Shown here piece by piece: positions 1 through 63,632 of a stretch of 63,632 nt of DNA. The stretch comes from Geosiphon pyriformis (taxonomy: Eukaryota > Glomeromycota > Glomeromycetes > Archaeosporales > Geosiphonaceae). The notes below the pieces were generated by a model that saw nothing but the letters and a program-made list of their open reading frames with translations, did not search any database and was not told where the DNA came from. The position numbers and the translations under genes are program-made. The stretch's first letter is position 1. Each line of letters begins with the position of its first letter. The stretch is from positions 73,266 through 136,897 of the forward strand of contig JAAOMT010000649.1 of NCBI GenBank assembly GCA_016748015.1, in the 5' to 3' direction.

Positions 1-287
1 ATCTTAGTTATTTCCATCAAAGAATTTTGTAGTTTTTGCACCTGCGCCTTCCACTCATTTTTCTCTACTTTTAAATCATTTGCTTCTTCTTCCAACTCTT
101 CCTTTTCTTCTGTCCACTTCTTCCTTTGCTTTTCGTCTACATCCTCCTTCTCTCTCAGATTCTTCTTCAACTCTTCTAATCTATCTCCCTTCTCACCCTT
201 CCTAAACTCCTTCAGCTCCTCCACGCATCTCCTATACTCGGTCTTAGCGTCTCCTAATTCACGTTCGACTCTGTCGACACTAGCCAT
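1..287 (-). CDS. Coiled-coil protein, N-terminal part (cut by window edge)
   Basis: An ATG at 285-287 on the minus strand opens a frame that runs without a stop to base 1, giving 95 codons. The protein begins MASVDRVERELGDAKTEY and is strongly charged (Glu, Lys, Arg, Asp). Heptad-like spacing of Leu, Val and Trp predicts one long coiled coil. Codon use is much less A+T-rich than the flanking DNA, which supports a real exon. On the minus strand a TATA-like stretch lies about 140-150 bases before the ATG (around 428-440). I associate this kind of N-terminus with a large Glomeromycotina family of coiled-coil proteins carrying a nuclease-like C-terminal domain; a fragment resembling that domain lies at 15.9-16.25 kb. 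The link is inference. The function is unknown and the C-terminus is outside the window. Confidence 0.7.
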   Translation of the reverse strand, partial: MASVDRVERELGDAKTEYRRCVEELKEFRKGEKGDRLEELKKNLREKEDVDEKQRKKWTEEKEELEEEANDLKVEKNEWKAQVQKLQNSLMEITK

Positions 288-1439
288 GGTGTTTTGCGTG
301 TTTGTTATGGTTTGGGAAGATATGGGCCTAATATATGTTTGGTTCGTGTCAATGACGTTTCAGATCTTTGATTTATCAGTATTTAGGTAACAAACCCGCT
401 ATTGTTCAATTATAACCCTGCCGTATGCCTATATAATATAATTGTTTTTTAATAATTATTGTATTGTGCAATATTCATTAAATTATTTTTGTTTTGTTAA
501 AATAACATTCTTATTGTTTTATATATTTAATATTGAATAAAATTCGGTTCATAATTTTAAAATAAAAATAATGGTAAGTTTTAAAATTGGAAATTAAATA
601 TATTTTTAATATTATTTTGCATATATATATGTAACTTTATATTAATTTTAAACTTATGAAATAAAATTTTATATATTTAATTTATAAATAAAACAAATTT
701 AATAATGTTATTTTTTAAGTATTAATTAAATATAATTTAATTAAAACTTAAACTTATATTAAGCTATATAAATTAAAAAAACTATTTGTTTTTATTTTAT
801 ATATGTTTTTAGCAACTTTTTATTTAAATACTAATTTAATTTTTATTTTAAACATTATATATTTAAGTTTTAATACTTTATTATTACTTTTATATTTTTA
901 CAAAATTATTAATTAATTATTTTTATTTTTATTTTTATTAAATAAATTTATTATTTTTTATTATTTAAAAAACATATATTATAGTTTTTATAAATTTTTA
1001 AACAATAAAACAATAATATTTAATTTTAAATAAAACTATTTTTAAAAAAGTAAAAAAACAGTTTTTATTTTACAAGATAATAATTTTTTAACTTAAATTT
1101 AATAGCTATTATTAATAATACTATAATTAAAAAAAAGTCAATAAATAGAACTATTTATGGTTTTATAAATAATATTTTTACACAAAAATTTAAAGTTTTG
1201 GTTAAAAATATTAAAAACTTAGTTAATAAGATAAAATTAATTTTAAAGATACTTTTAAATAATATTTGTATTAAATAATTTAAAAACTAATTTTGCAAAA
1301 ACGATAAATTTTTTTTTAAATATTAATATTAATTAAAAAACAAATAATAAAAGTGAAATTTTTTTATATTTTTAATCAAATATTTTAAGACTAAAAAAAT
1401 AAATACAAATAAATAATAGTTTTTTTATTTTATATTTTA
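288..1439. other. A+T-rich intergenic DNA, no gene seen
   Basis: The first ~150 bases have ordinary composition and are the likely promoter of the gene ending at 287. From about 430 the sequence is extremely A+T-rich. No reading frame, structural RNA or recognisable transposon motif was found. Confidence 0.5.
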
Positions 1440-1689
1440 TTGCTTTGGTAAGAATCTCTAAATAGTTTTTGATATTGTTATAATTTTTGGAATCTATAGT
1501 TGTGTGATTTTGTTAATTAGATTGGTAAGTTGTAGTGAGATTGCTGTTGGTGTTAATTTTTTTATTCTAAAAAAATTATTAAAATTGATATGTAGTTTTT
1601 TAGGTTTGTGATATATAATATATTTGTAGTCTGCTAGGAAATTATTCTATTAAGATTGTTTGGCACTTTGTTCAAATTTTTTTTTGTTG

Positions 1690-2760
1690 AGCCATTTGGG
1701 CCAATATTGTTAATTATAATGTCAAATTTTTTTTTATTCTTTAGATATTGTTGAAAATGTTTGAGAGCTTAAATAACTGTGATAACTTTTAATTCTGTTG
1801 AATTATATTTGAGTTCTTTTAGTTTAAGTGTTTTATTGATATGAATGATTACTTATTTATTGCCATTGTTATCTAATTGTAAAAAAATGACACCAAAAGC
1901 TATATATAAAGCATTAATAACTAACTAAAATTGCTTATTAAAGTCTAAATAAGCAAAAATTGGTGTTATTATGAGTTTTTTTTTAAAAATATTGAATGCA
2001 ATTTGTTGTGTTGAAGTTTATTGATATTTAACATTTTTGTTAGTAAGATGATTGAAAAGTTTGGCGATTTTCAAAAATCTTTTGATAAATTTCTGATAGT
2101 AAAAAGCTAAGTTAATAAATTTTTTTAGTTCTGTGATATTTTAGAGAATCTTAAAGTTTTTTACAGTACTAACTGTTCCTAAATTGGGTAACACTTTATC
2201 TTTATTAACAATATAACCAAAAAAGATTAAACTTGTTTTTTTAAAGTGATATTTTTTAATGTTTAATTTCAATCTTGCTTTCCATAATCATTGAAAAACT
2301 TTTTATGAATGAATTAAATAAGCTTCAAAGCTTAAAGAGTATACATTAGTGTTATCAAGATAGACAACTATTAATTGTCATAAGAGTCTTTTATAAACAA
2401 TATTCATAAGTCACTAGAATATTGCTGGTATATTACAAAGTTCAAATAATATAATATTGAACTTATAGTTTTTTTTTGAGTTGTGAATGCTGTTTTGGGA
2501 TGGTCTTTAGAATTTATTTTAACTTGCCAATATCTACTTTCCAAGTATAATATTGAGAAAAACTTGGCTTTTTTTTAAGTATTTAACATATTGTCAATTC
2601 TTGGAAGTAGATATATATCTCTAATTATAATATTATTTAATTAGTAATAGTTAACACAAAATCTGATTTTTCCATTTTTTTTTAACTAAAACTACTAATA
2701 AGGCTCAAAAACTTCTTAATAATTGAATTAATCTATTATTGAGCATTCTTTGAACTTTTT
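1690..2760 (-). pseudogene. Ty3/gypsy reverse transcriptase and RNase H remnant
   Basis: On the minus strand the RT shows FCVNYYxLN (from FCVDYRxLN), SILYLESRYWQVKI, DHPKTAF, then IVVYLDNTNVYS at about 2368-2333. In the last, the catalytic YxDD has become YLDN (bases 2351-2362). The thumb follows with FFGYIVNKDKVLPN and NITELKKFINLAFYYQKFIKDF. RNase H then reads NASYIAFGVIFLQLDNNGNK and ELKYNSTELKVITVIxALKHFQQYL, with the first Asp also changed to Asn. Several stops interrupt the frame. These are standard domains of gypsy Pol and the assignment is secure; the enzyme is dead. Confidence 0.8.
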
Positions 2761-4859
2761 TTCTAACAAATTTGTGGCTAGTAAATAATACTTGATAAGT
2801 TTGTTAATGTTTTAGTAAAGCATTTCTTGTGTAAATCTAATGTTGAACAATATCAGTTTTTTTAAAGTTATTGTTATCTTTGGCAAATATATTAGCATAT
2901 TTAGTAATTAATTGTTTTAATCATTTTTGTTGTTGGAGTTTTAGAGAACTCATGTTAATTTGAGCTAATTTTTCTTTAATAAAGTAGTAATTTTTAATAA
3001 TATTAGTAATATTTAAATTTGAGAATAGGATATGTTTCACAATTTTGATAAAATTAGAGACAATCTAAAGAGTTTTATCTTGGAAAATGTTGCTATGCAT
3101 GATTTCAATTTCTAATTTATTTAATAAAACAATAGGGTAATTGTTGAAATTATAGAATATAACTTGAAATTTTTTTATTCCTTGTGAATATAAATATTTG
3201 AAATTAAAATTTTATGCTTTAAGCAAATTTGTTCATTTGACTTAAAGATTTGTTGAGTGATAGTGAGTTTTGAGCAAATGTAAATTTTGTGATATTTTTC
3301 AAAAAATAAAATGGTAATTGGTTGGAGAACTCAAAAAATCTGGTAAGATTTATTTTATGTATTGAAAGCTATGTTTACTGGAATTGTAAATCATCTAGTT
3401 GAACCAAAACTTTGAGTTTCTTTTTTACTTTTTTCCAATTGTTTTCTGTTGTTAATTGATTTTAAATCTAAAATGTTAATTAAGAGTAGATAAATGGCTT
3501 ATGCAATTTTTTCAGCATGCTTTATTTTAAATAATTTCTCAGTTTTATTTTGTAGTATAATAGTAATGTCTTCAGTGTATTCTGTATCTATAATTCTTTC
3601 TTTAATGTTGATTTTTTTGTTTGCTAATGATAATTGGGAAGCAATTTAAATCATTGCTTCTGGTAGCATTTTAAGAACAATTTTAAGAAATTTTAGTAAA
3701 AAACTTTGGTTGAAAGACTAAAGTATTTTTGCCAGAATATTATAGGTTATATTCAGCATCTATTTCGTGGACTTTTTCTGGCTTGATTCCTTGGCCATTG
3801 TTATCAAAATATTTAAGTTATATAACTGGTTGATTTTCAGTAAGATAGATTAAAATTGGTACAATTTTTTTTTCTAACTTAAGTTTTTCAAACTTGAATT
3901 TTTTCTGGTTATTTTTGCTAAACAAAAAAATATTAAGAGCATAGTATTTTAAATACTATTTGTCATTACAAAGCATGATGTATTCTTTACATAATTAAAT
4001 ATTTATTTGCTTTAATTGTTAAATTTAAGTTTCTTGAATTGAATAAATGTGGCTTATAATTTGATAGTATGTTTCTATTTCATTTTCATAGTTAAATCTA
4101 GTTAATTTTATTGTGTACTTAATGTATTTAGCTTTTTTTATTTGATAAACATTTTTTTGAGTTCTTTTATTAATTAGAATTATAGCCAGTTCATAAATTA
4201 TCTCAATATTATGTAAATAATAATAAAGTATATTGAGAGTGCTATCATAAGCAGCATTAAATAAGGTTCCTCTTTTTACTTTTTCAGTAATTGATAAAGC
4301 ATATTAACAAGTTTAATTACAAACTTTTTTTATTGCAATGTCAATCCAGTTGTATTTTTTTAGTAGTATTTTTTCACATATAAAACAAAGAGTGTTGTCT
4401 TATTTTCTATTTTGTTTAAAATATCTAAATTGTTTTCTATAACAGGCTTTGCAAAAGTAGCAGGTATAGGTTTCATATTCTTTTTCTGAGAATATACATG
4501 CTCTTATTAACAAAAGTTTTTTGTTGTAATTTTTGTATTTAAGTAGAATATAAGGTGATTGTTTCTATGATTTTAATATAAAATAATGAACAAAATTTTA
4601 TTTTTTGATTTCCTTAAAAATTTCTTGTTTGGTCTTTTTAATCCAATTGGATGGTGATTTAAAAGCCATAAAGGTTTTGGTAATTGGTATTTTTTTCTTT
4701 TCTTTAAATTCAAACACTAGGACTTTTTTAGATTATTTGTTAAAAGTACTATATATAACAAGTATTCTGATGTATTGTTTTTGGTATGAAATTTTTAATT
4801 CCTAAGTTTTTTAATCTAAATTTGCATTGGCCTTAAGAAACCAATTATTTTTAATAAGA

Positions 4860-5100
4860 GCTTGATATTGGAGTGTCTTTATAACTAAAACTTTAACTGA
4901 AATAGTGATTCTATTAATAGTAAATAAAAAGTTGTCAATTTCTCCTATTGGTGTTTTTTTTATGCCATCAGTTGTAACAATTACAGTTTAAGCTGGTCTG
5001 TCAATATTTTTCCCAAGCTGTTGTATCAATTGATAGATAATAATGCTTCTAGTAAATCCATTGTTTAGAATTAAACGGATTTGTTTTTTTTCTACTTCAG
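4860..5100 (-). pseudogene. Ty3/gypsy aspartic protease remnant
   Basis: The minus strand reads RLILNNGFTRSIIIYQLIQQLG and then TVIVTTDGIKKTPIGEIDNF. The catalytic D-(T/S)-G of retropepsins has become N-N-G (bases 5057-5065), consistent with a G-to-A change in the Asp codon. Its place between the zinc knuckle and the RT fits gag-pol order. Confidence 0.7.
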
Positions 5101-5385
5101 CTTTAGTATATATAGTTGTGATTGCTTTTTGTTTATTAACTGCTGTATTACTAAACAAAAATGATGATTTATTGGCTTCAAATTCAAATAGAAATATATT
5201 TGAGAAGTTGGCATTTTAAACAATTTAAACTAGTAAAATAGTATTGTTAAAAGAGTTTGATCTTGGTACTGCAGTTTCATCTTTAGAAAATGTAGTTTGT
5301 TAAAAATTCAATTTTTCAAGTATTGTTAAATAACTGAGTTAAGTATGGTAGTGATTGAATCTTTGCTGATCAGAATTTTGGAGAA

Positions 5386-6950
5386 CTAACTGGTTGTTTG
5401 AATTAATTCTGTTGTTGTTACTTTAAAAGCTATTTTGAAGTATAAATTGGTTTTGTTGAACCAATTTTTAAGCAAGTATTTAATATTGTTAAGTGGGTAG
5501 TAATTAATATTGCTGAATTGGTAAAAGTTGCTGGTATTGTAGCTGCATTGGTTGTAAAGCAGATTGATAATAACTGTTTTGATTTTGTGGTCTTGGTGAG
5601 TAGTAAATTGGTGGTAAAAGTTAATAACAGGATTGCTAAAGTTGAAAATAACATTGATTATTCTTTTATTGTTGGTCTTTTTGCATTTTTTGACAATTTT
5701 GTTTCTAATATTCTGAAATTCCACAATAATGACAGTTTTGAAATTGGTTGTTAGATAATAATATGTAATTTTTTTGATTGTATTATTGGGATAATTAATA
5801 TTTTTGCTGTGGTTGTTAGTTGATAAAACAAGCTTCAATCTTCTTTGTGAATTGGTCAATTTTTTTTTAGCTGCTAAGCTGGTTTTTCCAATGGCAAAAT
5901 TTACAAGCTTTATGTAATTTGCTTTTTTTATTGCTATTTTATAGTTTTTTGCATGTTAAATAGCTGTAGCTAAGTTTATTAAAACATAAAAACAAACTTT
6001 TTTGATTAGTTTATCTTTTAATTCTGCAATGAACTGATCCAAAATTTGAGCATTGAAATAGTAGTCATTGGTTTCTAATTGTCAAATTTGTCTAAAAAAT
6101 TTGTTGAATTTTCTAAGGTAAATTATAATAGATTTAGATGGTTTTTACTTGATGTTTTGAAATCAGTTTTGGAGTGTAATAGATGTATTGTTGTCAGTAA
6201 ATTGTTATAAAAAAGCATTTTTAAATGCTTGCCAGTTTTCAAAAAGTTTATCTAAATTTTCAAACTATTTACCTACAGTTTCTTAAAGAATATAAGAAAT
6301 TGCTTTGAGTATTTTTGCTGTATTTTATCTATTTATATTTCCTGTTTTTAAAACTTTGTCAAGCCATTCTTGAAGACTAGTATTATTATTTTTACTAGTA
6401 AATTTTGGAATTTTTACAATATAAGCAGTTGTTATTTTTTTTTTATTTTCAGTAGTTTTTTTTCCTGTAATTTCAAATGTGTTTTTACTATTATTAAAGT
6501 AATTGTTTTGGTTTTCTGCTAAAAAATCAAAAAAATTGGTGCCAGTGGATATTAATTCTGGTTGTTGAATAGGATTTTTAAGTAAAGTGAAATTTTCTGG
6601 TTTTAAAAATCAGATTAGGGGTGAGTTGAAAGTTTGTAGTTAAGCAAATAAAATTAGAAATAGTGTAATAGAAAGTGGTAATTTAATACTGATTCCTTGT
6701 TTAAGTATTTGCAAATATTTGGCAATTGTTTTTGATGTATTTGTGAATTATATGGCTAACTTGATGTGTTTTTTTCTTTTGCTTTCTGCTGTTACTATTC
6801 TCTGGTTTTGATTCAAAGTCGAAAGAGTATTTGAACTGTACTGGGTATTTTTTTTCACAATACTGAATAATGTTAAAATTAAGTTCTTGGAAGTAATTAT
6901 TAAGTATTTTACTGTTAAGGTCTTCAGTTTTTAAATAAAAATAGGGCAAT
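5386..6950 (-). pseudogene. Ty3/gypsy Gag remnant with CCHC zinc knuckle
   Basis: Around 6250-6000 the minus strand gives a retrotransposon Gag core: NWQAFKNAFL, QFTDNNTSITLQN, then LRKFNKFFRQI, QLETNDYYFNAQILDQFIAEL and NLATAI, with Trp or Gln codons turned into stops. A zinc knuckle follows at 5737-5693, C-x2-C-x4-Y-x4-C, where the ligand His is now Tyr. An open 82-codon stretch at 6701-6949 is probably the N-terminal part. Longer open stretches at 5386-5859 are in the wrong frames for the knuckle and are shadows. Confidence 0.7.
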
Positions 6951-7349
6951 AAATTTTCATAGAGTTTGTTTTTAACTTCAAAAATATTGTAGTTTCCAAA
7001 AAAATAATTATTAATACAGTTTTTAATATATTGGTATAGTGTTTTCTTGAAAATTTCAATTCTGTCTTGAATGTTAAATCTTTGCTTGCATTAAGTGTAA
7101 ATTAACTAATAATACTTTAAAGTTGTTATGTTAATTGTGGTCACTACTTTGAATTTAGTATTACTGTGTTATTTTCATAAAAGAGTACCAAATATTACTA
7201 AAGGTTTTTGGTCTTTTTTCTTGAATATTGTTAATATTTGTTTGATGTAAATTTACATTTTTTGGAAGTAATTGAACCTCCAATAACTGAATTTATCTTC
7301 AAATTATAGAAGATAATTTGAACTGCTGGGCTTATAAGTAAAATGACCA
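6951..7349. other. Flank of the gypsy element, no gene seen
   Basis: A+T-rich sequence upstream of the Gag remnant. It may contain the element's leader, but no primer-binding site could be recognised. Confidence 0.35.
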
Positions 7350-8150
7350 ATTTTATGCCAGTTATTTTATGTAGTTACATTGTAGTAAACATCAACTTTT
7401 TCCCAAAAATTGCTTATCTAGAAGCTTACTAAAAATGTGTAATTACTTTGCTGTGAAAGTCAACTCTTTTACAGAAATTTTATTTGTAGATTACTCTAAT
7501 AATTATACTAAGAAAATAAAAAAAAATGCAAAAAAATTAGAATTCTGTCAAAGGAAACATTTTTTATCCATATCTAGAGTTACTAACAGCTTATTGAAAT
7601 TGGTAGCTAATCAATTTTAAAGTATTAGTTAGAGGATTTTTTTTTTGGAATTTCAAGTAAAAATAATTAGAAAATTGGTTTTTTAAATATTTGATTTATT
7701 TATATAAAAAATGATTAATTCTATCCAAAATTATTGGTCTGTTGTAAAATACTTTTTTTTGAAAAAAAAAGCTCTTCTTTTATATAACTTGTTGTAGTAC
7801 TAGTCTCTGAATTTACACTTTTCTCTTTGCTATAATTTTAGGAAATTAAAGATATATTTTGGTAAATTACAAATTATTTTTACAACTATTGATTATTTTG
7901 GCCAATTTTTACCAAATTCGGCGAATTTTTGAATATTAAATGGTTTAAGATATTGTGTAATTTGATTATTTTAATTTCTATATTATAAATTAAATTATTA
8001 ATTATATGATAATATTCAATAATTTAATTAAATAATAAGTGATAATTAAAATGATAATAATATATACTAATTAATATTAGAAATTAAAAAAATAATTTCA
8101 TGTTAATTGATAGCTAAAATTCTATTAATAACAATGGTTTAATAGAAACT
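7350..8150 (+). repeat. Diverged direct repeat, LTR-like (copy 1)
   Basis: This stretch aligns by eye with 10520-11340 in the same orientation. Shared landmarks include a 'ttactttgctgtgaaagtcaa' block, a 'taacagcttattgaaattg' block, and an end near 'taattgatagctaaaat'. Size and position suggest an LTR or solo LTR. Both copies are heavily altered by transitions. The open frame at 7435-7620 is only a piece of this repeat. Confidence 0.5.
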
Positions 8151-8460
8151 TTAGAAAACAAATGATAAAAAACAGCTAATAATATACAAAAGTTATAAAC
8201 AAAACAAAAAAAACAACATAATAACCAGTTACCAAATAAGCCAATCAAATTTAAAATTAAAAACAAAGAATTTTTATATTGTACTCAAGCAAAAAAACAA
8301 TAGAGTGAAAAATTTGATCCCAAATGAGATAGATTATTTTATATTAAAAAAATTTAAGAAATAAAGCTTATAAATTAAGATAAAACAACAAAATATTAGC
8401 TAAAACAGTACATAAAAATTGATTAAAATTCTATTACAATATAGTATTATTATCTATCAG
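8150..8460 (+). pseudogene. Ty3/gypsy integrase C-terminal fragment
   Basis: The plus strand reads NNQLPNKPIKFKIKNKEFLY, then KKQxSEKFDPKxDRLFYIKKI and NKAYKLRxNNKILAKTVHKN. This matches the integrase C-terminal region of gypsy elements (KIGDKVLL ... QWSGKFxPKWxGPYYI ... GAYKL). Both expected Trp codons are now stops (TGG to TAG or TGA) and there is one frame change. It lies on the strand opposite to the gypsy copy at 1.4-7 kb, so it belongs to a second element that is otherwise mostly deleted. Confidence 0.6.
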
Positions 8461-10519
8461 TAATATTTTACAATTTGAAAAACAACAAATACTAATCCAA
8501 CCAAATAAGATTTCATAAAATCTAAAATTAATTATAATTATTAATAAAAACACATCAATTAATCTATAAAAACAGTATATAAAAAACCAATATATATAAC
8601 AAAAGCAAATAAAAAAATAGAAATTACTGATAATATTTACTTATTAGCCCAACAACTATTCCAACTGATTAAACATAAAAAACTTAACATAGAAATTACA
8701 ATCAATTAATAAACCATTCAATATACAGAAAAAAAATGAAAACTCCAATACAAGATACAATATAGAAGATATGGAAGATATAAAAATATAGTAGAAAATA
8801 AAATAACAAAAGTAAAGATATTTATAAAAACTCCAAAGATAATAGTACTATACAAAAAGTTAACAGAAAAAAATTGAAAATAGTAGACACAACAATTTTT
8901 AAAAAAATTTTGTTATTATTACTTGAGACAAATACTTAATATTCAGAACTTATATATAGATAAAATAAAAACAAATATTTAACACAACAATATTATAACA
9001 ACTTAAACAATTCATGAAAAAAAACAATCTATCTATACAGATATAAGCAATATACTATTTATAAACAAAGTTTCAAAACTGTCTAAAAATACTATTATAC
9101 CCAACAATGAATACAGTAACTATCAACCAATTGGAAAATATTATTAATATCCAATTTAAAGAATTACATACCTATATTGTCTAAGTAATTCTCAAAAAAA
9201 AAGTTATGAAGTTAATCTAAGAGAGAAATTTAAAAGATTTAAAAAATCTCAATAGAGTTTAATATTAAAAGAAAGAAATAATATTATTCATAAAAATTAA
9301 AAATTATAATAATAGATAAAATAAATAATCAGAAATAGATATAATAAAAAAAAATTCCAAGATTTCTTTTGAAAAATTGTAAAATTCTAGAATTTTCTTA
9401 AAGAATTACAAGATTTCCAAAAATTTCATATAATATAAATTATATATATATAATGAGAGTATTAAAAGCAGAAAAAATAATTCCAAGAAAATTCAATAGA
9501 ATTCAAATTAATTTAGAACAAAATTTTTTTCTTTAAAAGATAGTTTTCTATAATTTGAAGTGGAATCATTTTCATATTAATAAAATTATTTATTATTATC
9601 AAATTCATGTTATTATTACTTAATTAAAGAAATATTAATTTATTTTACTTTATCAATACTCTATGTTAATAAAATTTAATACTTAACTATACTAGACCAA
9701 TAGCTTTTAATTATAATTATTGATAAAATACTAATTTTTAATTTTTTTTAATTTTTTTAATTTTTTTTATTTTTATTTTTTTGTTGTTTACTAATTAATT
9801 AAAGGAATTAAGCACTAAGTATTTAATGTTAAGAATAGTCTGATAAAAAACTTAAGAATAAAAGTAGAAATTTAAGAATAGTTTACTAAAAAGACATAAT
9901 TGTCAAAATAAACTGGCCAATATGTTGAAGAAAAAAGTTTACAAAAAAAACTATCAATTAAATTTCTGTTTATTATACAAAAAATTCAACCAAAATTTTT
10001 AGATTCTAAAATCTTTAGAAATTATCAACTTTATCAGCTATTAAATATCAAATTAAAGATTTGTTATTTGTTTTAATATCTCAAATAATCATTTGTAACA
10101 ACATAAATTAAATTAATTAAAATTATATAAAAATTCAACATATATAACAAAAAAAAAACTAAAAAATAGAAATTATTAACAATATTTATTCTATACCATA
10201 ATAATTGTTTTAAATTATAAAATACTAAGAGTTAAACATAGAAATCATAATTGTATTCTAATTCAAGTTTGTCAAAACAAAATTTAATATTATTATTATA
10301 GATATATTTTTTTATAAACTTGTTAATTATTATAATATTAAAATTTTTATTTAAAAAACAAAAACAAACAATAATTAATAATACTATTTATTATTATTAA
10401 AAGTTTTTTTACTCATTTTTTAATATTATTAAAACTGTTTATTATTAATTTTATAACTAATAAAAGTCATTAAATTTCTGATAAGCTAATTTATTTCTAA
10501 AGTATTTTTTAAATTTAAG
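8461..10519. other. Decayed LTR-element internal sequence, unassigned
   Basis: The plus strand is A-rich, with broken coding-like frames after the integrase fragment. A segment at about 8590-8710 recurs at about 10137-10250 in the same orientation ('atataacaaaa ... aaaatagaaatta' and 'aacatagaaat' landmarks), which suggests nested or duplicated element tails. No domain was recognised. Confidence 0.35.
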
Positions 10520-11340
10520 ACTATATATATTGTCAAATTTATAATAGAATAATCAATTTAGTACTAATTATTTTATATAGTTATTTTATAATAAAAATTA
10601 ATTTTTTTACAAAAAATTTTGTCTGTAAGTTATTTTACTGTAAAAATCAATTTTTTTTACAAAAATTATGACTATGGATTATCTAATAATATTAAAATAA
10701 AAAATAAAAAAAATTTAAACTAAAAAAAATAGAAAAATATATATAATAAAATTATTTAGATCTAAGCTTAAAAGTGTTAACAGTTATTGAAATTGAAAGT
10801 TAATCAATTTAAAGTTTGTTAGTTTAGGAATAAGTAATTTTAAAGTAATAATAGTTAAAAATTTTTAGTTTTTAAATAATTTTATTGAATTAATTTGTAG
10901 TTAATAATATTTAAAGATAAGCTTAATTTTGAATAAAATATATTTTTTTAAAGAAAAAAGTTTTTTTATACAACTTGTTATAATACTATTCTATAATTTA
11001 GCATTTTTTTCCTAATATTTTGGTAAACTAATATATATTTTATCAAGTTACAAGTTATTTTTGTAAATTTATAAACTATTTTAGTAAATTGTTAGATATT
11101 TTATCAAACTTCTAAGTATTTTAGCAAATTTTAAATATTATATAGTTTAGAATATATTTGTTTTCTCTATAAATTGAATTATTAATTGAATAATAGTTTG
11201 ATAATTTTATAAAATAATAAGTAATAATTTAAAATAATAATATATATAAATTAATAATAAAAATTATAAAAATAATTTTATGCTAATTAATAACTCGAAT
11301 TTTTGCTAGTAATATCAGAAAAAAATATGTTAAACTTCTT
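10520..11340 (+). repeat. Diverged direct repeat, LTR-like (copy 2)
   Basis: Second copy of the repeat at 7350-8150, same orientation. Together the two could be the LTRs of an internally deleted element whose integrase end survives at 8150-8460, or two solo LTRs. Divergence is too high to judge by eye. Confidence 0.5.
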
Positions 11341-11359
11341 AATATACACAAAAATAAAA

Positions 11360-12720
11360 AGCAATTCTCAAATAAATGAGTTTAAAAATTCAAAAAACAA
11401 AACTAATTACATATTTATTAATTTTATGATAAAGCAAAAAGTATATCAACTGAAAGTTTACCAAAAAAATATTCAAATTTGATCTTGTTAACATATATAA
11501 TGCTAATAAAACAGGATTATTTTTTTATATAGAACCAAATCAAACACTTATAAAACATTAAAATATAGAAAAAAAATTAGTTTATTATATTTATCAATTA
11601 TTATTATTATATATTATTGTTATATTAAATTAATTAGATTTTTTATAAAATAAATTTCGGATTATAACAAATTTAATTAGATCTCACAAATTGCAATCTT
11701 TAATAATTAAACATACAAAAAATCCAAAATGCTTTAAAAAAATTAATACTTTTAACCTATTTGTAATTTACAAATTCAATTCTAAAGCATAGTTGTATTC
11801 AAATATATAAAAAACATAACTTAAATATATAAATAAAGACTTTTAAATTCAAAATTAGCATATATTACATTTAGTTAATAATACAACTTTTTATTATACT
11901 CAAATCAAAAAAAAATTATTTTAATTAATGAATATTATATTGCACTATTTTTTTTCAAATATTATATCATATCTTCAATTAATAAATACTGATATTCTCA
12001 AATTTTTTAAAGACAAATATAAATACTTATATTGTTAACATATTTTACATCAATTTAAACAAAAAATTAATATTGAACAGTTAAGTAATATAATATATAC
12101 AGTATTATTATTATTATATATTATATAATTTTATCTAATATTAATTTATTTTTTAGAAATAAATTAAATATAAAACAAGCAATTAATTATGTTGTTCAAT
12201 CATAAGTTCAAGTATTACCTATTACAATTCAAAACTGTTGACAAAAAACGGATATTTTTTTCTATAATTAAAAATTAGAAATTTAAGAATCCAAAACATC
12301 AATTACTATAGATATATTTAATAATTTATTATCAAATACACAACAATTGGTTAAAATCTCGAAGATTATACTGTAGCAGTTAATAAATTATTGACAACTA
12401 AAAATATTTTTGATGATAATAAAATTGCAGATATGGTTTTAGCTAATGTTTAAATTGAAACCAATACAATTAATAACTCGAAAGAAGAATTAAAAAAATT
12501 TTCAACTGCTATAATTACAATTACAAAAACATATAAAGCATTAAAATAGATAATTAAATTTGAAAAACAATTAGCAGAAAAAGATTTTAGTACAAAAAAC
12601 CAAAATTTACTTAGAAAAAAATTATATGAATATAAAAAAATAAAGAAAGATTTTAAAAAACAGATAATAATTAATCAATATTTTAATAATAATAATAATA
12701 ATAATTTATTAATTTAATAA
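11360..12720 (+). pseudogene. pogo/Tigger-type (DDE) transposase remnant
   Basis: In order on the plus strand: IYNANKTGLFFYIEPNQTL (family form NADETGLF) at about 11487-11550; KCFKKINTFNLFVIYKFNSKA at about 11740; HILHLVNNTTFYY (family form LLxVDNAxSH) near 11860; a QPIN-like segment and KYKYLYC near 12000; then QAINYVVQS and PITIQNCxQKT near 12180-12240. The tail VNKLLTTKNIFDDNKIAD ends near 12710. These are hallmarks of DDE_1 transposases of the pogo/Tigger group. Both recognisable catalytic Asp residues are Asn, and many Trp codons are stops. The N-terminal CENP-B-like DNA-binding part is mostly missing or unreadable. The copy is inactive. Confidence 0.75.
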
Positions 12721-12751
12721 ATAAATATAGTTTATTTGATGATAATTATAA

Positions 12752-12830
12752 AACTCTATAATAAAACATCTCTATAATAGAACATAATTTGCATGTTTCA
12801 ATTGTGTTTTATTATAAAGATCTGATTGTA
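12752..12830 (+). repeat. Probable 3' terminal repeat of the pogo-like element
   Basis: Just after the transposase, 'ctctataataaaaca' and, about 45 bases on, 'tgttttattataaag' form an inverted pair. The segment ends in 'gatctgattgta'. Subterminal repeats of this CTCTATAAT kind are common in Tigger-like elements. The matching 5' end was not found. Confidence 0.45.
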
Positions 12831-15800
12831 TTTTATAAATTAATATAATATATTTCTAATTACATATGTAATAATATAAAAAATTAAATATTAATTTTAG
12901 TATTTGTTGCACAATCCTTTTTAGATAATTAATTGAATAGTGAAAAACTCTTAGTAATTAAGATTTTTGGCATAAAAATAGATAAATAAGAAATAAAATT
13001 ATAGATACTAGTAATATATTTAAAAACAAAATTTTTTTAAACTAAATTGAAAAATTATTAAAATTATATTTTAATTAACATAAATTATTATATTAAGCTG
13101 CTCTCAAATTTCATGTTACTATTATTTAATTATTTAAATTAAATTAAAGTTTAAAATATTATAAAAAAATTAGAAAAAGCAAAAACTTATTGTAAATTAA
13201 AAATATTTATTTATTTCACAAAATATTTTAATAAATTTTTAAATTTATATTAAAAATATGAATTTTAAAATTTTTTCTTTTTTATTTTATTTTATGATTA
13301 TTTTTTATACATATTTATGTCATAAAATCTATTTAAAATAATATGAATAATTGTATTTAGATTTTTAAATCAAATTCTTAATTAGTTGTTTATTTCTTAA
13401 ATAATTTTTATGAAATTTTAAAAATTTTTTTTATGTAATTTTTTTTTAACTACTAAACTAATTAAATTATTTATATTACTTTTTAATTAAAAATTTTTCA
13501 TTGGTTATAGTAACAAATTATTGTTTATTATTGTAGATTTAAATTATTTTTCATATTTTTTGAACTGAATTTTTTAATAAAATACTATTTTATAATATTA
13601 AAATTTTTTTTTTATATTAAGCTTTTTTTTAATGCTAAAATTATTAAAAATATGTCAAAAAATTAATTAATTAATTTCTTAATAAACAAGTATTGATGTC
13701 TTTTTTAATTACTTTTTAACTATTTTTTGCATTTCAACTTCTATAATAAAAACCAAAATATTAGTATTAATCTATAATTTTATTTACAGATAAAATAAAA
13801 TGTTAAAATAGATATTTAAGCAGTACTACAAATTAAGTACAAAACATGTTTAAAAAATAATTAACAAAAAGATTGAAATTTGTTTATTAAGAAAATTGAT
13901 TGGCTTTTATTAGTATATTATCAATAGTTTTAGCATTAATAAAAAAGATCTAGTATAAAAAAAACTATATTATTTATTTTATTTAATAATTTAGCATTTA
14001 TATAATAAATAAACATGATTTAAAATAAAATTTTGATAATATAAAATATTAGATTTAGTTAAAAACTATTTATTAAGCATTAAAGACATAAAAATATTTA
14101 TAATTGTTTTGCTTTATTATTAGTTTTTAATTTGATTGGAATTTTATTAATGTTATTTTAATTTTGGTTCTTGTTACTTCTTATTAAAATTATTTAAAAA
14201 AAGCTAAGAAATAATTTATTTTATATTAAATACAATATCAACTGTTAAATAATTTCTTTTTTTTTAATATTTAATTATTATTAAATATCTTTAAAAAATA
14301 AATTATTCTTTGTTTTTTATAAATATTTTTTTATTAGACACAATTATAAAATTCGAAATAATTGTAAAAACTTTTGAAAAAATGTTGGCAAAAAGGTTAC
14401 AAAATATATAGCTAAAAACTAAAATTTTAATTTATTATTATTATTTTTAATAATATGTATTTGATTTTTGCCAATTATAATAATTATTTTTAATTTTATT
14501 AATTTAATATATCGGTTTTTATATTTAATGACTTAAAATTAAGTTCTATAAGATTAAAATTTTTGGCTATTTTTGTTACATAATACTTATAGTTAAATTT
14601 TTATAAATTATATAGCAAATAATAATACTACACTATTTTTATATCAAAATTAAATTTTAATTTTTACAAGCTTTAAAATATTATAAATAATATAAATAAT
14701 TTCCAATACCAATTTAATATTCTCAAAGAAAAATTATTTATTAATAAAACTTAAAACAACCAAAAGAATTACAAATGTTGTAAAATAAAAATTATTTAAC
14801 AATAAATAATATTTTTAAGATATTTTTTAAGACATATAATTCATTAATTATCGTATTACATAAAATTAAAAACTTAAGATATTTTATATAAATATATAAT
14901 TAAACTATTTAGTTTTATTTATTTTACTTTATCTTGAATTTTGTTAATGTTGTATTTTTATTATTTTAAATCTGAAAAACTTTGTTTTTGGTGTAAAAAT
15001 TGCATATCTTATTAAATTAAACATATAATTTAGGTGTTATATGGCACAGTTATTATTGTTATTACATAATACAATATATTAAAATTATTTATGTTTGACA
15101 AATCTATAAATTTATTAATTATAATCAGTATTTAGTATATTTTTAAATTTTAAAAAATATGTTAAAAAGTCAAATCACGTCAAAATGTTAATAATAAAAA
15201 CACTTGTTAATAGTTAAAACTATTATTAATAGGAAAAAAATAAAAAATTATTAAATTAAAAAATAACTATACAAAAATACATTGGAAATCTTACATTATA
15301 AGTAAGAAAATTTAATTTTATACATATTCTTTATACAAATACATACGAGACTATTATATTTTACAAATATATTTTAATATATATTATAGTTTTCTGTATA
15401 TATTTTATTTATTACATATGTAATCTATAATTTTTTAATACATTCTAAGCAAATACAAAATAAAAATTTTATATTTCTTATACATCTTTAATATACATTC
15501 TACTGAAATATATATTTATATTTACTAGTGAATAAGATAAATTTCTCCTATGCAAAATTCAATATCAAATATAGATAAATTAGTAAAATTAAAGATAAAA
15601 TATGAATTAAAGTTTACTAGTCACAAATTTATTAAAATTTAATGTTGGAAAATAAGTAAAACTAAAGATAAAAATTTAAAAAACTATACAATTCCACATT
15701 TATTTCATCCAAGTTTTTAATCAAATAAAAACCAAAGTATTAATCAATTAGAGGAAAGAATTTCATGTGAAAATCTTATATTAACATTTTGATAGAGTTT

Positions 15801-15850
15801 TTTAGTATTTACATAGTTTTATGTTTTAACAAGATTTCTCGATATTGTTA
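12831..15850. other. Long A+T-rich stretch, no gene seen
   Basis: About 3 kb of nearly pure A+T sequence with no open frame over about 40 codons and no recognisable transposon motif on either strand. It is probably transposon DNA decayed beyond recognition. Confidence 0.4.
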
Positions 15851-15899
15851 GAGATTTTCCGTTATGCAAAATAGTAAAACCCTTTTACCAATGACGAAA

Positions 15900-16250
15900 C
15901 CCTTTTTCCGACAGCTCTATTATGCACAGGTAAATCTATTACTCACGTTCGTGCTTTTTTAAAAGAACCAAAATCATTAACTGATTTTATTTCTTAGAAT
16001 CTGGCGCAACTTGGAAGTACATACCAAGCGAATAAGAAAAAACGAACTGCGGATCAAGCATTTGGAAACGATTATTTCGACTACCTTTATGGTATTGTAT
16101 CAACAGGTACGAAGTGGTATTTTATCATGTAAACGCCAGATGGTATAACTCTACAAGTGGTAGCGAGTACCAAATTAATCTGACGAAATCCGCAGTCAAA
16201 AAAAATCCTGAATTGCCTCTAAGTAACGTGAAAAGGGTAATTGTTGGGTT
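15900..16250 (+). pseudogene. Fragment of coiled-coil/nuclease-like family protein
   Basis: The sequence turns GC-balanced here. An exon ending RQLYYAQ is followed by a clean intron (15930-15997, GTAAAT to TTCTTAG). The next exon starts at 15998: NLAQLGSTYQANKKKR, then FGNDYFDYLYGIVSTGTKWYF, a stop, and a shifted frame reading SEYQINLTKSAVKKNPEL and NVKRVIVGL. I associate YGIVSTGTxWYFxxYTPDG with a large Glomeromycotina protein family whose C-terminal domain resembles PD-(D/E)xK nucleases; that link is from memory. Stops and frame changes show that this copy is dead. It may be the relative of the gene at 1-287. Confidence 0.5.
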
Positions 16251-16369
16251 ATCAAAAAGTAACAGGTATCGAAACAGATAGGTGGGAGCATTGTATTGAT
16301 AAAAAAATTTCTTGACAAAAGTGAACGGGCGTTACAAATTGTGATTTCTTTTTTGAATATTTAGTGTTA

Positions 16370-16560
16370 TTCAATCATGAAATCGGGGCTTGAATTATTT
16401 GAAGCCGAGAATGCCGAAATTCCTGAACTTAACAAGAAGAAGTTGATAAAGTTAAGGGGTTGAGGTTGAGATGCTGAGCTCAAGGCTGATATATACGTTT
16501 TAGCAACAAGTTTTCCGGGATCATCAGATGTGGCTGTGAATTCATTCAAAAAGAAATTAT
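16370..16560 (+). pseudogene. Coiled-coil fragment
   Basis: The plus strand reads MKSGLELFEAENAEIPELNK, then KKLIKLRG, a stop, and DAELKADIYVLATSFPG. This is a short Glu/Lys/Leu-rich heptad segment with stops. 'AENAEIPEL' is a phrase I associate with coiled-coil proteins of the same lineage. It is followed at once by the promoter of the ML-domain gene. The antisense open frame over 16367-16606 is its shadow. Confidence 0.4.
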
Positions 16561-16615
16561 AATATGAACGCCGGCTGAAATTTTTTTTGGAGGACTGCAG
16601 CCACATTTTTTTCCT

Positions 16616-16624
16616 TATAAAAAG
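16616..16624 (+). promoter_or_regulatory. TATA box of the ML-domain gene
   Basis: TATAAAAAG lies 62 bases before the ATG at 16686, in a leader that is A-rich just before the start (aaaagaaacc-ATG). Confidence 0.6.
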
Positions 16625-16685
16625 AGGTCATGTTTTACTCTGATAAATTTCAAATTATCGTTAACTTCAAAGGAAAAAAGAAACC

Positions 16686-17522
16686 ATGAAACGAAATTTT
16701 TATTTTGTAGTTGTTTTATTAGTTACGATTTCAATAATCAATGCTATTCCACTAGATTCTTCTACCTCAGCATCTCCTTCTACCTCAGAAACTCCTTCTA
16801 CCTCAGAAACTCCTTCTGGCTCAGAATCTCCTTCTGGCTCAGAATCTCCTTCTACCTCAGAAACTCCTTCTAGCTCAGAAACTCCTTCTGGCTCAGAATC
16901 TCCTTCTGGCTCAGAATCTCCTTCTGGCTCAGAATCTCCTTCTGGCTCAGAATCTCCTTGCTCAGAATCTCCTTCTAGCTCAGAAACTCCTTCTAGCTCA
17001 GAAACTCCTTCTGGCTCAGAATCTCCTTCTACCTCAGAAACTCCTTCTAGCTCAGAAACTCCTTCTGGCTCAGAAACTCCTTCTACATCAGCATCTCCTT
17101 CTACCTCAAAATCTCCTTCTACCTCAAAATCTCCTTCTACCTCACAATCTTTTACTCCTTTATTTGTACCATGCAATGCTGTTCCTCAGCCCGATTTTAT
17201 CGCTGTAACAATCGAACCTGCAGCTTTCGCTGCTGGAGAAAAAATAAAAATTATTGCTACTGGAATAGCAGCTAAAACTATCGACTCAGCCACGATTTCA
17301 GCTGGATTTTCTAATGCTCGAAATGAAGACATAAGTACTGTTACTAAAAGTTTTTGCAGTCATTTGAGAGGAGGACAAAGTTGTCCGGTTGGATCAGGAA
17401 TAAAATTCACAATATCAACCCATATAAAGGCACCACACTCTATCATTGGTACCGCTTTTAGTTTTAGTATTGTAGAAGCATCCACCAATGCTCCATTATT
17501 CTGTGCAGTGGCTCGTTTGTAA
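16686..17522 (+). CDS. Secreted ML (MD-2-related lipid-recognition) domain protein with Ser/Thr/Pro-rich stalk
   Basis: An intact single-exon frame of 278 residues. Residues 1-20 form a signal peptide (MKRN, a hydrophobic VVVLLVTISII core, then NA), so the product should enter the secretory pathway. Residues 25-155 are an imperfect hexapeptide repeat, SP-S-(G/T/S)-S-E, a likely O-glycosylated stalk. Residues 163-278 resemble the ML domain of fungal phosphatidylglycerol/phosphatidylinositol transfer proteins (NPC2-like): VTIEPAAFAAGEKIKIIATG, SFCSHLRGGQSCPVGSGIKF and a terminal LFCAVARL, with Cys at the expected places. This family binds lipid head or tail groups. The stalk is unusual; ML proteins normally start the domain soon after the signal peptide. 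Cys92 inside the repeat is odd. The ML call is by motif, the stalk role is inferred. Confidence 0.75.
   Translation: MKRNFYFVVVLLVTISIINAIPLDSSTSASPSTSETPSTSETPSGSESPSGSESPSTSETPSSSETPSGSESPSGSESPSGSESPSGSESPCSESPSSSETPSSSETPSGSESPSTSETPSSSETPSGSETPSTSASPSTSKSPSTSKSPSTSQSFTPLFVPCNAVPQPDFIAVTIEPAAFAAGEKIKIIATGIAAKTIDSATISAGFSNARNEDISTVTKSFCSHLRGGQSCPVGSGIKFTISTHIKAPHSIIGTAFSFSIVEASTNAPLFCAVARL
16758..17150 (+). repeat. 18-bp coding minisatellite
   Basis: About 20 tandem copies of an 18-base unit of the form 'tctccttctggctcagaa', in frame with the ML-domain gene. Variants swap Gly, Thr and Ser. One unit near 16959 has lost three bases, creating the only Cys in the repeat. Near-identity of adjacent units suggests recent expansion. 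Confidence 0.85.
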
Positions 17523-18043
17523 ACATAAGAATTTTTAAATGGTTGAGGGAGTTCGCTTACAATAAGCTTAGCTTGAGTTTTTTTCTTCATTCAAAGTCGT
17601 TTTATTGATTCTGGTAATTTCATTTCTCTTGTTTTATTTTTCTCATATTCCCTTAAATTTTTTATTTACATCATGTAAAAGTGATATATGTATTGGTTAC
17701 AGATTTATTTCACTAAATAATGTTTACATATACATATCCTTTTTCGCAAATTTTTTTCAAACAAAAATTCTTTCTACCTTTTACATCTTCATGACTCCCC
17801 CAGGCAGGTTTGTAGAAATTTCCAAAAATAGCATTTTTGATTAATTTGAACGGCTCCTACTGGTTCGCGCTTTCATTCAAATCGCCAAATATGCAATTTT
17901 GTTCTACCATAATTGATGCAAATAATTGTATATCTTATTTTGAATATTTATATGATATATATATTCTACATGAATATTTAGCATTTTAGTGGAGTTGTAT
18001 TAAAAGATCCTATAAATCTGTATTCGGGGGGGGGGGGGGGGGG
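17523..18043. other. 3' flank of the ML-domain gene, up to the gap
   Basis: Moderately A+T-rich with no credible gene. Open frames here are short and T-rich. It ends in a run of 18 G (18026-18043) next to the assembly gap. Confidence 0.45.
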
Positions 18044-18063
18044 NNNNNNNNNNNNNNNNNNNN
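18044..18063. other. Assembly gap (20 N) between G runs
   Basis: Twenty N flanked by 18 G on the left and GGGG on the right. The true length of the G tract and of the missing DNA is unknown, so the two sides may not be truly adjacent. Confidence 0.95.
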
Positions 18064-20295
18064 GGGGCGGCAATGTGAATTCGCCGATCATGGTGCTTAT
18101 ACACATACGAGATTATTTGGGGAACCGTTTATAGGCATTATAATATATACTGAGTTTTTTGTTGTTGTTTTCAATAGTTATATCACTCCAAATTAAGCGT
18201 TAAATAACTTTCTATCTAAAGAAAGCATTAATATTAATAAAAATAATTTATTTTGTTTATGCAATAAATGTTTTTAATAAAGATCTTGAAACATATACTC
18301 TTCTATTCATCATCGTATTGACCGCGTCGTATAATATGGTAAATGAAAATTCAAATAACGATGATTCTCAAATTAAACTTAAAATACAACTGGATCCAAT
18401 TGAAAATCAATTTCATTGCCATTGACATTGCTCAAGTAAACACCTTCCCAAAAGTATTGATGTCTCTGAGTCTTCTTCAAGAATGTATTCATACTGAAAT
18501 TGCATACTGTATAATATTTGGTCAAAATGATAGCTAGTATTATACCAGATTACTCGATTGATTTTTAGTGCCATTTTTGAATTAGAAAAATTTGTACCGC
18601 ACCTATATTTATAAGCTTCTTGCGGTCATTTCAAATATAAAAATTCTGATAATAAACAACAAATTAGTATTTTTTCTGGTAATTAATAATCATAGAGAAG
18701 AATACCTGTGTATCCTGAGTTGGAATGGTTTAAATACATTATACTGTTTATTATGACTATTTCTCTCGACTATTCCTCACGTTTCAAACTAGCACTTTTT
18801 CCATTTTTTTTATTCATTAATTTCAAATTTAAACAAAGGTAAATTAATCGCTGATGGCGAAAAACTCATTCGCTATATATTGGTTGTCGACATTAAATTT
18901 TCCGTTTGAAAACTGTTGCTTTACTCCGAAAAATTGAACCCATTGGAGCTCTACAATAAAGAAGAAATTAATATATTTGAATTTTTTTAATGCAAGGGTT
19001 ATAATAAATACTTTTCATGTTCTATATATTTTTTAAATTAGTTTTTCTAATAAATAATAATTTTTCGATATAGCTGGGCCGCAGCATCTAATAGCAGAAT
19101 AAATATCTTTTTTCACAACCTTCCCCCCACAATAATAACAATTAAAAATAGCTTGTTAGCCAAGTATAGATCAATCTTTTATGCTGCATTTATTTTATTA
19201 ACTAAGCAATTCAATTAGATTATAAATAATGTTTTTTGTTGTTAAGAAATCTTTTAAACTTCAACATTTTAGAACCTCTCAAGTTTACTAATTTGGGAGT
19301 TTTTAAAAACACAAAAAATTAAAGATTTGTTACTAAAATAGCATTTAATCATCAAATCGATTTTTCAAAGTCTTTTAATCGATATTTTAAAATCGGCACG
19401 AATAATATTTTTTCTGAGAGGTAAATATAAATTTTAGATCTACGATTAAAGAAATTTCCGACATATTTTAGTAAAATTATTTCTTAAATTAAACCTAATA
19501 GATATATCTCTCTTCGAAAAAAGAAAAAAATCACAACAGAGTAATGTTAATGACTCAGAAACAAGGGAGAATTGAAAAGCTCTAATGATGCTGTTCTATA
19601 AGCATAGACCCTTGTATATCTTTCTCATAACGCTTAGTAGCATATCTACACAAGCTTGAATTAGGCAATGAGATTTGATTGAATTTTAGTTTCACATCAA
19701 CATTTTTTTATTCGAAACTCACAAAATAAGCATCCATTAATATTTTATTTGGCTTCAAGTTTATTTTTGTGACTTGAACGAAATTTAAGGCTCTACTATC
19801 ATATATTTAAAATATTTTTGGGTTTTACTAAATATCAAATGTATCTTTTAGAACATTCGAAGTCAGAAAAAGTAATAAGGATTGAAACAGTCTGGCAGGC
19901 TGAATTTGAAATTTTGAATCGTCTTCATATATATTAAACTAAGCTTGCTTGCTTTTGAGATATTGGTATAAATTTATATTATAAAAGGTTTAAAACCTAA
20001 ATTTTCCTACTCGAAATTTAACCTTTTGGCAGATAGTGTGATAAAACAAATTTTTTATTTTCAACAAATATGATATTGGGTACTTAGCAAACAGAAATCT
20101 GCTAATCTATTTTTCCAAACAATGAGAGACTGTCGATAACTTTTAAAAAGTTCAGTTTTAAGAGAATAAATCATGTGAATTGTGAACTTAAACTCTAAAT
20201 TTAATTATCATGTTAAAAAACTGAATTTGTTCTAATCTTAGGTATTTTAGAGGACAAAGACTCAAAGTCGAACTTCATTTAATCTTTTAAAAATT
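18064..20295. other. Intergenic DNA, no supported gene
   Basis: Composition is less extreme than the transposon regions. An ATG at 18336 opens only 29 codons (MVNENSNNDDSQIKLKIQL, then a stop), followed in frame by a coding-like KSIDVSESSSR. This may be a fragment of a dead gene, but I cannot name it. Nothing else is supported down to the lipase stop at 20296. Confidence 0.4.
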
Positions 20296-21631
20296 TTATT
20301 TAAACGAAGGCAAAAATTCACGACAATCTTTGAATGTGGTATTAAAATAAGGCCCAAAATGCACTGATGTTCCTCTTCCATCAGTCCCCGAGTTACAATT
20401 CTACAAAATGAGAATTAAATTAGTCCAGTGTCGCGTATATTCAAGTAATAAAACAATTTTTCTTTAACCTACCCTATTCTCTCCAGCTTTATTAAGATCA
20501 TTTGACCAGTACCCAGGGCACTGAAAAACATCATATGCCAAATTAAATTGATCAAGATTTGAATCTGGGCATTGACAATTCTTTGGTGTAATCCAATATT
20601 CCCTCTCGTGATGCCTGAAAATGTGATTACTCTGGAAATTTGACCTAAAGTTCGGAATAAAATCGTTTGAATGTGTAACACGGTAAACCTCCAATTCATG
20701 ATTAATATATTCTGCGAAAACAGTGCTTCCAATTCTTGGCTGACCAAAAGTGACTGCAATAAATTTCAATCCTGAACCAGCAACATCAGGAGAATTTAAA
20801 AGAAAAGCCTCCTTTATCTTAAGGGCTGTCAATAACGCATAAGCTATGATGTGTAAAGAAAATAAATGTATAAACTGAATTAAAGTAAAAAAATTATCTA
20901 TTGTTTTTTCTTTGAATACCTCCTCCAATTGCGTGTCCAGTGAAATAAACTTTAAAATTTGAAGTTTTAAAAGTGATCACTGCTTGCGTTATCACCATAA
21001 AAATTGATAACATTATGAAGAAGGCATCTTTATCCCATTCATTTTCCACATATCCCCCTTCAGTTTTGATATATTCAGTAGAAGCGGTGGTTCTTGCTGC
21101 CCATTCGTGAACAGGGATCTCAGGACCGTGAAAATAAAAAACTATTTTTTTGCTCTGATAATCAAGATGATATTTTGCTGATGTAAATTATAAGAGATTC
21201 AATAGCTAGCTTTAAATGATCATATGATAATATCAATAAAAATAATGGATGTTACCATATTTTTCTTCACCACCAATACGATTCTCTGGGGAAGAGTAGC
21301 AGTAAGCCATATTGGCAAAACGAGCCATTTCTGATAACATGGAAAAGGTTTCATTATTTTGCAATAGAGTTTTTGGTGGTGAATTTCCATCCTGAAAAGC
21401 TTGACCATCATTCATTGCAATTTTATCGGAATGAACCCTTCGTCTAAAATTTTGAGTGAACGCTTTTAGGTGTTGCTCAAGTTTTCCCTCAAAAAGATCT
21501 CGCTTTTCTTGCCCAAATTGGGCAAAAACTATTGACTGTCCTGTTATCAACAGCAAAGCAACAATAATCAAAGAGAAAATTTTGAGAGTAAAACTGGCAT
21601 TTCCTGATAGGTTATGCAATAGAGTCCACAT
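20296..21631 (-). CDS. Class 3 lipase-like protein 1, nucleophile Ser replaced by Ala
   Basis: Four exons with GT-AG introns: 21631-21256, 21177-20920, 20843-20473, 20400-20296, giving 369 residues. The chosen ATG (21631) places a hydrophobic segment (LKIFSLIIVALLLI) and VFA-Q near the N-terminus, a signal peptide; an upstream in-frame ATG at 21733 is less likely. The alpha/beta-hydrolase core of fungal class 3 (triacylglycerol) lipases is clear: VFYFHGPE, FTGHAIGGAYALLTAL, VTFGQPRIGS, VTHSNDFIP, HHEREYWI and VHFGPYF. The nucleophile elbow GxSxG is GHAIG, so the catalytic Ser is Ala (codon 20930-20932, residue 208). The acid Asp (in SNDF) and His (in VHFGPYF) remain. It is probably a secreted pseudoenzyme or lipid-binding protein; that role is inferred. 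Its 5' end faces the Fanzor-like remnant. Confidence 0.8.
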
Positions 21632-21825
21632 TTTATAACAGGACAAAAGGAAGCTGATATTAGTGAAACAAGATATCTTAAATTTTGACGAAAGATGTCG
21701 ACACATTTTTTTTATTTTAGGCAATATCAGCAAGATTACCTATTTATAGTCCATTTATCGCTGATACAAAAGTTTTGCCTATCAATAAAAATATTTATTT
21801 GCTGCTGTTGAAATCGCCGTCGCCA

Positions 21826-22240
21826 CCATCTTTAGCCCCAGTTTCATCGATTTTTGTCTTCACTATTGATCCTGGCATTTATAAACCCTTGATATGGTAT
21901 TCTCCTATTAAAGGAATAGGTAAAGTTGGTCAACAAGATATTGGACGTATTACTCGTATTTACATTTATATGGACAATTTGATACACAAAAAGACAATTT
22001 GGCACAATCAACCACCAGACGCAAAAAAAAGAAGGCTAAAAGACTTGATAAAGCAGTGGCATATATGTGGTGAAAAATTACACGTTTTACAAAATGAATT
22101 CACAAAAAACCATTGCATTCTTAACTTGCCAATATTATTCTTCCTTTGAAGTGTCAAATATGATAACCGATAAATGAGAAAGATTACAGGAGAAAAAAGT
22201 TCGAAGAATGCTCGGTTAGGAATATGAAACTCGTTATGTG
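21826..22240 (+). pseudogene. Fanzor/TnpB-like RNA-guided nuclease remnant
   Basis: The plus strand reads FVFTIDPGIYKPLIWYSPIK, then GIGKVGQQDIGRITRIYIYM, KKRRLKDLIKQWHICGEKLH and NEFTKNHCILNLPI. After a frame change it reads SSFEVSNMITDKxERLQEKKVRRMLG. This matches the RuvC-like core of TnpB and its eukaryotic relatives, the Fanzors: IDPG with the first catalytic Asp (21868-21870), the helical KKRRLKDLI segment, and FExSxM with the catalytic Glu (22148-22150), followed by a basic RSKTxRxML-like helix. RuvC-III and the zinc finger were not found, nor a long N-terminal part. Stops and a frame change show it is dead. The open frame here has no ATG. The family call rests on motif order from memory. 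Confidence 0.55.
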
Positions 22241-22379
22241 AAAAACTCAATCCAATTCAATATTCCAAGCATTACATATATAGAAAAGGGTTGCAGAGAC
22301 ATAGTTGTTGGTGTGCGTTATTACGATAAATCGAAGATCTTATTATGCTATTATTTATATATTGTGTCCATATTTGGTT

Positions 22380-22690
22380 GACACCTTTTAGTGTGAAATT
22401 CAAACATTACGAGATCGATGGTAAGGGTACCACAGAGAAGTTTATCACAAATCAGATGACCAATAGAAATTACCCTTATTTTGTTCAGGGATGGTAATCG
22501 AGCATTTTGCCTTAGCATTTTTATTTGTCTTATATTGAAGATGAATTTGAATTAGAACTTCCCACTATTTTATCAAACTGGACTAGCGAAAAATTTCGAA
22601 TTGTAATCTTGAGTCCAGTGTTAATTCTTCACATTGTTTGGTATTTGAATCGTTGGGGAAGACGAGTGTCTTTAATTTTTAATGTCCTCG
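22380..22690 (+). pseudogene. Unidentified coding-like stretch
   Basis: A frame with normal amino-acid composition reads KHYEIDGKGTTEKFITNQMT, then NRNYPYFVQGW, two stops, and YIEDEFELELPTILSNWTSE followed by FRIVILSPVLILHIVWYLNR. The last part is hydrophobic and could be a membrane segment. I do not recognise the family. Composition argues for a former gene rather than random DNA; there is no start or exon model. Confidence 0.3.
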
Positions 22691-25600
22691 TCAAACTTTA
22701 CTAGATTTATTTTTTTCAAGGAATATTGGCTATGGCAATGAATGGTAGGGTTGGACAGAAAACTAACGGTTATTTTCTGAACCAAACGGTTTCAAACTTT
22801 GATCTAAAAAAAATTGATGTATTAGAGCAAGAACCTTATAATAAATCGGTCATTCATTGTTTTGTCTCTTTATCACTAAACCTAAGTATGTTTTAAATTT
22901 TAAATGGGTAATCGAGTCGTGGCATTTATTTTACCCTTGAAAGTTGAGGATTCTTGGAAATAAACAATTTTTTAGTGAAATTTTTTATCCAGCGAATGTA
23001 CTGGAATTCGTAGATTTAAAAGTTAAGGCTTGATAAAGCATTAACAAAAAGTGAAAAAACACAAAGCAGCTCAACAACTAACTTAAATTTTTTTCAACAA
23101 AGAAATTAATATTCAAAGTTTTACTCCTTTATTCGATACTACAAAAGGACTCTATTGGTTTCGAAGGACAATAAATATAGGAATTCATCAAAACTACAGA
23201 GCTTAGATATTTGATATTTTGATGAAATTTAATTTCAAATATTTGAGATATTGTGAAATAATACAATTTCTACTGAAGTCTTATTATCATAAAAAGTGGT
23301 TTTTATTTCTATTTATCTTTTATTTAATAATATTTTTTTGAATTAAAAAGCTCCTTCCATCATATCTGTATATGCTTATTTGATATTTATTCATCCTTTA
23401 TTTGGTAAGTTATCAGTTATAATATTAAACTTTAAATAATCTCAAAAATTTATTAACACCAAAACTAAAAGAAAATATAAAAGTGGAAAGAATTAATGAA
23501 AAACTTCAAATTAAAGAACAGATTAATTATAAAAATCTAATACAGTTTGGGAAATAAGTAAATACTAATAGTAACTTTTTGTTTTGAAACAAGTAAATTC
23601 ATATAATGTTCATGTAAAATTTCTTAAAAATTTTATATTACTAAGAGATCATTCATTTTAATCGTGGTCCCTCAAACATTTTTGTTACAAATCAAAATTG
23701 GAATGCATTTAATGATGATAAATTCATCAAGTTTATTTTTCATCTGAATATCAGCGTCAGCGGTTTTAGTGGATAATAAATGGTTAAATTTAACCTTTCT
23801 TAACTGTTCTTATGATCAAATTTTTATAATGGCTATTCTAAATAGTAAATCACTTTTATCTTATTCCAACTTTCTATAACTAAATTTATTGAAAAGTCTT
23901 GGAATATGTTTATCTCTCGAATTGTCCAACTGCTGAAGTTTATAAGATGGTACCAATAAAAAAAATATATACAAAAAATGTTGACAGCTTCGAAGATTTT
24001 TAACTGCCAGATAATTAATTGTTACAAAATTTATTTATTTATTTATTTATTTATTTGATTGAGAAGGATTTTTGTATTGATTAATTTTTTAATTTAATTA
24101 TCATATATTATTTTCTGCAATTATTTGTCACTTATTTATTTTACTATATGCATTTATTAATTTCCAATAAATTGTAATCTTCTACTCGATATTTTAAACC
24201 CGATAATGTGATTAATTTTATTACTTGTAATTTGATTAGTTAATTTTTTTATAATTGATAAATTTTAGATATCTCTTATTATATATAATATAATTTTATC
24301 TAAATGGTTTCTTGTGTTCATTTTAATATTTTAAATTTATTTTTATTGATTTAAAGAATATATTATTTTTAAAAAAATTGGAATCTTATATGAGATATAT
24401 GATGGAAGTCTACAGCTCAAAAAAAAATACGTAGAAGAAATGCTAAAAACTGTCCAGTATAGTACGTTATTTAACTTAATTTAATTTAAACCCACTTTTA
24501 TTAATGAATTAGTGTATTGAAATATTTAAAAATGCTAAAAAAAATTTGTGATCAAAAGATTAGCATTTATTTATTATCTATGATAGCTATTTAAATTCAT
24601 AAAAAATGATAATCAGTTGGTTAAATCTTTTTTAAATCTAATATGCTAGAATTTCTTTTTGGAAATGTTCTCTTACAAGTTCAAGTGCCTTGAAATTCTT
24701 AATTTGATTATTATTAATAAATTGAATTCAAAAGTATAAGAAAATATTAGGCCTAAAAATTTATCAATTACTGAGTTTTTTTATTGTAATAAAATACTCG
24801 ATATTTATAAACTTATTATTCATACATGTTACTTCATATAATTTTTAATATTTTCAATCAAGTAAATTAACTAACTTCTAATTTTAATGTGAAACCATTA
24901 AAACTCTGAAAATTTAAATTTGAAATAGCAATAAAAAGCTAAAAAGCTGATTTTAATGATTTCTCTTTCAGAATGATTTAAAAACTTATTATTTTTGGAA
25001 TTTACTTAATATAATTTTTTCCAATTAAAAAATAAATCAAAACTATTGATAAAATCTTGAACATTAAAAATATAGAGCAAAAAAAATTCTATAAATTGTA
25101 AATAAATTTTAGAGATATAAAGATTTTGAAAAATGAAAAAGCTATATAAGTTATATAATTACAATAATTGTAAAATATTATAGTCGAATGCTTACAATTA
25201 TTCATTCTATAATAGAACATTTCAGATGATCTCAATATTACCAAATGGTGTATAAAATAATTTTAAATACTTAATAATTTATTTTCAATATTACTCTATT
25301 TTTATAAAATTTTAATTTTCTAAATTCAAATAAGTATGATATTATATGTTGAATATATATCAATCACATTTTTTTAACAGACTCAAATCTTCAGAATATA
25401 ATTAAACTCTTAATATTAATAATAACTGATTTTGATAAATTTATGTAAATTCTAAATTTCAACATAAATTTCGATTTGGAATATTCTTTGAAACTTATAT
25501 TTTAGTTAAAATGATTAGCTTAGTATACTGAAAAACTATTTATTAATAATAAAGTTTAATACAAACAAATTTTATTTTAAAAATTAAAATTATACTTTTT

Positions 25601-27849
25601 TGATATTTCAGTTGAAAATAAATTCAAAGCCAGTTTAACATCTTATTTTTTAACTTAACTTTGTCGAGGGTTGTTTGTTTCGGGGGCAATTTATTTCGTG
25701 CTCTAATTTTCGACAATAAATAATTAAAGTGAGGTGAATTCTTGTAGAAAATTAACTTTTGATTTTCGAACAATTGAAAAACTTCTTTGTCATTAAATTG
25801 TGGCAGTAAAAATTGGTAGGCTAAATTCATTAATATTTCTTACTCAGGGATTGAAGTTTGCTCACATTTCTAAGCTGCGACTTTAAATGTTATTTGTGAT
25901 TAAATTATAAATTGTATTTTTAAAACTGATAAAAAAAAATTTTTTTATTTTAATTAATTAAATAAATACGGGAATAATAATCGACAATTTTAAATTTATT
26001 TTTAACTAAATAAAAATGAATATATCTTTCAAAATTTCATTTAAAAACTTTATCTAATATGTTTAATAAAATGGTTTAAAAAATATCCAATTTTAATGGT
26101 AAATATTGTGATTATTTTAAGTATAAAAATTATTTTTGCATTTATATTAAGTATTGATAATTTTATATTATTATTTATATTTTGTAAATTATTGATATTT
26201 GTTAACTAATATTTTTTCATAAATATCTTAAAATACTGTAAATTATTAAAATATTAAAAAATACTAATTATTCAAAAAATATTTTATTATATATTTTTTG
26301 CAAAACTATTTAAATTTAAAATTCTAAAAATTTGTGTCATAATTCATTTTAATATATTAAATCATAATTTATATACAATTTGAATGTCACATTTGTTTTA
26401 TTTTGACTCAGCCTATAAATATTATAGTTAGTTTTTCAGAAATTTGTTTGTAACCAAATTAAATATTTTTAGCCTATTTTTTATTGCCAAAAAATGAAAA
26501 CCGAATTTTTACATGTACAACCATATTAATTTTAAATTTTTTTATGATTTTAAGATGTAGTAAATTTTAAAAAAATTAAATTTATATTTACTTGATATTT
26601 TTAAATTTAAATCCTATTTATAAAAATACTTAATTATTAATGATTGATAAACCTATCTAAATTTGTTTGCTTTGGTCATATAATTTAAAGATATTAAAAT
26701 TATACAATAAAATAATTTTTGCAATATATTAAAAAACAAAATTTTTGATTTCAAAATATAATTTCTACTTTTATTATGAAATTCTTACTGAATACATATT
26801 TAAGATCAAAAAACATCATAATTTTTTATTCTTGTTATTTCAATAAGATTAATTATTATTTTTTATTTTCTTAGTAAATAATAAAATGGATGCATTATTG
26901 AATTTTTAATTTTAAAAGATGATAAAATGCAGAATTAGAGAATTTATAAATTTCAGTTTGAGAAAATTTAATTTTTAATTTTTCTATTTGCTAGTCCAAT
27001 CAATTGATATTTTCTGATTAAAAGATTTTCTTGTAAACGGTATTAGAGAAGAGATCTAAAAGTTTTATTTAGGAATCTGAATTTAATTTGAGAGCTATTA
27101 AAAACAAGAAAGTTGAAAATTTTCATTAATAAAATTTTTCATTTTTAGTATTAGGCAAGATACAATAATAAAAATGTCTAGAAATTAAAGCATAATTTTA
27201 TTTTAAAAGATAGACCTTTTAAAGATACATGTATTCAAAAAATCCGAAATAAAATATCTCAAGTAATTTAAAAAACTTATTTTAATTATATGAAACATTG
27301 ACTAAATGTATAATGTTTGTTTAAAGTTTGAAAGCAAAAATATATTGTATCTAGAATTTTTATATTTTCCTATTTCCAAAATCATGAGTGTGATGAAATA
27401 TGTCTAATCACTTATTAATTTTCAATTTGAGTCTTAATACTTGTAAAATGTAAGTGATCAATCGTGAATTTTATTCGGTTTTACGTTTATAATTTCGACA
27501 AACACATTTAAGAAGCAGTGATTATCCGTTAAAATGCATTACAATTGATTAGAAAGTACATCTACAAGTGTGAAAGCAATAGGGAGGTCTTATGATTAAA
27601 TCTTGCAGTATTTGTCATGCATCACACGAAGTTTAATGATTTTTAAACTTGTTTGGCGGCTTAAATTGTTCATATTAATTAAAAGGGAAAAATATTTTTA
27701 TAAATTAATTTATTAAAATATGTCCACGGAGTTTAACAATATAAATACGGACCTCCACCTTCAAAAATTCACCTTCTAAACGTAATATTAATCAAATCCT
27801 TTTTTCTTACAATAAACTATTCAGTTCTATTCGCACACTTATCCACATC
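22691..27849. other. A+T-rich intergenic DNA with a short unidentified frame
   Basis: Nearly 5.2 kb without a supported gene. There is an (ATTT)n microsatellite near 24030-24055. On the minus strand an ATG at 25830 opens 68 codons to 25624 (MNLAYQFLLPQFNDKEVFQL at the start, LPPKQTTLDKVKLKNK near the end). Its composition is protein-like, but it has no family I know and no supporting exon. It is listed only as a possible fragment. A TATA-like 'caatataaatacg' near 27740 may belong to the kinase locus. Confidence 0.35.
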
Positions 27850-29405
27850 ATGGAAACCGTTGAACTTAAAAGAAATCGTCCTTATGCTCATAAATGTCAA
27901 CCGACCATTAAAAACAATAAAACGAATTATTGTAACTATTGTAGAGCATGTTAGTTCATATTTTTTGAAAAGCTTTATAAAGATTTTTCAAGCGGCAACC
28001 AAGTAGTCGATGAAATAATCAAGAATCCAATTTATATTCCACCTAATAAAAAGAATAACTAATATGGGGAAGTTAATTATTACGAATGGATTCCATGGGA
28101 GCGTTTATCAAATAGCAACGAAATCGCTAGAGGAGGGTTCGGCACAATTTATAAAGCAACCTATATTGATGGATTAATTGATGAAAAAAGTATAAAACAT
28201 TATCATGATGAAATGGGATATGAAAGAAAAGGAGAAACGGAAGTAACAATAAAATTTATAAAGAACAGTGAAGAAGTGTTTAAAGAGGTAAACAATTATT
28301 ATTATTATTGTTGTTGCTATTATTATATAATTCATATTTAGCTATTATTTATTTATTTATTCATTTATTTGTATTATCTTTTAACTTAATTAATCATTTT
28401 TACCTTGTTGATAGTTACATATCCAAAGAGCTATGTTTATCAAGGGTGGATACCTGTATTATCTCTCTTTAATATATGGAATTACGCAAAACACTCAAAC
28501 ACTCGAGTATGGAATTGTGATGGAGTTTGCCAAACATGGAGATATGCGAAAATATTTATCTAGCAATTTTCATTCTACTAATTGGAGGCATAAATTACAA
28601 ACTGCGCGGGAAATAGCTAGAGGACTTGAATCTATTCATTCTTCTGGTATGGATCCTACAATTAAACGATTTAAATACTGCAATTTGCGACCTTGGCTTA
28701 TGTCAACCTAAAAACTATGAAACAAGAACAAGATCAGACTCGGAAATAGAAACAGAAACAATAGCAAAGAAAAAAATCAGAAAAAAAGCAAGAAAAAAAT
28801 CAAAATCAACAATGGCAACAGCAACGAAGAAAAATATATATGGAGTGATTCCATACATTCCACCAGAAGTTTCAAGAGGAGAAAACTTTACAATGGCTGG
28901 TGATATTTACAGTTTCGCCATGTTATTATGGGAATTAGCAACAGAAAAGCCTCCCTTTCATGATTGTTCTCATGACCACATTCTCCTGATGAATATTCTA
29001 GATGGTGCTAGACCTAAGATTACCTCTCCACTTATTCCACCTTGTATTGCCGAAATAATAGAAAAGTGTTGGGATGCTAATCCTAAAAATCGTCCTACTG
29101 CTCGAGAAGTTGAAGACAAGTTGTGGGAACATTCGTTGATTTATGAGCGGTTTACAAATAGGGAATCTACGGATGAGTCTGGAGATGAAGTGTCAATTAT
29201 AGAAGAGTCTAAAACTGAGAGTCCTGAAATAGTAGAATTTTTAGAATCAGATAAATACGTCAAAGATATGTTGAAGAAAGACTCGACAACAAATTATTTA
29301 ACAACGACAACGGTGACGCCATTGACGAAGATGAAAATTCATCCAGGAGCTATTTATACAAGTCGCGTTTTAAGTTTGCAAATGATTGATTTTTCTAAAG
29401 GTTAG
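27850..29405 (+). pseudogene. Broken TKL-type protein kinase lacking its catalytic loop
   Basis: Exon 1 (27850-28287, ATG start) carries NYCNYCRAC, EWIPWERLSN, the glycine loop IARGGFGTIYKA and VTIKFIK with the ATP-binding Lys. An intron (28288-28414, GTAAAC to GATAG) leads to exon 2: GITQNTQTLEYGIVMEFAKH, EIARGLESIHSSGM. There the HRDxHSxN catalytic loop should follow, but the sequence jumps to ILQLNDLNTAICDLGLCQP in another frame (junction 28651-28653). GVIPYIPPEV, DIYSFAMLLWELAT and CWDANPKNRPTA complete the C-lobe. Exon 1 has in-frame stops at 27952 (TAG) and 28060 (TAA). The activation segment holds a Lys/Arg-rich insert (about 28725-28830). With two stops and a frameshifting deletion, this is a pseudogene of the expanded fungal Raf/TKL-like group. 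Confidence 0.8.
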
Positions 29406-30330
29406 TTTAACTAATTTAGAAGAGTTTTTGTATTGATTAATTCTTTGATATTATAATGATATTTTTGAAATTTACCTTCATTTACTTTTTAAAAGAATTA
29501 GTCTATTTGCCTAAAGGTAAGAAATTATCTTGTGTTTATGCTCTTGTTCTTGTTCAAAATTTATTTATTTATTTTACTATTTATTATATTTAGAAAATTC
29601 TTAATAGATCTAATCGTGATTATTCAATTCATAATAACAATTATTAAAAACTCTAAAATAAGATATTTTTATAGAAGATAAATCTTAGATAACTTTATTA
29701 AATTATAAGTCTCAATCATTTCAATATGTTAAAATATATACTTTTTTAATTTATTCTATACTCGGAACTATAAAAATAAATTTTCTTTTCAAAAGCGAAT
29801 TAAATTGGGTTTAAATAATCAGATAAGTTAATTTAACTTTAACTTTATAAATAATTATTAAATCTCATTTTTTAAAATTGCGACTATTAAGGTTAAAATC
29901 GAGTACCAATATTAGTTCAGAATAAATTATAATCTTAAAATGTAAAAATTGTATTCTTGATTGTGTCATTAAAAGTTTTCATTTTTTTCTATTTATAAAT
30001 TAATAAATATTATATTAAATTAATATATGTTGTTTCATTTTCATAACTTTTACTATTACTTTTATCAATAGTACAATCATAATCATCTATATTATAATTA
30101 TTTTCATAATTATTAGAAGATGAATTATGTATTTTGTTTTCATGCTGAAAATGAATTTCAATAGTATTAATACTATTAGATTGTATATTTGAAAAATTGA
30201 AAAAAAAATTTTTCTCGGATTTATCCATTTTACTTGAAATGCCACAATATTTGAATGATAAATGTACTGGAATCTGATAATAATAAGATTTTAAATTTTA
30301 AAAAACTGAAATAGAGAATAAAATAAATAG
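29406..30330. other. A+T-rich spacer, no gene seen
   Basis: Spacer between the kinase pseudogene and the old LINE. A 72-codon minus-strand frame (30010-30228) is Asn/Ser-rich low-complexity sequence; I do not accept it as a gene. Confidence 0.4.
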
Positions 30331-33300
30331 TATTAGTAATATGTCAAATATTAAGACCATAAATAATACTATTGTAGAAGAGACTAGTTATGCTAACCCA
30401 AATAAAATAAATAATTCTAAAAGCCATAAATAATGTGACTTTACAAAAAACTTGTACTAATTTTTATAATTTGAACAATTTGCCAAAACAGCTATTTTTT
30501 AATAATTTGAGTAATAATAAAATTCTAGAGCTTTTTTTTTAAGCTTGACAAATTAATGCTGCTAACTATATCTTTAATAAAAAAAAAGTTTTCAATTTAA
30601 TTATAAATTTTATTTAGACATCAATATTTCTGTTGTGACTAAGAAAAATCTGAATAAAAAGTTATTGATCAAGTAAATAGTTTTAGAAAAAAAGACTTCT
30701 ACTTTTTCAAAATTTTATGACAAAAAACTGTAATAAAATTTAAGAATGCTAATGTTGTCATGTTAGTTATTTTCAAGTGATCAGTTTTTATAAAAAAAAA
30801 TTTGGTTTACATAATTAAAGCTAATATTAACAAATAAACATAAACTACCAAAGATTGTTATTAAGCTTTTTTGTATACTTTATTAATAAATACAATTGCT
30901 TATAATCTTTTTGAATTTGTGGTTTTTTATAGTAGAAAACCTTGTGTTATTGCTTATAATCTGGTTTTTTATGTTTATGTAAGATGCACAACTATTTGTT
31001 TTAAGACAAAAAACTTTAAAATAATAATATTAATTTAATTTTGATTTTTAAGAATTTGAAATTAGGTTAGACTAATTTGTTTTTTTATGTTAGTTATAAA
31101 TAGACTTGTTATATTTTGTTAATATATATATTTAGTAGAAATTTTAATAACTATATTAAAAAAGATATTATAGTGTTTAATAAACAATAATTGGTATTTA
31201 TATATGCCAAATAACAAGTTTTTATTTTTTGTTTGGTTTTTTTTGGTAATAAAACTTGAACACAAATTGTTAAAAATATTTTATTTTATTTTATTTTTTG
31301 TTCTGTATTTTTTTTGGTATTGGTTTATTTTAAATATTAAATCTTTTTTGTTAGTGTTTAATACTATAAAATTAAAATTTACTAATCTGAAATACAGTTT
31401 TACTAATTTTACCAAACCAAATTAATAAGTTAATAAAGAAATTAAATATATTTAAACCAATAATTTTCTAATTTAATTTTGAATATAAGTTATTAATAAT
31501 TTTTTTATTGTAAGATTAAGTAAATAATTTAACAATAAAAAAAGATTTGAATACAGTTATTTATAGTAAACTATTGTTGTTTTAGATTTTTTGCAATTTA
31601 GAAAGCTTAAAATTAATATTAAAAATTTGTTAAAATCTTTTAAAGTCTGTTATAAAATATTTTAATAAAATTAAATAATATTGGTATTTTTCTAAGTTTT
31701 ACTAATTTTTTATTTTAATAAGTATTTATATTTAAAAAATTGCTATATATATTATAAAAGATATAAATATTTTTGTAAAACAAAACAATATTATGTATTA
31801 TTATAAAAATATAAACAATATAATTTTTATTTATTAAAACAAAACTTAAAAATAATATAAAATTATATATTTATATTAATCTAAATTAGAGTTTTTTGGG
31901 CTTTAAAATTGTGATAATTATAATTAATAATTTGGTTAAACATGTTTTTAAGATTTTAAAGATTCTAAATTAACTTTTTTTAATTTGTTAATAATTTTTT
32001 TAGTTATAATATTTGGTTTATATCTTGGTATGTCTTTTGATATAAATTTTGTTTAAGCATTAATTTTTTATAATTATTGCAATTAATTCAAATATTTTTG
32101 TAATTTTAAAAGGTAATTTTAATAAAAATAATATTAAAAATAATATTCATTCTATAAAATATTTTAATTTAAAATTAAATAACTCTTTTTTTAACTGTTT
32201 TATAAACAAAGTCTGATTTAATACAATTTTAAAAAGATTAAAAAAGTTATTAACTATATTATTAATAATAAATATTTGTTTATTATAGTTATTAAACAAT
32301 ATATTTATAATATTTTTGAGTTTTTTAATATTAATTATAAGTCTGTTTTAATTTTTATTAATTTGAATAAATTTTTAAATGCTTATTTTAATGTTAAATA
32401 CAAACAAGCCAATAAAAACCAATAAAAATACAATTTTAAAAATATTAATAATAATATAATTTAAAATTTAATAAAATTAAATCTAAAATAAATAAAATTA
32501 TAAAGAAAAAAGTAGTTATGACCAAATTTATTTTTTTTGGAATAAAACTAATATGTTTTTTGAATTATGTATATATAGTATATTTTCAAAAATTGTAAAA
32601 TAAATTAAATACAATAAGTTGCTAAATATAATTGAGAATTTGCTAAATAAATCAAACTGTTTGCTATTTTAAATAAACTTTAATAGTATTATAATAAGTT
32701 TATTATTGGGTTTTTATAAATTCATTAAATAAGTATTTGTTTAATAAGTTCATTTTTTTTAAGCTTTTTTTGATAAATTTCTGTAATTACAACAAATTAT
32801 ATATTCTTTATAATAATAATTTTTCAGTTTTAAAAGACATATTTATAAGATTTTTTATTTTTATTATTGGTTTAGTGATTAAAAATGCTTTAAAAAAATT
32901 AAAAAGTATAATTAATTTTATAATAACAAAATTAATAAAGTTAATAAGTTTTAACTTAACTAACAATTATATTATACAAAATAGTTTAAATTAAAGTGAA
33001 ATTTTTTTTATTTCTTTAACACCTTTTTTATAATCACTTTCTGTATAAAGTTAAAAAACATAAATGTTTATGTAAATATAAAATCGACTTTAAATTTGGT
33101 TTTAAAACTAAAAAAATTAAAACCAAAACTAATTTGACTTTTTATCTGGTTATTGGTATATTCATTAATAATACAATTAAAATTGAAAATAATAAAACTA
33201 TTATGCAATATATTTTAAATATAATTAATAAATTTTTTACTATTAATAATATCTTTATATATAATAACAAAACAATGACTATTTTTTTCAATTAAAGATC

Positions 33301-33566
33301 TAAAAAAGCAGTTTTATACAGTAGTAAATGACCAATATTTATTGTAAATTTCATAAATATTTGAGAATTTTATTATTAATAAACAGTTTATTTAAATTTA
33401 GTTTTAAAAAAATTAAAGTTAATATTAAATTTTTTACAAATATAATTTTAAGAAAAACTATTTTAAATAAACAATTTTTTTATTTAATTATAATAGTTTT
33501 ATAATTAATTATTAGTTACAAAACCCAATTGAGTTTTGTATTTTAAAGCATATATAATAGATAAAA
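30331..33566 (+). mobile_element. Old LINE copy, left arm (ORF1 and RT remnants)
   Basis: Decayed copy of the same family as the LINE at 33567-40440. ORF1 landmarks: NNTIVEETSYANP near 30380 (young copy NLVAEETSYAES), PKQLFFNNLSNNKILEL near 30490, and YVRCTTICF near 30980. ORF2 landmarks: NNNFSVLKD near 32815 and FFTNIILRKTILNKQFFYL near 33440. About 1 kb is missing relative to the young copy. The arm ends exactly at the target-site duplication, and its reading continues at 40454. Confidence 0.75.
33554..33566 (+). repeat. Target-site duplication, left copy
   Basis: The 13 bases ATAATAGATAAAA recur exactly at 40441-40453, on the other side of the young LINE. A-runs next to both copies make the exact edge uncertain by a few bases. 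Confidence 0.85.
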
Positions 33567-33696
33567 AAAACTTTCTCTCATCAATCTCCTGACTATAGCA
33601 AGAGCAAGAAGTAAATCGATAGAATAGTTTTCTCTTTCTTCTTTTTCCCTCTTTTATCTTAAAGTTATTTCTTTCAATACACCCCTTTTTGTTAAT

Positions 33697-35631
33697 ATGG
33701 AACTGACAGGCTCTTCTGTTGGTGGTTCAGGTTCTGTTTCAACGGGTTTGAGGACCCATTCTGGTGTTAAATCTAAACGTTTGGCAAGTGCTCACTCACA
33801 TGGTGCATCCTACAAGAAACCTAAAAAGTCTGTTGCTGTTGGCAGTATGATCAATACGTTTACTGGTCTTCTTAGCTTGGGAGATTTGGGTAAAGCTAGT
33901 ACCAAACCTGCAGTGTCCTGGGGTAGCAATTTTGGTAATATAGCAAGCAGTGTAAGTGGTTTTTCGGATGCAGAAAATATGACAAACTTAGTAGCTGAAG
34001 AAACAAGCTATGCAGAATCTGGTGAGGATGATGACATAGATGAAGCTACACCGAGAAAAACACGCACCAGGACGTATGCTCTAGGCAACCCAATGAAGCA
34101 ATCTCTTTTCAACAATGTGAGTGATGACAATAGTGTGTTGGAACTCCCTCCTCGTATGCTTAGTGGTTCCAATCAATTGCTGTCACTCATGCTACATGTC
34201 TCGGAAATGTGAAGTTTTGATTCAACAAAGTTTTTCACACTTGATATTGAGCTTTCTGCAGTGTCTGGCAAATTAGTTAGTGACAAGTAAAAAAATTTTC
34301 TATTGAATTGATGGTTTTGGGGGGTGTCGACTTCCTTAAAATTTCTTGGAATCATCAGATCTTCATTTACTTTTGAGAATAGCTTGATAAAGGCAAGAAA
34401 GATGGCAGTCAGTGAGAAAATTTTGGTTAATAATAATGTTAAAAAAGCAAACAGCTGTTCAGATCAGGAGGTGATCATCAAGAAGATCTCAGTAAATCTT
34501 CTCAGATTGGCAGTAGAATCAGTTTTTTTTAAATTCAGTAAGATTGTGTCCATCAAGATGCAGCTGATTAGTCTTTGGCAAAAGACCCTGGTTGAATTCA
34601 AATCATCTGAAGTAGCCAGTCTGGTTGCATCCGAGTAGTTAGTTCTCATAGAAAAGGATTCAGTGCATGTAGCTTTGATGATTGGTGATAAACAAACATG
34701 AGTATTAAGAGATCAGCATTGGGCATTGTTTTATACTCTTCCAGTTGGCACCACTGCCCATGATCTTTCTAATTTGTTAAATTCTTATGGTGGGAAAACC
34801 AGCATAGTTGGCCGTAATCCAGTTATGTATGTTCGAGATAGGTGTGCTATTATTTGTTTTGCTGATAAAGCTTCCAAGTTGGCTGCAATTAGTTTAGTTC
34901 CGATCTTTAAGGGTGTGAGTTTGCATTGGGCTGGTCTTTCTTTGGCCTGTTGTGCTACATATAAACATTTTGGTCATGTTTCAAATATGTGCTCTATGGG
35001 TGGAAATTCTGGGAGATATGGTAGACGTGTGATTACTCCTCAGAATCAGACCCATTTGGTTGACATTTATAAAAAAAGGCAAGCACCAATCACTCATCCA
35101 GTTTCTTTTGGTGGTAAAACTTGGGCTCAGGTAGTTGGCAGGTTTTTTTCTCATGTGGTTTTCTTTGTTGTTTCTGGTGCGAAGTCATTTTTAGATGTCA
35201 AAAGTCTTTCAATGGATTTTAATTCTTTCATGGTCACAGGTCTGAATGATCACTTGGTGTTCTTGGAACACTCTTTAGAACTCTTGGCCGACCAGGTTTC
35301 TGGCATCTTGAAAAGATTGAGCTCTGCTGAATTGGTGCCTTTGTTCCTTGCTTCACTAACTTCCCCTCTTGTTGTCTTTGCTTCTTTGGATTTGAGTGCA
35401 AACTCAAACATGGTGTTAGATGCTCCACAGGTTTTTTCTTCTCCTTCTATCACAGTCATTGACAATGCAGCTTCTAATTTAGGTTCTAGTAGTTCAAAAA
35501 TCCTGACCACCAAAGTTGGTGGTTTGGAATCAAAAATGATGGCATTAGATGTAACAGTTGGTACAGTTTTGGCTAGATTGGATTTTTTGTGCTCTGAGTT
35601 GGGTTTGTTGTCTGTCTTTTCATCTCAATGA
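33697..35631 (+). pseudogene. LINE ORF1 (Gag-like, RNA-binding), five internal stops
   Basis: The ATG at 33697 starts a 644-codon frame that keeps register to the TGA at 35629. Internal stops lie at 34210, 34288, 34309, 34636 and 34699. The N-terminal part is Ser/Gly-rich and basic, followed by an acidic EDDDIDE segment. The middle part has RRM-like stretches (VIIKKISVNLLRL with KIVSIKMQL; HDLSNLLNSYGGKT with CAIICF). A CCHC knuckle follows, where the second Cys is Tyr (34960-34962): C-AT-Y-KHFG-H-VSNM-C. A Ser-rich C-terminus ends in a coiled-coil-like segment. ORF1 proteins of LINEs coat the element RNA. Here only a 171-residue N-terminal piece could be made without readthrough. Confidence 0.8.
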
Positions 35632-38600
35632 GTGGTTTGGTTTGGAAAATTGCTACTTGCAATGTTAGGGGCATAAACAATCCTGCAAAACAGGATGACA
35701 TTATTTGTTGACACAACGACATAAACAATTTGATTTCAATTTTTACAGAAACAAAGTTAAAAGAAAGGGTTCGTCCCTAGATCATCAACAAATTTGATGA
35801 TATAAGAGTGTTTACCTCTGGCTTGGATTCTAGTTATCTGGGTGCTGGTGTTGTGATCGTCATAAATTCTTCTTTGACAAGACATGTGTGCAAGATTTCT
35901 AAGGTGCCTGGTCAGCTCTTGTCTATTAAATTGCTGTTCAAAAATAAACTTTCAGTATCAATTTTGGGGCTCTATGCAGGCGCTTCTTTGGTGGTTTGGT
36001 TCTTTCAGGCTGGTAAGGTTAACTCTCTCATCATTAAGGCTGTTAATGAATCTTCTTTTGTCGTTCTTGGGGGTGATTTTAATGAAGATGGTTTGCGTAA
36101 AAGTGTGAGTTTTAGGAAGTGCCTTGATTTGAGACTAATCAATTCTCTGTTGAGTAGTCCAGTTGTGAAAAATCCTACTTGAGAAAATTCAAAGGGTGTG
36201 AAAAAGACAATTAATTATGTGTTTGTTTCTTCAAGTCTGGTCAGTACAATCATATATCGTAATGTTTTGGAGGTTGGCAAACATTATGATACAGATTACC
36301 AGACTGTCTCTGTGTCTATAGGCTTGGGTGGGCTTTTGGATGTGCAGCTGAACTTTCTTTGCAAACAGGCAAATAAGGATCATTGGAAGTTCGATTTTAA
36401 GAATGTTGATGAGATTAGATAGAACAATTTTAAAGGTGCCACATTAGCCAATGCTACAATGTTCTCAGATGAGTTTGCCACCTCTGTAAAGTTTTCGGAC
36501 TTGGATGCAATATGGAACATTGTTCACAAGATAATGATTCTCTTAGCTAGTGAAGTGTTTAAGAGGAAGTGGTTCAAAAGCTTTGATTATGTTTTCACCA
36601 AGGAATCTTTGAGATTTTACAAATTAAAGCTTTTGGTTTCCAAAATTGTCAAGGTCTCATGTGAGGAATGTGTAGCAAATTTTGAGTCTCTTATGGAACA
36701 TTGGGTTTCTTTGGACAATGATAGGGCTTTATTTGTGCAAGGTGTGATGGACTTTGGTGCTAACACTAATGGTGTTTATTCTGCTTTTTTTAGTACTAAG
36801 AGGTCTTATCGCACATCCAAGCTTACTGAATCATTGAGAGCTAAGAAAGCAAATATCAGGTCTGCTATAGATAAGAGGATGGAGAGTTTTGAAATGGATA
36901 AAGGTCACATGATCAGAAGTGTGCTGGAACAATCTTTTTGCAAGGTGGTTTTGGATCATTTGGTCGTGGGTAATGAGTTGGTTTTTGAGCCTAATTTGGT
37001 GAAATTTAAAGTGGATAATATTATAGAAGGATGGACCAGGAAGCGTGTAGTGGTCGATAATGTTTCTGATACTTGGTCTCGTCAGTACCAACTTTTGGAC
37101 TACATTTTTGATAAGGTCTTTCCTGAAGTGATGTGTGTGATTGATTTTGATAAGTTGCATCATGTGGTCTCTAATCTGCCTATTGGCAAAGCCACTGGTC
37201 TTTCAGGTATCTTTAATGACCTATGGAAACATTGTGATCAGTCAGTTTTGGATTTGCTTCTGGTCCTGTTAAATTCTTGTCTGTCTTGTGAATTGGTACC
37301 TGGTCCTTGGAAAGAGGCTTGGGTTTCAATGATTCCCAAGCCTTATAAGTGGGAGGGTGTTCTCATGAATACTTGTCCTATTGCTTTGATTGAAACAGCT
37401 TGCAAAATTCTCTTCAAGATTCTTTCAGATAGAATCTCATTTGCTTGCAGCTCTCATGATGTTCTACATGGTAACAATTTTTCAGTCTTAAAGGATATGA
37501 TAACTCAGTCATCTATTTTTGCTATTGGTTCAGTTATTGAAGACTCTCTGGAGAAAAACTGAGAGCTTTGGTTGGTTTTACAGAACATGTAAAAAGCTTA
37601 TGATTTGGTTGGCTAGAAGCACCTCAAGAGGAGTTTGGTTAGGATTAAGATGTGCAGCAAATTTATTCGGTTTTTTGGCAGTATTCATAAGAATTGCACC
37701 AACTGTGTGATGACAGATTTTGGTTTAACAGAAGACTATCATGTGCATGATAGCCTGAACCAAGAAGAAGTTTTTTTCCCCCTTTTGTGGCATATTTTTT
37801 ATAATCCTCTGTTGTGTAAAGTTAAGTGTCAGGGAAGTGTGTATGAGTATAGATTGAATTCTCATTTTGTTTCCAAAAGTGGTCATATCAAATCTCAGGC
37901 TGGGCTCTCTTCTTTTTTTGCTGCTGGTGCTTTTGTTAATGATATAATCTGAGTTGGTAGCAGTCAAAATGCTACTCAGCATATTCTCAATGTAGCTAGT
38001 AAATTTTTTTAAATTAATAACATTTCAATTAATAATGACAAAACAGTGGTCATTCCCATCAATAGCAGAGTCAGTGTTCTTTTTCTCTCCATTAGTGGCT
38101 CACCAATTTCCATCACCAAAAAGGGTGAATCTCATCAGTACTTGGGTATTTTTTTCTTGATTGAGGGTCTTTTAAAGCCTAGTTTGGCTAAGGCGAACTC
38201 AGATGTTTGTTTTTTCACCAATCTGGTCCTGAGAAAGGCAGTTTTGGATAAGCAATTTTTGTATCTGGTGTCAGCAGTTTTCTATTCTATAATTAGCTAT
38301 AGAATGCAGTTTTGCTTTGTTTCTGTTGGTATGTGCACCAAATGGGATGCTCTGATTCGTAAAGGCTTGAAACTTAAATCTGGTCTCCCACTGAATTTTT
38401 CTAGTAATACAATTCACCATCCTTCTTTTTATGGTTTGAAGTCCTTTTCACAGTCTCAGTCAGAATGTAAGTTTGCTTTGCTTGTTAGTTTTGCAAACTC
38501 TAGTGGGATTTTGGGGCATTTGTTCAGTCACAGATTTCATGACTTACAAGTTTTGTGTTGGCAACCAATCCATCTATTGATCTCTCCTACTCGTATTCGT

Positions 38601-40306
38601 GTCAGTGTTTCTAATAATTTCTTGGCTGGTGTGATTTCTATCTTTCTTGACTGCAGGCTGTCTTTGGGTGGTTCTTTGGCCAGTACTTTTTGGTTTCGTG
38701 GTGGGGTTTCTATGTCTGTTGTTCTTGGCAATTCTTTGTTTTTCAAGTTTTTGCCATCCCTTTGATGTTATGGCATTACTTTTGTGGACCAGCTTCGGGA
38801 TCATTGTGGTGATGTCTTTAGCTGGCTTATCTTTAAGTGGTGGAAGAGACTAGATTCTTGTGGTCTAGTCTCTGAGTGGTTCGAATGTTTAGTCAAGTTC
38901 CTTGTAACTTCCTGTTCTTCTCCCTCAGTCTTGGTTGGTGTTGGTCCTGTTGACATTTGTGGTTCTGATAATTTTATGTCTGTATGTAATCATCTTTCTT
39001 GGATTGGTGTTGATAGTTTGTCTGTATATACAAATGAGTCATTGAAAAATTTGGGCATAATTGGTTGTAAGGCTGGGGCTGCTGTCTTTTTTGAGGACAT
39101 TAACTTGAGTTTGGGTATTAGTGTTTGGAGTTTGGTGTCATCTACTTTGGCAGAATTACAGGCTATAACGTTGGCTCTAGAGTGCATACCTGTGGCTTGT
39201 TCTGTTTGTCTGTTTTCAGATAGTCAGGCGGCCTTGGATGCTTGTATGTCAGAGGTTAACTTGGGATATCCTGACTTTCACAATCAGTGTTGGGTTGAGC
39301 ACCAGCATATTAGGAATGTTATTCACAGTAAAAATTTAAGAGTTAGCTGGCACAAGGTTAAGAATCATTTTGGTGTGTTGGAGAATGATCGAGCTGATAG
39401 CATTGCTGATGCTGCAACTCTCTCTGATTGGTTTTTTTCTACTTATGTTGATGAACATTTTTTGTTGGCAGATGATAGTATTGTCTTTGGTAATTCTAGA
39501 CATTTTGTTCGAGACATTTTTCATGCTGTTTGTTGAGTGCATTAGGAGGTCGGTTCCAGTTCTGGGTTTCTACCTGGAAATTTGCACTTAGATATTGATT
39601 GGCCTGGTTCTTCCAGAATTTGGCATCCTGATTCGCATATGGCAACAGATTTCACTAGCAGGTGCACTGCTAACACTCGTACATACCTTATGAAGACTTT
39701 GCACCATCAGCTTCCTATGGTTGTTTGAAAGTGCGTTTATGATAGATGTTATCCTAGTGTTCTGTGTCTGTATTGTGATGAGGTAGAGGTGTCTGATCAT
39801 GTATTTTCTTGTGTGATTGATAATTCAGCTCATCATCAGGTTTTGGAATCCTGTATGTCTTCTTGGAAAATGCTTTTTGGTCTTTTTCTTTCTTCTTTAA
39901 GTGTATTGCAGCTGCTGTCAATCTGTGCTTCAGATTTCCTGGTTTTCTTGGCTCTTTACAAGAGTTTTGTTTTCAAAGAATGGTTTCAGGAGGCTGTTTT
40001 TGTCTTCCACGATCCCAAAGTTACTGGCATTAAGATTGCTAATTTTGTGTGCTTTTTTTGTGTCGCTTTTAGAAATGATATTTGGTTGGTCCATGCCAAG
40101 TATCGCGCATATATGAAAAAAATGGCCTGATCCTGGTGGATGGCTTGATTCTCATCTCGGTTTCTGGTTTAGTCTCGAGGTTTTCAGATGGTGTGGTTAA
40201 ATTGCTTGGTATTGCTGAAGCTTTTGGCATCTGTTTTGGCTTTCGCAAATCTTGTTTTTTTTTTTCAGGTATTGATGACCCGGTTTCTGTTAATATAATT
40301 GTGTAG
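35628..40306 (+). pseudogene. LINE ORF2 (endonuclease, reverse transcriptase, RNase H), inactivated
   Basis: The ATG (35628-35630) overlaps the ORF1 stop as ATGA. The endonuclease shows IATCNVRGINN, FTETKL and VVLGGDFNEDG; its final catalytic His is Tyr (36297-36299, TDYQ). The RT shows LPIGKATGLSGI, WVSMIPKP, GNNFSVLKD, then motif A with Asp changed to Asn (37584-37586, LQNMxKAYD) and FxDD as FVND (37938-37943). RNase H shows VYTNES (first Asp to Asn, 39033-39035), STLAELQAITLALE, FSDSQAALD and NDRADSIAD. Thirteen in-frame stops lie between 35709 and 39728. A one-base loss at about 40115-40122 moves the last ~60 codons to another frame, ending at 40304-40306. This is a typical apurinic-endonuclease LINE Pol with an RNase H domain. 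All three enzymes are dead. Confidence 0.85.
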
Positions 40307-40440
40307 TGTTGTTCTGACTGGTTCGAGTGGCTGGTCACATGTAGAAAATGCATGATTTATACTTAGTTTAGATCATTTCTTTGATGTATAGTTTTAAGTA
40401 GTGTTTGGACTTCACTCGTTAAATATTAATAATAAAAAAA

Positions 40441-40453
40441 ATAATAGATAAAA
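40441..40453 (+). repeat. Target-site duplication, right copy
   Basis: Exact second copy of the 13 bases at 33554-33566, directly after the A-rich tail of the young LINE. Confidence 0.85.
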
Positions 40454-42290
40454 TTTTTGATTTGTAAAAATTTAAAGTTTAAATCAACTTATTTAAGAAT
40501 TTTTTAATAGTAATATTTTTTACTTTTTATTATATAGTTTGAAATTATTTAAACAGATATAATCTGAAGATAAAATAACAAGTATAATAATATTTATAAA
40601 TACTTTTATATTTTTAACATTCTTTTTTTCTAAAGTCTAAGATTTACAAAATTAAATTAATTGTTATATTATTTTTTTTAGTTTTCTATAAAACTATTAA
40701 TATTATATTAAAACAATTTTTTAGTTAATATAACACATATTTATTCTAAATATAAAAACTTATTGTTTAATAAATTATTTAATGCTTTTTGTTTTAAAAA
40801 TAAAATCGAATTTTGAATGTTCTTAGTTATTTTGTTTATTATAGTGCAATTAAATTTCTGAAAAAATTTGGCATTGCTTTTACCAATAGCTTTAAATAGC
40901 ACTAATTTATGCTTTAATTAAAAGAATTTTTATTATTAAAAGCATTTTAATCTTAGAGACTTTGTTTTTATTTGGTTTAAAACTTTTATATTAATTATTA
41001 TTAATAAAAATTTTATAAATAAACTTTAAATATATTATTTTTAGATCTTATTTTATGTTTGTTTAATTTATATTTTTTTAATATAATTAAAATACTCTTA
41101 AATAAAACTGGTTTAGAAATTGTTTTTGTGTATACTAACAAATAAGTAAAAAATTTAGATTTTTGTAATATTATTTACAGTATTATTGCTTATTTTTTAG
41201 ATATTAATCTTAATATAAACATAAATATTTAGAATAAAATGTTTTTAACTTTGGCCAAATTACAAGCAATAGTATCAGTATTAGAATATATTTTTTTTTA
41301 ATTAGATTCCTTAAATATATAAATAGTCATATTAGTAATTAATATTCTCAATTTTTATAATAAATACTAAGTAAAAAAATAATATATCAGTAATATTATT
41401 AGCAATAAAAATTTAAGTATTTAATAACACAAAATAAAAAATTATTTTGGTATTGTTGACAATAATTATACTAATTTTTTGTGTACATTTTTATAGCTTT
41501 ACTTTTATTTTATCATTTAATATTAAAAAAATCTTTTGTGTTTAATAGTAAAATTATTTCTGAAAATGTCTGCTATTTTATAAAAACAGTTTTTAATTCT
41601 GTTTATTTTGTTGATTAAAAAGTTAATTGTATTAAAAAGGTTGTAAATAAATTTTTGGCTCATAATTTAATTTAACAAAATCTGTTTTAGTGTAGTATTT
41701 TAATAAACATTTGAGAAGTGATTTTATTGATTCAAGTTTTGTGTTTTTTAAGATATATTTTATCTAAGTGATTTGATTTATTGAACAAGTTATTAAAAGA
41801 TTGATAAAGTTGTCTATATGGCTATTGTCAAAAGTTTTGTCTTCAAAATTAATTCACTAAATTATTATTGATGTTTAGAAATACTTATGTAGTTGGAAGA
41901 ATATTGTGAACTTTGTTTGTAATTTGGCAATCTGTTATAAATTAAATATAAAACTGAGTATAAAAAAAAACAATCACCATAAATGGCACTGCTTTGTTTA
42001 ACACTATTGGTTTTTCAGTAGCTAAGTGTATATAAAATATGTATAAGATGTAGTTTGTTCAAAGTGCTATGGTTTATTTTGGCTATAAGTCTGTTTTATT
42101 ATTGCTTTCTGCTGATTTTTGGGTGTTTTTTAGTCCTTTGTTTAATATAAAAATTTAGTGTTGTTTTAATTGGTTTGAGTAGCTAATTACGTATAGTAAA
42201 TGCATAAGCCACACTTATTTTAGATTCCAGAGTTGATGTATTGTAATAGATAGTGGTTGAGCTACATTTATTAAAATAAAATAAAAGTCT
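40454..42290 (+). mobile_element. Old LINE copy, right arm (RT end, RNase H, 3' UTR)
   Basis: Continues the left arm after removal of the young LINE and one duplication. Landmarks: IFYFLLYSLKLFKQI near 40515 (young: PSFYGLKSFSQSQ), VYTNKxVKNLDF near 41130 (young: VYTNESLKNLGI), TLAKLQAIVSVLEYI near 41250 (young: TLAELQAITLALECI). The 3' UTR at about 42155-42275 aligns with 40308-40430 of the young copy. It is far more A+T-rich than the young copy. Confidence 0.75.
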
Positions 42291-43371
42291 TTTATAATTT
42301 ACAAAAGCTATATTAACACAAAGATATAATTTATATATTTTGTTTAGTTTATTATTTTTGAAATTTTTGTCTTTAAAAGTTAAATCTATATTTTTTATAC
42401 TTATATAAAAATTTTTTGGTTATATCAAAATTTTTTAATAAATTAAGCTTTTCTTAATTATGAGATACAATTAATTATTTAAGTAGCTCCCAAGAAATAA
42501 ATTAATAAAAAAATTGAGATATATAATTTTAAAATAAAAATCAATTCGCCTAGTTTTATAAATTAATATTCAAGAAAAAAACAGAAAATTAATACTAACC
42601 ATTAAAATTTTTTAACTAAATAATTTTTTATCTTAGTATATAGTGTCTTTTTAAAACTTTATTTCGTTTATGTTAAAAGTACATTTTAGTTGTTGTCTGG
42701 CTTTGTTCACTTTAAATTGGTTATTAAGAACAATATTAAATTGTTTTATATAAATTTTGTATTTTAAAAATTTTAAATACTGTTATCAAGTTTGAGCTTG
42801 TAAAATTGCTTTTTTTATTATACTTAAGATTGGAAAATCTTTTTTAACAATAGTAACAAGATTTTTAATTTTGTTAAAATGATTTTTAATTACTATGTTA
42901 ACCAATTTATTGTGATTAGTTTTTTTTAACTGATCCAAGATTACAAGCCATGGTAATTGCCTTTTATTTTTTCAAGAATACTATTTTCGAGTTTTAATAT
43001 AAATTATTTAAAAATTTAAAGCACCAAATAATAATTCGCGTTAAATTTGGCAAAGAATTTTCTTGAATTAGCCAAAATATTTAATAACTGCTTCTTTTGG
43101 TTGTTTTTTAAAAGTATTGAATTTGTTTTAAAGTTGATAATAAATTTTGGAATCTAAGTTTTTGATACCAAGTTAAGAATGTTTTTCAAAAAGAAGAAAG
43201 TTTTAAAAACTTTTTGCATTATTCCAACTATTGGCTTGTATAGCTTTTTTTTAGTATTTTTAATTTAAGTTTGTGCATTTTTCTTCCAATAAAGTTAATA
43301 AATTTGATAATATAAGATGTGTTTGACCATTTTCAGTTTATATTAGGTTCAGCTTCAGCTTCAGCTAGAAA
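42291..43371. other. A+T-rich spacer with unassigned coding-like traces
   Basis: Between the LINE 3' end and lipase-like gene 2. The minus strand near 43000-42650 gives broken protein-like stretches (LVTIVKKDFPILSIIKKAIL) without a family I know; probably transposon debris. Confidence 0.35.
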
Positions 43372-44926
43372 TTAGATGCTAAAATCTCTACCAATAGGAT
43401 AATAATTTTCGCAATTTCCAAATGTCACTCCAAAATAAGGGCCGAAATGAGCTCTTGTTCCTTTACCATCAGTGCCTAAATTGCATCCCTAAAAAAAAGT
43501 CAAATAAATGAGCTATTTTTATCTTTACTTAATAGCACTCTAAAATAATAAATTAAAATAGCTTTCTATATAAAAGCCTTTTTTTAATAAAAATTAAACA
43601 TACTGGATTTTCGCCATATTTTTGTTTATCCTGTTGTGAAAATCCCGGACATTGATAGACAATGCCATAACCTTCACGAACAAGTCTGGAAGCATCAGGA
43701 TCTTCGCAATCACAATTCATGTCTGAAATCCAATACTCAGTCCCAGGGTGCATATATAATTTACCATCGGTTGATTTTTTTGGAAAATGTGGGAAATAGT
43801 CATTAGTATGTGTGATCCTATGGACTTTGAGATTAGGAATTCGGTGGAATCGGGCTGCATACTGAGAATCTCCTGAACGTGGAGAGCCAAAAGTTATAAC
43901 AGTAATATAAACATTTTCATTAAATCCTGGAAGCTTTGTGACAAAAAGGCCGGTTAATTGGGCATAAACTAATATTATGATTAAAATATAAAGTTAAGAC
44001 CACAGTTGTGAAATCACTCTCTTTGTGTTAAAATGAGTGAATAAAAATTTTTAATAATTCCTTACATCCACCAATACCATGTCCAATTAAAAGAACGTTA
44101 ATTAGTTTATTCCCTTCTCTACCAGTTTTTATTATCTTCATAGCTTTTTCTATTCTGCCATTTAAAAATGCGAAACAGTCTTCTGGCCATGATTTCCACC
44201 AATTTGAATCAATTTTGAATATATTTGCTTCAGGATGCAATTTTCCTAGCTTAAACTTGGTATTTTCCATTTGGCTTTTACTCATTTCTGGCCCTAATTA
44301 TTAAGAAAATATGAAATGTTTTTAAAACTAAAGACTTTTCAAATATAAAAAATAAAATCTTTTGTTTAAAAGCCCCCAAGCATTTTAGTAACTTTCCTCT
44401 AATAATTCCAATAATCTTTCGCATATCAATCTCAGCATAAACTCTACCTAATCAAATCATTTTAAATAAGAAATTAATAAAAGATTTGAAAGAAAGTTAT
44501 CTTTTACTTGAAAATCATCTTACCGATGAAGTTTTTACCAATTATATCATCCTTCTCTCTAATACAATAGACCTCATTTGCCATATGCGCCATTTGTTTG
44601 AAATGTCGAAGGGTCCTGTACTCTTTTACCAGTCTTTTAGGCAGTGGCACTTTTCTTGGCTTCTCGAATCCACCACCACTACTTATTAAGAGTAGTTTTC
44701 GTTGATTATCATGTTGAAAGATTATTTCTCGACGCTTAAAGTTTGGCTTCACTTGAAAAAATTCATCATAATATTTTGTTACATTTGTTGTTTTTGACAG
44801 TGGAGCAAGTTTTTTAGCTAATAAGTTTTCTCTTTGATTTTTGAAAGATGAAAAGCAAATGATTGGAAGAGAAAAGAAAAGAAATATCAATACATTTTGT
44901 AGCATGGTTTTTTTCAAAAAGACCAA
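43372..44926 (-). CDS. Class 3 lipase-like protein 2, nucleophile Ser replaced by Gly
   Basis: Five exons: 44926-44524, 44447-44397, 44293-44066, 43968-43604, 43488-43372; 387 residues if joined. The first ATG (44926) or the one seven codons on gives a signal peptide (LIFLFFSLPIICFSS). Core motifs: IRGPEMSK, VLLIGHGIGGFYAQLTGL, VITFGSPRSGD, ITHTNDYFPHF, PGTEYWI, RAHFGPYFGVTFGNC. The elbow is GHGIG, so Ser is Gly (44076-44078, residue 224). Asp and His are kept. Exon order and the 365-base fourth exon match the paralogue at 56.8 kb. One junction is irregular: homology needs splicing after 44397, where the donor is GAAAGT, not GTAAGT. Either a rare GA-AG intron is used or the gene is newly disabled. 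A secreted, probably non-catalytic hydrolase-fold protein; the role is unknown. Confidence 0.7.
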
Positions 44927-45579
44927 GTCTTTGTTGAAGAGGAATTTAAAACTTTAAAGCGGTTTTTTCTCCAATAAGCATTTAATGAAACTAGTATGGA
45001 AATTAAATTTCTATAGCCCAAAACTGAAAATAATTACACAGTATTGACTCTTTATAAAAGATTTGAAACATTAATCGGTTATCTTCGAAATAAATCCTTT
45101 TATTTATTTAGTTATTTATTTATTTATCTTTCTTATCAAATACATGTAATAAGCAGTTTAATAAAATCGCGATAATTGATAAAAACCTTGAAAATAAAAC
45201 ATATATAATGATTTCAAAAGGTTTAAAGACTTTTCTAGCAGTATAAAACTTATCTATAATCATAATTACTTTGTTTTAAAATTCTTAGAGTAGAATATAC
45301 TTATATCTTGTTAGAAAATTACCATTAGAATAAACAGTTAGAGGTTATTTTCCCATTTTTTCTTATTATGAAAAAAAGGAAAATTTAGTAACCATTTTAG
45401 TCTATTTACTTAATCTGAAATCAATATTAAGTGTCAAGACTTTTGAATATCAATGATGCTTGTAGCATATCAATAAATGCATTTATAAAATTGGTTAGTA
45501 AATTTTAATATAATGTAAAAATAAGTGATAAAATGAGAAATTTAAAATAATTGAGTAAAAAACAATAGTTTAATTAAAA
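44927..45579. other. Upstream region of lipase-like gene 2, no gene seen
   Basis: A+T-rich, with a (TTTA)n tract near 45100-45125. Nothing else is supported. Confidence 0.4.
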
Positions 45580-46180
45580 AATTTACATATTGGTATTTAA
45601 AACTTATACACTTATATTATTTTGTTAATTAATAATTAAATTTAAAAATTTACACATCAATAATTAATAATTAAGATTTTTTACATAATATTTAATTATT
45701 AATAATTCAAAATTAAAATACCAATATTTATTTAAAACTGCACACTATATCTAATTATTATTAATAGCTAATAATTAGATTAATATTTAATTTTTGATAA
45801 TAATAATCCAAAATAATTCAAAATTTGTACATTAATATTTAATTGGTAATAATAATTAAACAGTTAACTCTAAAATTTGTTCACAAATATTTAATCATTA
45901 ATAATAAACAATTTTTAATAGCAAATTTGTACAGAAATATTCAGCTGTTGATAACAGCATATAATTAAATTCAAAATTTGCATATTAATATTTAAGTACT
46001 AATCATAATTAACAATATAATTTAAACTTATATATACTAACATTTATTTACTAAATAATAGTCAAATATTAAATTTAAAATTTACTTGCTAACATTTATT
46101 TTTTAATAAAAATTAATTACTAAATTCAAATATTAAAATTTAACATATGCATATTAATATTTATTAATAATAATTAAGAA
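45580..46180. repeat. Degenerate tandem satellite, unit about 51 bp
   Basis: A motif of the form 'aaaatttgtacattaatatt' followed by an 'aattattaataataatta'-like half recurs roughly every 50-54 bases. Clear units start near 45820, 45872, 45924 and 45973, with weaker ones on both sides. The units differ at many positions. Confidence 0.5.
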
Positions 46181-46890
46181 TTAATTTAGAATTTCAATAT
46201 TAATAATAAATAAATAAAAACTTATTGATTTTTAAATTGTAAATTTTTAAAAAATAATAATAATTAATATAAAATCAATTATTTTATATTTCTTATGAAT
46301 AATAAAAGATATTAATAATAAAAAATATTGTTTAAATGGAAATCTAACATATGTTTAATATCTGTTTTTTTAAGATTATTTAAATTCCTTAAAACTATCA
46401 TTTATTTTAAACTTATTAAATAAGTTTTTTATTAATAAAACCAAATAAAAAATTGGTATTAAATATTATATTCAATTGTGAAACATTATTTAATAAATTC
46501 GTATAGTATAAAAAATAAAAAGTATTTACAAGCAAAATCATAATTTCAATTTATTAACTTGACTGTTAAAATTTCCAATATATAATATGTATATTAAATT
46601 TTATAAATTAAGTTTGAAATCAGAATAAACATTTACAAAAAGTGTATTTAAAAAAAATTACTTGATGCTAAAAATATTAATAAAATTTAGAATTATTATA
46701 CAGAATACTTCCAAAAAATAACATCTTATTTAAATTAAGAAAAAAATTTCAGATTTAATTTATTTTTTACAATTTATATACCAAAATAAAAAATATTTCT
46801 AATTAATGTCTTGTTAATCCTTTGTTTGATTTTTTGCAGTATTAATTAATGCTTTATTTTGTCAAAAATCACATTCTGAAATGAAAACAA
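46181..46890. other. A+T-rich spacer, no gene seen
   Basis: No coding frame or recognisable repeat beyond the satellite edge. Confidence 0.4.
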
Positions 46891-46899
46891 GTTAGTTTT

Positions 46900-47330
46900 T
46901 AGATTTTTAAGGTAAGTAATTGTATTTATTTTTTCCCATTGTTTTTGTGATCACCCACAAAATACCAATGATTATTTTAATTTTTTCACAAAAGACCTCC
47001 AAAATTATTATGGATTTTATATACTTTGAAAGTAAATACTGAACAATAAGCATTAAAATTTTCCAAATTTTTAGTTGTTGTAATTGCTTCCCAATTTCAA
47101 TTGTAAATGTTCTTATTTTTATTTTCTTTGCATCATCTAACATAATATATAAGTATGTATTTCTGAGATATAAATTTTTTTTGCTGCAATATGTGAGTCA
47201 AGTCCATAATTAGAAAGTACATTTGCAATAGTTGACAAACTAAATTTGAGACCCAATTTTGTAGAGTGATACATATCTTTTTTGAAAAATAGTATGTTTT
47301 CAATTTTTCCTGTTATTTGGTAATTGCTAA
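46900..47330 (-). pseudogene. Probable Tc1/mariner transposase remnant
   Basis: The minus strand reads STKLGLKFSLSTIANVLSNY, then GLDSHIAAKKIYISEIH, like the second helix-turn-helix of Tc1-type transposases (SxxTVxxxLxxxGL...AxxKPxLSExH). A following frame gives NWEAI and VFTFKVYKIHNNFGG, where a WxxVIFSDExxF-like segment is expected. Frames change and stops occur, so it is dead. The 78-codon frame at 46907-47143 is a different, incidental frame over the same DNA. The family assignment is tentative. Confidence 0.4.
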
Positions 47331-48008
47331 TGAATTAATGGGGTCATGTTCAAGCATTTTTGACAGCATTTATAGGTCCCGTGTATGCCATAATCTTTCA
47401 TTTGTTAATTTCATTTAGCTGTGTACGGATGGGTATCATTTTTTTACTTAACAATATTATAATATTGGAGAGTTGTAAAAAGTAGACAATTGTCAACTTT
47501 ACTTGTCAAAAGAAGTGAGAAAACTTGATATCTTGATTTTTTAAGTGGTTATGCAAAATCGGGCATTACTTTTTGGGACCTTAGCATTGAAATTTAAATT
47601 GCGAATATTAACTGTGACGTATAGATAATCATTTTTATCACACTTCGATTATTTATAATTAATTTTTATCATCATACCAAATTAAATATTCATAACATTT
47701 TGCAAATTCAATTTTTCTTATTAACTTTGTCACATTTACATAAATTACACTCTAAATTTCATTATCAAAGAGATATTTAGTTTTAAAGCGGACCTGAACG
47801 ATTCTTTTGCACAACCAGTTTTTATATTTAAACTTGAATGAAATTTGGTGATATAATACCTATAAAGAAAAAATTCCTTTCCCTCCCAAAGTGCAAAGAC
47901 TTTTTGATATATGATGATCGATCTGTATCACGGAAATCAGATGCAAACGTATAATTGATGCAAATGATAAGCAACATGGGTTTTCAGATCGATTCACTAC
48001 CTTTCAAA
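47331..48008. other. Promoter region of the phosphatase gene
   Basis: Composition becomes more balanced towards 48000. No other gene seen. An in-frame ATG at 47958 precedes the preferred start at 48009. Confidence 0.45.
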
Positions 48009-50387
48009 ATGAGTGAATACGCGAACAACTTTGTCGAATCGGAACAAAATGAAGCGAAAGCTGAAAACTCCAAAGAAGCTGCAAATAAGTTGTTTCAGGG
48101 TTCGTTGGTCTTAAGGTCTTTTTGTGGATTAATTATGGCCTCAAGGAGAAAAATGATAAAACCGTATCCACTTGGAACTTATTAGCGAAAAAGTATGAAG
48201 CTGCAATTGAGAAATATACCGAGGCGATCAAATTTAACCCGAAAATGGCAGCATATTATGCCAACCGTTCTCTAGCTTACATGAAGACGGAAGCTTATGG
48301 TTATGCCGTTGCTGACGCGAACGCAGCTATAGAGGTGGAACCCTCTTACGTGAAGGTAGGGAAGCTAGCAATATATATTGAATAGAATATTTATGATCGA
48401 AGCTCGATCAGATTCTAAACGGAAGAACTCATAAGTTGATCTTTGTAATCATTTCATATATTAGGCATACTATCGACGAGCAGCTGCTAATATGGCAATG
48501 TGTAATTTTAAAGACGCACTTCGAGATTTTCGGATAGTGAGTTTCTTTTGAAACCTTCATCCAACTTCCAATATTAAAAACTCTCACTAACTTGGATACT
48601 TATTGAGGTGTCAAAAAAAGTACCTACAGATAAAGAGGCCAAAGCAAGGATGATCGAATGTGAAAGGATTGTGAGAAAAATAGAATTTGAAAAAGCAATA
48701 CAGGTATTTGCATAAGAAAATGTATGTGCGTATATAATGTTTTTCAATTCCTTTTTTTAATTATTTAAATCCGTTGTCACGATAGGTAGATGCATCAAAA
48801 AAGTGCCTCGTTGATTCTTTAGATATTTCCGCAATGAGTGAGTAGAAAACTTGCAATAACCAACAAAAAAAGATATATTGCTAAATTTTCCCAATGCATT
48901 TATGAAAGATATTGAAGCATCATATGTGGGACCCAGAATGACAGATGCAGGGATCTCGGAAGATTTTATTAAAGCAATGATGGAAGCTTTTAAAAACCAA
49001 AAACTAATTCACAGAGTATATGCATATAAGGTACGAACTTTTTACAATGTCATCTGGGTAGGGTTCACAACATGATTTAATTATCTAACCAATCAAACTA
49101 TTTCAAATTGATTTATTCCAAAAGATCATACAAGCTATAAGAAAGATGATGTTACGAGAATCTTCTTTGGTAGATGTTACAATACCACAGGACAAAACGT
49201 TAACAGTATGTGGAGATGTTCATGGTAGGGTTCTGTATTTGGAGTTCACAAAGATATCAACTTAATATCTTTAGAAGAATCACATGATTAATATCTAACT
49301 TTTGTTGAAATTCTTATCATAGGACAATACTATGATTTTATTCATATATTTGAAATGAATGGACTGCCTTCTGAAAAGAACATGTACTTGTTTAATGGCG
49401 ATTTTGTAGATAGAGGCTCTTTCAGCGTCGAGGTTATTTTGACCTTGTTTGCCTATAAATGGCTGTACCCGAACGCGATCTTTCTAACTCGTGGCAATCA
49501 CGAAACAGATGACATGAATAAGGTGTATGGTTTTGAGGGTGAAGTAAAGGCAAAATATTCCGATACTATGTTCACTCTATTTGCAGAAACTTTTGCTGCT
49601 TTACCGCTGGCCCACTTAGTTGGGCAAAAAATATTGGTTACACATGGAGGACTATTTAGTCGCGATGATGTTACTCTTGACGAAATCAGAAAAATCGATC
49701 GTTTTCAAAGAAAACCTGAATCACAAGGAATTATGTGCGAACTTCTTTGGTCCGGTACGTTGAACAGCGGTTTTTCCGACTCTATTAACATCCAAGTTCA
49801 ATATCTTTTTCATGAATTTCTAGATCCACAAGAAGCACTTGGACGCTCCCCAAGTAAACGAGGTGTTGGTATTCAATTTGGACCTGATATCACTGAAAAT
49901 TTTTTGAAACGAAACAATTTAGGTAAGTCTCGATCAATAATTTAATGATTCCATTGCTGATTTATATGATTCTGATCACTTTCTATATCTTCAAAGATCT
50001 ATTAATAAGGAGTCACGAGGTCAAAGAAAATGGATATTTGATAGAGCATAACGGAAAATGTATAACAGTATTTTCAGCGCCTAACTATTGGTATGTTTTC
50101 GGGTTCATCAACTCGTTTGGATTAATGCACTGCTAACCCGATGATTTGAAATGCCTAGTGACACGATTGGAAACAAGGGGGCATACATAAACATCTCGTC
50201 AGATCTCCAGTTAACATACAAGACATTTGAGGCTGTGGTAAGTTGAATTGTTTATTATTACATTTCAGCTCAACTACCAATAATACCTTTTCCCGATAAT
50301 ATTTCTCACTGGGTTCATATATTTTAGTCTCACCCTAATATACGACCTATGGCGTATGCAAATCAATTTGGTGGTCTTTTTTCTTAA
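48009..50387 (+). CDS. PPT1: Serine/threonine protein phosphatase 5 (TPR plus PPP catalytic domain)
   Basis: Twelve exons, all GT-AG: 48009-48099, 48186-48355, 48465-48536, 48608-48703, 48786-48837, 48909-49030, 49125-49224, 49323-49754, 49824-49922, 49997-50090, 50159-50237, 50328-50387. They join in frame to 488 residues, close to the ~500 of PP5. The start [10 protein letters not shown] fits the short acidic N-terminus. The TPR repeats (about 20-125) include [38 protein letters not shown] and [11 protein letters not shown]; in PP5 they bind Hsp90 and restrain the active site. The catalytic domain has all metal and phosphate motifs: GDVHGQ, GDFVDRG, RGNHE, a THGG loop, [10 protein letters not shown] and FSAPNYCD. 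The C-terminus [14 protein letters not shown] matches the family. It dephosphorylates Ser/Thr on chaperone clients. All catalytic residues are kept, so it is probably functional. Confidence 0.92.
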
Positions 50388-52160
50388 CCATTGGTATCTG
50401 ATTTTTCTCTTTCCGTGAAAGAGGTTGTATTTAAATCAAAAATGACATCGTCTTCTAGCGGAGAATAAATTTCCATCTCCTTTAAATAATCGAATGCATT
50501 GAATTTTATACTTTGCATTATTAACTATTCTTTTTTTGCCGGTATCAATCTGAAGCCGCAAAGACTAATCGTAAAATTTCAAAGGTAGCAATCACAGGAT
50601 ATCGGATATTATAAAGGGGATTTGGCTTCATAAACTGATTATCTTACCAACTAATTTATAAGTAATCGAACTGGCAAACCAACTAAACCTCAGGTATAAA
50701 AAACTTTTAGTTGTTAATTAACTAGGTTTACCCGTTTTTGTAATGCCGATTTTATCTACATTTGTTTAATTGACTGCTTAATAATATTTTAACGCATATA
50801 ACAGGATTTTGTAATTTTTAGTTGTAATATTTTTTAAGCAAATAAATCTAAATTATTAATATTTAACAATAAAGCTAAAATTATATTAATAATATTAATT
50901 TCTAATAAAATTTTTCTTTTTTTGTTTTTTCATAATGGTTTAAAGTATTATTTTAAGCAAAAGTATTTTTATTTAGAATATAGATATATTTTTAATATGC
51001 TTGTAAGAGCGTAGTCCAACCAGAATATTTAATCAATTATTTTGTTTGATATTAATTGCTTAATTACAAATTTTTATATAATTAAAAATAAGTTTGTAAA
51101 TTAATTAAAAAATATAAATAACTAATAAATGAAAATGTGAAAAAGTTGTTTAATTAATTAATTGACTGATTAAATTATTAAAATATCGAGACATTTTTTT
51201 GTCTTTGATATTTGATCATATATTTAGCCAATTATATTTGAGAGCATTAATTAATTTTAATATTATTTTTATTATTTTAGCGTAAAAAAAATTTAAAATG
51301 GTCAATTAAAAAACAATTAAATATTATCTTAATTATGAATTGTTTTTTCTATATATATATAAATTCAATAATAATAAAATAAAAGTATTTATTTTAGTGT
51401 GAATAAATTAATATTTAATAATTATTTTTGAGTTTGATGAAATTTTAGTATTTAATTTATTAATTTAAATTTTTTATGATGAAACAATTATCAAGTTTAT
51501 TTAAAAAATCGGAAAATTCTGATTTAAAAGAATACTTATTTTTCCCAAAATTTTGAAAACACTTTAAGTTATTATGAATAAGTATAAATTTCTAGGCTGG
51601 AATGAATTTTTTTTTCGTACTGGCTAAATACAATGACGTGAAAAAACAATAAATTATACAATTCTTTTTTGATTTCTAAATTGATAGTAATGAGAGAAAT
51701 CTTTTTTCTTACAAGTGATTTTGTTTTTAATACAAATATAAAAATTAATTTAATTTAGTGTGCTTTTTATAAAAAAAAAAAATTTTAATTTTTTTGGTGT
51801 TTTATAATGTACACATGAGTAGAGTTTAAATATGTTTTAAAAAACTGACTTGAGTATATTTAAAATTATTTTTAAGCAATTTTGCCTTAATCCTGGGCTG
51901 ATCAAAAATACTGTTTTCATCTTTTAAAGGTGATGAAAGTAAACCTTCTTTTTTAGAATATTATTTTAAAATGTCTATTTTGACTATTCGAATATTGTGA
52001 TTTTATGAGAAATATTTTTTGGGTCTTTTTACCCTTTGTTTGGAAATACTTTGTTTACTGATACCCAACTCATTCTTCAGGGAAGCAGTCTTGAAGTATT
52101 TATGTTTCTATAACCTCTTGGTTATCGAAGTAAATTTTTCATTATTGAATTTACATAAGA
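50388..52160. other. Intergenic DNA, no gene seen
   Basis: Downstream of the phosphatase, becoming very A+T-rich from about 50800. No frame or transposon motif accepted. Confidence 0.45.
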
Positions 52161-53685
52161 CTATATTAAAAGCTTTTCATTTTCACAATATCCCATCATA
52201 TATCCGAAATATGGACCAAGACGTTGTACAAGGGGTTTTAAAGAATTTCGTACTGCATCCTGATTACATAACTTTAAAAACACGATATATTAATGAATGA
52301 ATATCGTAAATAATGATTAAATAATCAAATTACCTTCGGCTCATGCATTAACTTTGAAAAATAGTTTCCAAAGCAAACGTAAACTTCATCTGGGATATCA
52401 CAATTGCAAGAAGGATTGATCCAATACTCGTTGGTATGATGAAAAAAGTTGGGAAGTTTCGGGAGCTGTGTTATGTAATCATCAGAATAGGTCACTCGAA
52501 ATACTCTTGAATTTCCAAACTGCTTATTATCAATAAAGTTTTGATCGATTATAGTTTGTGATTCTGATCTCAATTCTGAATTTGATTCATCTAATATTTT
52601 CTTTTCAAGTAAAGAATCGACATATTCAGCGAAGAGTAAGTTTCCGATTCGCGGAGCGCCATAAGTATATACTTCAATTGTGAATGACCTTTTACGCAAA
52701 AAGCTTTCAATCTTTTTATAAATTCGTTTAAAATCCATTGCTCCAAATAAAGCCATGACTGAAAAAATAATTTTTTAATATAATTTTTTATTAAATTCAA
52801 AAAATTAAGGGATTGAAGTTTACCTCAATTTACTCACCACCACTCAAATAATGCCCAACAAAACAAATATCTGTTATTGCCATATTTCCCTTCAATACAT
52901 TAATCATTCGAGCTCTGAAAAGCAATCTTACGTTTAGATAATCTTCAAATAACTTCTTCTCCACCTTCGCATTTCTGACGTGTGGATACCCCATCTGAAA
53001 CTTAAAAAGTTTCCGCCAATGAATTCCTACGCGGCGAAAATAAACAATCAAAGTTGTTTCTTGGGTTTCAAAGCCGACTTCGTGACCGTGAATAATCAAA
53101 CATATATATAATCGGTAATTGATGAGGGTAACCAATAATTGGCTAAAGATTAAACTTTTAACGGTATTATATATTAAAATATAATTTACCAAATATTTGA
53201 TCATCTAATTTTTGCGCAGCATCTTTTAAGCAATATGCCTTATTGGCGTATTCTGCATAGTATTTTATTTTTATAAACTGTGGGCTGTCTGGTGGTAATA
53301 ATACTTTTTTCTGAGTCCTATTTTCATTTCGACCTGAGAAATTAATCCTTCGTAAATTTGAATAGGTATATGATTGTTTTGATACCCTTGAATTTTTGAA
53401 AATTGAATAATTTTGATCCGCTTCGATTGAAATATTTGTTAAATTAGAGATATGGATATTTGACCCAATAATTGAGGATTTCTTTAGATCTTTTTCTAAA
53501 CCAAAATGAATAGTATAATTACTCAAAGTGTAAATATATATTGTAAAAAATGGCAAGAAAATAAGAATGAAGAAAGAAAGTAAAAATTTTATTTGAAGAG
53601 GACAAAAAAAAATTTGAAATATATTTTTAGAAAATTTTGATGAAAAATTGAGAAATGAGAATTTATTATAATCATTTGGGAACAT
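52161..53685 (-). CDS. Class 3 lipase-like protein 3, nucleophile Ser to Tyr and catalytic His to Arg
   Basis: Four exons: 53685-53190, 53077-52838, 52758-52334, 52259-52161; 419 residues, GT-AG introns. A strong hydrophobic segment near residues 34-55 (LLSFFILIFLPFFTIYIY) follows a basic N-terminus, so this may be a signal anchor with the domain outside the cytosol. Core motifs: TLIVYFRR, CFVGHYLSGVMALFGAM, VYTYGAPRIGN, VTYSDDYITQL, HHTNEYWINPSCNCD, LGPYFGYMMGYC. The elbow is GHYLS, so Ser is Tyr (52848-52850, residue 242). The His expected two residues before GPYF is Arg (QRLGPYF). Only the Asp remains. Exon 2 (240 bases) has the same length as in the copy at 57.2 kb. The start of the last exon is less certain (possible 1-base shift). 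Probably non-catalytic. Confidence 0.72.
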
Positions 53686-55619
53686 ATTTTTGAGCTTTAA
53701 AACAAGGAATAATAAATTTATTAATGATACATTTCAAGCTTTAATTTCCTTGATCTTTTTCTAAAAGTCGTTTTACGCTATAAAAAAAAAAAAACTTTAA
53801 TTTCCCACGATGCTCAATTTTTGAATCAAATTAAAATTGAATAATAAACCATTAAGGGTAAAATTAATATTTTTTATGCTTCCATGTGACCAATATTTTT
53901 TGAATTTTAGATTGAAAAGATAATAGCATCAATTTTTACTAAATGAAATATATTTATGTATCAAAATATAAATAAAATTTTATAAATGATGAATATTTGT
54001 CTCGCAACTTCCTGGATGAAGAAAAATTTTTTAAATTTTGGATAAGTGTGGATCTTCAAGGAAAAAGGTTAATTATTATGATTTTATATTATTCTGATTT
54101 TGAGCATTTATCGATCAAAAAAACAAAAAAAAGATTACAATTTAAATTGATGTTTTTGCGATGAGAATCATCCATTATGAAGAAAAGATGATATAATATT
54201 TTAATTAGTGATTATTAGTTGATTACCAAAATATTGATGTATAATTAAATGTGATTTGTCATTAAAAGAGAAAATAAACCTTTAAACAAATATTGTAAAA
54301 AGTTCTTTTCAGTAATAAATTATATTTATTTATGCAATTGTAATAGATATTTATTACCTTAATCAAAGCATTGGCACAATTTCTAGTATTATTAACGCAA
54401 TTTTTAATCAAATATAAATTTAAAAATGAATTAGATGGAATCTTTTTTATTAAGTTTTTGATATCTACGGAAACATAGACTATTTCAGTTTTTGCAAAAA
54501 GTTTTTGAAATTCCTTTTATTTTTATTTTTGGTTTAATTTATTTTATCACAAATTAAGTTGGGAAAGCTTTGTAACTCTTATGAATTTTACGAACCTTTA
54601 ATAGAATTCAATTATCGAGTTTTCTTTTAAATTAAAAAAAGAGTTTTTTTTAAGCATTTGTTATTAATTTCATGCGGCTTTATAACTTAATTAACAATAT
54701 GTTGAAAAAAATACGTTCAGTGACTGATTGATAGTTAAGTTATCCAAGTGCAAAATTATTGCTCTAAATCAACATCAATCTATTCCAAAGTTGTAAATTA
54801 TCATGGTTTGAGCATGGCTAAATTATTGAAAATTAGATACAGCCAAAAAGAATTTGCAAAATATTAAAAGAATTCAAAATACAGTATATGATACCATTCA
54901 ACAAGCTTTCCAAGAGGAAATTTGTTTAATTTGTTTGTTCCAGAGCTTATTTGTTGATCTTGAACAGTTGCCATAAAACACTAATCTAAAATACGTATCT
55001 AATATTTCTCAAAATATCAAATAACTTTAATAAAATTAATAAACTTGATTTTTTTCAAAAAAAGCTAACACATTTTAATAAAAGTTTTTTTTTGTTTAAA
55101 TCTTAGCATTTAAATAATTAGAAAATTTAATTAAACTTAAAATTATTTTATTGTAATATTTATAAAAAAATTTGTTTAATTTTTTAAACTCAAAATTTTC
55201 TCAATTGAAAAATGGAAATTTTTATAATTCATCAAAATTAATTTTTATTGATAATTTATTAATAATATTTTGAAATTGATTTATATGTCAATATTAATTT
55301 ACAAAATTTTTGATCACGTCTTTGTACAAAATATTGTTTTTATATAAAATATTTTGAAAAAAATTTTATTATATGTGATTATTATAAACTTTATAAAAAT
55401 ATATTGTTTTGGTTTTTGGATTATTTTGCCATTTAAATTAGAATTTAATTTATTTGTTTAACCAAAAATACCAAATATTTCAAATTGGCGCAAAAACTAT
55501 ATAATCTCACATTATTTTGAGAAATTTCGAGAAATCAATCAATAATTATTCAAAAAACCTGTCATTTATTTAAAATCTACTTTTACCATTGTTATTTTCA
55601 TTACATATGAAAAAATCTA

Positions 55620-55674
<55 letters not shown>

Positions 55675-56794
55675 ATTAAGTTTAACCATAATTCCAAGGT
55701 TTTTAGTTAAATTATTACAATTAAAAAAACTCAATTCATTTTGATTGTTTTATAGAGATTTTTTTAACTCTTCAAAATTCTATGTTCTTTTATTAAATTT
55801 TTAATTCAGTCTTTTACAATTATGCATTATAGCACTAGAATTTTTATTCTATGTTAATGCCTTTGTTATTTAAGTAGTAATTCAATTATTAATTAATGTC
55901 TAATTATTTGAAATACGTGTGTTTTTCATCAAAATCTTTATTTTTGCAGACTGTGAATTATCAAACTTTTTTTAAAAACAAAATTGCTGTAAATTTTTCA
56001 AATTGAAATCTAATTTGAGAAATAAAATGCATACTAATTTAAATTCTTGTCGACCCCATTTGTTAAAATTCATATAATTTTTAATGTCTATCTACTGAAA
56101 AAAATGTAAATTGCAACTTTTCTGAATAAAATTGCAATCACGATATATTTATTAAAGAGAAGAAAAATATAAAATAATATGAAAAATATTCATTTATATT
56201 TAATATTTTTATCATGCTAAAGCGAAATTTCCATTTACAGAGTTTAAATGTACTGAGAGATGATGAATATAGTCACAAAATTTGGCCAAGAAAATAGTTT
56301 TAACAAAGTTTCAAATGGGATATTTTTATTTATATATTGGATTTTTTTGCAAAAGTGTTAAGTTTTAATGCTTGTTAAATTTAAATAATGGTGCAATTAC
56401 TTGATTAAAAACTAGCACGGCAGAAAAGGTTCAAAGTAAAATTTTTATGAAAAATGGAGATGGTAGTAGGGGTTCAAATTGAAACTTTCTACAAGATTAT
56501 CATTGACAATGAAATTTTTATTATTTGTTGTTCCCAATAGCAAGTAAGCCTACATGTGCTGGAAAATCAGCCTTTTCTAGCCAATAAAAATTTCATCAAT
56601 ATTTGAGAATTTCAAATATATTGCTTGATTAAGATGTCAAAATAAATTTAATTCAAAAGATATATTAGCTTTGTAATATTGATTTCAAGTATTTCTTTTG
56701 AATTTAAAAACTCTTTTTTAAAATTAGATTGGGATACAATGACAGAACCAAAATCACAAACCAGATTTATTCATGTTCAACTTTTATTAAATAA
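53686..56794. other. A+T-rich intergenic DNA
   Basis: About 3.1 kb between two lipase-like genes on opposite strands. No gene accepted; apart from the (TTA)n tract at 55622-55672 nothing is recognised. Confidence 0.4.
55622..55672. repeat. (TTA)n microsatellite
   Basis: About 17 uninterrupted TTA units. Confidence 0.9.
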
Positions 56795-58072
56795 ATTTTT
56801 CGATATCAGATCATTTCTATAATAATTTTATTTATCTTGGAATTATTAAAAATCTGGTCTACATCTCAAAAAATTAACAATTTTTATGCAATCTTACAAA
56901 CTTCTTGTGAGACAAAGATAACACTTACCCACCCTAATGTAACAGAAAAAATGGAAGCAAGGAGCTTGGACATAGCAGAATTCAGAATGAGAATAGACGA
57001 AAAAAATTTGAAGGTGGTAGCTGAAAATCTCACGAAAATACTAATCGATTCGAAGGATCCGATTTTGAAAAAATTAGCGGAATACGCATACTATGCAAAT
57101 TTAACTTATAAAATGTACGGGAAAGCTGGAAAGATCGCACCAGGAGCACTGGGTTCGAAAACTTGGTTTTTGATTTCTTTAATATTCCGATTAAATATTA
57201 ATTTTTTGTTTTAAAAATAAAATAAAGCAACCATAAATCAAGTCGAAAAAAGATTGATTATCACCTCTCGAAGAAAAGATAGCAGATGGCTTTTCTGACA
57301 TAAAAAATATATATCTTATAGAAAAGTCCCAGAGGCCTTTGTCGAAAAAAGTTTGTTTCAGCCTTACCTAGAATGTAAAGATAAATTTTTTTCACTTGTT
57401 CAAAAAAGTTTGTCAAAAAATCCTGAAATTGAACAAATTGGAATAATTGGGCATTCTTTGGGTGGTGGTAAGTAAAAAGAATTCAATCCTACAAAAACTT
57501 GAAATCCCTAATTTTTTTATATTTTTTTTTAAACACAGCATTGGCAATATTTGCTGCTCTTGACTTAAAAAAGTTTCGAACAGAAAGCACATTTCTTAAA
57601 GGTCGGCAAATTGATATTGAAGTCGTTACTTTCGGCGCACCACGTATTGGGGATCGAATATTTGCTCATTACGTATAAAGCGTATTAAGGAAACCTGGTA
57701 TGACAACAGAACTAGTCCTATATCGTGTAACACTGATGAACGATATTATCCTACAAAATCCATCCAAACTTTCCTATCCTTATGGATTTTTTCACCATAT
57801 GACTGAATATTGGATCACAATCGATTGTGATTGTCCTAAATCTTCCCTGGTTTATAAATGTCTTGGTAAGATCGAAAAGAACAGGCTGATTAGTGAACCA
57901 CAGGTATGAGCCTTTAAATTTGAGAGTTGTGCTTTTTTATTATTGAGTGATCATTGTTATTCACCCCACTGACGTTTCCCTTTAGGGTTGCAATTTTGCT
58001 AATAACCGAAAAACAAGTCGAATTTTCGGGCCATATTTTGGACAGATGATGGTTCCTCACATTAAAACCTGA
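56795..58072 (+). pseudogene. Class 3 lipase-like copy 4, keeps GHSLGG but carries two stops
   Basis: Exons about 56795-57152, 57228-57467, 57539-57903, 57986-58072 keep register. The first ATG (56951) lies after a hydrophobic segment (ISIIILFILELL) that should be the signal peptide, so the original start seems lost. Motifs: IGIIGHSLGGALAIFAALDL with an intact nucleophile (TCT 57455-57457), VVTFGAPRIGD, VTLMNDIIL, HHMTEYWI, IFGPYFG. In-frame stops: TGA 57296-57298 in exon 2 and TAA 57676-57678 in exon 3, both explicable by C-to-T changes. The catalytic His before GPYF is Ile. The donor at 57153 (GTTCGA) is weak. Exon lengths (240 and 365) match the other copies. A dead gene on the strand opposite to copy 3. 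Confidence 0.8.
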
Positions 58073-58552
58073 TTATTATACGTTCAAAAGTGGTTAGGTT
58101 TTTATAAAATAATTGTCAATTCTTTATTCAAGAGAACTAGTTTGAAGAAAAAATCAGATTTTGAAAGCTTGTAAGTTTCTCTTTACTTTTACATATGATT
58201 ATTGAAATGCAATTCTTTTAGCCTAATTTGTACTAAAACTTTAAAGATAAGAATTTATAACCAATATCATCATAAGGTCAATTATTATCTTTGTAATCTA
58301 CATACGTATGAATAAAAAATTTAACTTTAATTACCCAAGGTATGTTATTTTCTATCTAGATATATTTCATTTGGAATAATTCATGTCAATCCATTCAAAT
58401 CAAAAACGTCCATTCTTTTCCAACTTCAGAAATTAAATTTTCTCATTTCTCCTTTAATTAACTAACTGATTGAAAAATTCTGCGGAGAAACAAAATTCGT
58501 GTATCCTTTCTCTTTTAAATCAACTTAGAAAAATAGTGGTATTCTTTTCAGC
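58073..58552. other. Spacer, no gene seen
   Basis: Moderately A+T-rich spacer between lipase copy 4 and the unidentified gene. Confidence 0.4.
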
Positions 58553-58783
58553 ATGACTTCAAAGATTACAGATACTTGGCTCATAATTTATTACATGTAC
58601 TATATTTGCAGAATTTCGAGTTTCAATTCCACTCTTTCTACTATATTTCTTTCCCTTAATTACACCAAAATTTACATTAAAATCGAGCATATTAAAAATA
58701 AAAATTGGTCAAAGGAAAATACCCATTCCGAATGTATATTCGCACAAAACCCTAAAATAGATTTATCCAGTCACTTAATATAA
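58553..58783 (+). CDS. Unidentified short frame, possibly first exon of the next gene
   Basis: An ATG at 58553 opens 76 codons, starting MTSKITDTWLIIYYMYYIC with a hydrophobic N-terminal stretch, and ending KIDLSSHLI. The following frame (58797) is in another register and no clean splice pair joins them. It may be the 5' part of the same, possibly broken, gene. No family recognised. Confidence 0.3.
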   Translation: MTSKITDTWLIIYYMYYICRISSFNSTLSTIFLSLNYTKIYIKIEHIKNKNWSKENTHSECIFAQNPKIDLSSHLI

Positions 58784-58796
58784 TTTTATTTTTGGG

Positions 58797-59189
58797 ATGC
58801 CATCTGACGAAGGAATCAATAGAAAAAAGTTAAATTGTTTATTGTTCAATACTCGACATATCTTTTCACATCAATTTTATTTTAATATAATTGGGGAAAG
58901 GAGTCTTGGGCCAAGTTTTTACATGAATCCGAAGGTATTCAGGGCTCTCTCTCTGTCCCAAGTAAGGGTTGAAAAACCGGTCAATTTTCAGATGTATTTG
59001 GTGCGTTTTTTCAATTTTTACAACCTGTTTTGCTTTTTATTTCTATATTTTTAAGTTTTTACTATTCAGAACTTTGAGATAAAAAATTTCAACCTCAAAC
59101 GATCGATAACAGTTCAATATGAAACAAACTTCCATAAAGACATTACCATCTTTATACCAAACTTTCCTACAGAAACTTCGAATATCTAA
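58797..59189 (+). CDS. Unidentified two-exon gene
   Basis: An ATG at 58797 opens 68 codons to 59000. A GTGCGT donor and a TATTCAG acceptor join it to 59070-59189 in phase 0, giving 107 residues ending in TAA. Sequence pieces: MPSDEGINRKKLNCLLFN, FYFNIIGERSLGPSFYMNPK, SQVRVEKPVNFQM, then LKRSITVQYETNFHKDITIF. The beta-strand-like alternation at the end might suit an arrestin-like C-terminus, but that is a guess. Part of exon 1 has an inverted, diverged copy at 60710-60812. Confidence 0.35.
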
Positions 59190-59485
59190 TGAATTACCAC
59201 CACATTATTAAAATAATATCTTTACATTGTTTTATACTATAGTATTACTTTATTACTTTGATTAAAACTGATATTATATGTATTTGAGTTTAGACATTCA
59301 TTCAATAATAAACTTTTATTTTTGAGAAAGCTATGTAGAAAAAGTTGAGTTCCCTCTAAAATTCATAAAGATTGCAAGAATAAAAATTTTGAATCTTTGC
59401 TTTCGAATTTGAAATTTGGAAGCATAATAAAGAAAGGTATGGATGGTAAAACTAATAGTTTTGTTCAACTAAATTTATTTTTTAG

Positions 59486-59685
59486 TGATTGAGACTTCTT
59501 TTACAGTTACTTCTGACATGAAAAATAAAGCTATACAAAAAATTACCTTTACAGTTCTACCAAGACCACACGAAATCATATTGTTAGAAAGGGCAAAAGC
59601 AACAGATTTTATTAATAAAATTTTAATATGCAATTCTTTTACTCGCAACGTTACGACATATAATTTTATCCATTTTCAACAATAA
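59486..59685 (+). other. Possible exon, unidentified
   Basis: After a good acceptor (tttatttttttag) a frame runs ETSFTVTSDMKNKAIQKITF, TVLPRPHEIILLERAKATDF to a TAA at 59683-59685. It has protein-like composition and no ATG of its own. It could be the last exon of a gene related to the one at 58797. No family known. Confidence 0.3.
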
Positions 59686-59689
59686 ATTG

Positions 59690-61680
59690 CCCCAAATAAT
59701 CCATATTTTGTGGCATTCATTTTTTTAATAGGATTTAGATCTTGGCAAAAACAATAGCATGTATTTAAGAATGAAATAATTTTTCAAATATTTTATCTTC
59801 CGTGTAAAATGAATTAAATCAATGAATCAAAATGAAAATTTTAAATATAAAAATATCACTTACAAAGGTGTTAATATTTGTTGGAAATATCGTGTGTTTC
59901 ATAATAACAAGGATCAAATTTCGTGGAAAACATAAGACTTGTAAACAAGAATGGAATTTCAGTTCGGTATATTTATATACAGTAAGTTAATTAATATGTT
60001 ACCTAAATTCAAAGGTCGAGTTCCTTCAAGCGAGGTGATTTGATCTTTTTTAATTTTTTGTACATTTATCTATATTACTATTAAAATTACTTATTGGATT
60101 TTTTTTACATTCTGTGTCTTTTTATTAGCACAACCAGAATTTTGAGTAACTTGTTGCGAATTTCTATTTCATTCTAAAAAATCAGATTGAATAAGCATAA
60201 AATATAATGCAAAAACATAAATACTCAAAAAAGGTTTTTGATTTCCCTTGTATCTTCATTGATTAATTCCCCCTCACTATTTTCTGAATAATTAGATTTA
60301 TCATGTTCATAGTCATTCCTTAAATTGCTTTTTTGCTTCTTTAATTGAGGAATTTCTTAATATCTTCCGAAGCCATTCAATTTTGTCTAAATTATGAAAT
60401 AAAAAAATAAAGTTGGACTTAGTTTTTTCAAACCCTACAGAGCGTAATTTTTAAATAATATACTCCTTGGCATTAAATAACAATTAAAGGCTACCAACTG
60501 CTCTTTTGAGATTATTAAAAAAATTAATTATCTACTTGGTCATATAGAAAGCTTAACTTGCCTCCTTTTGTTCAATGATTATTTTTCCCATAATTCTTCA
60601 TACTTCACCTGTTAAATAGTTCGTAAAAGCTTATCAATATAGAAATAAAAGCAATATTGATCGCAAATAGTGAAGAAACGCGCTAAATGCATGTAAAAAC
60701 TTACCAGGGGTTTTTCAATCGTTACTTGGAAAAATGAAATTACTAAATACCCTCGGATTCATGTAAAAACTTATCACAAGACTCCTTTCCCCAATTATAT
60801 TAAAATAAAATTATCTATATCCTTACAACATCAGTTAAATAAGATCCAATCTTTTTGCCTCTTTCAGAAAAATTGCCCAGTCTAGGTGTTATCAAGAACA
60901 TCCCATTTAATATTAAATGATAGCAAATTGATGACAGTAACGCGATTCAGAATCAAAAAATTGGTACACAACCTAAGATTTAATTCATAGTCTTTTAAAT
61001 ATGCTATTAGAACCATGAAATACAAAACTTAATTAATATTTGTTTTTCCTATTTATATTTTAACTTTTGTTTGAAGATTGCTATTCATCAGTAGACTGAA
61101 AAAATGAGAAAAATGTTTAAGATGTAAATTTTTGAGATAAATGTCCGCAAGTATTACAGATTGACTTGTAACAAATAGTTTCGAAAATTGGTCAGTACAA
61201 AAGCAACTCGAAGAAAAGATTTAACAGTAATATGTATTAGTGATAGAGCTATATATTTTGTTCTTTGTGTCTACATTTTATTATTATTGGTACAGGTATG
61301 CTCTTATAACTTCATCTTGGGTGGTTTTTCTTATGTACAATTCCTCTTTCCGTTTACTAGAGCTAACTTGTTTCGATTTGTTATAAGAAAATAGTAGTCT
61401 GCGATACAGAAAAAAGGTGAAGATAATTAGCAAAGATAAATTTCAAATTGTTATTACATGAAAAAAATTTAATATGACCTATCGATTCCTTACCACCAAT
61501 ACTATTAAAAAGTCTGAAAATCTTATTAGTCATTTTCTTTGAAAGTTGGTCTTAGTGAGCTTATGCAGAAATTTGTCCTTAGTTTAGCTCTCGTATTAAA
61601 TGCATAGTCTAATAATAGCAACAAATCAGATCATGGCTAATTTTCTGATTAAAAACTAACTGATCTTTGTCGATTGTAGA
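59690..61680. other. Intergenic DNA with gene fragments
   Basis: Contains the inverted copy at 60710-60812. On the minus strand near 60390-60240 an ATTTAG acceptor precedes a coding-like, Asn/Glu/Lys-rich stretch with one stop (EIPQLKKQKSNLRNDYEHDK, SENSEGELINEDTREI); this could be the end of that inverted paralogue. The 68-codon frame at 61188-61394 has no ATG at its start and is not accepted. Confidence 0.35.
60710..60812 (-). pseudogene. Inverted diverged copy of part of the gene at 58797
   Basis: On the minus strand 'taatataattggggaaagg' and 'gtttttacatgaatccga' occur in the same order and spacing as at 58883-58935 on the plus strand. The peptide is ERSLVISFYMNPRVFSN against ERSLGPSFYMNPKVFRA. 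A GTAAGT donor-like site follows at the homologous place. The rest diverges. Confidence 0.6.
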
Positions 61681-62327
61681 AACGTCAGACTGTGAAATAA
61701 TAGAAGGATAACTGACTTCTTAACTTTTTATTGGGGCTATTTGCTAAGGATTTATCTGCAGAGGTAAGTTTATTAGCATACTTTTGTGGCAGGAGAATAA
61801 TTGTACTAGATCATTAAAAATATTTAAATTTCCCACAGCCCTGGCATTATTTTCAGCACTGCTAGTATTAAAATCAGATTTCAAGCCCAAAACTATTCAG
61901 ATTCTTACCTATGGTCAACCACGTGTGGGAAATAAAGGATTCGCTCAATATGTTAATCAAGAAATTCCAAACTTGTATCGTGTGATAAATGGCAAAGATA
62001 CTGTGGCGAATAGTCCCAGTAGATGTTCAACAGGATGGGTACATCATGAAAAAGAATATTGGATTGATCCTAATTCGAAAAAAACGTATAGTTGTGCTGG
62101 GGCGTTTGACGGCAGTGGAAGTTTTGTTGATGAGAGTCAAGTATCTCGCATCATATATACTGAATATACAATTCTAAATGGCCCAATGCGAATTTCTTAA
62201 TTTACTTTCTTCTTTTATTTAGAAATGCTTAAATGCTCCAGGTCAATATAATTCAGCATTGAATGCTGGTCCATATTTCTCTATCACAATGGGGAAAACT
62301 TGTCTGCCACCGGGAGGAAGGACGTGA
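61681..62327 (+). pseudogene. Class 3 lipase-like copy 5, C-terminal half only
   Basis: Exons 61839-62140 and 62223-62327 (GT-AG, last exon 105 bases as in copy 1) encode ALALFSALLVLKSDF, LTYGQPRVGNKGFAQYVNQ, YRVINGKDTVANS, WVHHEKEYWI and LNAGPYFS with a TGA stop. Upstream, an exon ending at 61763 before a GTAAGT donor should hold the nucleophile elbow, but reads FIGAIC, a stop, then GFICR instead of GHSLGG. No N-terminal half was found before it. The His before GPYF is Asn. A decayed copy of the same family as the four others in this window. Confidence 0.7.
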
Positions 62328-63632
62328 TGTTAAACTTTCAAATTTTTGTACAGAATCAACCGTATTTTTTTCTCTTCCAACAGAATTTTCAAGTTTAGAA
62401 GACTTACTTTTTTCGAATTTAATCCTTTAAAATTTCATTAGAGTAGCTCTTTGAAAAGACTAAAGTTATATTGTAATTATCCAAGTATTCTCTTAATTCT
62501 TATCCTCGTCTGATTAAATTAATAGAATAATTGATTTTTTAAAAAGAATTAATTTTTTATATTTACAAATTTTTTTGAAGAGATCTAAAGGTCTTTGTAT
62601 TAATAATAAACTTTGCTACATGCCAAGAAATACTGTATGTATTACATATAAAGGAACAAATTTTGTCGATTGAAACTGGTAAAATACTACATGTAATTTG
62701 AAAAGTATAAATGAATTATGATCAAAAAAATTAAATATGAAAATTGTAGATTAATCAAAAATTTAAAGGAATTAAAAAATCGAGAAATTTTTTCTTTCCC
62801 GGAACAATTAGCAAAATTCACAATATGAATTTTAAGCTATGTATGGTATCTCACTTTATTCCGAAATACATCTTTCCGTCAGTCTATTTTGGTTTTTGCC
62901 ATCTTTTACACGAAAAAATTTTCCTCATATTGGCATGAAAGATTTTTTTTATTTTAAAATTAATCGGTTAAATTTGTCAAAGGAATAATCATTCTCGCAT
63001 TTAAATTCCTAATTTCTAAGTTTTTTTCAAAACAGACTCTCTTAATTAAATTCTTTTGATTTTTGTTTATTTATAATAAAGATGTATTGAAGAATCAGAC
63101 CGAACGTGATTTTTTTCATGTACATTTACCCGCCATTTTTTCTCGAAAATGCTAAATTTTTCATTCGTACTTGATCAAATAATTATATATTTCGATAAAA
63201 ACGGCAAAGAGTTTTCTTTTTATACAGTAAAAAAGCATTTTATGCATTTTTTTTATTATTTATTTAAAAATACTTGTATTGATTATATTATTTTTTTATA
63301 CATTAAGTTTCTTACATATTGTATATCGATCATTTCAAATTTCTGAGTTAAATTTCAATAGGCTTAAACGATAAACAGCAAATAACAAAAATTAATCAAA
63401 TTGGCAACGGGTGAACCATTTTGGCATTGTAAAAACCCTTCCCTGATAATTTTGTTATATACTGATAAAGTTTTATTCCTATATAGACTAGATGGATATA
63501 GAAAAGATAATTGACAAATATGGCGAGCTTCAACATACAAGGGTATTAAGAATCTTAGCAAAGAAGATTCTAATAACTCCCTTAGTATTACAAAAGTAAT
63601 ACCTGTCACTCGCTAGTCAATCATCACAAATG
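62328..63632. other. Intergenic DNA to the window edge
   Basis: No supported gene. A minus-strand frame at 63609-63364 (81 codons, starting at GTG; pieces LLESSLLRFLIPLYVEARHI, REGFLQCQNGSPVANLI) has a good composition and could be part of an exon whose start lies beyond the edge. I do not recognise it. Confidence 0.35.

Follow-up and report, generated by a model that had tools for sequence, protein, structure and literature searches.

Five Lipase_3-like copies in the window

In this study, we analysed a 63,632-nucleotide stretch of the Geosiphon pyriformis genome (the window, in whose positions all coordinates are given), which holds five Lipase_3-like copies. Three lie on the minus strand, at ~20.3–21.6k, 43.4–44.9k and 52.2–53.7k, and two on the plus strand, at 57–58.1k and 61.8–62.3k. 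Copy 1 (20296..21631, minus strand) is a complete predicted four-exon gene whose exons of 376, 258, 371 and 105 bases (21256-21631, 20920-21177, 20473-20843 and 20296-20400), separated by GT-AG introns, encode 369 residues from the Met chosen. The predicted protein has an N-terminal hydrophobic stretch and the nucleophile elbow GHAIGG, the nucleophile-position codon being GCA (Ala; 20930..20932, minus strand). Copy 2 (43372..44905, minus strand) was predicted to have five exons of 382, 51, 228, 365 and 117 bases (44524-44905, 44397-44447, 44066-44293, 43604-43968 and 43372-43488) encoding 380 residues, with a signal-peptide-like N-terminus and the elbow GHGIGG, whose nucleophile-position codon is GGT (Gly; 44076..44078, minus strand); its relatives are L009-L015. 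The 51-base exon of copy 2 (44397..44447, minus strand) has a non-GT donor (GAAAGT), the same donor being found in the readable relatives. The frame stays open if that exon is left out (363 residues), yet its inclusion was preferred because it is conserved across those relatives. Copy 3 (52161..53685, minus strand) is a complete predicted four-exon gene with exons of 496, 240, 425 and 99 bases (53190-53685, 52838-53077, 52334-52758 and 52161-52259) and GT-AG introns, encoding 419 residues that begin with an anchor-like hydrophobic N-terminus. Its elbow reads GHYLSG, with the codon TAT (Tyr) at the nucleophile position (52848..52850, minus strand). Because it preserves the frame, an acceptor with no pyrimidine tract was used for the 240-base exon; another acceptor led into stops. 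As judged by hydropathy only, hydrophobic N-terminal stretches are present in copies 1–3 and in 14 of 20 close relatives.

A sequence-only reading of this DNA had described a shared exon structure and full-length frames with the elbows GHAIG, GHGIG and GHYLS. The three spliced models bear out the frames and elbows, as well as the second exon of 258 or 240 bases, the third unit of 365–425 bases and the last exon of ~100 bases carrying GPYF; the exception is copy 2, whose second unit is split. The remaining two copies are not intact. Copy 4 (56951..58072, plus strand, outer limits approximate) is damaged, its exon 3 being interrupted by an in-frame TAA (57676-57678), and bears a Ser in its elbow GHSLGGG (codon TCT, 57455-57457). 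Its exon 3 matched that of copy 3. Copy 5 (61839..62327, plus strand, exon limits approximate and based on alignment to L059 and L108) is a recent duplicate truncated at its 5' end and consists of exons 3 and 4 only. It has no elbow exon, as clear homology to L059 and L108, whose elbows read GHNSGG, begins ~20 bases ahead of exon 3. Exon 3 of copies 1, 2, 3 and 5 matched Pfam PF01764 above the 22-bit cut-off; exon 2 scored 14.5 bits in copy 1, below that cut-off, and had no match to PF01764 in copies 2 and 3. By descent, the copies thus belong to the Lipase_3 branch of the alpha/beta-hydrolase fold. Markov shuffles of the exon-3 sequence were stop-free in only 1 of 3100 cases, and the open frames are therefore not due to chance.

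Loss of the elbow serine across the family

Comparison of 185 loci revealed that a Ser-less elbow is the norm for the Lipase_3-like family of the Geosiphon pyriformis genome: 143 of 170 readable elbows are without Ser, most of them reading GHG[IVL]GG. L083 and L085 are among the members with a natural GHSLGG elbow. No automatic splice model was obtained for 27 of the 185 loci, of which 12 were read by eye (3 with Ser, 9 without) and 15 were unreadable. Three models, all with Gly, run on through an intron and were excluded from the tallies and the tree, leaving 155. Sequences were taken from all but 35 of 195 listed regions. Genome-wide, the exact motif GHx[ILVM]GGG occurs 225 times with Gly (213+12) and 39 times with Ser (16+5+18), with zero hits to the reversed pattern each time; these counts are not all family-checked, and L200, one of 20 motif loci fetched, reads as another kind of lipase. 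As a control, viral Lipase_3 relatives have Ser in all 79 readable sequences among the best 80 of 208 confirmed loci. The family is very large and partly tandem-clustered (e.g., many matches at C252:254-310 kb), and it includes broken members such as L001, L017 and, in the window, copy 4.

The sequence-only reading had proposed that the three copies lost their Ser independently. A family tree built with FastTree does not agree with this for copies 1 and 2, as their most recent common ancestor was reconstructed as Gly in all 91 bootstrap trees, with P no lower than 0.97 in any of them; the node joining the two has a support of 0.14, and deep nodes are weakly supported. Since that ancestor had Gly, the Ala of copy 1 (GCA), which L003 shares, represents a step from Gly. 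The Tyr of copy 3 is a separate substitution, which may stem from Ser, Gly or another residue. Copy 3 and the Ser-bearing copy 4 are sisters on the best tree (0.90), but they form an exclusive pair in only 28 of 91 bootstraps, so this pairing is not robust enough to fix the ancestry of the Tyr. Across the full tree, 31 changes fall in the nucleophile column, compared to a minimum of 40 and a mean of 45 with shuffled labels, indicating that the position is labile outside the clade of copies 1 and 2. Within that clade of 73 tips, the column has 8 parsimony steps and ranks 26 of 174. The Ser was lost before the clade radiated.

Retained residues and selection

The other two members of the catalytic triad have been kept, with Asp in 129 and His in 129 of 131 Ser-less sequences. 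In the 73-tip clade of copies 1 and 2, both are present in 73 of 73 sequences with 0 parsimony steps, compared to a median of 31 per column. The Asp of copies 1–3 lies at its expected place in the family alignment, as had been claimed. The His at the catalytic position, four residues upstream of EYW, had been noted as kept in copies 1 and 2 alone; copy 3 has it as well (HHTNEYW). Outside the triad, the residue after the first-strand (R)G, which we take to be the Ser/Thr oxyanion-hole residue of Lipase_3 lipases, is Thr in all six readable classical copies. It is rarely Thr (2) or Ser (6) in the 131 Ser-less sequences, 42 of which have Pro and 7 of which were unreadable at this position. Pro is also the residue in copies 1 and 2, and copy 3 has no canonical RGT. 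As to the features expected of a competent Lipase_3 enzyme, copies 1–3 have the Asp and the His and are without both the Ser elbow and the oxyanion Ser/Thr.

The near-universal retention of Asp and His raises the question of whether the Ser-less proteins are divergent enzymes, in which the Asp-His pair would act as a general base or acid, water or the substrate would take the place of Ser, and the activity would resemble that of a lyase, an isomerase or a slow hydrolase. The fair conservation of Gly at the nucleophile position in the clade of copies 1 and 2 (the 8 steps noted above) would also suit such chemistry. However, the classical oxyanion-hole Thr has mostly been replaced, and sub-lineages differ at the elbow position, where Ala, Asn, Arg, Asp, Phe and Tyr are tolerated as well. 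In addition, the sequence-only reading had named a true nucleophile elsewhere in these proteins as a finding that would speak against it, and no invariant Ser was found across the 73-tip clade. Two further candidates for a replacement nucleophile were rejected: the invariant Cys residues are all downstream of the His and look like disulphides, and the invariant Thr residues, beside FGxPR and in RxTxxxD, are also found in the Ser-bearing L046 and L083. Given this mixture of evidence, we consider divergent enzymes unlikely.

Purifying selection on the family is clear. Copy 1 had dN/dS values of 0.28–0.36 relative to three relatives, each rejecting 1, which runs counter to the near-neutral ratios that had been put forward as a possible refutation of a retained function. 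For copy 2, the values were 0.33–0.71, and one of the five listed pairs clearly rejects 1; those of copy 3 were uninformative because synonymous sites are saturated. Among close pairs, which are non-independent, 38 of 65 reject dN/dS = 1 downward and 27 do not clearly do so. Values of 0.3–0.7 are common, and these high pairwise ratios indicate that constraint is partial. An essential residue has been lost from a fold kept by selection, as in a pseudoenzyme, although copy 3 itself was not measurable in this respect.

These results bear directly on a neutral process of birth and death, in which surplus lipase copies decay and loss of the Ser is one symptom. Broken copies (copy 4, L001 and L017), the truncation of copy 5 and the 27 pairs without clear rejection of neutrality are what such a process would leave behind. 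On the other hand, the Ser loss is older than the radiation of the clade of copies 1 and 2, in which Asp and His are invariant, and the 38 close pairs and all three copy 1 pairs reject neutrality. Moreover, only 1 of 150 exon-3 matches has an in-frame stop, a sample that favours intact copies, compared to the rarity of stop-free shuffles. We therefore regard neutral decay as very improbable. The earlier suggestion that these copies do not represent simple decay is supported by the Asp and His kept in the Ser-less sequences and by the dN/dS values below 1 of copies 1 and 2.

Site models gave evidence of a different kind. With untrimmed columns, M2a was preferred to M1a in all six subclades, with an omega of 2.9–5.5 for the selected class in the five apart from the copy 1 clade; for the copy 1 clade, the result (p = 2e-4) is for untrimmed columns only. 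After trimming, which removed columns close to gaps and to the exon junction, the signal was kept in clades A, B and D (p = 1e-4, 0.018 and 0.030, respectively). In clade C, the trimmed signal was below p = 0.05 with the Ser-bearing L174 and was lost without it (p = 0.43), and in clade E it was lost (p = 0.18). Of 12 simulations under the null model for the copy-2 clade, one gave a value as high as 9.2. Many of the fast-changing residues lie in the segment from the first strand to the elbow. Provisionally, we consider diversifying selection to be partly shown and fragile, with gene conversion a possible source of the signal.

Diversifying selection of this kind would be expected of fast-diversifying recognition proteins (effector-, receptor- or self-recognition-like) that use the lipase fold only as a scaffold, any lipid binding being incidental. 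The untrimmed signal in all six subclades, the tandem clusters and the signal- or anchor-like N-terminal stretches are in keeping with that explanation. It is weakened by the loss of the signal on trimming in clade E and, once L174 is left out, in clade C, as well as by the possibility of gene conversion, and a pure scaffold would not need strictly invariant active-site Asp and His. Therefore, we view it as rather unlikely.

Known systems and a proposed role

The PDB lipases 1dt3 and 1tgl, presumably those of Thermomyces lanuginosus and Rhizomucor, match copy 1 over the same sequence region, with elbow, Asp and His-x3-EYW following one another in the same order. The best PDB match to copy 1 by sequence is 1gt6, which reads GHA at the elbow and which we take to be a lipase with an engineered Ser-to-Ala change and oleate bound to it. 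1dt3 reads GHS. Whereas the change in 1gt6 is engineered, that in the Geosiphon family is natural, old and mostly to Gly, and the Thr/Ser after the strand G has mostly been lost. Copy 1 also matched EDS1 (E 3e-4) and, weakly, PAD4 by sequence. Plant EDS1, PAD4 and SAG101 are Lipase_3-related immune proteins that signal rather than hydrolyse. Their C-terminal EP helical domain is absent from copies 1–3, which end at most ~90 residues past the catalytic-position His, and no second Pfam domain was found over the cut-off in the window copies given to Pfam. The Geosiphon family also differs from these plant proteins in being huge, secreted-looking and mostly Ser-to-Gly. Other alpha/beta-hydrolase folds have been reused without catalysis in dipteran yolk proteins and neuroligin-type pseudo-hydrolases. 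These belong to other lipase or esterase families with few genes, and we know of no lineage-wide tandem expansion among them. Like Geosiphon, the early-diverging fungus Entomophthora muscae has a very large Lipase_3 expansion, of 348 genes, which are counted as host-tissue-degrading enzymes, with no discussion of elbow residues in the available part of that source (PMC10515909). Our literature search found no published description of the Ser-less Lipase_3 family of Geosiphon.

A non-catalytic reading of the Ser-less copies is supported by the sequence comparisons. Our preferred reading, to which we assign a probability of about 0.55, is that copies 1–3 are probably secreted or surface non-hydrolytic proteins that bind or recognise lipids on a lipase scaffold. 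The Ser nucleophile would have been lost early in the expansion of the family, mainly by a change of Ser to Gly (GHG[IV]GG), and selection would then have retained the family with its core, Asp and His fixed and other residues changing fast. The acyl pocket would have been retained and, without the Ser, a ligand would bind uncleaved, its polar end possibly held by the His-Asp pair. Such proteins may help this fungus, whose lineage lacks fatty acid synthase, to take up or recognise lipids from its partner. We infer the absence of hydrolysis, the lipid ligand, secretion and the role towards partner lipids from sequence. As a counterpoint, an invariant Asp-His pair exceeds the needs of simple lipid binding and would also fit non-Ser catalysis. 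A broader and more doubtful proposal is that hundreds of Ser-to-Gly "dyad" (Asp-His) proteins are a diversified array of secreted or surface receptors or carriers that capture or recognise lipids at the Nostoc interface, with occasional single-base returns of Ser toward an enzyme-like elbow.

Geosiphon hosts a cyanobacterium, an intracellular Nostoc. In addition, the available part of one report states that no genes for fatty acid synthase were detected in its lineage (PMC11134847). Taken together, the cyanobacterial partner and the lineage without detected fatty acid synthase make it directly testable whether the family serves to capture lipids or to recognise the partner. Natural near-twins with Ser or Gly, one elbow-codon base apart, offer a clean comparison. 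Counts of Lipase_3 genes in fungal genomes can be taken as digestive capacity, as appears to be so for Entomophthora from the available part of its report (PMC10515909), and such counts can mislead, since most Geosiphon Lipase_3 copies are without the nucleophile. With its change of Ser to Gly and its Asp and His kept, the family is a natural experiment of unusual size in how an enzyme fold is put to other use.

Gene models of the window and the scale of serine loss

The window holds five genes or remnants that resemble class 3 lipases (Lipase_3, PF01764), namely copies 1 (20296-21631), 2 (43372-44905) and 3 (52161-53685) on the minus strand, and copies 4 (56951-58072) and 5 (61839-62327) on the plus strand. 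Splice models of copies 1, 2 and 3 yielded complete frames of 369, 380 and 419 residues, each with the GPYF exon as its last, in agreement with the sequence-only reading that three copies have full-length frames. These carry GHAIGG, GHGIGG and GHYLSG, respectively, at the nucleophile elbow (GxSxG). That reading had also confined the retained His to copies 1 and 2; however, copy 3 likewise has a His at the catalytic position. The introns of copies 1 and 3 are GT-AG, with one weak acceptor in copy 3. The copy 2 frame requires a 51-base exon (44397-44447), followed by GAAAGT in the donor position. As the same letters occur in the related loci L009, L011-L015 and L017 (L010 has N there), the GAAAGT is a clade feature and no fresh lesion of copy 2. 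The conserved GAAAGT donor in that clade makes a GA-AG intron, and the frame is also kept if the 51-base exon is skipped. The only Ser elbow in the window (TCT) belongs to copy 4, which is broken by an in-frame TAA, and copy 5, truncated at its 5' end, duplicates a gene like L059 and L108.

Further features noted in the window are all on the plus strand. One, near the lipase-like genes, encodes a protein with an ML lipid-recognition domain (16665-17522; PF02221, E 3e-5), preceded by Ser/Pro-rich repeats of the SPSGSES type. There are also a tyrosine-kinase-like protein kinase gene (28063-29405; PF07714), a LINE-like element between copies 1 and 2 (34702-39536), whose RNase H part alone has a Pfam match, and a gene with TPR and calcineurin-like phosphoesterase domain matches (47955-49945), which resembles a PP5-type phosphatase. 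Geosiphon pyriformis is a glomeromycotan fungus living with Nostoc. A published table gives its assembly as 129 Mb in 795 scaffolds with 29.25% G+C (PMC9453076); the G+C of the window is low.

The genome searched comprised 124.7 Mb in 406 contigs, the window's own contig being 2,733,912 bases long; an 18S primer searched for there gave no match. PF01764 and three exon-3 queries each gave from at least 127 to at least 163 matches (best 150 candidates scored), many grouped in tandem clusters. We examined 185 loci (20 close relatives, 160 of 195 further regions and the five window copies), of which 155 gave usable splice models with Gly (108), Ser (24), Ala (8), Asn (5), Arg (3), Asp (3), Phe (2), Tyr (1) or Cys (1) as the nucleophile residue. 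Once three models that run through an intron and 12 loci inspected by eye are included, 143 of 170 readable elbows lack Ser; 15 of the 185 loci were unreadable. Ser retention varied with sampling, from 22/100 among the Pfam-ranked loci to 1/36 among those ranked by their similarity to copy 1. A sample-independent count was made of the exact DNA motif GHx[ILVM]GGG genome-wide, whose matches are not all confirmed family members (L200 resembles another kind of lipase): with a VTN fourth codon there were 286 matches, including 213 Gly and 21 Ser, and with a TTR leucine there were 12 Gly, 18 Ser and one further Cys in a tally limited to these residues. The reversed-pattern controls of this motif each had zero matches genome-wide. 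Among viral Lipase_3 relatives, all 79 readable elbows of 80 loci (the best of at least 208 confirmed) were GHSLGG; the loci had been found with two peptide patterns, one of which accepted G, S or A in the nucleophile position.

Descent of the elbow residue

The elbow was traced on a FastTree phylogeny of 198 columns, with the nucleophile column excluded and six GHSLGG copies as root. A three-state likelihood model placed Gly at the most recent common ancestor of copy 1 and copy 2 in every one of 91 bootstrap trees, with a probability of at least 0.97. Their clade, however, ranged from 24 to 130 tips across bootstraps, and on the best tree its node had a support of 0.14. Copies 1 and 2 thus inherited one old Ser loss, and the Ala of copy 1 (GCA, common to L003) is a step from Gly. 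The Tyr of copy 3 sits in a different part of the tree and may derive from Ser, Gly or another residue. Three independent losses at this locus, as had been proposed, are not supported. The position is clustered by descent and yet labile, with 31 nucleophile changes over the whole tree versus at least 40 in 200 label shuffles.

Some copies with Ser are nested in Ser-less groups: L174 has TCA where its neighbours have GCA, and Gly copies surround L121, L094 and L128. In the KLTKxQW subfamily (L181, L183-L194; contigs C96, C114, C227, C78, C120 and C162), near-twin paralogues such as L190/L191 and L188/L189 differ by one base at the elbow codon, AGT (Ser) versus GGT (Gly). Together these are suggestive of returns to Ser, the direction of change being an inference.

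Selection on the Ser-less copies

Asp and His of the triad were each present in 73/73 tips of the copy 1/2 clade with no parsimony change, the median column having 31 changes and the nucleophile column eight (rank 26/174). Each was also found in 129/131 of all Ser-less sequences. The residue after the strand's G was Thr in 6/6 readable classical (GHSLGG) copies, T in 2/131 and S in 6/131 Ser-less sequences, and T in 0/16 and S in 1/16 of the other Ser-bearing copies. For 65 non-independent pairs of >55% identity, three of which include Ser-bearing L174, dN/dS ranged from 0.14 to 1.7, mostly 0.3-0.7; 38 pairs rejected 1 downward, four more were at the limit and two exceeded 1. This measure, which the sequence-only reading had put forward for the Ser-less copies, gave a clear answer for copy 1 (0.28-0.36 against L002, L003 and L004, with 1 rejected in each) and a partial one for copy 2 (0.33-0.71 in five listed pairs, one clearly below 1), while copy 3 was saturated against L019 and L178.

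Site models (our own implementation) favored M2a over M1a in five subclades on all columns (p = 1.2e-4, 2.0e-5, 3.4e-5, 0.025 and 0.011), as they did in the clade of copy 1 (p = 2.4e-4). After removal of columns close to gaps or to the exon junction, significance persisted in clade A, which includes copy 2, and in clades B and D (2dlnL 18.2, 8.0 and 7.0 for A, B and D), clade C was significant with L174 (9.3) and non-significant without it (1.7), and clade E was non-significant (3.4); maxima in 12 null simulations each were 9.2 (A), 2.4 (C) and 3.1 (B). These results, from models that ignore gene conversion, are suggestive of diversifying selection in the family.

Likely role of the family

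The family retains a lipase-like core and two of three triad residues, and simple hydropathy indicated a hydrophobic N-terminal stretch in 14 of 20 close relatives, the other six having no usable exon-1 frame. The best structural match to copy 1 by sequence, 1gt6, has Ala at the nucleophile position, as does copy 1. This structure is a T. lanuginosus lipase inactivated by engineering and holding oleate, and would show that a Ser-less protein of this kind can still hold a fatty acid. Based on these features, the family most likely binds or recognizes lipids without hydrolyzing them. A Ser-free catalytic mechanism, for which the invariant Asp-His pair would also allow, is rated second to this role.

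Inactive lipase-fold proteins are known from other groups, and the present family would be one of probable pseudoenzymes at an unusual scale. The literature searched, largely outside subscription journals, yielded no account of a Lipase_3 family with Ser changed to Gly in Glomeromycotina. A recent comparison detected no fatty acid synthase genes in its Glomeromycota genomes (PMC11134847). Entomophthora also has a very large Lipase_3 family (348 genes in Entomophthora muscae), which is treated as digestive (PMC10515909). The elbow residues of those E. muscae genes merit the same check for Ser.
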